A stretch of 64,000 bases of DNA from Agelas oroides. Lineage: Eukaryota; Porifera; Demospongiae; Agelasida; Agelasidae. The DNA is taken from positions 7,654,636 through 7,718,635 of the forward strand of contig OX422183.1 in NCBI GenBank assembly GCA_949130485.1, given 5' to 3'. How positions within the stretch are numbered: the first letter of the stretch is position 1; the number at the start of each line of letters is the position of its first letter. Shown here one piece after another: positions 1 to 64,000 of this stretch. The position numbers and the translations under genes are program-made. Below the pieces are notes generated by a model. It did not search any database, was not told the origin of the DNA, and was given only the letters and a program-made list of their open reading frames with translations.

Positions 1-1900
1 CAGAACTAGTTGTAGCTTTGTTGAATATTGAAGTAACTGTGAGCAGCATCACAACAATTTGCAGGAATGTGACAAAAAATGTGTGTATTTTTGATGGGGC
101 AGATATTTTTACATCTGTGCGAGCAAATTCACATTTTGTGGAGATATTGTGGAGAAATGGCCTGTATAGAGGAAAATTTACATACTTTTGAAAATTCTGA
201 CATCACTATCCTAGGACTATTGGGGTGCCAAAAATGATTTATTCCCACTTCATCTAATCCCATTTTGTCTATATACTTAATTTTCAATTTTCTCATTTCG
301 TCTAAAATCCAATTAACAATGAAAAGCACGGACAATCCAAAACAAAAGAGTTAAGTAGTTACATATAACTACAGTTGCTATAAGCTTTGACAAGTTGATA
401 GTATACTTGTATCCTTGATGCAAAAGTGATTGAGCTCCTCTTCTGGTAGTAATGAATTCCATTGTTGATCAGTAATGGTACTGTACATAGAACCCCCCTT
501 TATACGTATGCTCTACTACATCACTGATCAATAGCCGTCAACACATCAATACCTGTCAAACCAATTCAACTGATGTCATAAATATGACAAATATGGCAGT
601 AACATTATTGACATATTCACTATAGAATGTAGATGAAATGAGAAATTTGAAAATTAATTAGACAAAATGGGATTAGACAAAGTGGGAAGACCCCCCATAA
701 AATAAGGGGTGCCTATTTTTTGTGACACCTGACGCCCCAAGCTATCAGCACGGTATGAACTAGTGCTGCAAAAATGGCCTCAAAAGCAAACTACCTCCTG
801 TCTCCACACGTCCCCTGGCATGGTGCACTCTGAAAGACACGGTTTTTGGAATTTAGAGGATATGAGATTGCTTCCAAGACAATTTTTGGACCAATGCAAT
901 GCTTCTTGGAGGTCAGACGACAGAGTTTAGCATGTATGATTATCTACCCTTTCTGCCCGTACAACACATGTGCTGACATGACCCCAATGTGGACATGTAT
1001 ATCAAGCTAGCTGGTGCCAACTACTGTCTGTGGAGTCTGTCTCATGGTTCTCTGGCAGGGTACCATATGGGAATATACCTTTATGTGTGTTTGTATAGTC
1101 TGCCCCTTGGTACTTTGAGAGGGGTTCCAGGAGAGGGCTTTTATGTCTTTGCGTAGTCTGCCCCCTGCATGGTTTACTTGTCTCCTAGCTGGTGCTTCGG
1201 TTCCTAGGGCACCAGGGGAAGGCTTTTTATATGTCTTTGTGCAGTCTCTCTCCTGGTGTACTCTGAGAGGAGTTCCAGGGAAAGACTTGTTTGTCTTTGT
1301 GTTGTCTATCTCTGGGTGTTCTTAGAGAGCCGGGCTCCAGGGGAATTAAGGCATGTCAATGTAATTTGTCTCTTGTATGGGGCAAGCTCATGGAAATGTA
1401 ACAACTCGTGAACAATAGAAGTTGACTCAAACACCCAAATTATACATGTCCTAACCCCCCACCATACTTACTTTCCTTGTTATCCATATTCCTCTCCCCT
1501 GTATTCCATTCCCTTTTAATCCTTAATACACTTTCTTACCTCAATGTATAAATTTCTAGCACTCAGCAAGCAACTTGTGTGCTCATGATGTTGTATTGTT
1601 TGACTATTATAATATCTGAGTATGCATGTTACTTTCTTTGTTCGCTGCTGTATTCTGTATGCCCATATTGGGCAAATCAGATAAATGAACTTCGAACTTA
1701 CTCGTTGTACTTTATTTATACATTTCATTCCATTCTTAACTATGGACTGTGATATAGTCATATGCATTTCATGTACGTTATATGTACAAGTGTGGCACAC
1801 AGTTACGCAGCAAACTTTAGCAATGTTGACTAACTTCCAGTCGGCTTGTGCTGACCAAGTGTGCTCGTTTCTCAACCTCTGCTCACAACGGACAACCCCA
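1..1900. other. Spacer without a supported gene
   Basis: No open frame here resembles a protein I recognise. At roughly 1080-1340 a degenerate tandem repeat recurs, with phrases like TCTTTGTGTAGTCTG and GAGGGGTTCCAGG returning about every 60-90 bases. The small frames over it are by-products of the repeat. The last few hundred bases are AT-rich and lie 3' of the minus-strand TRIM-NHL gene. TTTATT at about 1709 reads as AATAAA on the minus strand and may be its poly(A) signal. Confidence 0.5.
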
Positions 1901-1963
1901 CCTGATTAAAAGTCACCATCACAATTAACAATGTACTAAACAAAATTCCAATTGAAAACCTGA

Positions 1964-3910
1964 CTAATACTTATACACACAGTAATTGCTATAGTCAACT
2001 ACATACACAAAGCCCTCTTTATCAAGGGCAACACCACAAGGTGTGCCAGGTGTTGGTACAGAATGCACAAAATGTCCCCGTGGATCAAAAACACACAGCG
2101 ATTTTCCATCCCAATCTCCGACCAGACAGTAGCCATCTTGGTCCACCGCAACCCCCACTTGGCCTTTCAAATGCTCACTTCCATACTGGCGTACGTAGTT
2201 TCCACCTTCTGTGAAGACCTTGATGGATTTTGAAGAACGATCTGCAATGTGCAAGTTTCCACTTGGATCGAATGCTACAGCTTCAGGTCCTTTGAGTATA
2301 TTCGCTCCTTGCCCCTTGATGATACTGGAGAATGTTCCATCTGTGTTAAAGACTTGTACTCTCCTGTTTGATAGTTCTGTGACGTACAGATTGCCTTTAG
2401 AGGACAAACACATGCCCCATGGACGGTAGAGCTGGCCATTCCCTGACCCTTGCGTGCCAAACTCCATGAGAAATTCACCCGTGACCGACAGCTTCTGGAT
2501 TCTGTTGCCCCCATTCTCAGCAACAAATATCACATCTCCACTGATAGCGATGCCTAGTGGAGAATTAAACTGACCATCACCGTTGCCATGGCTTCCAATT
2601 TTTGCCTTCTTTCTTCCATTTTTGTCAAAGACACGGATACAGTGATCACTGAAACTTGTAACAAATATGTCACCGCTGTCATGGACTGCTACGTTGTAGG
2701 GTGCGTTTATTCCTGAAATTGTCATGACAGGCTTGCTAAGACTTTTGTAGTATCTAGGTTGGCGTTTCTTGATGGATCCAAACAAAGACAATTCACTAAG
2801 TAGACTGGTTGTGTCAAGATTTGCGGATATAGTATCATCTTCTCGCAATTGAAGAGTCATCACAGTGAACTTCTTTATCAACTCCTGCAATCGTGTCTGC
2901 AGCACCACGACAACAGACAGCAACTGGGCATCGGTATGACTCCTCTGAGCCTCAGAAATTGCTGCACAACAGGAGATAATTTTATCTCTAAGTGATACCA
3001 TTTCCTCCATTTGAAGGTGGAGACCTGTGAGCTTTGATGCAGTAATCTTGCTGCTCTGAGCCAGCAAAGCTTTTCCTCGCTCATCTAGTGCTTTGTGCAG
3101 TTCTTGAATGGTGCTTTGGATCATGTCATTCACCAACAACTTGCGTGCTCCCACCTTTTCAGTCATGACTTTCCCATTAGCGATAGCTTCATCAAGCTTG
3201 GTCGTGGCATTGCACAACGACTGTGCACTCTGATCCAGATCGACTTTCTGTTTCTCAGCAAAATTATTGATCTCTTCAAACTTGTGCCCAGCATGTTGAA
3301 TCACGGTACACTGGATGCAAACGAGCGTCTTACAGCTGGTGCAATACAGCTTGACTTCAGCAGAAGTATGCTCTTGGCAATGGAGAGGGCCAGGGGGCAT
3401 GTTTTCCTTCAGCTGTGTAGTGACATCGTGATCCTTAGCTTCATCTATGATGAGGGCAATATGGTTGGCAGTCTTCTTGTACATGAGATGGTAATCGTGA
3501 CAAGGTTTGCACTGAAACTCTCGACATGTGCAGCAAAAGGCTACAGCTTGCTCTGAAGGAATTCGGTTGCAAGCTTCACAATCGGTGGGCACCGTTCCCT
3601 TGATTTTGGTTTCGTACGTGGCAACTTCAGCTTCATAGCTGAGTCGTACATTTCGTGGGATTGCTTCTATTCCTTCTTTGGGTATGCGACTAGTAGTTTC
3701 ACACATGGGGCAGCGAATAGTTTTCTTGGAGCCATCTTGTACAACAAGGGATTCAATGCATGTTGTGCAGAACGAGTGAAGACATGGTAGCATGCGCGGG
3801 TCGGTATACAGTTTCGAACAACTCTTGCAAGTGGTACTGGGCGATTTTTCAGTCACGTTTGATGCCATAGTATTAGGCTGTGGACTGTTGTGGTAAGAGA
3901 ACGTAACCAT
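1964..3910 (-). CDS. TRIM-NHL protein (RING, two B-boxes, coiled coil, NHL propeller)
   Basis: Predicted cytoplasmic RING-type E3 ubiquitin ligase, 648 residues in one uninterrupted frame. Residues about 28-71 form a C3HC4 RING (CKSC, then CLHSFCTTC, then CPMC). A B-box1 follows at about 111-145 and a B-box2 at about 176-212 (CQEH, CTSC, CIQC, HAGH). A coiled coil covers about 215-345. Residues about 375-648 hold roughly six NHL-type blades with phrases such as NSPLGIAISGDVIFVAE and RPWGMCLSSKGNLYVTE. There is no filamin domain between coiled coil and NHL, unlike TRIM2/3/71. In the family the RING recruits E2 enzymes and the NHL propeller binds protein or RNA; the target here is unknown. The start is the first ATG; a second in-frame ATG lies 14 codons inside (MASNV). 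The intronless structure may reflect retroposition, common for invertebrate TRIM expansions. Family assignment is secure, orthology is not. Confidence 0.93.
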   Translation of the reverse strand: MVTFSYHNSPQPNTMASNVTEKSPSTTCKSCSKLYTDPRMLPCLHSFCTTCIESLVVQDGSKKTIRCPMCETTSRIPKEGIEAIPRNVRLSYEAEVATYETKIKGTVPTDCEACNRIPSEQAVAFCCTCREFQCKPCHDYHLMYKKTANHIALIIDEAKDHDVTTQLKENMPPGPLHCQEHTSAEVKLYCTSCKTLVCIQCTVIQHAGHKFEEINNFAEKQKVDLDQSAQSLCNATTKLDEAIANGKVMTEKVGARKLLVNDMIQSTIQELHKALDERGKALLAQSSKITASKLTGLHLQMEEMVSLRDKIISCCAAISEAQRSHTDAQLLSVVVVLQTRLQELIKKFTVMTLQLREDDTISANLDTTSLLSELSLFGSIKKRQPRYYKSLSKPVMTISGINAPYNVAVHDSGDIFVTSFSDHCIRVFDKNGRKKAKIGSHGNGDGQFNSPLGIAISGDVIFVAENGGNRIQKLSVTGEFLMEFGTQGSGNGQLYRPWGMCLSSKGNLYVTELSNRRVQVFNTDGTFSSIIKGQGANILKGPEAVAFDPSGNLHIADRSSKSIKVFTEGGNYVRQYGSEHLKGQVGVAVDQDGYCLVGDWDGKSLCVFDPRGHFVHSVPTPGTPCGVALDKEGFVYVVDYSNYCVYKY

Positions 3911-4934
3911 TACACTGTATACAATACCTTCAAAGCACTAGGCTCCTAGGCTATTCAAAAGGGAGTGGTTAATTACATGACACTTGCTCATAATGTTGCT
4001 GAATTAGCATTCTTTCATCCAAAACCATCCCATGACTGTCCCAAACCCAAATCAAGACTGCTGACTCAGCACACATTGTTGTAAGTGTGATAATTTCATG
4101 TATCAGAGTATGGCTACTTATATAAGGCTAGGATCATGTGATAGTGACCACCAAATTGTGGCTATTATGACTATTGTAATCTAATTGACTCTACCAGAAC
4201 ATTGGCTCAGGTTACAAAAATCTGTTCAAAGGTTATTACCAACCACACTATTCTTCCTCCATTTTGTTTTGGGCCACACAGGAGACTACAAACCACATTT
4301 CTCCTTTCTAGTAAAAGCCTTCATTCTCCATAAGCTAATTTGATTAGTGTTGGGATGAAGGAAGAGGGAGGGATTTGGTGAATATCTCAGTTGGGCCATA
4401 GATTTGCCGGATTTAAATTTTGTAAACTTTGTTTCCAAACTTCAATGCAATTGGTCAACCATCTCCCATTTTCAGTGTTTCTGTATTTATTAAATCAATC
4501 ACATAAACATCATGATAATACTTTCAAATTCTGGTTGGCCAATGTAGCATTCAACACTGACGGCAGAAATGCAGCCACAGGGCCATGTTAGGGTGGAGTT
4601 ATTTACCAGACCCTTCCCTTGCTCAATCACACTTACTCTACCTTTTCGGCCAAGGGTCCAAGAACCTAACTACGATTTAGGCCACTACTTGTTGCATATC
4701 AGTTTCTTATCTCCTGCCCACATCCTTTTTTTGGGACTCACTTTCCTGGCGTATTATCGCCATTATTGTGTACTTTTCGATCTCGTGCTCTTTATGCATT
4801 GATATGGCTGATTTATGTGTTGATTGGTCAGCATACTGCAAAACAGCTAAAAGATGTCTCCTTCCATGAAACATTGAAGCTCTGACACCTAGATGCTTAC
4901 ATTTCATGCCTCTTTCGCAGGGAGCATGGCCTCG

Positions 4935-5029
4935 CTAGCCTCGTTCCCAGGCCCCGTCCAGCTTTCCGTCGCTCACTTTACCGTACTAATAAGTGACGGA
5001 AAGCTGGGCGGGGCCTGGGAACAAGGCTA
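4935..5029. mobile_element. Short foldback element, TAGCCTCGTTCCCAGGC type
   Basis: The left arm starts CTAGCCTCGTTCCCAGG and continues into CCCGTCCAGCTTTCCGTC. The right arm is its near-perfect reverse complement, ending CCTGGGAACAAGGCTA. About 40 bp of arm surround a short centre. It has no coding capacity and looks like a miniature inverted-repeat element. The same termini recur across the window. Confidence 0.75.
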
Positions 5030-5205
5030 TGGCCTCGTGAGTCCAGGAGTTGAACTTTTTGCAGTCGACAAATATGTTAGAATGGTAATGGCTGCTCGCC
5101 CGCATGATCTTTAGAAAACGTCCCTGATGAGAAGTTAATACAACAGATACTGATCTTGTATGTGCTATTCTCGTTCCCTGACTATTATTCCACATGTGGA
5201 GGGAG

Positions 5206-5580
5206 AAAAGAGTCTGGTCAATGACCTATTCTGTTTTTGTTCCTTACAGTTGACAAATCAGTGATGCAACGTCTTAAAAATTGTATTATGTGATGTAATG
5301 AAAAGTTTAAAATTGGCGATGCAACATCTTTATGATGAAGTGTGATGTCACGTAATACTATGATAAAGCTATAAAGAGATAGCTTGTTGCAGGGATCGTC
5401 TTTCTCTGAGTTTCCAAACGCCAAGAAACAAAAAAAATTCCTGAAACACGAAACCTCTATCAACCTCTGAGAGACTCTGGAAAAATACCACTTGAAATTT
5501 GAAGCACAGGAATCTTGCTCTGCCAGTTGGCAAGCTCAGAAACACACCTCCTTTTCCTCCACGTGCAGCAAAATAGTCTG
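5206..5580. repeat. Partial copy of dispersed repeat shared with 41.4-41.9 kb
   Basis: This stretch aligns by eye with the interior of the foldback element at 41360-41943. Shared phrases in the same order include GATGCAACATCTTTA, AAAGAG, GGCTCGTTGCAGG-like and CAAGCTCAGAAACACAC. The outer right arm is missing here, so it is a truncated or eroded copy. No protein is encoded. Confidence 0.65.
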
Positions 5581-6028
5581 GGAACTACATATGGGCTACT
5601 AGTGTGTGGTTAGAGCTGACGTGTAGCTGTACAAAGGATAGCATTCTGTTGCTAACAGGATGTAAACTCTCCCAAGAATTCTATATCATAACTTTAGAAA
5701 AATTGGTGACCATCTGGGCCACTTCGTTTAATGACAGATATACACAAAACACCAGTTTTCAACTGCCCCACGCACAACCAGGATTTCTAGCCTAGATAAA
5801 TGCTAGTAAATAAGTACCTGGATGTATACATACTATACTGTCAACGTACACAAACTCTTACGTTCATATGAAGCAAGTACAGTCACAGCACCACCATGCC
5901 TATGGTATATCAATGCTGTTCGGCGTGTCACGTGGCTTCCGTATACTAGCAATAAGCGGAAAAAAAGCGGAAATACTTCACCCACAAAAAAAAACAAAGG
6001 CGTGGCTAGTGAGAGACGGCGAGAGAAG

Positions 6029-9000
6029 ATGAGCACAGCAATAGCTGGAGGTATTAGCCATTGTTAAAGTTACCAGCTTGTTTAGGGTGTAATCTGAAGT
6101 AGAGAGGGGGAGGGTTACCCGCGATCTAGCTAAATTTAATGTGCACAATGAAACAATAGGCAGGTCAGGTGTGATGGAGTCTCGCAAGCCACACCCTTTG
6201 TGTGGCTTGTGAGACTACTGCCGTGGTGTGTTCAGTGCAGTTCAGTCACATTTGAACCATACTGCAGGGTTGCGTCAGTTTCGTCTTGCTCTAGTGCAAC
6301 TAGCGGTTGGAGCCGACAAGGCTGCCAACTTGCAGAGAGCCAGTCAGAAAGTCAAGGAAGCTGCTGAAAATGGAGCCAAAGTTGTAGCATTACCGGTGAG
6401 CACGTTTTAATCCACTAGCACATATTTGCACTATTGTAGTTTGTAGTTTGAGCAAAACTCTTTTTGGCTACACCATAGGGCGTGCATGTGCATCATTGCA
6501 TCGTAGCAACTGTTGCTATGCTGCCATCTTGATAGGCAAAATAGACTGGGACTTGCGTACCAGTGCGTCAAACTCCCCGCGCTAGCAACGATCCTACAAG
6601 TAGCATTCCTTTCTTGTACAGGTATGTTAACTGTCATGACTAGCTCTCTGCATAATATGAAGTTGAAGATAAATGCATACTCTGTACCTTGAAGCGAGCT
6701 CGTAGAATAGGCCTCGCCATGCAATTTTCCTATTCATTGCCTCTCACGATGGCAGTGCATATACAGAAGTATGCGGAAATATGCAGAAATGATGACATCA
6801 CATGCACGCCCTCTATTCACCATAGATTATTTGAACACAATATTTGATTGGCTCTATGAGTTGTTCAATTGAGAGCAAAGTCCAGTGTGAGCAGCTATGT
6901 GCTATCTACAAACTTGAGTATCCAGCTAGCTGCTTTGCAAGTTTGTGCTTCACAGAAGCCCTAAGGCAGTACACAGATGGTGCGCTATAAAACACAATCC
7001 ACTTCTATGGGTTCTGTACGTGTGCTACTAACAAATCAAAGCAAGATTGTTCTAGTTTGTTAGGCACTAAGAAAAATAATAATTATTCTAATTGGCATCA
7101 ACAGTTGTGCAAACAATTATTTTTGGCCATTCTGTAAATTAGTGGCCTCGTTTCCTGGCCTCCCCCTTTTTTTTTGTTCTTCGGTTGGCGGTCAGTATAA
7201 CTACACATCATGTGAGTGGACGTGAAGTGGACATAGGGGGGGTGCAGCCGATATTGAAATATGTTTGAACTAAGCTTAAAAGCAAGTTTCTTACCAGTCT
7301 AGACAAGTAGTTTCAACTAACATGCTAACATCTGGAGGCCAGAACTGTGGTATATAGAATGCTTGAAAAAGATGATCCAGTGTCTTGCTTTTGTGGTTAG
7401 GCCCCTCCCCCCCTATGTCCACCTTGCATCCATCTGATGTCATTCACGTGATGAATGAGCCCAGGCCTTCCCCATTTTTCACCATTCTGTGTATTGTAAA
7501 CGCAAACAGAAGGTAAAAAGTGGGGGAGGCCTGTAGCCTCTTACCCAGGCCACATGGGAGGAGAGCAACGGCCTGGTATCAACTGTTTGCGCATGTGCGA
7601 TCATTCCCGGATATAGTGGAATGCATGTGCATGTGCAAGGGAGGCCTGGGAATGAGGCTAGTAATTTAGACCAACTGCAGCAGCTTAGGTGAAGGAGGAG
7701 GGTGATTACATCATGTCAGTCTCTCAGCCATGTCACTCTCTTCCTCCCAGGAGTGCTTCAACTCTCCCTATGGTACACAGTACTTTGCAGACTATGCTGA
7801 GCCCATACCTGGTACCTCCACTGAATGTCTCTCCAGTGTTGCCAAGGAGTGTAAAATATACCTCATTGGAGGTGAGGAATTTGTGTTCCATTCCCAGACC
7901 TCCATCCCAGATTCTGTGCCTTGTGATATGGAAATGCCAGGTCATGTGTGATGATGAATGTAAGGGCTTCGTTTTATGATCAAGGGGAGGGATCTGGGAC
8001 AAGGCTAGGGATCTGTGACAAGGGTAGGAATGCCCAGGAACGAGACTTACAGTGTATATTTTTCTTTTGTGTTTGTATTCATTTTAAATTATTGGAGGAC
8101 TATTTCATTGTTGTGTCCAGGTTCCATTCCAGAACGGGATGGGGACAAACTTTACAACACCTGCACTGTGTTTAGTCCCACTGGTACAATGCTGGGCAAA
8201 TACAGAAAGGTGAGTGTTGATGTAGTCTGTGTATTCATTGCAAATGAGTACACAGACCACTAGACTATCAGTGGCTTCTCCTTCCTAAATGGAAATATGG
8301 TTCTTTGTTGCCAAGATGGAAAAACATTTTGCCAGCATATTTTGACTGAATGCTCCAGTTGTCATCAGAGCAAAAGTGAAGAAGTGTGAACAAACTCTAC
8401 TATCCATAGCCATACACTGCTAAGGATACAGGTCATTGGAGGTCAAGGTCAGCAAGGATTGCTTCTCCCTTTCTGCCTCCTCATTACTGCAGTTATCAGT
8501 GCGTGGCTATGAATATTGGTGTTTGTCCAGGCCTTCACTCTTTCCTTCAATTACAGTAAAGAAAAGTGGGTAGAGCCTGGCAAACCAGCAGTGCTTTGTG
8601 CATTGTTCAATTGACCGCACGTTCAACACTTGTTGTGTATGATAGTCGCCCCCTGCTAGCTAGATACGTGTGGTAAGTTACCTGGTATCTTTGCTCTTCA
8701 TGTCGTTTGAGACCTACTGCACCTACCCACAATTAAACTACATCCTTTCTATCCTGACGTCACTCACGTGAGAAACCCTCTCCCACTATTCTAGCCTGGG
8801 AACGAGCTTGCCCTGGTATGACTGAAGTATTCAGCAGAAACTTTGGAAAAACAGTTTACCGATTTCAAGTTGGTAACAGAGAACTGTTAAAATGCTTGAG
8901 ATTTTTGTAGTGGTAAGATATCTAGTCATAGATTCATAGATGGACTGATAGTAAGTCAACAGAGAAGAATGGCTGTAATACATACTTGTCACAAGCATAA

Positions 9001-9623
9001 TTGTGCAGCACGTGCAAACGGCATCATCTGTGTTTTCATTATTTACTCTCCAGATGCACTTGTTTGACATTGATGTTCCAGGCAAGATCCGGTTCCAGGA
9101 ATCAGAGGTCCTCAGTCCTGGGAATGAGCTCATGACATTCGACACTGGTGTGTGCTCAGTGTGTCATCCTAGCCAGTACTGAGGCTCTTACTTCCTGCAT
9201 TGCTAAAGTATTGGTATGAGGCTAAGAGGGGAGGAGGGGAAGAGAGAGGAGGGGAGGGAAGGGAAGGGAAGGGAAGGGAAGGGAAGGGAAGGGAAGGGAA
9301 GGGAAGGGAAGGGAAGGGAAGGGAAGGGAAGGGAAGGGAAGGGAAGGGAAGGGGAAGGGGAGGGGAGGGGCAGGGAAGGAAAGGGAAGGAAAGGGAAGGA
9401 CATGTCCCTAATTGGAAGCTTCTTATTTGAAGGCTGTTGAAATCTTCAACAGAGAATTCCCTCCCCCCCCCCCCCCCACCTAGCTAACTATGACTACTGT
9501 CTTATGGTGTTATGCAGAGTGGTGTAAGATTGGAGTTGGAATCTGCTATGATCTGAGGTTTCCCGAATTGGCCATCCTCTATGCACAGAAAGGTCTGCAC
9601 ACTTACACTAGATAGGTAGGTAG

Positions 9624-9674
<51 letters not shown>

Positions 9675-12600
9675 CATAGATAGATAATAGCAAGAAAGAT
9701 GTATGACAAAAATAATAACTTGCTAGACAGAACCAGCCAATTGCTAGCTCTCTTTTACATCACTTTTCTTAAGCTTGCACTCTTTCACCCTCTCACCAGG
9801 ATGTAAGTTGTTGTGTTATCCTGGTGCCTTCAACATGACAACAGGCCCCACCCACTGGGAGCTCCTCCTTAGAAGCAGGTATTGCATACTTGTGTATTTG
9901 GTAGCCATTGTCTTCAGGGTTCCTTCTCTGGAAACTTGAAGTTGTGGCCAATAACCTTGTAATAGTGGATAGAACCCTGTTCCTTGGATAATCATATGGT
10001 AATAACAAGTTTCTATACAAAGCTTCTATACCGCGGGAATGCAATATTTCTGTAATCTGCACTGTTTTCAACCAATCAGATGCTGATTACACTTTTTTGC
10101 ACTGGTACAAGTGCAAAAAGTGTAATCGCAACCTGATTGGCTACTGCCGCAGCGGTTTCTACGCGTGAACGTAAAAGTAAACAAACGGGCTACGGAGCGC
10201 ACAACGGTAACCAAGCGGCATGGCGGAAGGTAGCTACTGTGCGAGTGAATTTTTCTGCCCTTCTATTGCCGAATTTCTCAATACAACCGACGTGTTCGAA
10301 AACACCGAAGATGACGAACTCGAGGAGTTCTTCGCCGGTATACCACTTGAAGTACTGCAGGGCGACGCTGCCCCACCCACTTCTCCGCCCCCTACGAGCT
10401 CCACCCTCTGCTTACCTGGTCCTAGCAACGCCCATGAGCTGCAGCGCTTGAAGGACAAGAACCGCAACAAGAACACCGATAGAAGCACCAACAACTGGGC
10501 GCAGAGGTTTGAGACATGGCAAAAACAGCGTGGCATTACAGTGCCATTATGTGACGCTAGTGCTAGTGAGCTAGACGTGGTTCTACAAAATTTCTTTGCT
10601 GAATTGAAGAAGGATGGGACAGATTACGAACCAGAGTCCCTTCGGACCATGCTAGCTGCACTGGACAGATTCTTTCGAAGCAGTGGCTGCAAATACAGCA
10701 TAGCAAAGGACAAGGAGTTTAGTGAAAGCAGGAAGGTGCTAAATGGGAAAGCGATTGAACTCCGAGAACAAGGCAAAGGGAAGCGAAAGAACAGAGCAGA
10801 CCCATTAAATGAGGAAGAGGAAGAGCTGCTGTGGGAGAAGGGTGTACTAGGGGATGCCAGTCCTGTGAGCCTCAACCACACAGTGTTTTATGTGTTGAGC
10901 CAACATTTTGGAACAAGGGGAAGACAGGAACACCACCAGATCCGAGTTGAAGAGCTGAAGTTTGTGAAGAATGCAGTGACTGGTGAAGCAGATTATGTTG
11001 AATGGGTCGAAGGAGTTACAAAGACACGCCAAGGAGGGTTGGTTAAAAAGGAGAGACGAGTCCCCCAACAAGCCTATGCTACTGGTGGTAGTAGATGTCC
11101 AGTTCGCCTCATACAGAAACTGGTATCAAAACTACCAGAAAAAATGAAAACATCTGGACCATTGTACTTGAATCCCCTTCGCAGTTTCCAGGCCGACAGA
11201 GAGGTTTGGTATACCACTACACCTGTGGGAGTGAACACCATTAACAACTACATGAAGAGTATGGCAAATGCAGCAGGACTTGATGCTACTGGGAAGAAGC
11301 TCACAAACCACAGTGTTCGGAAAACAACTGTGAGAAAGCTCCAGAAGCAGGGTATTCCTAACAGTGACATTGCTGCCATCACAGGACATCGCAATGTACA
11401 GAGTTTGCAGCAGTATGCGGAGATGGAGTAGGAAAACCATGCCCAGATAAGCAAGGTGTTGAGCAGTGGCCCTCAGTGTGCTGTGACCAGGCCTCCTCTA
11501 CATAACTGCAACCCAAATGTCCCAGTAACACCGTCATATGCAACATCTATAGTTCCACATCAGTACAACTTCAGCAACTGTACTGTATTCTTTGGCAACA
11601 CACAATCAAGCAGTACATCCACACAGTATCAAGTACCTGTTGTGACTCCAAGGAAGCGGCCTCGTGCCTACATAATAGACTCTGATGAGGATTGACTCAC
11701 TTAATATGCTATAATATCCCTGCAATTATGTGTATATAGTATCTAAACATGTGTTTGATTCAGCTACATGAATGATGGTAAATAATCAGTGTTGTTATGA
11801 TTAATATGTAACAGCATGGTTTGTAGTGCAATTTTGGGAATTAATTGCATTCGTAAGGTCAGTAATTTCACTCGGCTTCGCCTCGTGAAATTACAAACCT
11901 TACTCATGCAATTAATTCCCAAATTGCACTACAAACCATGCTGTTACATATACTTACTAATACCCCCACTCATCTTGTTGCTATGGCAATGGGTACTAAA
12001 TACACACAACTTGCATATAATACCACCTCAAGTGATGATCACTCTTCATTGCCAAGTGGGAAGCGAGGCAAATAATCGTGCAGTGTGGAATTTGCTCGGT
12101 TTTGTCTGCAACGCTTAGGAATACAATCTACAAAGTGGAAATGGAGTTGGATGCAGAGAGGATCCAGGAAAGGAGATTTACCAGGGTACGAGTGCAGTGA
12201 CACCGTCGAGCAGAGGATGATTCCCGGAGGCAGCAACGACGAGAGCCTGACCGACGTAGGCACAACCTCATTCATGCCTACATTGATCAGCCTCTTGTCG
12301 TTGCTGCCTCCGCTGCACTTGTATCATGGTTAATCTATGAGTGCAGCGACACCGTTGAGCAGAGTGTGATTCTTGGAGGCAGCAACGACGAGAGACTGAC
12401 TGACGTAGACACATGTAACTGCAAAGTAGCTCAATACCTTGCTTCCCGCGAGGCTCTCCTGCGTGCTTTCACGTAGTTATATTTGAGTGGGGGAGATGTT
12501 CAGGTTGCCTTACAGTACCTGTTGCTATGGCAATTACAATGGCTATCAAATAACCTGTACAACTCTCAATTACGTGTAGCTGTAATTATCTATAGTTCTT

Positions 12601-14326
12601 AAGTTCTCTAATTTTCATCATCTCTCTCCAGGTCTCTGGATAACCAAGTCTACACAGCTGCTATCAGTCCTGCACGAGATGAAACTGCCTCATATGTTGC
12701 CTGGGGCCACTCCACACTTGTCAATCCTTGGTATGCATATAGTAATTCTTCTGTATGTACCCTATAGTAACTAGTGAGATGATTTATCATCGTGGGGCGA
12801 GCCTGAGTGAGCAGCTGATTTACTAATTTGTCATGGCACAAAGCAGGATTTGTCACTATCTACTGTTACATGAGCGTAATAACCTAAACTTGATGATGCG
12901 TAAGTAGATACATCCTCACCAGAGATAGCTAGGTATCACATATGCCAACAGCCAGGGCAGCTACTGTGGCTACACATGCATGGACTAAGCATTACACTGA
13001 AATCATGAGCTGAATTTCTGTTGTTTATTAGTTTATGCATGGCCCTTACCTGAAGTGACCTCAACTACTGTTGTGACCGAAATTTGTACTGCCTGTGAAC
13101 AGCCTGCCGTTGATGATCCGTAGCAACACAAACCAGAAGTAAGATTCCATGCATGGTTCACTTGGCATGCTCTCCCCAGGAAAATTAGACGCTGGGAAAT
13201 CGCTTCTGAAGACATTTTTGATATATCGCCTTCAATTCTTGGTAAGCAGACTTTCGATACTTGCTACATGTCCACACTGTGAGGTAGTGATCGTAGGTTG
13301 CTTGTAACTTACAGTGCACACAGCAGCCATATATGGAAGGTGTCTGCCGGCATGCTCCTGCAGCAAGTATTTTGCTAGAAGATTGCTTCTTACTTGGCAA
13401 GCAAGATTGTGGTTCGCTAGACTGCGACCACATGGAGATAGATTGAGTGATATCACAGATTCTGTGTGTGCGTCTGACAGCTGGACAAAAACAGCTGGCC
13501 AACACATCTTGTCTTTGACTTGGCTGCAGTTTAGGAATGGACATCAATCACAAGTGAACCAAAATGGCTGAATAGCACAAAGTCCTGATGTAGCATTGCC
13601 TTTTGTTGTCAGTTTAGGAAATGCTGTTGCAGGGTGATGGGTAGTTTTTCAGGGATAGCCCAGCTTACGACTGTATATGTATTAGGTAATTCAAAGTGCA
13701 CATGTGGTAAATTGAGTCTACAAAAAAGTGGTTGTGCCAAAACCTGACCTGCCCAACTGCTTGCTACGGCCATGAGCAATGAGACTGTGTCAGACTATGT
13801 CAGCTCAGGTTTATAATACTGCAAGAAACACATAAGAACGAATGGCTTGAGTAAGAGTGTGTAACACTTCAATAGAAGCCCATAGTCCAGTCAAAATTAT
13901 TGAACCGTACTGAAAATAGAACACCTGGTCACGTGCTTAGCAACAATGGCTTATGTCTATGCACACTTATGCGCAGCTGCACAGTACGTGTTGCTATTTT
14001 TAGTACTGGTGGTAAATTCCGACTGGTTTCAAATTTTATGGAGTTACACACTCTTACTCAAGCCGCCAGTTCTTATGCACTCTTGGCCATGTAAAAGGCC
14101 TATTGTGCAGTGTGTTTTAGAATGAAAACATGTGAGTTCCAAGGGTAATGATGATAGTGTCTATCCCCCCTTCAGGGGAAAGGTTGTCATGACGACAGGA
14201 GAGAGTGAGGCAGTTCTTTATAGTGATGTGGACCTGGGATATCTGGACAGTGTTCGTGAACAGATACCAGTCTCCAAACAGAAGAGATACAATGTCTACC
14301 AACTTGTGGATAAAGGCAGCCGTTGA
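6029..14326 (+). CDS. NIT2: Omega-amidase / nitrilase-like protein NIT2, copy A (9 exons)
   Basis: Carbon-nitrogen hydrolase that in animals deaminates alpha-ketoglutaramate and alpha-ketosuccinamate. Proposed coding exons: 6029-6050, 6268-6395, 7751-7871, 8121-8209, 9054-9147, 9518-9592, 9800-9878, 12632-12730, 14176-14326. All have GT/AG borders and keep frame, giving 285 residues (human NIT2 is about 276). The product starts [18 protein letters not shown]. The nitrilase triad is visible: Glu in [13 protein letters not shown], Lys in GKYRKMHLFD, Cys in [12 protein letters not shown]. Other signatures are [15 protein letters not shown] and [14 protein letters not shown]. The tiny first exon was chosen because it gives an ATG in phase and is mirrored in copy B; initiation at 6228 by reading through is the alternative. 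Intron 7 (2.75 kb) holds a Crypton in the same orientation; the other introns carry repeats. No coding lesion is seen. Confidence 0.92.
6177..6216. repeat. Small palindrome, AGTCTCGCAAGCC type
   Basis: GAGTCTCGCAAGCCACACCC faces its reverse complement ending GGCTTGTGAGACTA with almost no loop. It sits in intron 1 of NIT2 copy A and belongs by its ends to the AGTCTCG foldback group. Confidence 0.6.
7141..7545. repeat. Dispersed repeat, copy 1 (second copy at 47.7-48.1 kb)
   Basis: Lies in intron 2 of NIT2 copy A. It shares long ordered stretches with 47717-48120, including GAAGTGGACATAGGGGGG-like, GCCGATATT, GATGATCCAGTG and TCATTCACGTGATGAATG. The ends carry GGCCTCGTTTCCTGGCC and GGGGGAGGCCTG, so it belongs to the GCCTCGTTCCCAGGC foldback group. 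It is a non-coding, about 0.4 kb non-autonomous element. Confidence 0.7.
9230..9403. repeat. (GGGAA)n microsatellite
   Basis: An almost pure run of the pentamer GGGAA flanked by degenerate GA-rich sequence, within intron 5 of NIT2 copy A. The open frames over it on both strands are repeat artefacts. Confidence 0.95.
9612..9688. repeat. (GATA)n microsatellite
   Basis: Tandem GATA/TAGA units with a few interruptions in intron 6 of NIT2 copy A. Confidence 0.93.
10074..10136. repeat. Hairpin with flanking CCAAT boxes upstream of the Crypton ORF
   Basis: CCAATCAG and CTGATTGG flank an inner palindrome whose arms read GATTACACTTTTTTGCACT and AGTGCAAAAAGTGTAATC, separated by a few bases. It lies 84 bp before the recombinase ATG. 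It may be the left end of the element, a bidirectional CCAAT promoter, or both; the sequence alone does not decide. Confidence 0.55.
10220..11431 (+). CDS. Crypton-type tyrosine recombinase (DUF3504-like)
   Basis: A 403-residue frame with the tyrosine-recombinase catalytic set. The first Arg lies in [14 protein letters not shown] (R233). A candidate Lys lies in GVTKTRQGG. The HxxR box is NHSVRKT (H364, R367), followed by [14 protein letters not shown] (H390, nucleophile Y399). The N-terminal third is acidic, then a charged region precedes the core-binding part. In the family this enzyme moves a circular DNA intermediate without a DDE transposase; the same domain was domesticated in vertebrate KCTD1/ZMYM/KIAA1958-type genes. 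It has no introns and lies inside intron 7 of NIT2 copy A, same strand. The frame stops at TAG 11429-11431 just after the catalytic Tyr, but the tail continues in the same frame (next entry). The catalytic domain looks intact, so activity cannot be excluded. Confidence 0.88.
   Translation: MAEGSYCASEFFCPSIAEFLNTTDVFENTEDDELEEFFAGIPLEVLQGDAAPPTSPPPTSSTLCLPGPSNAHELQRLKDKNRNKNTDRSTNNWAQRFETWQKQRGITVPLCDASASELDVVLQNFFAELKKDGTDYEPESLRTMLAALDRFFRSSGCKYSIAKDKEFSESRKVLNGKAIELREQGKGKRKNRADPLNEEEEELLWEKGVLGDASPVSLNHTVFYVLSQHFGTRGRQEHHQIRVEELKFVKNAVTGEADYVEWVEGVTKTRQGGLVKKERRVPQQAYATGGSRCPVRLIQKLVSKLPEKMKTSGPLYLNPLRSFQADREVWYTTTPVGVNTINNYMKSMANAAGLDATGKKLTNHSVRKTTVRKLQKQGIPNSDIAAITGHRNVQSLQQYAEME
11432..11695 (+). 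pseudogene. C-terminal tail of the Crypton recombinase, cut off by an in-frame TAG
   Basis: Directly after the TAG, in the same frame, translation continues for 87 codons to TGA at 11695. It contains [11 protein letters not shown], then [11 protein letters not shown] and a basic end [14 protein letters not shown]. Tails with an (N)FNNCTV motif and a basic plus acidic C terminus are typical of this recombinase family, as I recall them. The simplest reading is a single nonsense substitution that removes the tail. Confidence 0.7.
11805..11950. mobile_element. Foldback element just 3' of the Crypton
   Basis: Left arm TATGTAACAGCATGGTTTGT and right arm ending in its reverse complement, with arms of about 60 bp and a centre TCGGCTTCGCCTCG that is itself self-complementary. 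It is non-coding. A similar design, with GAGGCGAAGC in the centre, is found at 27634-27757 in NIT2 copy B. Confidence 0.75.
12189..12415. repeat. Tandem duplication of a ~75-bp segment
   Basis: Two diverged direct copies (about 12189-12265 and 12338-12412) share GAGTGCAG, GACACCGT, GAGCAGAG, GGAGGCAGCAACGACGAGAG and GACGTAG, with about 75 bp between them. The reading is not convincingly protein-coding. It may be a remnant of another transposon inside the same intron. Confidence 0.6.
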
Positions 14327-15165
14327 ATATGATTGTTAATTTCTGTGATATGGTATGTATGTTGTTGTATGCAGTATGTAGCTAGTGTGTAGTGTGCCCT
14401 GCAAGCTTAAGTTTTTTCCAGTATTCTGTTGTTTTGCAACTAACAAATTCATTCTGAATGGATTGTCTCGATGGGGAGTTTTCAAGCTATTAGCAAATGT
14501 AACAATTTCCAGACAAACTAGCTATACCTGTGCGCATTTTTTGGTGCAAAACAAGTTTGATCTAACATGACATTTGAGGAGAATAATGGAAGATTTGTTG
14601 TGCATAGGGGTATATACTTCGTGAAAGCATAAATGAGCTAGATTCTTGACCATAGGGGAATAGCATAGTGGGACAGAAAAAGCATTATTGTATAATGATG
14701 CGTAATGATAATACAATCCATCTTCTGACAAATTGACAATGTGGGTGGGCATGACAAATTGACAATTGGGCAGCTTCTGAGAACATAATTGGAACAATAG
14801 TATAGGGAGAGTCCCTGGGAAATACCCGTGGGTGCATGGCAAAACATGTTTGTGAATCTGTAGCATTACATGGTTCAGTTTTCAAGCAGAGCAGCAACCA
14901 ACTACTTAAGATATAATAGCATCATATACCCGGACTTTTCTGTAGAGGAGGAGAGATCATATTGAGTTCACATGTAAAGAAATAAGCCCCATTAGAAATG
15001 AGACTATGATTCTGATTTTTGGACACAAAAATTGGCTAACCCTGTAAACTATCTGTCAGTCATCCAGTTTCATTTCCTTTCTAGCAAACACAACTCTTTC
15101 TTATAATATGAGAAACCCTAAATTTTAACAACAACAACAAAATAGTGAGCACAGTGGGTGACTTT
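14327..15165. other. Spacer 3' of NIT2 copy A
   Basis: AT-rich sequence with no recognisable gene or poly(A) site that I can assign with confidence. The minus-strand frames here have no known domain. Confidence 0.45.
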
Positions 15166-15174
15166 TGAGGGTAC

Positions 15175-15512
15175 TTTACCTCTTTCCCTTTCCTTGTCCC
15201 TCTGTCCCTGTCCTTGTCCCTCTGTCCCTTTCCTTGTCCCTCTGTCCCTTTCCCTGTCCCTCTGTCCCTTTCCTTGTCCCTCTGTCCCTGTCCTTGTCCC
15301 CCTTTCCTTGTCCCTCTGTCCCTTTCCCTGTCCCTCTGTCCCTTTCCTTGTCCCTCTGTCCCTTTCCCTGTCCCTCTGTCCCTTTCCTTGTCCCTCTGTC
15401 CCTGTCCTTGTCCCCCTTTCCTTGTCCCTCTGTCCCTTTCCCTGTCCCTCTGTCCCTTTCCTTGTCCCTCTGTCCCTTTCCTTGTCCCCCTTTCCTTGTC
15501 CCTCTATCCCAT
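15175..15512. repeat. C/T-rich minisatellite (TCCCTNTCCTTGTCCCTCTG)
   Basis: Eighteen-base-type units such as TCCCTTTCCTTGTCCCTCTG and a variant with CCTGTCCTTGTCCC alternate. Higher-order repeats of about 114 bp are also visible. Because unit lengths are multiples of three, all plus frames and one minus frame stay open; I regard none as a gene. Confidence 0.93.
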
Positions 15513-15564
15513 CATAATGGGCTATATACTTGATTAAAAGAATAGCATAATGGCCAGAAAAGAA

Positions 15565-15994
15565 GCCCCCCAAAAAACGAAAATGCTTTAACCCATGCAC
15601 CTAGGACTGTACTTTTATGGTATTTTCATCAATACTGAACTTTTATAACACAGTACGTCCCTATTGTTATGCAATATTATACCAACATAATGCATGTATA
15701 CATATACTGGCTTAGTTATCATAATATTATATATATATATAAGCACTGTATATAGTTGAGTTTAGAGTGTTGTACGTTCAGCCTTTTTGGTGATAGATGT
15801 ACTGCAATCCTAGCTAGCATTGGCATTAATTTTATCAGAAGCTGCTGCCTGTGTGTGCACGATGCAGCAAACCAATAATATTTAGTGCACACTGCTTAAC
15901 ATATCATGAAGATATTTAGTCTGTGGTGGGTGCTCAGGTAAATTGGTATTATGATAACTCTTCATGAGAATGTGCGTAGGCAGCTTCTGCATGA
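15565..15994. repeat. Duplicated segment, copy 1 (copy 2 at 17060-17500)
   Basis: A direct duplicate of 17060-17500, starting at the AAAAAACGAAAATGCTTTAA phrase and sharing CATGCACCTAGGACTGTAC, AACACAGTACGTCCCTA and TGATAGATGTACTGCAATCC. Both copies follow a C/T minisatellite, so minisatellite plus flank were duplicated together. Copy 1 is interrupted downstream by the element at 16004-16744. Confidence 0.9.
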
Positions 15995-16003
15995 GAATGT
16001 GGG

Positions 16004-16744
16004 GGGTGTCTCTAATTTGCTGGAATGGAATATGGAACAGAACGATGGAATGGAAAATGGAATGGAACAGTGAACATACACAGTTATAGCTAACTTGTGT
16101 AACTGGCGCTGCTCAGTCTAGGTTGAACTACCTAGTGTATCTCTAGGGCTGTTATCGCAACACAGAAGCTTTATGAGCAAGTACGGTATTGCCCACAGTC
16201 ATGCTTCTATATCCAAGCGCATGGTACCAATTTGCTGGCTCATCATCAAATGCTTTGTTACTGTAGACTACACAACTACAGTGTAGTCTTGCAAACCCAG
16301 ACTCTCGAACAAAAAACAAGGGCCTGGCTCCGTGGACGTGATGGCAGAAATTAGTGCTCGATCCTCAGTCTCTTCGCTTCGGTCTTCGTCTGTGCAACTC
16401 GATCCTCGGTCACTCCTAGGTCTCACAACCTTAGTACCAGCCTTCCTTGACAGTAGTAAGCGTGGCTCCTATACATGATACTGTAGCTAGTCTCTGGGGA
16501 CCCCGAGTTCTGGCCGTGACATCATGATACCAGACAAGGAAGAATGCTGGCAACATGCACTGGACTTGCTCATACAGCCTCTGTGGTGAGATAAGAGCCC
16601 TAGACACATAGTAGGTAGCTCAAACTTGAAGAACAGCGCCAGTTACACGAGTTAGTTGTATTAAACTATATACATTCACTGTTCCATTCCATTTTCCATT
16701 CCACCGTTCCATTCCATATTCCATTCCAGCAATTAGAGACACCC
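16004..16744. mobile_element. Foldback DNA element with 9-bp target duplication (Mutator-like?)
   Basis: Terminal inverted repeats of roughly 120 bp begin GGGTGTCTCTAATTTGCTGG and end CCAGCAATTAGAGACACCC. They include an unusual (ATGGAATGGAA)-rich stretch. Both sides are flanked by GAATGTGGG (15995-16003 and 16745-16753). The paralogous segment near 17490-17510 reads GCATGAGAATGTGCATACTG without the element, so it is a related empty site. No transposase is encoded. A 9-bp duplication with long terminal repeats is typical of Mutator-like elements; superfamily is inference. Confidence 0.85.
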
Positions 16745-16929
16745 GAATGTGGGTACTGCGTAGGCAGTTTCTGGGAATGTGCAACAGTGGAGAGGGAGAG
16801 TATATACACCACACACCCATTCCCAGAACAGCATTCTCATTTTTAGGCCTTCTTTTGCTGACCACTTACAGTTTGCAAAAACTAAGCCTGGGAATGTACA
16901 ATTCTTTAACTGGGTTCATAAGCATTCAT

Positions 16930-17062
16930 TTACCTCTTTCCCTGTCCTTGTCCCTCTGTTCCTTTCCTTGTCTCTCTGTCCCTTTCCTTGTCCCTCTGTG
17001 CCTTTCTTTGTCACTCTGTCCCTTTCCTTGTCCCTCTGTCCCTGTCCTTGTCCCCCTTTCCC
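16930..17062. repeat. C/T-rich minisatellite, second block
   Basis: A shorter, more diverged array of the same CCTTGTCCCTCTGTCC-type unit as at 15.2-15.5 kb, again directly followed by the duplicated segment. Confidence 0.9.
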
Positions 17063-17705
17063 CCAAAAAAACGAAAATGCTTTAACCCATGCACCTAGGA
17101 CTGTACTTTAATGGTATTTTCATCAATACTGAACTTTTATAACACAGTACGTCCCTACTGTTATGCAATATTATACCAACATAATGCATGTACATATACT
17201 GGCTTAGTTATCATAATATTATATATATATAAGCACTGTATATAGTTGAGTTTAGAGTGTTGTACGTTCATCCTTTTTGGTGATAGATGTACTGCAATCC
17301 TAGCTAGCATTGGCATTAATTTTATCAGAAGCTGGTTTGCTGCCTGTGTGTGCACGATGCAGCAAACCAATAATATTTAGTGCACACCGCTTAACCAAAA
17401 TTCTACATAGTCCAATATACTACGGTGGGTGCTCAGGTAAATTGGTATTATGATAACTCTTCATGAGAATGTGCGTATGCAGTTTCTGCATGAGAATGTG
17501 CATACTGCATAGGCAAGCTTCTGAGAATGTGCAACAGTGGTATAGGGGAATCCCTGACCAGGGTGGGGAGAGTATATACACCACACACCCATTCCCAGAA
17601 CAGCATTCTCATTTTTAGGCCTTCTTTTGCTGACCACTTACAGTTTGCAAAAACTAAGCCTGGGAATGTACAATTCTTTAACTGGATTCATAAGCCTTTG
17701 CTGTC
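17060..17705. repeat. Duplicated segments, copy 2
   Basis: 17060-17500 repeats 15565-15994. 17550-17695 repeats 16795-16915, both with TATATACACCACACACCCAT and CTAAGCCTGGGAATGTAC. Together they show that the block 15.2-16.9 kb was duplicated in tandem before the 741-bp element inserted into copy 1. Confidence 0.85.
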
Positions 17706-18767
17706 TTGAAAACAAGGGTAGGGTATAAGGTTGGGCAGGTAATTGTTGCCGAAATATTCCGAAACGGTGTGTGGGAGGCTATATTGTCCAGGGCACACTA
17801 GCTATACCTTCCTCGGACTAGTCGCTAGAATGAAGCTAATTAGCACTCACTTGCACACAAAACTTGAATTACATGTAAAGAGCCAATTCCTTTAAAAACA
17901 AAATACATGTTCTTTCAGACTTCACAGCTCAGTGATCGTCATCATCTTCCATATAGATACAAATGTTGCAAAATTGCATGTGAATAGTGAAGTCTAATTA
18001 TAAGGTACTACAGCTGATGACAGCTTTATCATATAAGACCAAAGTTTATTACAAGATCAATTGTTGTTAAAGGAGATTGAACTGTTCTTTTTAGCTGATA
18101 ATACTTTTCTCATTTGACTAGCTATATAGAGAGTCGTGCAGCCATAGTTTGTATAGGTTGTTTTCAGTGTGCTGTTCTAGGAATGAGGTATGCACACATG
18201 CTTTCCCGCACCCTAGCTTGGGTGGTTCCCAGGGACTCTCCCTATCCCATTGTTACACATTCTCAGAAGCTGCCCACGTAGCTACCATAAAGATGGGTTG
18301 TGTTATACAATAATACGTGTAGGTTGAGTCTAGAGTGTTGTAAGTTATCCTTCCTGGTGATTGCATAATTGAACCAGGCTTTTCATATGTATATACTGCA
18401 TCCTACCATCCTACCAGGTTTGTGCTGTTGGAAAAAGTTTTCTCTTCTTATACAACAGCCTGGTGCATAGTTTGACTGCAGCCTACGTGTTGAACATAGT
18501 TCATATAGTCCACGCCTCTCTTTCTAGGGTGATTCCCAGGTAGTCTCCCCATATTTCTAGTTGCATACTGGTGTTAGTCTAGTCATTTATAACTGTTTAC
18601 TTAATTAATGACCTACTTGTTGGGAGTGCTCAGTGGCATACAATGCAGGGTAAGTCCCTTGAGGAAACCCTACTTGCACGGCTTAATTTGCATGCCGTAT
18701 AAGAAACTGTTGATTGCACAATTGCATGCAGGAGAGAAACGACGGTTTGTGCTGAAATTTGCTGCAG
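17706..18767. other. Spacer upstream of the alpha-kinase
   Basis: No protein domain recognised. A possible splice acceptor lies at GCTGCAG just before 18768 and another at CATGCAG before 18731, so an upstream exon of the kinase gene could exist in this stretch, but none is recognisable. Confidence 0.4.
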
Positions 18768-18779
18768 AGTGTGTTCATC

Positions 18780-19580
18780 ATGTGGTTTGATGATCAAGAG
18801 AAGAGAGCCACTTTTGAGAGTCAGAAGTTTGCTGAAGGTCGTTTTCGAAATGCATACAAGGGAACATGGACAAATCCTCGAGAAAAGAAAGGACATAAAT
18901 GTGTTGTCAAGGAGAAAAAGAACACATGCACATGGAATCTGACAGATTGGGACACTTCAGTGAAAATCCAAAAGAAGGCACAGGAATTGGCTGGCAGTTT
19001 TAACGTTTCACTCAAGCCTTCTCATCCAGTTTCATTCACTGAAGTTGATGTCCTTCAGGTGGTTAAAAGTGACTCACTTTCTGGACCAAGACTCCATGAG
19101 TATGTTCTGGTTGAAGATTTCATCCCTGGCAGCTTCAAGAAATGGTGCAACAATTACGGATTTATCTCAGACGAGGCCAAGACTACAGCCATTACGATGC
19201 CAGCATTCATGCACTGGAGCTGGGTTCACACGGGAGGTGAAATGATGGTCGCTGACCTGCAAGGCGTACGTGAAGATGACGGCTATACGCTAACGGACCC
19301 GGTTATACTCTCCACCACTGGCACGTATGGCGCCACGGATATGGGAGTTGAAGGAATGGCCATGTTTTTCATTCACCACAAGTGTAACGGAATCTGCAGC
19401 GGACTTTCAAAGCCTACTTACTACGATTTCATCACGAGAATCCCCCAACACTACCGTGAGAGCTGTGAGCAATTGCTGCAGCAGGTGATGTCTTCGACCA
19501 CCTACACGTTCGAGCTGCAATTTCCACCTCACATCCGGGCCACGGTCATACAAACATTCAGGGAAATTGCACGACGCTGA
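18780..19580 (+). CDS. Alpha-kinase domain protein
   Basis: Atypical (alpha) serine/threonine protein kinase of the eEF2K/TRPM7/myosin-heavy-chain-kinase family. From the first ATG the frame gives 266 residues, essentially one kinase domain. FAEGRFRNAYKG and CVVKEKK are the N-lobe glycine/lysine region. VLVEDFIPGSFKKW and FMHWSWVHTGGEMMVADLQG carry the metal-binding Asp. TYGATDMGVEGMAMFF is the glycine-rich C-lobe loop, and HHKCNGIC holds the zinc-binding His/Cys set. There is an in-frame stop at 18753-18755. A splice acceptor at about 18767 would allow an upstream exon, so the real N terminus may be longer. No channel, VWA or SEL1 domain is visible. It lies between the two NIT2 copies on the same strand. 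Substrate unknown. Confidence 0.87.
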   Translation: MWFDDQEKRATFESQKFAEGRFRNAYKGTWTNPREKKGHKCVVKEKKNTCTWNLTDWDTSVKIQKKAQELAGSFNVSLKPSHPVSFTEVDVLQVVKSDSLSGPRLHEYVLVEDFIPGSFKKWCNNYGFISDEAKTTAITMPAFMHWSWVHTGGEMMVADLQGVREDDGYTLTDPVILSTTGTYGATDMGVEGMAMFFIHHKCNGICSGLSKPTYYDFITRIPQHYRESCEQLLQQVMSSTTYTFELQFPPHIRATVIQTFREIARR

Positions 19581-20004
19581 CTTATTTACAAGATTTCACT
19601 GGAAACTAATCATCCCTAACATTATTTTTTGTGTGTATGACATTGTATATGAAATTGCTGTGAAACTCGCATCCCAACCACGGTGCATTCACCAAGCACT
19701 GCCAAGGATGCCAGCGCATCGGGCTGTCTTTTCACCCAATCCCATGCGGATCACGTGATAGGCCTACACTAGGACGAAAGGTCATTGATGATTATGTGTT
19801 GACATTGCGCTTGCGAAAGGCAGAAGGTGCGTGTTCCCCTTGACAGGTAAGATAGCCTTTATAGATTTAGTGATATTTAGTCATGTACGTATAAATGAAA
19901 GAGGGTAGCTGATTGGATATACTGGGATGGGGACATTGAAGGATGAAAGTGGCCAGATCATGTTGTAAGAAGTCTCTTGTGTATGAATACAAGAGACTTC
20001 TTAC

Positions 20005-20092
20005 TAGCCTCGTTCCCAGGCCTTCCCACTGTCCAGTTTTTGATCGCTTGCAGGTGATCATAAAACTGGATGGTGGGAAGGGAACGAGGCTA
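20005..20092. mobile_element. Short foldback element, TAGCCTCGTTCCCAGGC type
   Basis: Begins TAGCCTCGTTCCCAGGCCTT and ends AAGGGAACGAGGCTA, with the CCAGTTTT / AAAACTGG inner arms matching as well. The interior TTTGATCGCTTGCAG also occurs at about 38730, next to another GCCNNNCCTTCCC end. Confidence 0.75.
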
Positions 20093-20377
20093 ACTTCTTG
20101 CCACATCTGGCCACTTTTGTCAGCTCTCCAAACCTCCTGGTAGATTCTGAGTGTGGAAAGAAGGAAAGGGAGCATTTCATAGCACTATTAGAGGGCTACT
20201 GCATGGGTGTGCCTTTGTGCTAAAGTGTGTCCTCATCACAAGTGGTTTTAAAAGTAGTAAGAGCAAATGAAAGTAAAATGCAGACAGAAACGTGAACGTA
20301 ATTAACATAAGGCCCTTCTAAGAGAACATCTACAAATTATTTTTTTCCAAAGTAACATCACTGTGACGTGATCCCCT

Positions 20378-20866
20378 AGTCTCATGCCCAGACTGCTTTC
20401 GGAAAAATCAAGAAGGGGTCCGGCAACACGGCCATACGTTGCTTTGTTCACGCAGTCTGTACAGTGCGCGCCAATCAGATTGCAGAGTTCAGTTATGTCA
20501 CGTTAATTGGTGCGTGATCAAACAAAAAGTTGTTGCTGAAGCAAAGGGAGGTAGCGGAAGCTTTCGCTTCTAGGAGAGATACATTCATCAGTCTTCCGAT
20601 CAGCTAGGGTAAGCCACGGTTATGTTTCCACAGCATAGATATTGTTGCGAAGAAAGCAGCAGATATGGCTTGAACGGCGACAAACACGTTCTACGCTTAA
20701 ACTGTGGCCGATCAAACCGTTCTATTCCTACAATGGGGAGTAATTGTTTGGATAATAACACACGCAGCTCTAGTGCTTTCAGCTTCACGATCTCTTGCCA
20801 ATCTTATGGTGTTGCCAGACCCCTTCTCGACTTTTCCGAAAGGGGTCTGGGCACGAGACTAATGAC
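20378..20866. mobile_element. Foldback element, AGTCTCGTGCCCAGAC type (~490 bp)
   Basis: Left arm AGTCTCATGCCCAGACTGC, then TTTCGGAAAAATC and GGGGTCCGGCAACA. The right arm mirrors it and ends GGGGTCTGGGCACGAGACTA. The arms are about 55 bp. Its centre is unrelated to the centres of the other members. Confidence 0.75.
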
Positions 20867-21497
20867 CCCCCTCTCCCCCTTCTCATAACATCATGCATAC
20901 TGTCGACTGTTGGTCAGACACCACCCTCAAATAGTAGCCGTGGCTAATTATCCATCTACCCAGTTGGAATAACTTAATCCTATGCACATTACTTTACTAC
21001 GTTTATTTTGGTAAGTATACACAGGTGTCCTGTTATGTTAAGTGTCCAGGAGTTGATAGGTAACTGTTTTCTCTTTGCAGAAGTGCAGAAGCTTCATTCA
21101 AGATCTGCCTGTCGTATCCTCCCACGTGAAGACAAAATAGATGATGCTTTAATACATGCAAGAAGAACTCAATGCTGTTGTTGTATGTAGTCATTTTTGT
21201 ACCTAGTCATTTTTTGTTAGCCTCAGTCTTTCTTACTCCAGTGCTTGTCAGGCATACTGCAAGAAACTAACGCATGATTAGAAGGCCTGGTTATAAGGAT
21301 GTTGTTGTTTTTTTGTAAGTATGGTTGGTCAAATTTTACAATCAGTTGTGATTTGCAGCAACTTGCATTGTTGAATTATCAGCCTTATCCCAGATCTATG
21401 CATGCAGGTTACTTTGATAATTATAACGTCATGTAGCTGAAAGAAGTCATCTAGCTAGTCCCATGCTGCAAGAGTCTAGCCTAGGTCCACCGTGAGA

Positions 21498-21543
21498 CTT
21501 AGTCAGACCCACATGCGGAAGTGGGTCTGGCTTGCGAGACTAC
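21498..21543. repeat. Small palindrome, AGTCTCGCAAGCCAGACCC type
   Basis: GACTTAGTCAGACCCACATG faces GTGGGTCTGGCTTGCGAGAC with almost no loop. Confidence 0.55.
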
Positions 21544-21702
21544 GTGAGACTGACGTAGGCAACTGACAAGACAGCGAGTGAGAGTGACTCGCCCGATCCA
21601 ACTTGACTGTAGGCCGTGCAAGTTGAACCGGAAGTCACATGACCAATTAGGGCGGTACCACATGGGATTGGGTGAAAAGACAGCCTCCGTTTAGTAATCA
21701 GA

Positions 21703-21758
21703 TAGCCTCGTACCCAGGCCGCGTCTTTCTCCGCCCACGCGGCCTGGGTACGAGGCTA
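21703..21758. mobile_element. Short foldback element, TAGCCTCGTACCCAGGC type
   Basis: TAGCCTCGTACCCAGGCCGC and its exact reverse complement GCGGCCTGGGTACGAGGCTA around a 16-base loop. It lies about 50 bp upstream of the NIT2 copy B start codon. Confidence 0.8.
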
Positions 21759-21809
21759 GTAATGAGGCGAAAGCCACGCCCGAGGAAAGGGCGTGGCTTG
21801 GATGTGGCC

Positions 21810-24800
21810 ATGGACGCCAGTGCTGTTGGAAGCAGTAAGCTGGTATTAGCGTCCCTTGTGGGATCATTGTGTAAACCTGTGTGTACTGTACTTTGGTAGG
21901 CTATATAAATGTATGTATTCAGGGAAAGTTCTACGTAGCTCACTGACACACATCTCGACACCCTTACACACACCATACTACTGCAGGACTGTGTCAGTTT
22001 CGTCTTGCTCTAGTGCAGCTAGCAGTTGGAGCCGACAAGGCTGCTAATTTGCAGAGAGCCAGTCAGAAAATCAAGGAAGCTGCACAGAATGGAGCCAAAG
22101 TAGTTGCACTACCGGTGTGTATGGTGTCGATAATTACCTAAGGGGGCATGTGGTTCAGCTTCTTTATAAATCAATTTGACATGAACGTTAGCCCTACATT
22201 TATTGCACTGCTGGTCAGTTTACATGAAAAAGGGTAGTGTCACTGTGCTTACGTAAGGCTACAACTGAAGTCACAAGGTCAGTCCCAAATTAGCTGGTTG
22301 ATTTCACAGTGCTAGGTAGAAAATAAATTGGTAGTAAATCGAAAAACAATAAAGTGCTAGTTTGGCTAGAGAGTCCACCCCTTTGTCCGCTAGCAAGTAG
22401 CATTGTCACTCTACAGGTAGCTATTTGAGTTGTTGTAGTTGATGAAAGCGACCCACATCTTGTGTCTACGAGTCTCAGAGACGTTGCCACTCTCTTCCTC
22501 CCAGGAGTGTTTCAACTCTCCCTATGGTACACAGTACTTTGCAGACTATGCCGAGACCATACCTGGTACCACAACTGAACATCTCTCCAGTGTTGCCAAA
22601 GAGCGTAAAATATACCTCATTGGAGGTGAGGAATTTGCTTCAGAAAGAACTTGTTCCACTGTAACCGGCCTCCAGTATGTAGTTGTTTATATATTGATTG
22701 ATGAGTAGTAGTAATTTTATTGTTGCGTCCAGGTTCCATTCCAGAACGAGATGGGGACAAACTTTACAACACCTGCACTGTGTTTAGTCCCACTGGTGCA
22801 ATGCTGGGCAAATACAGAAAGGTGAGCGTTGATGTTGTCTGTGTAGTCTTGTTCTTGCCTTTTTTTGTTTTGGCTGTTATCTGAACTATGAATATGTGTA
22901 TTTGTTCTTCTGCATGCTGTTCAACCTTTACCAGTATCATGGCGTAATGTAGTACGCCATATGTAGGGATGACCCCGAAAAAAAATGGCGGCCACAATAA
23001 AAGTGCACAAATGACACACTCGAAATGTCTATGTTTGATTAGTCAAAGGCCTCTATGAGCCATATCAGGCATTATCGAGTGCTTCCATGAGCAACGGGAC
23101 CGTTAACTTTGCTGGAGGGCATCGCTGAAGTACCAGATCGGTGAGTCGCTAAAACGGGCAAATCGTCTATCTTCTGACTTTCTTCTTTCTTTCTTTCTTT
23201 CTTCTTTCTTCTTCTGTCAGTGTAACTGTCAGCCAGGCAAGCACGATAATGGCTGAAGCTATTACAACAATTCAAACGTGAAAAAATAGCATAAATCACC
23301 GAGTATTGCACTCACTACTTATCGTTGTCGTAGAGCTCCAACTATTCTTCAGTGATTCTCAAGCACTCCTGTGTTAATGCTTAGTGCTTATATGCCATTT
23401 TGTTACAATAAAATTATTCATAGCAAGTGGAGCACGTGTTTAGATCTATAACTTACCTAGCCTCGTACCCCGCCCGTTCTTGGTACGAGGCTATAACTTA
23501 CCGTGAAAGATGAAGACAGCAACAGCCGAAGTCAGGTGGTATAACACAAAACATCAAGGGGATGTGCATGTTTCCAGGAGAAGGTATGTATTGCTAGAGA
23601 TACTGTAAATGAAAGTGTATGTGAGGACTCCCACACGGACGTGTAGCTAGTTGGCAAGTGCAGCAGTTTCTACTTCCGTTTAGACCATAGCTGAAGTCAT
23701 TTTGCATGTAATCTAGTTAGTTGCTGGTCATATAACCCACCTAGATACGAAGTATACTTGATAGTTAAAACACTAGCTGGTATTTGCCAGCTAGTGTTCT
23801 AAATTTGCCAGCTAGTGTTAAGTTGCCAGCTATTGTTTTAACCATCAAGTACTTCATATGACTTAGAACACTAGCCACTGATATTCAATTTTTTATTGTC
23901 AACTTTCACATTTCAAATTTGCTTGTTATAGTCATTTACATGCACATACAATGTTTACTGCGAGTTGATGGTAGCACTTTGGCTGGTGTCTTAACATCCT
24001 CCTTTTGTGTTGTGCCTGAGTCTTCATATTCCTCCAACGAAGCAAGTGGCAGCCTATTGGTAGCTTGGTATACTCAAACTCTAGTAGCACCGAGTCAACA
24101 GTGCATGGCTTCATTTCAAAACTTCTGCACTAGAGGTGGCCAAAGAACTGGCGGTTGTTCAGCTCCACAGACCCCTATGCGTTGGTTTCAAACTGATTTA
24201 GACTATAGCTACTCACCATCAAACAGTTCTGTAATGGGGTCTTACGACTCAATACTCTGGTGACAGTCTATGGAGAGTTTTTCGGTGAACCCATTAGTAG
24301 TCCACGTGAAATGAGCACGGATTTATAAGCTTGCATGCAAAGCCTTATTAAACTCATGTGCTTTGCACTTGGTTTTTTATGAGGCCTTGCTTGGACTTCT
24401 AAACCCCCCGGATGAAGAAGTTTGATGTTTGGATTGACAATTTCACTTCAAAGCATTTGAATTTATGACAATTCTTAGCTCTTTCTACTATCATACTGTA
24501 CACACCATGCATCTTCCCCTCGGCCTACCCTCCCATGTCACTTCTCTCTTACATTCCTAAAAAGCAATACAAAAAAAAACAGCAGGAACAAGTCACAAAA
24601 AAGTTTTCTGAATGAAAACAAGTGCATGTAGGGATGGAACCCTCAAAAACCAACCAAACTAGATGGGAATGACACCACAACAATTTCACACCATCCCTAC
24701 ATCTTGTGCCATTTTGCCAACTATGCACACTAAAAAATTCTCTAGCCTATTCACACCCACTAAATGAATACTAGCTGTACTCAGCGCTGCTCATTCCACA

Positions 24801-27800
24801 CCCTTTTACATAAAGACAATCCATATCTGCCATGTTCAGCAGCAATAAAATTTCATAACATAACTTACTCCAACATACCATACAGACCCAGCTCATGCAC
24901 TCGACAGTTTCTGCATTCAAACTAGTCTCACAAGCCAGACCCTTTCCGTTCCACAGTGCAGATCGCTTTCAGTATCGGCACACAGAGGAAGGAACTAAGA
25001 ATCGTCATAAATGCTTTGAAGTGAAATTGTAAATCCAAACATCAAACTTCTTCCCTCTGTGTGCCGCATACTGAAAGCGATCGGCGCTGTGCAGAAAGGG
25101 TCTGGCTTCCAAGACTAATTCAAGACAGACCATACCTGCCATTCTCAGCATAGCAACTACATTGCAGCCACCCACAACATAACCCCCCCCCCATGCACAC
25201 CAACATGCACTCCACACCCAGCACTACCCATCCCACTGCCTTCCACAACCCTCCTATGAACACAACTAACAAACACAAAGCATAGTTGGCAAAATGGCAC
25301 AAGATGTAGGGATGGTGTGAAATTGTTGTGGTGTCATTCTCATCTAGTTTGGTTGGTTTTTGAGGGTTCCATCCCTACATGCGCTTGTTTTCATTCAGAA
25401 AACTTTTTTGTGACTTTAGACCTTATGCAATACCTCCCGTAACCAAACGTGAAACGGACAGTGGATAGAACTCCAGATACTACGCTGCCATTTTGAGTGG
25501 CAAGGAAGACTGAGCTAAGTACAGCAAAGCACTTTGCGAGCTCACTGAGTCAACGAGGCATGCAGGTAAGCTTATTCGCTTTGGTGAGCTTAGGTCCTGT
25601 TGAGACCTTGTACATTGTTGGTGTAAATGTAAAATCACTTCCTGCGCTAGTGAGAAAGGAGCTCGCAAACTGCTCCACTGTACTTACGCTCCGTAGACTG
25701 CGGTCATTTTTGCCACTCAAAATGGCGGCGTAGTATCTGACTTTTGTCCACTAGCCATTTCACGTTTTGTTACGTGAGGTGATGATGTCAATTGCATAAG
25801 GTCTATAGTTTCTTTCTGCGTTGATGCACTCCATGCAGATCCACCTAGCTGACACTAATATCCCAGGCAAGGATCGGCTCCAAGAATCAGAGGCCCTCAC
25901 TCCTGGGAATGACCTGATGACGTTTGATACAGGTGTGTGCTCAGTTCAGAGTAAACCTTATAGCTGATGAGGCATGGTAGTACTCATCCTGTTCAGTGGG
26001 TGACTCTATAACATGTATAGGTCCGCCTTTTACCTATGAGGGAGATGTGGTCCACTGATTGTCCATTACTTGCTACTCAGTACATTCCTACCACTCACAT
26101 GTGCACCGTCTTTCCTTCACATCATTCAACACTATACATGCATGTATGCTACTTTACATGTGACCTCCTGTACAGCGGTTGCTAAGGAGATGCATATATA
26201 AGCCTGAAGATAGCACTATGGCATGCAACATACTAGATCTACAGCCTTCTGCAAGAATACACCATCTTTAGCCTACACCATTTAACATCTGAGCTCAACC
26301 ATGCATGCATTTGAGTGTATGGCCTTATATCCCCAAGCTGCCCCACCAAGTCTCTCAGCTATCTCATTAAGCTTCTCGATTACATGTGCCTTGTCTAGTC
26401 AGTACCTCATCAAGCTCCTCAGCTATATACTCAGTTCAGCTGTTGTACTACCATCAGCTAGTCAGTAAACATCTCAGCTATTGTACTACCATCTTGTCAG
26501 TAAGCTTCTCAGCTACTCAGTCCAGCCACTCAGCTGCTTCATCAAACATCTCATGCAGCTATTGAAGTGCATTTATAATGACTCCTTCACAGATGTTCTA
26601 AGGGTTGTCAGTGTATTGTGGTTGTAAGATGAACTGGGCAGCTGCCTATTGGGTTGCCTTATGCAATTAGTCTCTAATACCAAAAGCAGATCTCTCATAA
26701 CCACTGTCTCTTCAGCTTGTCTGCAACCATGGTAACCACTCTGTGGTTAAAACAACCAACTTGTTTTTGCAGTGATGCATGTGCATGCACGCACATCTCT
26801 AAGTCTCCTATTTGTTTCACTTCTCAAAACCTGATCACCATGAAGAATGCATAATTATATTTATTATTGGGTTTGTGCTTAGTAGGTATATTTCCTGTCT
26901 TCTGGCGTTGCAGAGTGGTGTAAGATTGGAATCGGTATCTGCATGGATCTGAGGTTTCCTGAGCTGGCTATCCTCTATGCACAGAAAGGTCTGCATGCAG
27001 TAGATAGATATACTAGCTAGCTAGATTATGTAATTATAGTTAGGTATAGATAGATGCATGCAATAACAATGCTAGATAGGTGGAAAGCTAGCCAGCAAAA
27101 TAGACGTCTGTTCTTCTTTCCCACTAGGTTGCAAGCTCCTTTGCTTTCCCAGTGCATTCAACATGACAACAGGCCCTGTCCACTTTGAGCTCCTCCTTAG
27201 AAGCAGGTATAGCCCTCTGAGTATTTGTTGTCCCTCAAGGTTTACTATATGGATACTTCAAGATTGGTATATATAGTCTTGTTCCCAGGAGGGAGTCTGC
27301 GAGGTTTCTTCAAATGGTGGTTAATATTGTATAGCTTCATGTATAATATGAGCTGGGAAGAACACTGTTCAGATTTTTAATGCCCCCTCACATTTTGATA
27401 CTAAACTAGTTACTATGAAAATACCCTATTCTCAAACACAGCTCAGTTACATTCAGCTAATTGCATGTTTAGTACTTTTTGCTCTTTATTTTCATCTTCT
27501 GCTCCAGGTCTCTGGATAACCAAGTCTACACAGCTGCTATCAGTCCTGCAAGAGATGAAACTGCCTCATATGTTGCCTGGGGCCACTCTACACTAGTCAA
27601 TCCATGGTATACATAATTAGTATAGGTAGCATAGTTTACTGTGGTATTTGGGATTAATAGCACAAGTAATTTCCTAAATAGCACGAGGCGAAGCAGGATG
27701 CTATATAGGGCATTACAAGTGCTATTAATCCCAAATTCCGCAGTAAACTGTGTTATTACATATAAACTATAATAACTGTCCAATAATTTACAGGTAAACA

Positions 27801-28381
27801 ATATCATTGTTGATATAAACTCTGCTATAGTTTACAAGTAAACAATGTCAGTGTACTTTTATGCACATTGACCAATCAAATCATTATTAAAACTTTTGCT
27901 CAGTAGACAGCCATCTGAGCAATCTGATTGGTTCATTTACTGTGCTATTTCACAAACTGTGCTATTTTACAGTACACAGTGTGCTATTTCACAGAAAATA
28001 GCTGAAATACTCTATGGACATTATGTGTGTGATGCTATTAACTATACTGTGAAACCTGTCTGTAATGACCACCATATAGGTTACTGCTAGACAGGTTACA
28101 GTCGGTTACTGCTTTGGGTTAATTCAACTGGGATATTTAGCCAAGTCACGTTCAATTTCATCTTACAATGGTCATTGGTGTATTGAGATGGCCAGCTGTT
28201 TGAAACTCAGTGGTGTACATATATCCTCAGGGGAGAGGTTGTCATGACGACAGAAGAGAGCGAGGCAGTCCTTTATAGTGATGTGGACCTGGGATGTCTG
28301 GACAGTGTTCGTGAACAGATCCCCGTCTCCAAACAGAAGAGACATGATGTCTACCAACTTGTTGATAAAGGCAGCCATTGA
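21810..28381 (+). CDS. NIT2-like nitrilase, copy B (9 exons, altered active-site surroundings)
   Basis: Tandem paralogue of NIT2 copy A. Proposed exons: 21810-21834, 21987-22114, 22505-22625, 22733-22821, 25839-25932, 26914-26988, 27128-27206, 27508-27606, 28231-28381. Exons 2-9 have exactly the lengths of copy A. GT/AG borders and frame are kept, giving 286 residues. The triad Glu ([10 protein letters not shown]), Lys (GKYRKIHL) and Cys ([12 protein letters not shown]) is present. Three positions near the site differ from copy A and from animal NIT2 as I know it: the Tyr after the catalytic Cys is Met, GPTHWELL is GPVHFELL, and YPGAFN is FPSAFN. The lid exon (about 25839) is also more diverged ([20 protein letters not shown]). 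No stop or frameshift is visible, so it looks like a functional but diverged enzyme. Introns share little with copy A, and the Crypton is absent. AATAAA at about 28538 may be the poly(A) signal. Confidence 0.88.
23458..23494. repeat. Minimal foldback, TAGCCTCGTACC type
   Basis: CTAGCCTCGTACC and GGTACGAGGCTA around a 12-base centre, in intron 4 of NIT2 copy B. It is the shortest member of this terminal family. Confidence 0.6.
24628..24701. mobile_element. 74-bp TGTAGGGATGG element
   Basis: Bounded by TGTAGGGATGG and CCATCCCTACA. The interior includes CCTCAAAAACCAACCAAACT. It is inverted relative to 25305-25379 and 50364-50438, with which it shares both interior and outer flanks. Confidence 0.7.
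24923..25117. mobile_element. Foldback element, AGTCTCACAAGCCAGACCC type
   Basis: AGTCTCACAAGCCAGACCCT and GGGTCTGGCTTCCAAGACT form the ends. Inner arms CAGATCGCTTTCAGTAT and ATACTGAAAGCGATCGG match, followed by TGTGTGCCG-like arms. Confidence 0.7.
25305..25379. mobile_element. 75-bp TGTAGGGATGG element
   Basis: Bounded by TGTAGGGATGG and CCATCCCTACA. Inverted partner of 24628-24701 and same-orientation relative of 50364-50438. Confidence 0.7.
27634..27757. mobile_element. Foldback element in intron 8 of NIT2 copy B
   Basis: Left arm AGTTTACTGTGGTATTTGGG and right arm CCCAAATTCCGCAGTAAACT. The inner arms AATAGCAC...GTGCTATT also pair. The centre contains GAGGCGAAGC, like the element at 11805-11950. 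Confidence 0.65.
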
Positions 28382-28539
28382 ATCCTATTGATACTATATT
28401 ATTTATGTGATATATTTTGCATTCATGATTGTTTTATGAGCCAAAGGTATGTTTTTCTAATCTTGTACCAATATTGCATGAAGGCCAGCTAAATATAGTA
28501 AGTGCTCATCTAGGCTCTAGCAGAACAGTGTTGTTTTAA

Positions 28540-31085
<2,546 letters not shown>

Positions 31086-31865
31086 ACACTTAGCTTCCTG
31101 TGTGAGAGACTATGGCCCACTACATGCATTTTGGTTGTTCTCTTTTGAGCGATACAATGGAATCCTTGGAAGACAACCAAACAACAATCGCTCCATTGAA
31201 ATACAGGTAATGATAATATGCATTTACACCTATTACACCTGGCAGAAACTAAACCCTTAATAGATGCATTTGGTGAGGTGGTGAGTCATCATGCAAGTCA
31301 TTTTGATTCCATTGATGTAACTGGCACTGATCCATCCCAGTCTCTTATTTGTTCTGAACCTACAAGCTATACTCTGACTGTTTTGCCAGATGAATGCATT
31401 GGTGTGCTCAACTCAGTCTATTCCATACTTCATCCTGATATCCAAATGCCTTCTGAATTGCCTGCAGCAGTGAAGAAGTTCTCATCTATTCAGGTGAATG
31501 GGTACAAGCTTTCCTCTATGAGCGGAAAAAAGCAAGTCATGTCCCGTATGTCTTGGCATCTTCTGTGTTCCCATTTCCTGGTACCAGATGTTCAAACAGT
31601 TTGTCCAGCTCAAATCCAGTATTTATCAAGCATTCTTTCACACTTTCAGGACACCCAGAACACTCTATTTCCCATGTATTTGCTGTTGTTTTATGTCACA
31701 GGTTCACCCCTGGGGAAACCTGTTGAAGTTTGGTGTAAAAGTGTTTTTGAACATTGTATAGAAAATCCCTATGTACCCATAGAAAATATTTCATCATGTG
31801 TGTTTATTTCCTTTGAATGTTTGGAAAACGAGGAAGTAGTTGTTGTTATACCACTTGTGCAGTAA
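31086..31865 (+). pseudogene. C-terminal fragment of a CACTA/EnSpm-like transposase (DUF4218-type)
   Basis: The stretch 31086-31206 encodes LASCVRDYGPLHAFWLFSF followed by ERYNGILGRQPNNNRSIEIQ, a hallmark of the DUF4218 region of CACTA-type transposases. It ends at a good donor (CAG/GTAATG). A second open stretch to the TAA at 31865 (from about 31245, phrase LIDAFGEVVSHHASHFDS) has the length and position of the transposase C-terminal part but no motif I can name. The N-terminal catalytic part is absent upstream, where there is AT-rich sequence, so this is a truncated relic. The exon junction is not resolved. Confidence 0.65.
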
Positions 31866-31957
31866 ATTATGTACTGTGTACTGATGTTACTAATGTGTAT
31901 ATACATTCCATCCTTTCCTCATTTATAGTCACCTTTTCTGATTGAATTTGTAAACAG

Positions 31958-32706
31958 AAACATCACTTTTCCTAATGGAGAACCTAAACAGGAAACATCA
32001 CCTTTCCTGATTGAGCTAGTTCCGAACAGGAAACATCACATTTTCTGATTGAGTTCCGGAACAGGAAACATCACATTTTCTGATTGAGCTAGTTCCGAAC
32101 AGGAAACATCACATTTTCTGATTGAGTTCCGAACAGGAAACATCACCTTTCCTGATTGAGCTAGTTCCGAACAGGAAACATCACATTTTCTGATTGAGTT
32201 CCGGAACAGGAAACATCACATTTTCTGATTGAGTTCCGAACAGGAAACATCACATTTTCTGATTGAGTTCCGAACAGGAAACATCACATTTTCTGATTGA
32301 GTTCCGAACAGGAAACATCACATTTTCTGATTGAGTTCCGAACAGGAAACATCACATTTTCTGATTGAGTTCCGGACAGGAAACATCACATTTTCTGATT
32401 GAGTTCCGGACAGGAAACATCACATTTTCTGATTGAGTTCCGGAACAGGAAACATCACATTTTCTGATTGAGTTCCGAACAGGAAACATCACATTTTCTG
32501 ATTGAGTTCCGAACAGGAAACATCACATTTTCTGATTGAGTTCCGAACAGGAAACATCACATTTTCTGATTGAGTTCCGAACAGGAAACATCACATTTTC
32601 TGATTGAGTTCCGGACAGGAAACATCACATTTTCTGATTGAGTTCCGGACAGGAAACATCACATTTTCTGATTGAGTTCCGAACAGGAAACATCACATTT
32701 TCTGAT
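31958..32706. repeat. 34-bp tandem array (~21 copies)
   Basis: Units of about 34-38 bp containing GAACAGGAAACATCACATTT and TCTGATTGAGTTCC, highly homogeneous in the middle and diverged at both edges. It begins less than 100 bp after the transposase relic. CACTA elements often carry subterminal arrays, so the two may belong together; this is inference. Confidence 0.93.
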
Positions 32707-32935
32707 CGAATTTCTAGGCATGAAACTTGAACCAGGAAATGTTTTCATTCCTATCAGGAATATTGATCTTTCCTGGCAGGGTTACGAGAAAGAAATCTCA
32801 TTTTGAAAATTTCATTAATTTCCTCATGATATCCAAAATTTCCTGATAGGGTTTCCTGCTGGAAATCCTACCTCATATTTCCGTTTGTATTTCCTGCATG
32901 GAAAAGCACTGGAAATGTCATATTTTTCCCAGTGG

Positions 32936-33456
32936 AGGCTGCTCAGGTACTGTAGCAACAATCATAAACTATATCACTGTAAAAAAATTGAAGGTTGATT
33001 TAACCCAAGAAATGTCATCTCAGTTGCAGTCTGGATTCATCCAGTTCCAGATGGTTGCCCACTTCCTTTTGCCATGGTTTTGCCACGGTTAAGGGTTACA
33101 TCCCTTGTCCAGTGAAAGTTTCTAGCAAACAATGAACTAGGTTGCAAATGAAATTCATTTTGTCATTGCATACTTCTACCTAAAGGGGTTGGAACTCAGG
33201 CTATATTCATGTGTTATTGGGTGAACTCTGAAACATATTCATGCACTACGGGCTAACTTTTGGGATTTATGTACTTTTACACAAGTATTCATGCCTTATT
33301 GGAACTTTGAGTAGCAAAGGCTGTACACTACACTGTGGTAAAAGTAGGAGACAGAGGCCAAGCTCCTGCAACTGAGCTAACCCATCTTGGGTTAAATCAA
33401 CCTCCAGTTTTTTCCAGTGATATAGGTTTACGAGTACACAGCATCGATACCAGCCT
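32936..33456. mobile_element. Inverted-repeat element (~520 bp)
   Basis: Left AAACTATATCACTGTAAAAA then TTGAAGGTTGATTTAACCCA; right TGGGTTAAATCAACCTCCAG then TTTTTTCCAGTGATATAGG. Outer parts (GGCTGCTCAGGTACTGTAG against GTACACAGCATCGATACC) match less well. The interior is unrelated non-coding sequence. Confidence 0.55.
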
Positions 33457-33594
33457 CGTAGTGAAGCCATGGCCATGTTATGAACCACGGAGCCTGGCAA
33501 CTCCTACGAGCAAATGATCGGTAGGGAAACTGTAAATTCCGAGGGTGATAGGGCTGATCTGGAGGGTCAAAAACTTCCTCCAGCTGTCCAGACG

Positions 33595-33930
33595 TAGTCT
33601 CGTGCCTAGCCGGATATAACCTACGGAAAATCCGTCTGGTAACGTTGGGCTCGATTCTGGGGCTTTTCTACTTACAACGGAGTTATTTGAACGTGCCAAT
33701 CAAATTGTAAGCATGTCCAATTACTCGGTCAGCCCACTGGCGCCCTATCACTGTGTGGATGCTAATTGGTGATAATTGAAGCCATGTAGAGGTGAGAACT
33801 TCCATATATGGTCAGCGCCAGCCGTGTTCAAAGTTCAAACCCTGCTGATGTGTGCAAAAACCCAAGGCACGCAATGTTACCAGATCAGATGGATTTTCTG
33901 TAGGTTATATCCGGCTGGTCATGAGACTAG
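33595..33930. mobile_element. Foldback element, AGTCTCGTGCC type
   Basis: Left arm AGTCTCGTGCCTAGCCGGAT then ATAACCTACGGAAAATCCG; right arm TTTTCTGTAGGTTATATCCG then GCTGGTCATGAGACTA. The arms are about 50 bp. Confidence 0.7.
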
Positions 33931-34046
33931 GGCAGCACGTGGCCTTCCCTAGTCCAGATGTTGATTGAACGGCCACGTGCTGCCCTAGTCTCGATCTATA
34001 TCTCGTGCCCAGACCTACGCGCCCCCGTCTGGGCACCAGACTAGTG
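33927..34046. mobile_element. Two adjoining small palindromes
   Basis: CTAGGGCAGCACGTGGCC pairs with GGCCACGTGCTGCCCTAG (33927-33989). Immediately after it, CTCGTGCCCAGACC and GTCTGGGCACCAGACTA form a second palindrome to 34046. Both carry ends of the AGTCTCG group. Confidence 0.6.
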
Positions 34047-34507
34047 CTGCCCAGAAGTTACGATTATTTGCGTAAAAAAGTGGTAGCGTATCGGCCCTGC
34101 AGTAGAGTGGGGGTGGGGAGGGTGGGCAGAGTCCCACAAATGGGTCTCATCTCCTGATACACACGCACACATTTAAAATCCTGGGAAGGGCCTATGGACA
34201 AGGCTACACACACCTAGAGGAAAAATGTGTATCTGACAGAAAGTTGCAGGGCTAGAATTTGTTATTCATTGTTGCAGCTGGTTCATTACAGTTAATGAAT
34301 CCATTACACACATACATTTACTGCTACATAGCTACAGGATAAGAAAACATATATAATGCCCTGTAGGAACACTAAATATGACTGCATGTAGTAAGTCTAC
34401 CATACCAAGAGTCAGGAGACACTGAGATACTTGAAATATATGAAGAGTCATAAGTGATTAGTAACAGATTGTAGTATAGTCGCTAGAACTGTATGCTGCA
34501 CAGGTTG

Positions 34508-36073
34508 CTAGGGCAATGAGACACTCCGCTGAATTTTTCTATTAAACAACTGCTGGATATCATTAATGACCTGCTTGAGCACTGGATCTTCGTTTTCAAC
34601 AAAGACACTTAGCTGAGAGACAGACTGCTTCATTCGAGCTTCAATGTCTAAAAGCCCTGCTGAGTTCAAACGGCTTTGAAATACAGTTTTCTTTTGTTGA
34701 ATCTTCAGTTGAATTTCAACTCGTCTTTTAAAGAACTCTGAGTCAATTGATTCCAGTTTTTTTCTGAGGCTACAGATTTCTGTCTCCTTCTGTCTAACAT
34801 CTGCTTCTTTTTGCTTTAGCTCTTCACACAAGGAGGTATTCTCTTCACACAGACTGACATTTTCCAATTTCAAACTGTCAACTTCATGCCCCAAGCGGTG
34901 TATTTCCTGTTTGTGTTGCTGTATTTCTTGATTGTGCTCCTCCCTCTCGTTCTTCAGAAGCTGATCCAGCTCATCACAGCGTTTTTCAAGCCCATCATTT
35001 TGTTTTTCAAGTCCATCAGTTTGCTTTGCTAGCTGGCGTGCAATCAGTGCCATATCTTTACACTCCTTTGTCTTTTCCAACAACTGATTTTCAAGACGTT
35101 CCTTCTCTGTCCTGTGCTGAGACTCCACTTGTTTCAGCTCCTTCTCATAGCCACAAATCTCATTTTCATACCCTTCACATCGCTGTTCTGCCTCCTTTAG
35201 CTGATTTACAACCTGAAGCAACTCTCCCCTTTGTCTTTGCACCTCATCACTTATTTGAGCTAGCTCAGTGTTCTGTACCTCAACCTCCTCCTCCTTTTGG
35301 CTGTAACTGGTAGTAACAAACTCTTCCAAATACTTCAACTTTAATCTAAACTCTCTTCTGAACTCTGACTGAGTGACACAAGCTGTCTGTGTACTAGCAC
35401 CGTTTGGTACACTCAGGGAATGTCTAGGAGCATTTTCTGCTAAAGGTAGGGCCTGAGGGGTACCTATAATATCCGACTTGGACTCATGAGATGTTTCTGG
35501 AGTGGGAGAGATAAAGACAGAAACACCAGACTCAGAGGGTTTGGTGTCAAGTTGTCTTGAGTGTGGGGGCACACACACACCATCACAAGGTTGCATGGTT
35601 AAGGGCGGAGGTGGTGTCACAACAGCACCATTATCACGTAGACAGACTTCTGTCTTTTCAGTTTCATCGTCTGCCTCAAGAGGAGCTACTAGCTGTGACC
35701 CAGAGGATTCAGTTGGGGTCTCTGCACTGTAACTAGCTAGGGGTGGTTTCATCATATGCTCATAGTCTCCTTCAAGCTTGTTGGCCAGGTGCCCAAGTGC
35801 TGGGACAGATTTCAGCACTCCCAGGAAGCTGCTGAAGGCAGTAGGGTTGGTCTTGACCTGGCATTCAATTGCATTCAGAAGGTCAACAGTTCTCTGGTTC
35901 ATATCAGCCTTTCCAAGAGCGTTGTCCTTCCTCTCTTGCGTAATGAGGTCACTTTGATACAGCAGAGGCACAAGAGCATTCAACTCTGTCTTCAGACCAT
36001 CCTTCAGGAAACCAAAGTTCTTTTTAAACACTCTAAACTCTACAGGATTTTTAGCTACAACTGTGGAGGCCAT
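34508..36073 (-). CDS. CARD-coiled-coil protein
   Basis: 521 residues from the first ATG (MASTVV), intronless. Residues about 10-100 resemble a caspase-recruitment (death-fold) domain: FLKDGLKTELNALVPLLYQ, SDLITQERKDNALGKADMNQ, RTVDLLNAIECQVK, AFSSFLGVLKSVPALGHLA. A Ser/Thr/Pro-rich linker covers about 110-230. A long coiled coil follows (about 235-475) with heptads rich in Glu, Lys, Gln and Leu. The C terminus (SQLSVFVENEDPVLKQV and on) is a short tail. CARD plus coiled coil is the arrangement of scaffold proteins such as CARD9/10/11 and BCL10-type adaptors, which polymerise through the CARD and feed NF-kB or caspases. No MAGUK, caspase or kinase domain is present here. Partners are unknown, and the CARD call rests on pattern reading of a diverged domain. 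A TTAA-flanked element lies 93 bp upstream. Confidence 0.78.
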   Translation of the reverse strand: MASTVVAKNPVEFRVFKKNFGFLKDGLKTELNALVPLLYQSDLITQERKDNALGKADMNQRTVDLLNAIECQVKTNPTAFSSFLGVLKSVPALGHLANKLEGDYEHMMKPPLASYSAETPTESSGSQLVAPLEADDETEKTEVCLRDNGAVVTPPPPLTMQPCDGVCVPPHSRQLDTKPSESGVSVFISPTPETSHESKSDIIGTPQALPLAENAPRHSLSVPNGASTQTACVTQSEFRREFRLKLKYLEEFVTTSYSQKEEEVEVQNTELAQISDEVQRQRGELLQVVNQLKEAEQRCEGYENEICGYEKELKQVESQHRTEKERLENQLLEKTKECKDMALIARQLAKQTDGLEKQNDGLEKRCDELDQLLKNEREEHNQEIQQHKQEIHRLGHEVDSLKLENVSLCEENTSLCEELKQKEADVRQKETEICSLRKKLESIDSEFFKRRVEIQLKIQQKKTVFQSRLNSAGLLDIEARMKQSVSQLSVFVENEDPVLKQVINDIQQLFNRKIQRSVSLP

Positions 36074-36165
36074 CTTTAGCACAGGTCATGTGATCATTTC
36101 CTCCTATAACAACCATGAATACTTATAATTTTGATAGTACCAAATAAGTAGGATAGCTGACTTAA

Positions 36166-37139
36166 GGTAGGACAACCTTGAATCACAAATCTCCGAGCCA
36201 TGTGGACGGACTGATGGGTAATGTCTAAGCATACACCAGATTCACAAAAAGTTTGTACCAAACTGCTTTCTCTAGCTGATAATGCCAAAAAACTCAATTT
36301 TTAGTCCCTCAGCTAAAATAAAAATTTGCACCCTCTCCAAGGCTCCACCCCCAGTCTGACCACATCATCAACACACACACACAAAACAAGCAAAAATTTT
36401 ACGTATGGGTTTGTCCTGGGACCACTTCAGTTCCAGTCTACAGGCCAAAACACACACTTGACCTCAAAAGCAGTAATTTTGGCTATGCTGGCTTTCAAGA
36501 AAAATTCGACACACCTCCACTCAAACCAACCAACACTGAGCCCAGTTTCAGAAAGCTCAACTCACCCCCTACAAAATTACGTATGCTTTTTCCCACTCAC
36601 CTCCAGGCCAGGGAGTTATGCCCACAAACCTACTCCCTGTCATTGCCGCCAGAATGGAGCCAAGTTACACACATTCCCGCTAGCATAAAATCGGGCGGGG
36701 CCTACAAGCCCGAAAAGTCAGCTTTCTACAGTACCTTTGCCAGACAACTGTGTGATGACACCCGTCTTCCAGGAGGGCTCTCTGCCTTTCCACCACACTC
36801 ACAAACATTCAAGCCCACTCAGGCAAGCTTTGCACACACAAATAGCCAACCATCACATTCAACGAGCTAGAAAATCTTTTTACTGTGTTTTTTTATTATT
36901 TTTTTTAAGTGTTGGAGGATTTCTTCAAAGTTCCGCCCAGCCACATGAAAGTGCCGCCAGACCACTACAAAGGGCCGCAGGCCACATCAAAGGGACACGC
37001 CCCCCTTGTTGATTCCAGTTGCCGCCATGGGAAAGTGTAAACAAGCCAATGAATTTCAATCGTGCCATTATGGTCACCCGACCTCATTAATTATTCATGA
37101 GTGGAATTGGCCCGATTCGCGATTCAAGGTTGTCCTACC
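36166..37139. mobile_element. TTAA-flanked non-autonomous element (piggyBac-like?)
   Basis: Perfect 19-bp terminal inverted repeats (GGTAGGACAACCTTGAATC), each directly bordered by TTAA (36162-36165 and 37140-37143). TTAA target duplication is the signature of piggyBac elements, although the termini do not begin with the usual CCC. The 974-bp interior has no transposase. It is C-rich in parts (ACCCCC, CACACTC) with plus-strand frames of no recognised family. Located 93 bp upstream of the CARD gene start, so it may influence that promoter. Confidence 0.8.
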
Positions 37140-37143
37140 TTAA

Positions 37144-38426
37144 TTTTGCAACCACAGAGAAGCTCACCAGCAACAGAAGCAAACGTGTGTGGGAGGTGGG
37201 GAGACCAGGAGGCACCATACACCATCCTGGCATGCTCCAAGAACATTGAGACACACGTCTGGGCACGGGGGTCCCACTGTGTGTAGCATGTGCGTGTGTG
37301 GGTGGGGGAAGATTGGTAAATGTACGCCCAGTTTGTCCCAGAAACATGAATGAAACGGTATGAGAACTTCAATTACCAGTCTGACTGAGTTGTCCCAGGA
37401 AGAACTGAGCACAAACTGCTCCTGGCGTGTAGCTAACACTCCAATGCACACTGGACACCCTGTGGGGATGCTACATCAATTATTGTTGCCAAGATACAAA
37501 GGTGGCCTAAATTTAGATAAACACCATGCAGTGGAGAGCCATACAGCAAGCCTTTAACCTCAGCAGTGTGACCACCTGGGACAGCCAGTAGACCCTGGGA
37601 AGGGAGGGAGGAGGAATTTGAAGGGAGTTGGGAGGAGGAGGGACGGCAGAAACCATCAACAGACAATGATCAGTTTGGCAATAAATGTAAAGTCTCCCAC
37701 TCCTGCTTTAGCTAGGGAATAAATGCTGTCCTCTGATGGGTTGAAAATTGAGCCAAAATTTCTACTGAGTTCTCTCACCTGCACAAATTACGTTCTGGAC
37801 AAATACGAGCAGGCTGCCACCCCCTACTCCAGCCACTTCATTCAACATCAAACAAACCATCACTAGTCGCATGCCACCCAAACCTGCACCGTCCCGAACG
37901 AAGTTGGCCATCTACAGCTAGCCTCATTCCCAAGTCACCACCCAGCTTTATGCAAGACCAAAGGAACGAGGCTGCTGGACTGTTAACGAGATATGTTCAG
38001 GAGCTAGTTACTGGACTCTAACGAGACACTTGTAGGTGCTTGTTCTGCTTGGCTGTATGAAAAATGTCTTGGTCAGTGCTGGAACTAGAGTGGGTTAACA
38101 TTTTTTCTCTCTGAACAAACAGTAAGCTATCATGCTTTTCTGAAACATACCAAATTAAAAGGTCCCGGCATACGGCCATAGTCGAATAGCACAGCACCCT
38201 TATTTCCAATTCTGTTCTTGGGGCTATACTATCTATGATATGGCTTATAGGTACACATGATTCATTGTACCTATATAAGCCATATCATGGGACATGAAGG
38301 CCAAACTCTGTGTGGGTAAAATCTTGCTAGCTGGTTGGCACGCTAAGCACCAAGCCGCTTGCAGAGCTCATGAATATCATTAAATGGGTGGTGAAGTGCA
38401 CTTCAATTAGACTTCTTGCTCCAGTG
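37144..38426. other. Spacer upstream of TRAPPC4
   Basis: No gene recognised. 37919-37975 is a broken member of the TAGCCTCGTTCCC group. 38238-38288 is a hairpin with arms GATATGGCTTATAGGTACA and TGTACCTATATAAGCCATATC. The sequence just before the TRAPPC4 ATG should hold its 5' UTR and promoter. Confidence 0.5.
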
Positions 38427-41400
38427 ATGGGCATCATCAGTGTGTATATCGTGAACAAGGCTGGCGGTCTGATCTTCTCGCACGACCAGCCCAGCGCGAG
38501 CGCGGAGGTGGAGGCTACGTTCCACTACCCACTGGGCCTGGTGCTGGAGGAAGTGGACAGGAACATCGTCGTCAAGTTCGGGGAGAAACATGGGATCCAG
38601 GGTACGTGAGTTCTGTGCATCCAGCTAGCTTCTCCTGTGTGCTACCTACTTTAATATTACCGGTGGCATGCAAGTTTTGGGCCCGACGTTAGATAGTCTT
38701 GCGTGGCCAAACCTTCCCACCGTCCAGTTTTTGATCGCTTGCAGTACGTAAAAACGGAGGGCGAAGGCCTGGTATATTTTATCACGTGAAGGGGTCTCCC
38801 ATTGAAAGAACACATTTTAGGGTCTGGCCTGTCATGAAAAATTTGGACCCCCCCGAAAATGGACCCCCGGTCCAGATATTTCGAAATATTTGGACCCCCA
38901 TGGAACTAATATTTCAGGAATTGGATGAAATATTTAGACTCCCAATGAAATTTTTGGACCCCCCCTTTACAAAGGGTAAATAAACTTTTTTAAAGTTTAA
39001 AACGATATTAAAAGCAAAAATTGTTAAAACTCAGTGCTATTATGTAAATTATGACATCAAACTATCACAAAACTAAACTATAATACAGATCTATATACTA
39101 TCCACTAATTGTTACATTTATTACAAAACCAAAATGAAGTTGTATCGTTCAGTGCTGCTTGTGTAGGGGAGGAACAACTTGGTATATGAAACCACTCCTC
39201 ACAATTGGAGCACTCGATCATATCTCCCACTTCCGGCATCCTGCAATTACAATATACTAGGATGGGATTGCCCTCTGTCACTCTCACACTCCGCTTTTTC
39301 TTTAACACTGGAAACATTGTAAGTTTCTTTTCTTTCAACATTTTGAAAAGATGTCTCCTCATTGAGAGAAGACTAGAGTACCGGGATCCTGACCCAGAGA
39401 GAGGGCTGTAGCATATGCAATTGCATATACACCACAGCCACTGTTTCTGAACATCTACAAACTCAATTGAAATTTTGGGCTGTGAAGTATTCACTATAGA
39501 GGCTATTTGGAGTTCTGTACTTGTGGTAAGGCACTTGTATAAGCTGTCATACACCCGTACAACACCATCTCTAGGGACTCCAATATTAGTGACCACTAGC
39601 CAGTGATCAGCCCCATTGTGCACAACTTGAATATATTTCCCTGTTTCTGTTGTGAACGAGCATGTCTGTCCTAGGTAAGGGGGTTGTAGCCCTCCCACCA
39701 GAGGATTGTTACAAGTGCTCCAACATTAAATACCTCTCCACTAGCATGCTTCTTATCATAGTACTTTTTCTGCTTAGTCTGGGCAGAGACTATATTTTCC
39801 TTGATTTTCTTTTCCATCTCCTGCCGTTCTTCACTTTGTGAGCCTTCGCCTGGTTCGCTAGCAATGGCAAATTGTTCAAGCACAACCTCTGGATCATAGC
39901 TGCCACAAGCATTGATGTCTACAGGTAGTACAGCCACTCTACCGAACATGGCCTCAAATGGAGTGAATTTGGTGGATGCTTGTACAGATGTGTTGTAGCC
40001 GTAAACTACTTCTTGAAGGTTCTCATCCCAGGACTCATGACACTCCTGTGCGTACTTCGACAAAGAGTTCACAAGGGTTTGATTAAACCGCCGTTTGCTT
40101 GTGGATGATATGCTGTTGTGAGTCTGTGCTTGATGCCGAACTCCTCCATCATCTCCTTGTTGAGAGCATTCTTAAATTCCTTCCCTTGATCTGTGGTGAT
40201 GACTGAAGGCAATCCAACAATATAGAAAAGCTGTGTAGGATAGAAATTTTGAAAAATGTTAATCACCTTTGCATATACAATTAAGTGAATCTAAATGCTG
40301 CTCAAAGGCTACATACGTCAAGGAAAATTGCTCTTAAAGGATGTGGTAATAACAAAACAAACCTGTTTCAAGGATGCTACAACCCCACTTGCTTCCTTTG
40401 TAGGGAGAGCACAGGCATACGCAAACTTGGTGAAGTAGTCTGACACAGTAAGGATGAATCTGTTCCCATACCTTGAAACAGGGGAGATGGGACCAATGAA
40501 ATCAGTCCCTAGATGGTACCATGGACTCTTCACTGGGACTGGATGTAACTCAGGCCTCTCCCTGTCTATCTTCCTATTCATCTTCTGACACTCAGGACAT
40601 ATCTTAACCTGGGGAAGATATATATTATGCATGGAGGAATGTAATAATTATTTTCAAGTAACAACCAAAGGATGTAATAACAGATACAAGCATCTCAAGT
40701 TAAAAGTGCCAGACTCACCATTTGTCTGACATCATTGATCATTGCTTTCCAGTAAAACCGCTCAGCAACTCTGTTCCAAGTCTTGGTTACACCATAGTGC
40801 CCAGAAGTGGGATCTGAGTGGCATGCCTGTAATATCCGCTTCTGCTCCTTCTCTGTCTGTACTACTTTGATCCTCTTTCCTTTCCTCAACAAAAACACTT
40901 CACCCTTCTCAGTCTCTAGCTCTGCTGCTCTCTTGCGCACAGCCCTCTTCTTCTCTTTGGTAAGCCCATCAGGGTAGCTGCCATCATGCAAACAGTAGTA
41001 GATTGCGAAGTCAAGAATATCGTCGTGTTTCACTGAGTCCTCTTCCATCTGGTGCCTCTGGACTGGCAGGTATGAGGTTCGGACAGACTGAGCCTCAATT
41101 TATAGGCCTGATTCATGGCACCTGGTGAGTAAAGTATCATCCCAAGAACGAACAAACCTTGGCCTTCCATTCTTTGTACAATTAACCACAGGCACTACGC
41201 ACGCGGTCTAAATATTTCAGAGGGGGTCCAAATATTTCGAAATATTTGGACCGGGGGGTCCGTAGATTTCGGGGGTACAAACATTTCGTGACAGGCCAAG
41301 CAAGATTAGCCTATCAATGTTATGCCCCACCTCCCCCCACCAAAGGGGGGTGGGGATATAGTCTCGTGCCCAGACTATTTTTTGCACGCGGAGGGGAAAA

Positions 41401-43345
41401 ATAGTCTAGTCAACTGCCTACTCAATTTTTGTTCCGTGCGGTTTAAAAATTGGTGATGCAACATCTTTAAAAATGTATTATGTGACGTCACACAAAGCAT
41501 GAAACTACGAAAGAGCTCTAAAGAGACGGCTCGTTGCAGGAATCATCCTTCTTGGAGCTTCCGAACACCAAGAAACGAAGATTCACAAAACATGAAGCCT
41601 CCGTCAACCTCAGAAATCTCCGAGACAATCTTATCGACACATTTGAAGCTCAGGAACTTCACACTGCCAGTTTTCAAGCTCAGAAACACACACCGTCCGT
41701 TCACAGAAGTCCTGGAATTCCTTCGCTGGTCGATCTCTGGTTCTACCTGGCTTAGTCGCCTGCATAGCGCTTCAACCGCCTAGCCTTCTTTGGTCGCCAT
41801 TTATTGCAGTACGTGACGTCATTCGCATGAAGCAATCTGATTGGAACACCACCATCGTGGCGCTTGGAACAAAAATTGAATAGGCAGTTGACCAGACTAT
41901 TTTTCCCCTCTGCGTGCGAAAAATAGTCTGGGCACGAGACTAGTGGGGATAAGGGTGGGGATTTGACCACTTTTCCATCTAATTTCCTAGTCTCGTTCCC
42001 AGACCCCATATTTCGTGCCAGCCGGTAAAATGGATCTGGTCAACTGCCTATTCCATTTTCGTTCAGAGTGCGCTGGAATGCTGGCGCATTGTTCTTTTCT
42101 AATTTAATGCTTGACGTCATCGAAGATTACATTCCAGATTGTGTGCCAACGATCTACTAGTGAAATGGACATTGATCTGGCAACCCTAGCTGCCGTAAGT
42201 AGACTAGGCTATTGTATCTATCGAAAGGAGCACGAGTAGGCTGTCTAGGAGTTTGCTGTTTACTAGAGCGCTTTTGAATTCACAAACCAGTTGACGTGAC
42301 GTCACGGTGATTTCAAAATATTGTAACGAAAACGCTATAGGCAGTTTACCAGACTATTTTCCCGCTCGGCGAAAAGTAGTCTGGGCAAGACTACTAATTT
42401 CCCACCCCTGTAAACTCTTACGTCAAATAGCCCCTGGTATGCCAGTAAAAGGATATGAATACCGTGGAATATAGTACAAGGAAAGATCCAATGGTGGGGT
42501 CAGAGTTACCAGTCAAATCCCCACCCTTATTCCCACCTCGCTCTGGTGGGGGGAGGTGGGACATGACATTGATAGGTGCATTAGAATAGAACCCCATAGC
42601 ATGGAGGTTCCCATTTCGTCGAGTGAGAGTCTGGCTGGCGAGACCAAGTCAAATTCTCATTAGTCCTTTGTGCTGCGCACACATGGCGTCCAATAAAAGA
42701 AGTGTGAACATAATTAGAATGTGTTCTGAAGAGGCAGGACTTCCGTTACACTCTAAGCAATGTGCCAAAAGAAAGGCAACCACATTCTCCTTTCGTCACT
42801 AACCCAATTAACACACCAAGAAATTCTTAGCATGTTAGGCACAAGATGATGATGGACTCTCTCCTCCCCCCATGAGAGTCCCGTGAGACTAGTTTAATTG
42901 TCTAGTTCCCATTAGGATTTGGGGGTTCGTCACGAAAGTATAAAGGGAAAAAATGTAGGCATATTTTCATGCGACACCGGTACCAAAATGACTCAATGAT
43001 CCCTGTTTTGCAAGCCACACCATTGCATTGGGGAAGAAGCATCGAGTGGTTTCACATGACATCATCAGAACACGAAGAAAATGGCCACCATGTTGGAGTG
43101 CAAGGAGATGATGTGGCAACCTCAGAGTATGCAAAAGTACACTAATAATGCTTCTAGTATGTGTTAAATTACTGCCATTCTATTATCTGTGAGGCCACTT
43201 GGTTTTGGCTGATACTGTACACCCCAAGATGGTAGCACGTTTTTTTTGTATGTGGTTTATATACAAACATACACACATAATACACTGCATGTATCCTATG
43301 GCCTATGCAAACACAAACACACACACACACACACATACGCACGCG

Positions 43346-43398
<53 letters not shown>

Positions 43399-43422
43399 AC
43401 ATACACACACACACACACCACA

Positions 43423-43453
<31 letters not shown>

Positions 43454-43456
43454 CAC

Positions 43457-43498
<42 letters not shown>

Positions 43499-43517
43499 AC
43501 ATACACACACACACACC

Positions 43518-43598
<81 letters not shown>

Positions 43599-46500
43599 AC
43601 ACACACACACACACAGTTGGCTACTCTCTTGTTGCCATCAATGGAGCCCAAGTGACAAGCAAGTGTCTACCAGATGGCCGCAGTGCAATGGAGGTCATCC
43701 GATCGCCAGACAACTTCCCCCTCTCCCTCAAGTTCGCCAGACTTCGAGTCTCTATCAACGAACGCATCATGCTCCTTAGCATGTTCCACTCGTGAGTGAC
43801 AGCTGTTGAGATAACCCTCCCCCCCCCCCCCCCCCCCCTTGCATCCTGCAGATAATTGAAATCCCGTCCTTGTTGCTTAGCTGCATACATTAGGTCTTTG
43901 TTTGGAAAACTTGTCAAGTTAAATTATTTAGGACTCTGTTTTGCACACTAATGCTACATAAGATAGTGATTCTGCAAGATTGAACAGCTCATCATCAGCA
44001 AGGAAAGTCATGCCTCTTTGAATAGTCTTCACACATGGGTGTAACCTTTGCATACATTGAATGCACAAGAAGAAAGTGGTAACGCTCAACAGAGCTTGTT
44101 GAAAGCTTCTGGTAATTAAACATGAAGTTTAGCAAGACGACAGTTAGCGCTTTTATGAACAAAAAAAGTTTTTAACATCTAACATCTCTACCAAATGGAC
44201 TGGGGGGTGTTCCCCTCAGGATATTACAGTGATGTTTTACTTAACTATAACTTTAACTAAATACCTTCATATGGCCTTTAAAAATTTTACTTAATGAAAC
44301 GATAACTAACTAAAATTCATTGGCCAAACTGGAAACTGTAACTAAACTAAAACATCCAGTAAGAAACCGAAACTATACTAAAGTAAATAATACTACCCTA
44401 TTCCACTGATAACTATCATTTTAGTAAGGGTTTTTGAGAGGTTTAATAATTAATAAACCAAATTGTTTTCCAAATGTACAAACTAACGGAATGTAATGGA
44501 GCCAGACTTATTTACATGTTATTTACATCTGTGTTGAGTTTCCTTTGTGTCTAGCCTTTGTGCCTTATTTCTGATGACGTAGCCATGACGATAGTCTATT
44601 GTTCTCGTGTGATATATATATACCGACGTGCTTGTAAGTGAGAGTTGAGTTGAGACACAGGAGTATTTTGCCACCTTGGTTCTGATCGTGCGCCGCCGCT
44701 TACGTTACATACAGCTAAATTGAAAGCATAAACTGTATTAAAACAACGCTGGGACTTGCTAATAATACACTTTGTTTTCACTTGTACAAATGTAGGTTCC
44801 GAGGACAGGCACACAACAGAATGAAGGCGTGTGCATGTACTTGATTTGTTGGTTTTTAAGTTTTATACACTAGCAGTATTTTGTAGATAGAAACAGGTTA
44901 CTCTTCCCTATGTATTGAGATGTGTGTGGGCACTGGGTGCAAGTAAACCTTGCAACACCCACCATTGACATTAACAGCATCCTCTAATTTACTCTTTCCA
45001 GGATTTATGCCATATCGGTGAAGTTGTCGCCAGAGAAACAGTCGTCAGGGATAAAGTGCCTGGAGGCGGATACCTTCAAACTCTATTGCTTTCAGACATT
45101 AACAGGTATGAAATTAAAATTCTCGACATGTAGCCTTCATTCACAGGCCCCACCCAGCTTTTCGTCACTTGCAGTACTGAACAACTGGGAGGGACCCTGG
45201 AAACGAGGCTACTCAACATGAGTATCTAAATTTAGGGCTTTGCCTTGGCGATGGTGGCTTTCTTATGTAATTCTTATCTCCACAAGACTTAAAAAACATT
45301 AAAAATGTAAAAAGATGTAGGGATGGCATGCCAAAAAGTATGCAAACAAGGTAGAGATAATGCATGAAAGCAAAGGTCAACATATTGGCAAAGCCCCATC
45401 CCTACATCTTTTTCACACTACAGTTAGACAGTGCATGGGGGTCTTCCTAAAACGTACCACAAGTTCACAACTTTTACTGGAAATTGAAGTAAATCCCTGC
45501 CCGACCCTATACCCTACCCTTTGTTTCTGAAACACACTTCCTGTTGGGAGAACTATACGTTCTCAGGCAACTTCCTTCTCCCACGTGGCCTGGGAATGAG
45601 GCTAGTACGACCCTCTTGGTAGCATTATGTTGTATGGAACCTCTTCAACAAATTAAGCAGTGAGTTGGAGTAGACTGCAGACATATGATAGTAAGTGTCG
45701 TTAAAGTACATGTCATGGTTTTAGCCTCGTCCCCAGGCCACTTTTGAAATTCCTTCTCCCACATGCCAGCTCAGGAACGAGGCTAATATGATCTAGCAGC
45801 ATTGCATCAGCTGTAGTGTGAAAAAGATGTAGGGATGGGGCTTTGCCAATATGTTGTTGACCTTTGCTTTCATGCATTATCCCTACCTTGTTTGCATACT
45901 TTTTGGCATGCCATCCCTACATCTTTTTACATTTTTAATGCTTTTTAAGTCTTGTTTCTGTATGTTTTTGATGTTAATCTCAGTTACAGTTAGACCTAAG
46001 CCTAAGAAGAATATTTCAAGTGTAACCACAACACCAGAACTTGAAGCGGTGTTGACAGTTTAGTAGTGGTTCCAGGCATGTGTAATATAGCCAGCCAGTA
46101 GAACCTAATGAAGGGCCAACCACTCTCCGTACCAAACTTTGTGAAACCAATTTCATAATTCAGTTGTGAATCACATGACGACTGACCAGCTGCAGCACAG
46201 AAAACTATCAGTAGTATCATATTGACAACTGACCATCGGCCTAGTTTTACAATTCACTAAAGCTGTGGGTATAGGCTATTTTTAGTGTAGCTACAAGTAG
46301 GCAGCAGAATGCAGCGCCTTACCTACGTGGTATTCATAAGCCTTGCCCAATGCCGCGGGGGAAAAAGACCATGTCAGCCATGCGTACTGCCCACTGGCGA
46401 CTGCCCGCTGGCGATTTCGCTTGTGTACTGCCCACGACTGCCCGCTGGCAATTTCGCTTGTGTACTAGTCTCGTTCCCAGAGCAATGACCGTGGTCTGGG

Positions 46501-49091
46501 AACGAGACTGCGCATGCGCGTACAAGATTTGAAAATGGCATCCTACGCAACAGACAGCAGTCAGCCAGTGCTGTGAACAGCTTTTTTGACCAGGGTAAAT
46601 TTGAAGCTATGAAGATGCTGAGTGGTTGTGAAGCTGCGCGCTGTGATGAGCATCAATTTCGTGCTAAAATCAAGGTGAGTACTTGAGCTGTTTTCGAGTT
46701 ATCGTTGTTTGACACAGTGGTCTGAACAAAGAAGAAGAATAACAAAAATGGCACTTTGGCTATCGCACACTTTTGCGTTTAGCTGTCTTCTGCGTGGCTT
46801 TTGGCCACTTATATGAGTCTTGCTGATCATAAAGGCACTCAAAGAGGACATCTAAATAAGCTTTTAGCGTGTTTGTGGTGAAGTTATACGGCTTTTGCTT
46901 AAGTATTGCATATATTGCACGTCGGCGCCATCCCTACATAGAGAGTCTACCGACTCTCTGATAGTCTATAAACCACACCTTCGGTAAGTTTGGTACCGTA
47001 GTCTCTGGTTAATAAGCACATGCGCTTATAAGTGTAAGTGGTAAGCAAATATGCGCCTAATAGAGGATGTGCGCTAAATAAGAGATGCAATGAAAGCCAT
47101 GCCCTACAGGTGGGCATGACTGCGCAGGAGATTGTTACACGCACGTCCACCTAGTAAGTATCGACGTAAAATTACAAGGCTCCATCCTCCTCGAAGAGAC
47201 CATGATTTGCAGCCATTGTGCATTCAAGGAGATATGCGGGGCTCTACTCGTACGGGAGAATTTCTAGTACGGTTCAGTTGTAAGCCGCGAAGGATATGGC
47301 TTGTGACTTTGTGTTAGCCAGAAGCGGAAAAAACCTGTGTAGCTCTTCTTTGTTTGACTTCAGGATGACTATCAAGTGTGCTGCATGTTCTTGATGCCAT
47401 GGTTTTCACTCGATCTCTCACCGCCAGCGTGAGCTCTATTTAATGCACATGTGCTTAATAAATGATGCCGTGTACCAGGAAGGAAGCATGCTCCTAATAA
47501 ATAATATGCGCCTAACAGCAAGGTGCGCCTAATAACCAGAGTTTATGGTAGTTAGCTAAACTCGAAATTCAAGGGAAGAGCTAGCTAAGCCACATGGCCT
47601 GGATATGAGGCCAGGGAGAAGTCAGACACGAGTTTACTCATGAATAGCAAGACATGCTCTCACATTACTTCACATTTGCACTGCATAGGATCTCAAGAAT
47701 TTGTGTCATCTAGTACTATGCTAGCCTCGTTCCCAGGCCTCCCCCGTTTTTACGGGGAAGGCCTGGGAGCATTCATCACGCGAGTGGACACGAGGTGGAC
47801 GTAGGGGGGGAGGGGCCGATATTTAAATATGTACGTACTAAACTTGAAGGTGAGTTTATCACCGGTAAAGAGGAGTAGTTTCGTTCACGCTAAGCTCTGG
47901 AATCCAAAATTGCGGTAGACCGCTTGAATGGATGATCCAGTGCGTTGTTTTGGCGGTTGGGCCCTTCCCCCCCTACGTCCACCCTGCGTCACCTGACATC
48001 ATTCACGTGATGAATGCTGCCAGGCCTTCCCCGTTTTTCACCAGTCTTCTGCTCCCGTGTATTATTGTGAACGCAAATGGAAGGTTAAAAACGGGGGAGG
48101 CCTGGGAACGAGGCTAGTACTATGCAGTTCAGGCTAGTAATTACTCCTTGGGGGAGAAAGAGGGGAGGGGGGGGGGGGGGGTTACGCATTTTTGACATCG
48201 GTGTGCAATACCAACCCCCAGGGAGGGATATAACTAACTAGATTAATGTGGCAAGTCCCATGCAGGGTGCCTGGTTAGGGCAAAACTGGAGATTACTAAA
48301 ATCCATCACTTTTGGTGCAGAATTCTTTGTATAGCTCTTTCTAGCTTCATGTAATCTCATATATGTTGCTTGCCCTAATGTAGCAAGCACTAGGTGAGGT
48401 GCCTAGTTAGGGCAAAACTGGACATTACTACGAAAATCCATCACTTTTGATGCAGGATTCTTTTTATAGCTCTTTATAAGCTTCATGTAAGCTCATTTTA
48501 TATGTTGCTTGCCCTAATGTGGCAAGCACCTTGCAGGGTGCCTGGTTAGGGCAAAACTGGAGATTACTACTAAAATCCATCACTTTTGGTGCAGGATTCT
48601 TTAGATTAAATAACTTGTCACCTAGGCAATATCACTTAGAGAGAGATAATGGGTAACATTCCTAACATTGCCTAGGTAACAGGTTGTAGTTCTGCTGTAT
48701 AATAGAATGTAACAATCAGTATTTATATTGCAGGTGTCAAGTTTATTGTGTTGGCAGACAACAGACAATCAAAGGTTGAAGACTTGTTGAAAAAAATTTA
48801 TGAACTCTATGCGGACTTTGTGCTAAAAAACCCCTTCTACTCACTAGATATGCCAATAAGGTGAGTTTAAGAGAGTATAATTGGGAATATGGACATGCAT
48901 ATGTGGGAGTCCGGGGGCTGGGAACGAGGCTAGGATAACTGTAATTTCCCAATCTACATGATAACCGCACACCTCATGCCACTTTTAACTGTAGGTGCGA
49001 TTTATTCTCTTCAAATCTGGTGAAGCTATTAGATTCAGCAGAGAGGGAGAGAGGAGGAGGGGCCTACACCACAGGAAGTACCACTGCATAG
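38427..49091 (+). CDS. TRAPPC4: TRAPP complex subunit 4 (sybindin family), 5 exons
   Basis: Core subunit of the TRAPP tethering complex, which activates Rab1/Rab11-type GTPases in ER-Golgi and Golgi traffic. Exons: 38427-38601, 43617-43791, 45002-45105, 48734-48860, 48995-49091; all GT/AG, frame kept, 225 residues (human 219). It reads [20 protein letters not shown] at the N terminus, then [89 protein letters not shown] and a short variable tail. The whole sybindin/longin fold is covered. The chosen ATG matches the family start; upstream in-frame ATG 38370 would add 19 residues not seen in relatives. Intron 1 is 5 kb and stuffed with a Ginger-like element, two foldback elements and a CA repeat that reaches the acceptor; introns 2 and 3 also hold repeats. 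No lesion seen in the coding part. Confidence 0.95.
38830..41293. mobile_element. Ginger-like DNA transposon with recognisable ends
   Basis: Ends begin TGTCATGAAAAATTTG on the left and, on the reverse strand of the right end, TGTCACGAAATGTTTGTACC. The terminal repeats run for about 80 bp and include TATTTCGAAATATTTGGACC. Both ends are bordered by GGCC (38826-38829 and 41294-41297), a plausible 4-bp target duplication. TGT termini, a 4-bp duplication and a Gypsy-like integrase fit the Ginger superfamily as I recall it; there are no LTRs. Length 2464 bp, in intron 1 of TRAPPC4, coding on the opposite strand. Confidence 0.85.
39105..41048 (-). pseudogene. Ginger-like transposase: integrase + Ulp1-like + PHD finger, degenerate
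   Basis: Exons on the minus strand: 40719-41048, 40363-40608 and about 39105-40230. Exon 1 gives the HHCC zinc domain of an integrase ([20 protein letters not shown]; the CPEC is in exon 2). Exon 2 carries the first catalytic Asp ([15 protein letters not shown]). Exon 3 has the second Asp ([12 protein letters not shown]) and YHPQANG. There, near 40090, a small deletion shifts the frame and removes the residues that would include the catalytic Glu. [16 protein letters not shown] resumes in another frame. After [18 protein letters not shown] the GPY/F part is missing. Next comes a Ulp1/C48-like part (HWLVVTN with the His, VRVYDSL with the Asp). Its Cys motif [19 protein letters not shown] is only readable in a shifted frame at about 39440-39380. 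A PHD finger ends the protein ([34 protein letters not shown]). Confidence 0.85.
41360..41943. mobile_element. Foldback element, AGTCTCGTGCCCAGAC type (584 bp)
   Basis: Left arm TAGTCTCGTGCCCAGACTAT then the GCACGCGGAGGGGAAAAATA block; right arm is the mirror image, ending AAAATAGTCTGGGCACGAGA. The arms are about 75 bp, reaching GGCAGTTGACC-type inner sequence. The interior matches the partial repeat at 5206-5580, so this is a real dispersed family. Confidence 0.85.
41987..42397. mobile_element. Foldback element, related arms, different interior
   Basis: Starts TAGTCTCGTTCCCAGACCCC and ends AGTAGTCTGGGCAAGACTA. The inner arm GGTCAACTGCCTATTCCATT pairs loosely with AACGCTATAGGCAGTTTACC. It lies 43 bp from the previous element in the same TRAPPC4 intron. 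Confidence 0.65.
42398..43300. other. Unassigned part of TRAPPC4 intron 1
   Basis: No coding features seen. Contains AGAGTCTGGCTGGCGAGACC (about 42627), a half of the AGTCTCG terminal type, and a GGTGGGGGGAGGTGGG stretch at about 42548. Confidence 0.4.
43311..43616. repeat. (CA)n microsatellite forming the 3' end of TRAPPC4 intron 1
   Basis: About 300 bp of CA with CACC and TACA interruptions. It runs without a break into CACACAG, the splice acceptor of exon 2 (exon starts 43617). There is no conventional pyrimidine tract. The long open frames on both strands here are repeat artefacts. Confidence 0.95.
45316..45406. mobile_element. 91-bp TGTAGGGATGG element (subfamily 2)
   Basis: Bounded by TGTAGGGATGG and CCATCCCTACA; the interior carries CATGCCAAAAAGTATGCAAA and CAAAGGTCAACATATTGGCA. 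It is the inverted partner of 45828-45921, and flanking AAAAATGTAAAAAGA and TTTTTCACACTACAG are also mirrored. Confidence 0.75.
45720..45786. mobile_element. Short foldback element, TAGCCTCGTCCCCAGGC type
   Basis: TTAGCCTCGTCCCCAGGCC and CTCAGGAACGAGGCTAA with short imperfect arms, in intron 3 of TRAPPC4. Confidence 0.6.
45828..45921. mobile_element. 94-bp TGTAGGGATGG element (subfamily 2), inverted copy
   Basis: Inverted copy of 45316-45406, about 420 bp away in the same intron. Confidence 0.75.
46466..46511. repeat. Small palindrome, AGTCTCGTTCCCAGA type
   Basis: CTAGTCTCGTTCCCAGA and TCTGGGAACGAGACT around a short centre. Confidence 0.65.
46955..47560. mobile_element. Possible inverted-repeat element with GCGCCTAATA motifs
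   Basis: AGTCTCTGGTTAATAAGCAC near the left end is complementary to GCGCCTAATAACCAGAGTTT near the right. Between them GCGCCTAATA/GTGCTTAATAA motifs recur several times in both orientations. A 61-codon plus frame (47132-47317) has no recognised family. The superfamily is unknown. Confidence 0.5.
47717..48120. mobile_element. Foldback element, copy 2 of the 7.1-7.5 kb repeat
   Basis: Begins CTAGCCTCGTTCCCAGGCCT, with CCCCCGTTTTTACGGGGAAG, and ends GGGGGAGGCCTGGGAACGAG then GCTAG. The interior matches 7141-7545 (GATGATCCAGTG, TCATTCACGTGATGAATG). Confidence 0.8.
48250..48605. repeat. ~140-bp tandem repeat, 2.6 copies
   Basis: Units contain GGTGCCTGGTTAGGGCAAAA, AATCCATCACTTTTGGTGCA, ATAGCTCTTT and GTTGCTTGCCCTAATGT. 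In intron 3 of TRAPPC4. Confidence 0.85.
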
Positions 49092-49271
49092 CAAACTTAC
49101 ACTGTTGTGTTCTTGTATCATGTCCTGTGATGCACTTACTGCAACCATGACAATGATGATAAATTTATTACTGACTCCCATTTCCATTTTCTGGATAGCA
49201 AGAACCACAACACTTTCTCTGTGTGTATGTTGCAATTGTCATGACAACTTGAATATTACAAAGTTCTTGGA

Positions 49272-49639
49272 TATAGACCTTATTCAGGGGGTGTGGCTTC
49301 AAGGTTAGCAACCGCTATTTATGTTGCCATGGTAATGCCAATTTTATATGACAATTCTTACAGTCCAAATGACTCAAATCTCAAATATGAAAGTTATCGG
49401 CCTTATGGTTGATTTTTTAAAAATCATCAAACTTTGTTAAGTATTGAGTTCTATGGTGAGTGGCAAAAAGTTGCCAAAGTTTGACAATTTGTTTAAAATC
49501 AACCATAAGGCCGACAACTTTCATATTTGAGATTTGAGTCATTTGGACTATAAGAATTGTCATATAAAATTGGTGTTACCATGGCAACATAAATAGCGGT
49601 TGCTAACCTTGAAGCCACACCCCCTGAATAAGGTCTATA
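49272..49639. mobile_element. 368-bp near-perfect foldback element
   Basis: Arms of about 150 bp. The left reads TATAGACCTTATTCAGGGGG then GTGTGGCTTCAAGGTTAGCA. The right is its reverse complement to GGTCTATA. Only about 60 bp of loop separates them. TA borders would suit a mariner-type target site. It has no coding capacity and few mismatches between arms, so it is probably young. Confidence 0.85.
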
Positions 49640-50363
49640 ACCAACTATGAAAGACACAAAAAAAAAACCCACCTAATTGTCTACTCTAAGCAACAAAGGA
49701 AACGACTACTCAAAGTATATACTCAAAAGATTAAAGTAACAAGCAAAACAAGCCCAAAGGCAAACACAGGAATAAGAATACATGAAACAAACATGAAAAG
49801 AACCAAACAATGAACAAAAAGGAACAATACAACAAACCCACAACTATGCTACAGTGCATCTGCATGTTGGTTGGGCATTTAAGCTACGGTACATCCCTCT
49901 TGGGGGGGGGGGGGGGGGGGTAGTCTGACACATGGGTATCTCGCTATACATACTAAATTATGTCCAACTCGGTCCAGGTATATTTCTGCCAACCAAAATT
50001 CAAACAGTTACGGAATATGAATTATGGAATATGGGGCGTGCAGAGTCCTGAAACTCCAACACATGTATACAGTGTTGATGCATGATGCATGACGTACTCC
50101 ATGTGTGCAATTATAGTGCCATAGCAGTTGATTCCATGAAGAGTTGATCTTGTAAGAGTTGACCATGTGGGAGTTGATCTTATGAAAATTGATCTCGTGT
50201 GCACACACCCACATCAGCACGTCCACGAAAAGTTTTGGAAGAACCCATGCAAAAGTCACCTGCTGATAACCCTACCACTGAGGTTTCTTGCTAACAAATC
50301 CCCGGCCCCTATATGCTCACAAGTAACACACACATAACACATTGTTACCAAAATGGCACAAGA

Positions 50364-50438
50364 TGTAGGGATGGTTTAAAAGTATTGTGGTGTCATTCCC
50401 ATCTTGTTTGGTCGGTTGTTGAGGGTTCCATCCCTACA
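50364..50438. mobile_element. 75-bp TGTAGGGATGG element (subfamily 1)
   Basis: Third copy of the 24628/25305 type, with shared flanks CAAAATGGCACAAGA on the left and CTTGTTTTCGTTCAGAAAAC on the right. The repeating unit is therefore larger than the 75 bp between the inverted ends. Confidence 0.75.
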
Positions 50439-51116
50439 TGCACTTGTTTTCGTTCAGAAAACTAGACAAGCACACAGAGTCCCCAACAACATGGTTAGAG
50501 ACTTAAGTATGGAACTTAACGAGCAAAGTAACCGCACCCCATGCAAGATGCTCATAAGAGGTTAGTGCTGCAGGTTTACCTTGGTACAAGGCCCATGCAT
50601 GTGTGCACTCTAGTTATAAACTGTACTCCAAGATGCTCCAAGTCACACTCACAGCCTCAGTCACAGACTGTCACAGCTCCATATCTGATGGGGATGTCAC
50701 AATTACAGGAGCCAAAATGTGGGTGAGAGTGGCCATTGTATATGGTTAATGTTGTACAGAGTTGCAGCTTGCATTTTTTATTGTTGTTGCATGCAGTGGG
50801 TGTATAGCTACCGTATTTCCGGTTCAAGAAAAATTCAAACTTTATGTCACATGACTCAAGTTCTATTAATATTGAGTTTTACAGTAATGGAAAGATTCAC
50901 AGGTTATTAAAGTTGCCTTTCTTCATTACTAACTAGTATATATTACTCAGTGGGTGTTGCTCACCCACCTTAATTGGCACGTGATTCTATGAATATCATT
51001 AATATTAATATTTGAATTTTACTTGAACCACTCAGTTAATGTTGTATAGAGTTGCATTTTTTATTGTTGCATGCTGTGAATGTAGCTATGTCTGGTGCGT
51101 GTTCCATGTTTTGCTG

Positions 51117-51404
51117 TAGTCTTGTGCCCAGACCCTCCCGAAAAGCGGAAAGAGGGTCTGGTGTTCTGAACGACTTTTCTTGTCACATGGGGCGAGGTCG
51201 AACGGCGTAAAGAATGTAATTATTGCATTCCCCATGCACTGTATGCATACTAGATCTCGTGCTCAATTGCCTACGTCATCGCACATAATTACACGTTCTG
51301 CAATCTGATTCAAGCTCTCAGATCAGGGAGCTGTGACAAGAAAAGTCGCTCAGAACACCAGACCCTCTCTCTCGCACGTGTGGGGAGGGTCTGGGCACGA
51401 GACC
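51117..51404. mobile_element. Foldback element, AGTCTTGTGCCCAGACCC type (288 bp)
   Basis: Left arm AGTCTTGTGCCCAGACCCTC, then AGAGGGTCTGGTGTTCTGAA and CGACTTTTCTTGTCAC; right arm the mirror, ending GGGAGGGTCTGGGCACGAGA. The arms are about 70 bp. Confidence 0.8.
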
Positions 51405-53311
51405 AGTTTTGCTGTATAGCATGTACCAGCAAAAACAAAGTTTTATATAGCAAAGTATAGCTACATGTTTGTATGCATGTAGTGCATTCAACTCACTATC
51501 ATAGTCTAAGACACCCCCCTATAATTGATCCTCTAAAGTGGCTATTTGTCAATGGCTTACTGTAAATGCACATTGACTCATAACTTCCTAAAGTAATAGA
51601 TAATGTAAGGTAGCCAGGGATTTATGGTCAATAACCACCTGACTCTGAGGGTGGAGCCCGAGACAAGGTGGTTATTGTAAACCATAAATCGTGTAGCTAC
51701 ATACTTTATGCGTTATGATCTCCAACCTGATTGGTCCTTGTTGTTATTAGTAAACATGAAGGTAGTTTATAGGGAACATATTTAAAACTTCTATATTTCA
51801 CAACTTCCTGTGGTTTACGAAACAGAATCCACAGGTTATTGTGAATTTATGGAAAATAATACCCAATTTGTTACAATAGAAACTAAGGCAGCTAAAGTAG
51901 AGATTAATGGTTCAGAAGTCTCAGAACAGAGTTGTGATATCTTTACTTTCTGGTCAGGGAATGATCCTCCGCGATCAATCGCTATCACCTCAGTACCACC
52001 GTTAGCTCCCCCTAGCTGCATGTCTGTGATGTCCTTGCATGGGCTACTTCCCCCCTCTTACGTGATTCGCTGGTTATAATATAAATTAACACAGATCAAG
52101 CCTCGTTCTCAGGCTCTCCCAGAAAGCTGGGCGGGGCCTGGGAACGACAGATCCACACTGAAGCACTTCTGATACAGCAGGACTTATATACACAGACTCA
52201 CTGATAAAATACTACACCTAGGGTGGAAACTGTTCACACATTAGTGCCTACTGCGCTTAGTGCGCTAACACAATCTAGCACATTTGCACGATTAACACAT
52301 CTAAGCTTTACTAGCTACAAGAGTCACTCTCAGGTGTGTTAAGGACTGGGTCAGAAAAGGGCCCTCATTAACTCCACTTCAATGGGTTATTTGATCTCCA
52401 TATTATTTAAATCTCCCGGTTCTAATATGGTCCCACCCACTTTGGGGATCACGTGATCTATTGTCTTGGGGAATTTGGTCGCTTGACGAAAGGCGGTTAT
52501 TGTACAGACTAGCAATGGCTTTCGTACTTGCACGCAAAAGAGCTCGTGGTGACCTAATCTGCCATAGCTGTGGAAGTGATTTCATACTACCGCCTCTGAG
52601 AGTAATTCTAATTAATGCATACCACGAAAAACAGCATTTTTCACTCATAGCTCGGAAGCGGTGGTAATAAATGACTTCCACAGCTAATACATGTTACCTA
52701 GGCTTACCTAGTTTTGGAAAAACGTGGTACAGTTGGAAACAATTGCGGTTTAAATAACCGCCTTTTGCGTTTTATACTTCCCGACGTGGATCGGTAAGGA
52801 AGCCAGATTCCAGCAATAAGCAGGTGGGCGTGGTCAATATTTTACCAAGAAGAGGTGTGGTGATGCACCAAAACAGTTTCCACTCTTGCAGCAACTTTGG
52901 ACACTCACTCCAAATACTCGCACAAATTTAGCTCTGCTAACTCTGGTCCCAGCTCACTAGCTGGCAACTTTTATGCAGGTAGCTATGCAGTTGCTAAGTT
53001 TTGCTAAGTTTCTATAATTGGGCTATTGTAAAACAAACACTTGATACATCTCTAATAATGAAGCAATAGCATACCTATGTTGTTCATAAGGTTGCTAGCT
53101 AAAGTTAGTTCACTGTGCTCTGAACATTGTAGTTGATTCAGGAAGAGCCAACAAGCCTGAAAAGAACAGTTTTTGCAAGGTGACTGCACACCATTGGTGA
53201 TAGTATAGAGGAAGAGCAATATTACCACTGCCAATTTTGTGTTGACCACGAGTTTGAGTATATAGTTGGAGCTGCACAATTGTATCTGTGGTGTCAGTGT
53301 CTGCTGTATCT

Positions 53312-55162
53312 ATGCTGCCATGTCACACAGACCTATACCGTAAATATCAAATTACTATGGCTTATGAGAATCTAAAAATGTCACGAAAACTGTTGGAGAC
53401 AGGTTCTTGTAAACGTTCACTTATACTTTTGGGCAGATTTATTTTTGTTGCTCTTGTGATGGATATCATGATTGCGTGCCAGGTGTTATTCACATTGAAC
53501 ATGTCAATTCAATCAACTGAGCTTTTAAAATCATCTGGGCATGTGGAAAGCACCCAGCACATAAGGAAATCTGAGACAGCCTGGGTGAATGCAGAGAGCA
53601 ACCAGCTCAAGAGAGAATCTGAGACAGTCTGGGTGAATGCAGAGAGCAACCAGTTCAAGAGAGAATCTGAGACAGCCTGGGTGAATGCAGAGAGCAACCA
53701 GCTCAAGAGGGAATCTGAGACAGCCTGGGTGAATGCAGAGAGCAACCAGTTCAAGAGAGAATCTGAGACAGCCTGGGTGAATGCAGAGAGCAACCAGTTC
53801 AAGAGAGAATCTGAGACAGTCTGGAGGAATGCAGAGAGCAACCAGTTCACGAGAGAATCTGAGACAGTCTGGGTGGATGCAGAGAGCAACCAGTTCAAGA
53901 GAGAATCTGAGACAGCCTGGGTGAATGCAGAGAGCAACCAGTTCAAGAGAGAATCTGAAACAGCCTGGGTGAATGCAGAGAGCAACCAGTTCAAGAGAGA
54001 ATCTGAGACAGCCTTGGTGAATGCAGAGAGCAACCAGTTCAAGAGAGAATCTGAGACAGCCTGGGTGAATGTTGGTCCAGAAATGTTTGTGTTTTCTGCC
54101 TACCTGGATAGCAGGAAAAACTATTACTATAGAAAACAAGGTGTTGTAGCTCTCGCTGTACAGAATATTCAAATGAGGATGTTATCTCTCTATTGTCTTC
54201 TCACCGACAGTAATGGACGTACATTTTGCCTGAAAAATGCCATCAGGAAAGTTTTCTTATCCAGTAAACAATTCAAGTATCGCCAATACTACTACATTTG
54301 CAATCTCCCTCCACATTTGTCTGCAATGACACCCAAGTTTGTCAGCTTCAGTTTCAACAGCTCATGTCAACAACCATCACCTCCAATACCGGTCACTCAA
54401 GTACAGAATACCACAAACTCAACTCGAGGGTTTGGTGTCTGCATTCAATCACCCCTGTTTAATATGAATGGTGTACAATTCATCATACAAACTATTGAAA
54501 TGAACAGAATTCTTGGAGCTGAACGGTTCACGTTTTATATCCACAGTGCCAGTCAAGCTGTGATGAGAGTTTTACAAGACTATTCAAGGGAAGGTGTGGT
54601 TGATGTTGTGATGTCAACGATACCAAACATTAGTGTTCACTACTATGGACAATCGATGCTTATCCAAGACTGTGCATATCGAAACATGTACAAAGTAAGA
54701 CATTTACTTTATACAGACTTGGATGAAATAATTGTTCCACAAAAGCATCAAAAATGGTCTCAGATGATAACAGCGATGGACAGAAAATCTATTGGAGGCT
54801 TTCATGTTAGGCATGTGGCTTTTTCAGGAAAAGGTGTCCCCAAAATGCTAAGTATTTGTAATTCAAGCAGAGAGATTGAAATACCAAGGTTTATGAAGTT
54901 TATCGAACATTCTCTACCCGATCCACTTACACAAAGGGCAAAATATATAATTAAGCCAGAAACTTTTTCAATAGTACAAATTCATGGTCCTGGTCAACTC
55001 TTGAAAGGTTATTCCACATACAGTGTTCCATCTGAAGTTGCACTTCTTTACCACTACCGGTTGCCATTTCTTCGTGACAGTCCAGGAAAGAGAGTCAAAG
55101 ATGATCGAATGATCAGGTATCTCCCAGAATTAATTGAACGTATTGAACAGAGGATCTGTTAG
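53312..55162 (+). CDS. Family 92 glycosyltransferase (DUF23) with tandem-repeat stem
   Basis: Predicted Golgi type II membrane glycosyltransferase of 616 residues from the first ATG, one exon. A short cytoplasmic part is followed by a membrane segment (about residues 37-66, ILLGRFIFVALVMDIMIACQ). Next is a stem of ten full and one partial 16-residue repeats, consensus ESETAWVNAESNQFKR. The GT92 catalytic domain fills the C-terminal half: FGVCIQSPLFNMNGVQFIIQ, MNRILGAERFTFYIHSAS, and the metal-binding DxD in LLYTDLDEIIVPQ. Late motifs are GGFHVRHVAF and ALLYHYRLPF. In nematodes and vertebrates relatives add galactose to glycan cores; the acceptor here is unknown. AATAAA at about 55230 is a good poly(A) signal. 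MAYENLKM, 15 codons downstream, is an alternative start. Confidence 0.9.
   Translation: MLPCHTDLYRKYQITMAYENLKMSRKLLETGSCKRSLILLGRFIFVALVMDIMIACQVLFTLNMSIQSTELLKSSGHVESTQHIRKSETAWVNAESNQLKRESETVWVNAESNQFKRESETAWVNAESNQLKRESETAWVNAESNQFKRESETAWVNAESNQFKRESETVWRNAESNQFTRESETVWVDAESNQFKRESETAWVNAESNQFKRESETAWVNAESNQFKRESETALVNAESNQFKRESETAWVNVGPEMFVFSAYLDSRKNYYYRKQGVVALAVQNIQMRMLSLYCLLTDSNGRTFCLKNAIRKVFLSSKQFKYRQYYYICNLPPHLSAMTPKFVSFSFNSSCQQPSPPIPVTQVQNTTNSTRGFGVCIQSPLFNMNGVQFIIQTIEMNRILGAERFTFYIHSASQAVMRVLQDYSREGVVDVVMSTIPNISVHYYGQSMLIQDCAYRNMYKVRHLLYTDLDEIIVPQKHQKWSQMITAMDRKSIGGFHVRHVAFSGKGVPKMLSICNSSREIEIPRFMKFIEHSLPDPLTQRAKYIIKPETFSIVQIHGPGQLLKGYSTYSVPSEVALLYHYRLPFLRDSPGKRVKDDRMIRYLPELIERIEQRIC
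53565..54072 (+). repeat. 48-bp coding minisatellite in the GT92 stem
   Basis: Ten full and one partial unit of 48 bp, each containing GAGAATCTGAGACAGCCTGG and GAATGCAGAGAGCAACCAG. Units differ by only a few bases. Two long minus-strand frames across the array are by-products of its length being a multiple of three. Confidence 0.95.
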
Positions 55163-55448
55163 AAGTTGGTGCAGAATAGGTTATGCATACATCCTGGAGT
55201 ATAAAATGGAGTCAATACGGTTCATTTTAAATAAATTTGCAGTGTGATCAAACATTAAAATGTGCATATCACTTTTCACTATGTACCAAGTGAAAAAAAG
55301 AAAAGAAAAAAAGTTGACTGTCAATTTCGTTACCTACCTAAGTCCTACATCATTACCTTTGAACCCAACAGTATAGCAGAAAACATCAGCCAGTTTGGGT
55401 GTGCTTATAAATGGCTCAGGGATAGAAACATGAAATAGACTTCAGCAC

Positions 55449-55527
55449 TAGCCTCATTCCCAGGCCTCCCACCTTCTACTTGCGTTCCATGAATGCTAAA
55501 TAGGGGGAGGCCTGGGAATGAGGCTAA
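55449..55527. mobile_element. Short foldback element, TAGCCTCATTCCCAGGC type
   Basis: CTAGCCTCATTCCCAGGCCT and AGGCCTGGGAATGAGGCTAA around a centre of about 40 bases. Confidence 0.8.
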
Positions 55528-55919
55528 CCAAGCACAATAAACCAGTGCTTTCAGCTCTCCTGTTGACTTTAAGCATACAGGGTTCTGCTTTTGCTTGTCC
55601 TAACACATCTACCAACATGCTTCTTTGACCCAGTTCCAGAGAAGGGAGGACATGACGTCCCTTCGTAGTGACAATTAGTGCGTACTGATGACATTCCAAG
55701 GACAAGAATTGCACACTGCAAAAATACTTTGGTTACTTCAACCACATTTTTAGGTTGTCTCAGTTGCATCAGTATATGACTAAGGAATGCTACCAAATAG
55801 GTTTTCTTTTTTGGGGGTTCAAAGGGACTGAAACCCGTGGTCATGCGAGGACCGGAAAGGGTACTCCCCTGAAGACCAGTATTTTTTTTTTTTGAGCATA
55901 TCTCCCAAAAACAGTAACT

Positions 55920-56055
55920 AACCGCCCCATCCATTTGAGCCATAAATGCCCCACCCATTAAGTCATAAATGCCACACCCATTTAAGCCATAAATGCCCCA
56001 CCCATTTAAGCCATAAAATGCCCCATCCATTTAAGCCATAAATGCCCCATCCCCA
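55920..56055. repeat. ~25-bp tandem repeat
   Basis: Five or six units of CCATTTAAGCCATAAATGCC, with length differences of a few bases. Confidence 0.85.
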
Positions 56056-56244
56056 TCTCCCTTTATGTTTTAACTTCACACTTTATGTATGTGTGAAACT
56101 TTGAACATCGATGTGCCAGCGGTGTTGGTGCTCCCCCACTCGACACACAATTTCTTTTTTTTTTCAACGTATTTGGCTACATTCCTGGCATTTCTACCAC
56201 AACCATGCAACCAATTAGGAACTCTCCAGGGGCAGATGTATTAG

Positions 56245-56740
56245 ATCAGAAATGCTGATTTATAGATGCTTTCACGATTGAGATGTGATGGAATTTTGAT
56301 AAGATGCAAATTATATTCAAAGCGATAACAGGAAGTTCTGGTCACGTCCCTTGGTGGGAAGGAAAGTGCAGCACTGTACGGGTAGAGAAAAATCTGTCAC
56401 AAAAACCACGGAGCTGGTCACTGCCTTGGGAAGTTCTCTGTGCTAGGTAACGTACGGCACCTTAGCGTTCCGTAGTAAATAGCTTTTCCGGGACTGATAC
56501 TTTCCAAGGCTACCAGACCAGCATCAAACAACGTCTCCATAGAGTGCAGTCATAGATAATATATAACCTTCGGAGGTTATATATTATCTATGGTGCAGTA
56601 CAGTTCTTTCCCACTAGGAGGCGTGACCGGAACTTCCGGTTATCACTTTGAATATAATTATAAAGTTAATGCATAAACAGGAGTTGTAGATGCTTTCACG
56701 ATTGAGGTCTGATGGAATTTTGATAAGATGGAAACTTAAG
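56245..56740. repeat. Inverted and direct repeats around a perfect palindrome
   Basis: ATAGATGCTTTCACGATTGA and GATGGAATTTTGATAAGATG occur twice in the same direction (about 56263 and 56687). Between them CAAAGCGATAACAGGAAGTT is inverted as AACTTCCGGTTATCACTTTG. In the centre lies ATAGATAATATATAACCTTC with GAAGGTTATATATTATCTAT as its mirror (about 56552-56593; written as overlapping arms). The structure suggests a foldback element with terminal direct copies. Confidence 0.65.
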
Positions 56741-57084
56741 TTGCAAATCAGATACATATAATATTATAGTCAGTCTTTTGAGCATAATTTGCAGGATTTG
56801 CTCAAATGCATAATGGGTTAAGCCAACATGGATATGCCAGAGGGATGTGCAAATTATGTAATGACATTTAGCAGGCTTCTGAAAGGAGACACTAATTAAA
56901 AAAAAAAAGAGGGAAGCTTCTCAACTACACTCCGGTTCAAATTACAAGCACTTCTCGAACTTCATGTGTGACGCACACAAAAGGAATGCAACTGAGGTGA
57001 CCAAACATGGTTAAAATAACCTAAACCTTTTTACATGTGGATGCAAACTTCTTGGCCTTGGAATCTCAGATAACTGTTGCTATC

Positions 57085-57410
57085 ACGTGATCGCGTCTCC
57101 GTCGGAGGTCTGTTTAAGGCCTGTTTATGCATGAACGAGATCTCTGGAGCTAGTCAGTGGTCTGTTTGAACTAGGAAAGGCCATCCCTGCATGTCTACCA
57201 AGGCATTGTACACCATGAAAAACGCCAGTTTATGCGTGCGTAGGTTGTCCGTGGATGTCGTCAGTGGTCTGTTTAAGGTATGTGGAAGCTAGGAAAGGCC
57301 TGTTTATGCACGACCGAGATCCCTGGACGACGTCAATGGTCTGTTTAATGTATGTGGACGCTAAGAAAGGTCTGTTTATGTACGAACGAGAAACCAGGAC
57401 GCCCTATCTA
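57085..57410. repeat. ~100-bp tandem repeat, about three copies
   Basis: Units share GTCAGTGGTCTGTTTAA, GCTAGGAAAGGCCTGTTTAT and ACGAGATCCCTGGA. The 71-codon frame over it is an artefact. Confidence 0.75.
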
Positions 57411-57845
57411 GTGGGCCACCCTCTTCCCTCCTCCACACTAAATAGTCAGGCTGTAGATTTAATTTTCTAACAATTTATGCCTAGTGCATGAAAAGGGGAT
57501 TGTCATTTTGACCATGCAGCCATAATGCTATCTGAGTTCAGGTGAGTGAACACATTACATACATGGACAGTTAATCCCTCCTCTGTTGCAGTTCCAAGAT
57601 ATATTCGATGTCCGTATTCCTAGTAAGTGCACTTGTACCATGATTAATAAAACAGAATGTTAATTATGTAATACCAGGAATGCTTGGAATCACAGCTGCT
57701 TTCAATTAACTTTACAGTCTTTGTTTTGAGCCAAATTGTAGTTAGGTTATAAAAAACTTGTTTCTCACTTTTTCAACCCAAAGCCTTTACATACTAAAAA
57801 TGTTTTTTTTTTTTTTGTTTTTGTTTTTTTCTAGGTCCTCCCTAG

Positions 57846-58214
57846 CTCACAATAGGGGCTTTCCAAAACCCACCCACTTTTGGGGAGTACCTCTGATTGT
57901 CCTGAATTTTAGATATGACTTAGTACTCATTAGGAAGAGACTAAGTTGAAAATTTGAGCTGGATAGCATGTTTAGTTTCTGAGATCTGCACACTCAAAAT
58001 TTCAGTCTTCCCATAGCTAGGACCCAATCTGGCCCCAATCTCCATCTAAATATACAGGAAAGTTTCAAACTTGAAGCCTGCAAATGAAACATGGTATAAA
58101 GCTGAAATTTGCAAGTCAGTCTGCAGTCATAGAGTACTAACTATGGTAGGTAGATCAAGATGCTGGGAGAAAATTTAATGGAGGGGGCGTGGTTTTGGAA
58201 AGCCCCTATAGGTG
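57846..58214. mobile_element. Inverted-repeat element (~365 bp)
   Basis: ATAGGGGCTTTCCAAAACC at the left and GGTTTTGGAAAGCCCCTATA at the right form short terminal inverted repeats. TA borders are possible. The interior is non-coding. Confidence 0.65.
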
Positions 58215-58655
58215 GGTATTATCCGTACCCTCAGGGGAAGTTGTTCATACATACGTTCCAGAAAGTGATGATTCCTACAAACTACCTTATGTATACTAAT
58301 AACAACCAATGTGAACCAATCAGGTTGGAGAATTAATAATGTATGATAGCTACAAGATTTATCGTTTAATAACAACTGCCCTTGTCCTCAGGCTCTTTCC
58401 TTGGAGTTGGTTGGTTATGGCTACTATACATTATCTATTACAAATCCTAGTTTATAGTATGATTGTATTAAAGCCCATTATAATAAAAAGGTGTTTACTC
58501 TATCAAAACAAGACTGTTTTCAAAAGGGATGCAGAATATACACTGTATATGGACATCCACTAGTGACTGCTATAAATGAAACAAGAAGGTAGCATTGCAG
58601 AAATTCATAGAAATGATCTAAATTTTGTATGACCCGCTACTGACAAAAAAAAAAA

Positions 58656-61600
58656 CTACACTAATGTGGGAGGGTGTGGAGAGTGGAGGGGGTGTGGAGG
58701 GGGTGAGGGGGTGGAGGGAGTGGGGGTAGAGGGAGTAGGGGTACCCAAGGAAAGAGAATCAAATATTGTTGGCTCAGATTTATAGTCGAAGGTGATCCCA
58801 GTTATCCTGGTGAGAAAGGTATTCATCTTGCTGAGAGGCGCACTCCAAATGGGCATAAGAGGTTCAACTGTTGAGGCTAACTCGGCAGCAAGTTCAAGAC
58901 CAGGCAAGAGGTCTGGAAAAGAGAGGAAGATAGGTATCTTTCAGCTAAAGGGATAAATCAGCCCAATACCCTACCTGAACCCTGAAGTAGGCCTCGACAG
59001 ATTATGCCAGCATAATTTTAAAGCATAACAGAATTATTATGCTGGAATATGGGGGTGTGGCCATGCGAGACTAGGTAACCTACTGTACATGTATATGCCA
59101 GGTTGTCTTTCAGGCTTTCAGCTCATGTTACAACCCAAGCTCTGACTGCCAGTGGATTTGTTCCCCGAGACCATGCTCTGACCAATCAGATTGCAGAAAA
59201 TACTAAGATATGTACCTTTCTCCTCAAGGCCATGGTGGGTGGTCTTGCTAAAAGGTTCTTCTTCATTCGTGGTAAAGACTACACAACCCTGCTGGGGGTT
59301 GGCGGATCCAAAATTTGCTATTTCTGAGTCCTCTCCAGCTGGTTTTCCTCTGTCTTCCCCTGTCTTCTTCGATGGAGTGTGATCTAGCAAACTATCAGAT
59401 TGAGACTGCAAGCCATGCTGTTCACTCTTAAAGATGGAGCTTAGTGATTTCTGTGGCATCTTCTTCAGCAGCTGTACTTCGCTGTTGCTTCTCTGTGACA
59501 TCGTAGGTTCAGACATCTTTCGTGACACAGCGGGAGTGGACTTTGACCCTACAGTGGAGGCATTAGTTTGTCTTACTGTGCCCTCAACAAGAGTAGCCGG
59601 CAAATGTTTCACCCACATGGGAGATTTCGATGCTTGGTCTGGACTGATTTTTGTTCCGGCACCATCAGTGCTACTAAATCCTAACAATAAATCCTTTGGT
59701 TGTCTACAGCCTTTCTGGAGTAGTTCAAGCCGACCTTTGACCCCTGGGCTAAAGTGTATTTCCACGCGGTATCTTTGCTCAGAATCTAGTGATTGAGAGA
59801 AGTCTTCGTAGAGCATGATGCCAATCTGGGTCATGTAGCTCATTTCTGGGCTGCAGCTTACTCGCTTCATAACGTCCCTCCATTCAGGATTGTCAGGGTT
59901 CTAGAGAGGAGGAGGGAAAGGAGAAGGAGGAGGGGAGGAAAGAGGAGGAGGAGAAAGAAGAGGAGAATGAGAGAGGAGGAGGAGGAGGAGGAGGAAGGGG
60001 AGGGGGAGGAGGGGGAGGAGGAGGGAGAGGAGGAGGAGGAGAAAAAGGAGAAAGAGAGGGAGAAAGAAAAGGAAAATAAGAAAAAGGAGGAGAAAGAATG
60101 ACACATTTCTGGGTGGTGTCTTACCAAGATACAATATCTAGAGGTACTAGCCTCATTCCCAGACCAATGGTGGACTGGGACGAGTGGCCTGGGAATGAGG
60201 CTTGAATGGTACATGCACGTACATCCACCAAATTGCCATATCTCAGGATGTTCAACATGGAGTGCACATGGGACTCACTGGTGAAATAAAGTCTGGTTTG
60301 GACATGCCGATTTGGTGTGACGACTCCCTTAGAGAGATGAGGATTCAGGTGGTATATGATGTCCGCCTCTCCGTTGACTATGGTGTGTTGTAGGTCGGAT
60401 TGAATCTTGCGTAAGAGTGGGGAGCAGATCTTAGTGGCAATGTCCAGCTTCTCTTTTTCAGTGATACCATACTCCTGAGGAAGAGATGAGAGGAAAGAAG
60501 TGGGAAAGAGAGAGGGAGAGGAGGGAGAGGAGGGAGAGGTGGGGAAAAGAGGGAAGGGAAGAGGAGAAGAGAGGTGGGTAGAAAGAAGAGGGAATGGAAA
60601 AAGGAGGGAGGGGGAGAAAGACAAAAGGAGAGAGAAGGGGGAGGAAGGAGACAGAGGAAAAAGAAAAGAGAAGAGCAGGGGAAGGAAGAAGAAGAAAAAG
60701 AGAGTTGGGAAGAATGTGAAAGAAGGAAAGAGAGGAGGTGAGCAGGGGGGAACAGAGAAGAAGGGAGGAGAGGAGGATAAAGTGAGATATAGTGCTAAAG
60801 GAAGGTTAGGGAAGAGGGAAGGAGAACAGCAGGAGAAGGGGGGACATGTACAGTGTACAATGTACATGTGTAATGTACATGTAGTGTAATCCCGATTCCA
60901 AGATTCCCCCACAAAATGTGGAAGGGGACTATGGGAATGAGGCTGGTTGTGGTGATTGGTCACACTAACCTGAGGAATGACTAGGTCAGCCAAGTTCATG
61001 GCGCAGCGGAAGAGATCGTTGACATTCTTCAGACCAAGGTGACTATGTTTGTGTGTGCGTGTGTGTGCACAGTGTATAAAATGTGTCGTGCATGTGTGTA
61101 CGTGTGTGTATGTGTGAGGGTTTGAGGGACTCCCAGGAACAGCGTACATTCCCCACCTGTTGTGCTGAAGGTCGTACTTGATGCAGTCGTAGATATCTGG
61201 GATCTTGTTAATGTCAAACTGCCCATTTGCCATCTTCAGATCCTTCATACAGCCACAATGACAGAGAGAGATGGAGAAGGGAAAGAGAGGAGAGGGGGAG
61301 AGGAGAGGAGAAGGGCAGAGGAGAGAAGGGCAGAGGAGAGAAGGAAGAGAGAGGAGAAGGGGAGAGGAGAGGAGTGGAGGGAGGAGAAATGGGAGCACAA
61401 AGCAATTCCCTCATAAAGCAGTAACTAAATTTGACTCAAGCAGCTACCAAATTGATGACATACATGTACATACATGTACCTTGTCCAGTTTTGCCCATCG
61501 TTTGATCATTATCTGCAGTGGTTCATTACGATACAGTGTGACTGTGAAGGGGGGAAGAGAAGGATGAAGAGGAGGAAGAGGAGAGGAGAGGAGGAGGGAG

Positions 61601-62054
61601 GTGGGAGGAGAAAAGAGGGGAGAGAAGAGGAGAGGAGAGGAGAGGAGAGGAGAGGAGGGGAGGGGAGGGGAGGGGAGGGGAGAGGAGAGGAGAGGAGAGG
61701 AGAGTAGTGGAGATGAGAGGAGAGGAAGGCAGAGGGGAAAGGGAAAGAGAGAAAAGGAGAAGAGAGAGGATGGAAGATTAGTATCATGTTGAGTAAAGTC
61801 AACAGCTACAGTGTAGGATACCAACAACCAACTCTGCAACCCCTGTGACCCCCATGACCCCCGCGACCCCCATGACCTCCGTCACCCCTGCGACCCCTGT
61901 GGTGTATGATAGCTTTTGGCTGATCGTCGCTGGGAATGCTCGTGAGTTCTTCAAGCAGGGCACGAATCTTCTGATGCAGCTGCTCACACACCACACTGGG
62001 GCTCTTGATGTTCTTCATGGCCGACACCACCGATTCTATACCAGTGGGAGCAAT
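58656..62054 (-). CDS. PPIP5K / VIP1 inositol pyrophosphate kinase, C-terminal exons (5' part outside)
   Basis: Bifunctional enzyme that makes and removes the 1-diphosphate of inositol pyrophosphates. Only the histidine-acid-phosphatase-like half and tail are here. Exons in coding order: about 61895-62054 (donor uncertain), 61480-61541, 61157-61242, 60970-61042, 60223-60474, 59216-59900, 58656-58912. All junctions after the first keep frame. Signatures are [107 protein letters not shown] and [14 protein letters not shown] Ser-rich variable tail follows, ending near [12 protein letters not shown] and a Pro/Thr-rich stretch. The first listed exon ([10 protein letters not shown], then [15 protein letters not shown]) fits the position of helices before the RWAKL motif but is less conserved. 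The ATP-grasp kinase half should lie beyond the right edge. Introns have extreme pyrimidine or CA tracts. Confidence 0.92.
59902..60102. repeat. Giant polypyrimidine tract (minus strand) before a PPIP5K acceptor
   Basis: A plus-strand run of almost only G and A (GGAGGAGGAGAAAG-type) ends at the acceptor of exon 59216-59900. In the transcript it is about 200 nt of C and U directly before the AG. Confidence 0.9.
60149..60204. mobile_element. Short foldback element, TAGCCTCATTCCCAG type
   Basis: CTAGCCTCATTCCCAGACCA and GGCCTGGGAATGAGGCTT with a short centre, in the PPIP5K intron next to the 60223 donor. Confidence 0.65.
60477..60845. repeat. Giant polypyrimidine tract (minus strand) before the 60474 acceptor
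   Basis: More than 300 bases of G/A on the plus strand directly abut the acceptor of exon 60223-60474. Plus-strand Lys/Arg/Glu/Gly-rich frames over it are artefacts. Confidence 0.9.
61262..61392. repeat. Polypyrimidine tract (minus strand) near the 61242 acceptor
   Basis: G/A-only plus strand with GAGAGGAGAAGG-type units, starting about 20 bases from the acceptor of exon 61157-61242. Confidence 0.88.
61543..61780. repeat. Polypyrimidine tract (minus strand) before the 61541 acceptor
   Basis: About 230 bases of G/A on the plus strand, with (GGAGA)n and (GGGGA)n sub-runs, immediately adjoining the acceptor of exon 61480-61541. Confidence 0.9.
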
Positions 62055-62910
62055 CTAGTGGGTGAGAGGGAGAAGGGAGGGAAGGTGGAAGAGGAGAAGG
62101 AAGGGAGGAACCATCCCGAAAAATCAGGAAAAGGGCCAGTATAGACACACTTGCAAAATTCCTGTTGCATAATGATTACATGAGATGATGTGGTACATGC
62201 ATGTAGCTAGCTACATCAATGGGGTTACAGAGTACATGTACGTGAAAAGATCTTGCCAAGTAGCGACTAGAGGCTAATTCTGAGTGGCAAGAATTTGGAT
62301 TTGATTGGCCCATTGCCTAAGACGTCTAGAGGAAATCAGTACATAGTAACTCTCACAGACTATTTCACAAAATGGGCTGAGGCAGCCCCACTTCCAGACA
62401 AATCAGCTGTTGGAGTGGCAAGGTTCATTTACTCTGTAAGTTTCTATCATTAGCATGTTATTGGGTACTTTATGTAGAAGTAGGAGTAAGCACAATATGT
62501 AGCATATTCTAGCATAATAGGTGAGACCGTAGCATATTATTGATAGGAGTGTAGTACAGCTGACCACATCCTGGGTGATATTAATATCTGTTTTTGTTCT
62601 CATAGGTCATGTGTCGAATGGGTTGCCCCGAGACTCTGATCACCGACCAAGGCAGAGAATTTGTAAATGAATTGTCATCCCAGCTATACCGAATCACCAA
62701 CACTGATCACAGGATAACTAGTGCCTATCATCCACAGGTTTGTTTTGTTTTTGTTTAGGTTAGCTGAGATGCTTACTATTATGAAGTACTTACTAATTCA
62801 CAGAGCAATGGACTGACGGAGCGCTTCAACCAAACACTTTCAAGATGCCTGGCCAAGATCACGGACGAATCTCACTCAGACTGGGATATGAAGATAGACA
62901 CAGTTCTGAT

Positions 62911-63240
62911 GTCTTCTTCAGCTTTGCTAAACGCTTGCTTACGTGCTGCAAGCAGCACCTCAATGAGAGCATCAGTGTCTCTGGAAGTGGTGCTTTCATC
63001 CGATTGGGTGTCTGGTGGAGCAGGAGTTTTCTCAGAGTCCTGTATACAAAAAAAAAAAAATTACTGTTCACAACCACATGTATAACACACATGACTTCAA
63101 ACACATCTACACATACGTATACACACATGACATCAAACAATGATTATTCATAACACACATGACTTACATCATGCTTTTCACAATCACCCATACTACTCTT
63201 GGGTCCGACATCATTATGGATTGGGAGTCTCATTTCCTGC
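62911..63240 (-). pseudogene. Inverted piece of a related element's C-terminal exons
   Basis: Minus strand: an exon at about 63168-63240 (EMRLPIHNDVGPKSSMGDCE, then KHD and a GTAAGT donor) and an exon from 63039 down to about 62911. The latter begins DSEKTPAPPDTQSDESTTS and continues DALIEVLLAARKQAFSKAEE. The same junction pattern (D, donor; acceptor, DSEK) occurs on the plus strand at 63567/63662. So part of a sister copy lies inverted inside the plus-strand element. Confidence 0.65.
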
Positions 63241-63661
63241 TGGAAAAACATGAAGTAGGGAGAGAACTTTGTTGATCTCTGTCGTGATGCCCTGTAGCTT
63301 AACACAGCAGCACAGAAAAAGCAGAAAGAGGAATGTAATAGAAAGCATCAGCCAAAAGTGCTCAAAGTTGGAACTGTAGTGTTGTTAGAAAACACTATGC
63401 AGAAGCAGCGCAAGGGAGGAAAGCTTGAGCCTCTCTGGTTAGGGCCATATACCATCCACAGAGATCTTGGAAAGGGCTTGTATGAGTTGTCCAACCAGGC
63501 TGGAATGGTGCTGAAGAAAAAGGTCAACATTGCACGACTCAAAGAATATGTCAAACAGGCACAAGATGTAAGTCATTTGTGTTATATACCTTTCAATCTA
63601 AGTATATCTCAAACAATACAATAGTTTTGTTTACAATGGCATATAATTTTTTTGCGTACAG

Positions 63662-63875
63662 GACTCCGAGAAATCTCCCCCTCCCTCTGACACCCAGCCT
63701 GAGAAATCTCCCCCTCCCTCTGACACCCAGCCTGAGAAATCTCCCCCTCCCTCTGACACCCAGCCTGAGAAATCTCCCCCTCCCTCTGACACCCAGCCTG
63801 AGAAAGCTCCCCCTCCCTCTGACACCCAGCCTGAGAAAGCTCCCCCTCCCTCTGACACCCAGCCTGAGAAAGCTC
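63662..63875 (+). repeat. 33-bp coding tandem repeat
   Basis: Six to seven units of 33 bp, each encoding EKSPPPSDTQP or EKAPPPSDTQP. Three minus-strand frames over it are artefacts. Confidence 0.92.
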
Positions 63876-64000
63876 CTTCCACCAAGCCATGTTCTCAACA
63901 CCAAAGGGTAAGATATTACCACAATTACTGTATTGTAATATAACAGGTGGTATAAATTGATTCTGTACACCTGGTCATAATAAGTATTATATTGTGCTTT

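Follow-up and report, generated by a model that had tools for sequence, protein, structure and literature searches.

MITEs are short, non-coding elements with inverted ends, a target duplication and a high copy number, and the members of one MITE family normally share their interior. In the Tm1 Mutator/Foldback family of root-knot nematodes, the published account describes composite ends, mostly 9-bp target duplications and many non-autonomous members that differ in their interiors and depend on one transposase source, a Phantom-like MULE (PMC3169594). For the MULE superfamily, target duplications of 8-11 bp are given (PMC6446971). The REP elements that RAYTs move in bacteria are outlined as short palindromes with a fixed tag, divided into many families and often oppositely paired (PMC3733652). 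Titles and abstract openings on the core string of the present elements, on CCTGGGAACG, and on sponge MITEs, foldback elements, Mutator elements and the smallest MITEs contain no description of the elements reported here.

The window, a 64,000-nucleotide stretch of the genome of the sponge Agelas oroides, carries palindromic elements bounded by facing copies of one terminal sequence. These are best explained as non-autonomous cut-and-paste DNA transposons that share the terminal recognition sequence TAGYCTCGTNCCCAGRC, produce 9-bp target duplications and would be served in trans by a transposase, probably MULE-like, a reading to which we give a probability of roughly 0.82. All 13 palindromes quoted in the original prediction are real and were recovered, with edges 0-5 bases off. 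Its count of more than 20 elements holds for ends, 45 of which lie within three mismatches of TAGYCTCGTNCCCAGRC in the window, but not for complete facing pairs, which number 15 with both ends within that limit and two that are more degenerate (41988 and 5166). The elements, none of which is assigned a strand, are as follows.

4936..5029, 94-bp single-hairpin element with C-type ends; flanks TGGCCTCGC / TGGCCTCGT (8/9)
7534..7660, 127-bp element with C-type ends; no recognisable duplication
20005..20092, 88-bp element; flanks ACTTCTTAC / ACTTCTTGC (8/9)
20377..20861, 485-bp element with T-type ends, a stem-loop at both ends and CCAATCAGATTG inside; no recognisable duplication
21703..21758, 56-bp micro-element; own flanks match at 7/9 (by eye); dispersed copies
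23458..23493, 36-bp micro-element; exact 9-bp target duplication TAACTTACC
33595..33929, 335-bp element with an 86% relative at L035:277-612; no recognisable duplication
33998..34043, 46-bp micro-element with one end worn; no recognisable duplication
41359..41942, 584-bp element with a stem-loop at both ends; exact 9-bp target duplication GTGGGGATA
41988..42393, element of about 406 bp, right end 2 bases short; CTAATTTCC flanking both sides (9/9, by eye)
45722..45785, 64-bp element with one end worn; no recognisable duplication
46466..46510, 45-bp T-type micro-element; no recognisable duplication
47722..48116, 395-bp element with a stem-loop at both ends; exact 9-bp target duplication GTACTATGC
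51117..51405, 289-bp element with a stem-loop at both ends, the loops differing; exact 9-bp target duplication GTTTTGCTG
55449..55526, 78-bp single-hairpin element; no recognisable duplication
60148..60203, 56-bp element with T and C stem pairs mixed; no recognisable duplication

Two listed elements have relatives elsewhere in the window: a worn relative of the 584-bp element lies at about 5166-5590, and a relative of the 395-bp element (about 76%) lies at 7206-7533.

The genome (259 Mb) contains 39,171 exact copies of the core CTCGTNCCCAG versus 165 of the reversed pattern, and the window contains 17 versus 0.05 expected from shuffles. In the full 17-nt end, TAGYCTCGTNCCCAGRC, the Y and R positions covary: 46 of 53 exact cores are paired (28 C-G and 18 T-A) and seven are discordant. 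The window together with 180 kb of C1 and C2 contains 139 ends within three mismatches, versus six for the reversed consensus; a C1 block contributes 19 of the 139, all with 2-3 mismatches, and those inspected are minisatellite-like units. Forty-nine facing pairs, which form inverted terminal repeats, are present in the sample. Neighbouring ends less than 1 kb apart are facing in 35 cases, diverging in 20 and tandem in 30, with tandem arrays counted in, and a strict micro-element pattern in a 335-kb sample yields two facing and one diverging pair, too few to serve as a control. A bacterial bin from a poecilosclerid sponge includes animal-like contigs that carry the same ends, and viral contigs hold one isolated match to one C-type end and no match to one T-type end. 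Overall, the similarity of the ends is far from random.

Many elements bear insertion-site marks in the form of target duplications, which identifies them as jumping DNA rather than chance palindromes. Among 47 flank-distinct facing pairs, 13 have an exact 9-bp duplication, four have an exact 8-bp one and 23 have none that is recognised, and in 1,000 permutations of the right flanks the number of exact matches of at least 7 bp never exceeds three. When the elements are split by size, an exact duplication of 8 bp or more accompanies 7/24 of those up to 66 bp, 2/9 of those of 67-130 bp and 8/14 of the longer ones. Elements with exact 9-bp duplications range in size from 36 to 584 bp, have unlike interiors and include short ones of 36, 38, 44, 51, 53 and 55 bp; additional loci with such duplications are L005 (53 bp), L007 (410 bp) and L008 (313 bp). 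A paralogous empty site is available for the 341-bp element at C2a 68886-69226, which splits CCTATTATG. On the poecilosclerid contigs, one locus (L046) has an exact 9-bp duplication and another (L165) an exact 10-bp one (by eye), and the remaining facing combinations score 3-8 of 9. The elements leave target duplications of 9 bp, sometimes of 8 or 10 bp.

The smallest elements are a single stem-loop flanked by two tails. Genome-wide, both 15-nt ends are intact in 1,277 elements of 36-66 bp, compared with none for the reversed pattern. Interiors of 63 short elements form 48 clusters, of which 43 are singletons (two of them too short to compare), and these interiors are palindromic, with a mean identity of 0.53 versus 0.24 after shuffling (59 elements); three are perfect palindromes. 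The claim that most interiors are unlike therefore stands for the short elements, but not for some long ones (C2a 17634/25024 and 33595/L035). Copies of the 56-bp element at 21703..21758 lie on C1, C5, C7, C15, C16 (in a cluster), C18, C23 and C118, and their alignments end at its edges or a few bases off (query positions 60-115). Because the matches of these dispersed copies stop at or near its edges, the element probably moves as a unit, and since its hairpin is found in only 12 places at up to three mismatches, no large parent family is seen. A 62-nt element is present on five contigs with 0-3 mismatches, and a 584-bp element has the same hairpin as its end module. The sharp-edged 56-bp copies, together with exact 9-bp duplications around unlike interiors, support the proposal that many families use one transposase that reads only the core.

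Among the longer elements (about 270-600 bp) are families with conserved interiors. The elements at C2a 17634 and C2a 25024 are about 97% alike, and 40 copies scored from 239 first-look candidates are 97-100% identical. Such families match one half of the alternative named in the original prediction, that of a few ordinary MITE families; its other half, random resemblance of the ends, does not agree with the end counts. Many long elements carry their own stem-loop at each end, variable in sequence with pairing kept. The base of the stem, just inside the tail, is fixed as CCAGRC/GYCTGG, and the remainder varies yet stays complementary: the next 2 bp form Watson-Crick pairs in 24 of 31 long ends, a set from which near-duplicates were removed and in which some rows are still related (e.g., both ends of one element), whereas shuffled partners give a mean of 6.4 and a maximum of 14. 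In the part of the set that was inspected, the ends are single stem-loop modules rather than tandem repeats, and beyond this module the long elements have no long inverted repeat common to all.

An autonomous partner with the same ends was not found in about 0.36 Mb of genome, MULE loci included. MULE domains are numerous in this genome, with at least 119 domain matches, and among the 14 of these examined as loci L029-L042 (stretches of about 3.3 kb for L029-L032 and of 5.5-7.5 kb for L035-L037, L039, L040 and L042) none is bounded by the core. The MULE at L035 has its own 41-bp inverted repeats and a 10-bp duplication, CTCTGGCAAT (by eye). At both L033 and L034 a single end lies downstream of the MULE domain, in the same position at the two loci and with no facing end, and the ends at L038 point away from the MULE. 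L041 was considered as an autonomous element and rejected: it has an end at 78, 2.4 kb from the MULE domain, and a MULE ORF at 1316-3232, with ends 495 and 751 on the near side of the ORF and no facing end beyond it. The candidate is further weakened by the alignment of its MULE with L039, which lacks such an end. Nothing was recognised by inspection of six-frame translations of long-element interiors, and pairing ends up to 30 kb apart in the sample, with near-exact duplications, yielded no element above 600 bp outside local duplications. Our best guess is that the transposase for these ends is MULE-like.

Shared ends, target duplications, dispersal of the 56-bp unit and covarying stems are all observed. 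On this basis, a transposase acting in trans, probably MULE-like, may recognise the 17-nt end, pair two oppositely oriented ends, excise the element and insert it at a cut staggered by 9 bp. The sequence between the ends would be free to vary, so that one enzyme could carry many unrelated families. In this model, long elements have two end modules around an interior, and micro-elements have one stem-loop and two tails and can move as complete units. Lengths of 36-66 bp are close to, or less than, what DNA bending needs to bring two ends together; in a 36-60 bp element, hairpin extrusion might bring about this meeting of the ends, otherwise a sterically hard step. New arms could come from fold-back copying or hairpin-mediated deletion.

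A competing explanation attributes the short elements mainly to palindrome-making, through fold-back priming or template switching where a transposon end is broken. Most micro-elements would then have formed in place or been cut down from longer ones by internal deletion, and would not have jumped. Interiors that are mostly unique and palindromic (43/63 singletons, two not comparable; 0.53 versus 0.24) agree with this account, as does the lack of a duplication within one mismatch at 15/24 elements of up to 66 bp. Internal deletion is suggested by the 62-nt hairpin that doubles as the end module of a 584-bp element, since a deletion between two hairpins could yield the 62-nt element, and in unique short elements the duplications are compatible with it because a deletion after insertion keeps the duplication. 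However, exact 9-bp duplications around elements of 36, 38, 44, 51, 53 and 55 bp, and the dispersed, sharp-edged 56-bp copies with a hairpin in only 12 places, speak against this account, which we regard as rather unlikely. A palindrome-making process, the second option in the original prediction, may still supply new arms, since the stems are element-specific and kept complementary.

The stem-loops themselves may simply result from inverted-repeat symmetry or mutation bias (quasi-palindrome correction) and play no part in transposition, with the linear 17-nt end alone being read. Short elements would be palindromic simply from inverted copies at both ends, the energy test on stem interiors alone is weak (significant in 8/23 ends), and the inner motif is absent from 28 of the 59 long-type ends in this genome. 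By contrast, in many long elements each end pairs with itself as well as with the opposite end, the variable part covaries (24/31 versus at most 14), and C2a 68886-69226 carries different stems at its two ends; we give a by-product origin somewhat less than even odds. A bolder form of the transposon reading treats the end as structure as much as sequence, a fixed tail plus a free-sequence stem-loop. A single module with two tails would then be a full mobile element, 36-60 bp palindromes would jump through an extruded hairpin or cruciform presenting both ends, and fold-back copying of new stems would create new families with practically unlimited interiors under one enzyme. We consider this version doubtful, at about one chance in four. 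A REP/RAYT-like system, in which a Y1 (HUH) transposase moves tailed palindromes as single strands, would match the tail and hairpin layout, and a similar palindrome, TAGCCTCGTTCCCAGGC..GCCTGGGAACG, exists in some bacteria. Single-strand Y1 transposition is not expected to leave 9-bp target duplications, yet these are present, making such a system highly improbable.

Under the transposon reading, the 36-66 bp elements with intact target duplications allow direct tests of how small a DNA transposon can be and of the role of the hairpin in end pairing. They further illustrate how very many short families could depend on one enzyme, and they form a strong repeat class for masking in animal genomes of this kind.

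Compared with known systems, the elements resemble MITEs in their facing inverted ends, fixed-length target duplication (9 bp) and high copy number, but most short members share ends only, whereas some long families do share interiors. Like foldback elements, they have ends that fold back on themselves (24/31 motif-bearing long ends, and short ones too); unlike them, they have no long inverted repeats of tandem units in the ends inspected. The bacterial REP/RAYT system likewise has short tagged palindromes in many families, often in opposite-orientation pairs, but the target duplications, size range and animal host here indicate another mechanism (PMC3733652). Duplication length falls within the 8-11 bp given for the MULE superfamily (PMC6446971), but no MULE gene lies between these ends among the 14 loci examined, and the elements are not classed as MULEs. 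Tm1 is similar in its composite ends, mostly 9-bp duplications, many non-autonomous members and varied interiors (PMC3169594). Its ends are built from units of about 14 bp repeated in tandem and carry asymmetric tips of 7 bp (PMC3169594), whereas the sponge elements, which can be as small as 36 bp, have a symmetric 17-nt end followed by a free-sequence stem-loop.

The core CTCGTNCCCAG occurs exactly 17 times in the window against 0.05 expected, and 39,171 times genome-wide (259 Mb) against 165 for the reversed pattern; part of this count comes from tandem arrays into which the end has been captured (L009, L010). Alignment of 53 exact cores from 244 kb yields a 17-nt end, TAGYCTCGTNCCCAGRC, preceded by TA in 45 cores. 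Its Y and R positions covary: C goes with G in 28 cores and T with A in 18, and the other seven include single discordant C-A and T-G combinations. Ends were sorted by this combination into C-type and T-type. The following minisatellites derive from the end sequence:

L009:6137-7309, about 78 copies of a 15-bp unit like TAGCCTCACTCCCAG
L010:7967-8306, 10 copies of a 35-bp unit with TAGTCTCGTTCCCAG
C1 block (L011-L020), near 29-37 kb and 68 kb, runs of TAGCCTCATTCCCAGCC

The shared ends bound transposons. Pairs were sought in the window, in 180 kb from C1 and C2 and in two additional stretches of 10 kb; the DNA read amounts to about 0.14% of the genome. This sample is uneven, with all ends in the C1 block carrying at least two mismatches and 26 exact ends in the C2 block. 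It holds 49 facing pairs, 47 of them distinct by their flanks. An exact 9-bp direct repeat lies directly outside TAG...CTA in 13 of the 47, an exact 8-bp repeat in four, an exact 6-bp repeat in one, and an 8-10-bp repeat with one mismatch in six; the remaining 23 flank-distinct pairs of the sample lack a flanking repeat. In 1,000 permutations of the right flanks, no run gave more than three exact matches of at least 7 bp. Independent cases are somewhat fewer than these counts, because two local duplications (C2a 62025/64444 and 75749/75812) account for all four 8-bp cases.

Seven further core loci (L001, L002, L004-L008) stand outside the 47-pair count. Elements with exact 9-bp repeats at these loci and in the window are:

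L005, 53 bp
L007, 410 bp
L008, 313 bp
window 23458, 41359, 47722 and 51117
window 41988-42393, read by eye

The flanks of L006 match at 8 of 9 positions, and this locus looks like a duplicate of L005's site. No flanking repeat was seen at the overlapping loci L002 and L004, and no facing pair was found at L001. Two tandem copies on C2 carry an uninterrupted CATGACCCTATTATGCTTG, a paralogous empty site, and in a third copy a 341-bp element has CCTATTATG on either side; homology in this comparison extends 145 bp on the left and only 13-16 bp on the right.

Facing is the commonest arrangement of neighbouring ends, though not the sole one: with ends less than 1 kb apart, up to two mismatches and tandem arrays included, 35 face, 20 diverge and 30 run in the same direction. 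Single or worn ends are frequent, and the sample contains only two cases of the strict facing pattern, versus one diverging. Three large inverted repeats in the window (49267-49644, 24590-25416 and 45282-45955) have arms of 179, 137 and 101 bp that are 92-99% complementary; no end within two mismatches of the core is listed at their tips.

Among elements up to 66 bp, 7 of 24 have exact flanking repeats of 8 bp or more; the figures are 2 of 9 at 67-130 bp and 8 of 14 above that size. An exact 9-bp repeat is found around elements as short as 36 bp (window 23458). Genome-wide, both 15-nt ends stand intact 36-66 bp apart at 1,277 places, versus none for the reversed pattern. The interiors, which the original prediction described as mostly unrelated, were clustered for 63 short elements (27 from these genome-wide matches, the remainder from fetched sequence), giving 48 clusters, 43 of them singletons, at the chosen threshold. 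Two singletons, C2a 62947 and 68144, have interiors too short for comparison and are evidently copies of one locus; C1:1217621 and C1:5257589 appear related by eye. Each of the four clusters with three or more members spans less than 190 kb, and these are probably local duplications. Three short elements are perfect palindromes. One 53-bp element recurs at G000:C1:72451, 135259 and 166659, with spacings of 62.8 and 31.4 kb that suggest a large local duplication with a period of about 31.4 kb.

As families, the long elements are, on sequence comparison, more ordinary than the short ones. C2a 17634 and 25024 are about 97% alike, and a stretch of their family gave 239 first-look candidates, of which 40 were scored, all 97-100% identical. 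Window 33595 has an 86% match in L035, and worn relatives of 41359 and 47722 lie within the window.

Micro-elements probably move as units, judging from where their matches end. A 175-base query was centred on the window's 56-bp element, which occupies query 60-115. Matches span exactly 60-115 at C5, a second C1 site and C15; 60-116 in a C16 cluster and at C118; 59-115 at C18 and one of the two C23 sites; 57-115 at the second C23 site; and 60-120 at C7. These dispersed copies are 89-96% identical. The other matches are of two kinds: a few align the palindrome itself on the opposite strand, and the remainder cover the left flank, from query 1-45 to 1-78. That flank, window 21644-21699, belongs to another dispersed repeat, whose matches mostly stop near query 45-56. 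No large parent family of the 56-bp element is visible, because its inner 36 bases occur at only 12 places within three mismatches, seven of them in the C16 cluster. A 62-nt T-type element lies on five contigs with 0-3 mismatches.

Inside the tail, many long-element ends read CCAGRC, a variable segment and GYCTGG; this motif is present in 31 of 59 long-type ends of this genome and 9 of 12 of poecilosclerid sponge contigs. Removal of near-duplicates leaves 31 ends, some still related (such as both ends of one element). Inside the fixed base, the next one, two and three base pairs are Watson-Crick in 27, 24 and 17 of them, compared with means of 12.3, 6.4 and 4.1 (maxima 21, 14 and 11) for shuffled partners, a shuffle that treats the ends as unrelated despite this kinship. 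The stem sequences differ (CT, TA, CC, TC, GG and others); pairing thus persists despite sequence change, and each end of C2a 68886-69226 has its own, different stem. An energy test restricted to the interior was positive for just 8 of 23 ends. In transposition, the stem-loop may serve to bring both ends of a very short element together; the main rival explanation is that the stems reflect a mutation bias that keeps palindromes. TTCATCACGTGA follows several C-type modules, and CCAATCAGATTG or a near variant lies further in within some T-type elements.

The system seems, from sequence matches, to be common to at least one demosponge besides this genome, which is itself probably a sponge's. The 17-nt end has at least 120 matches in prokaryote assemblies; eight of the 120 listed lie in a MAG whose label reads Cycloclasticus symbiont of Poecilosclerida sp. 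M (LWTN contigs; L046, L048, L061, L075, L080, L106, L120, L130). In appearance these contigs are DNA of the animal host: a RING/B-box/Filamin/NHL protein is encoded on L080, much as the window encodes a RING/B-box/NHL protein. The 2.3-Mb poecilosclerid bin holds 23 cores versus one reversed, 17 reading CTCGTCCCCAG, and its ends show the same module as this genome. Among its facing combinations, the 9-bp repeat is exact at L046 and agrees in 8 of 9 positions at L048; scores elsewhere are 3-7 of 9 (L080 4; L106 6; L130 5 and 7; L164 3 and 7; L165 3), L165 also having the 10-bp ACTAAATAAT on both sides, seen by eye and overlooked by the 9-base comparison.

A facing arm within 43 nt accompanies 21 of the 120 matches listed: L080 and 20 bacterial ones, 18 from cyanobacteria by title. 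The bacterial palindrome is likely a REP look-alike, because no full facing end was found in any of these 20. Its form TAGCCTCGTTCCCAGGC..GCCTGGGAACG, carried by cyanobacteria and two other bacteria, has a left half nearly the same as in the elements described here, a long resemblance, and is repeated within Microseira:

Microseira: L062, L066, L073, L074, L088, L137, L142, L157, L163
Oscillatoria: L065, L084, L136
Further bacterial palindromes: L063, L105, L121, L122, L146, L147, L102, L158

Staggered insertion over 9 bp points to a DDE transposase. An ORF at window 10211-11431 carries DUF3504 and Phage_integrase (tyrosine recombinase) domains and is possibly Crypton-like. MULEs, with at least 119 matches in this genome, are the best candidates for the source of the transposase; their target duplications are given as 8-11 bp (PMC6446971). 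One MULE, L035:2348-7158, has identical 41-bp inverted ends, a 474-aa ORF and, by eye, a 10-bp duplication, CTCTGGCAAT; its domain score of 44.7 bits is common to at least nine matches. No MULE gene was found between the ends described here among the loci examined, and the elements are therefore filed as MITE/foldback-like, with the enzyme only a candidate. The closest described analogue found is Tm1 of root-knot nematodes (PMC3169594).
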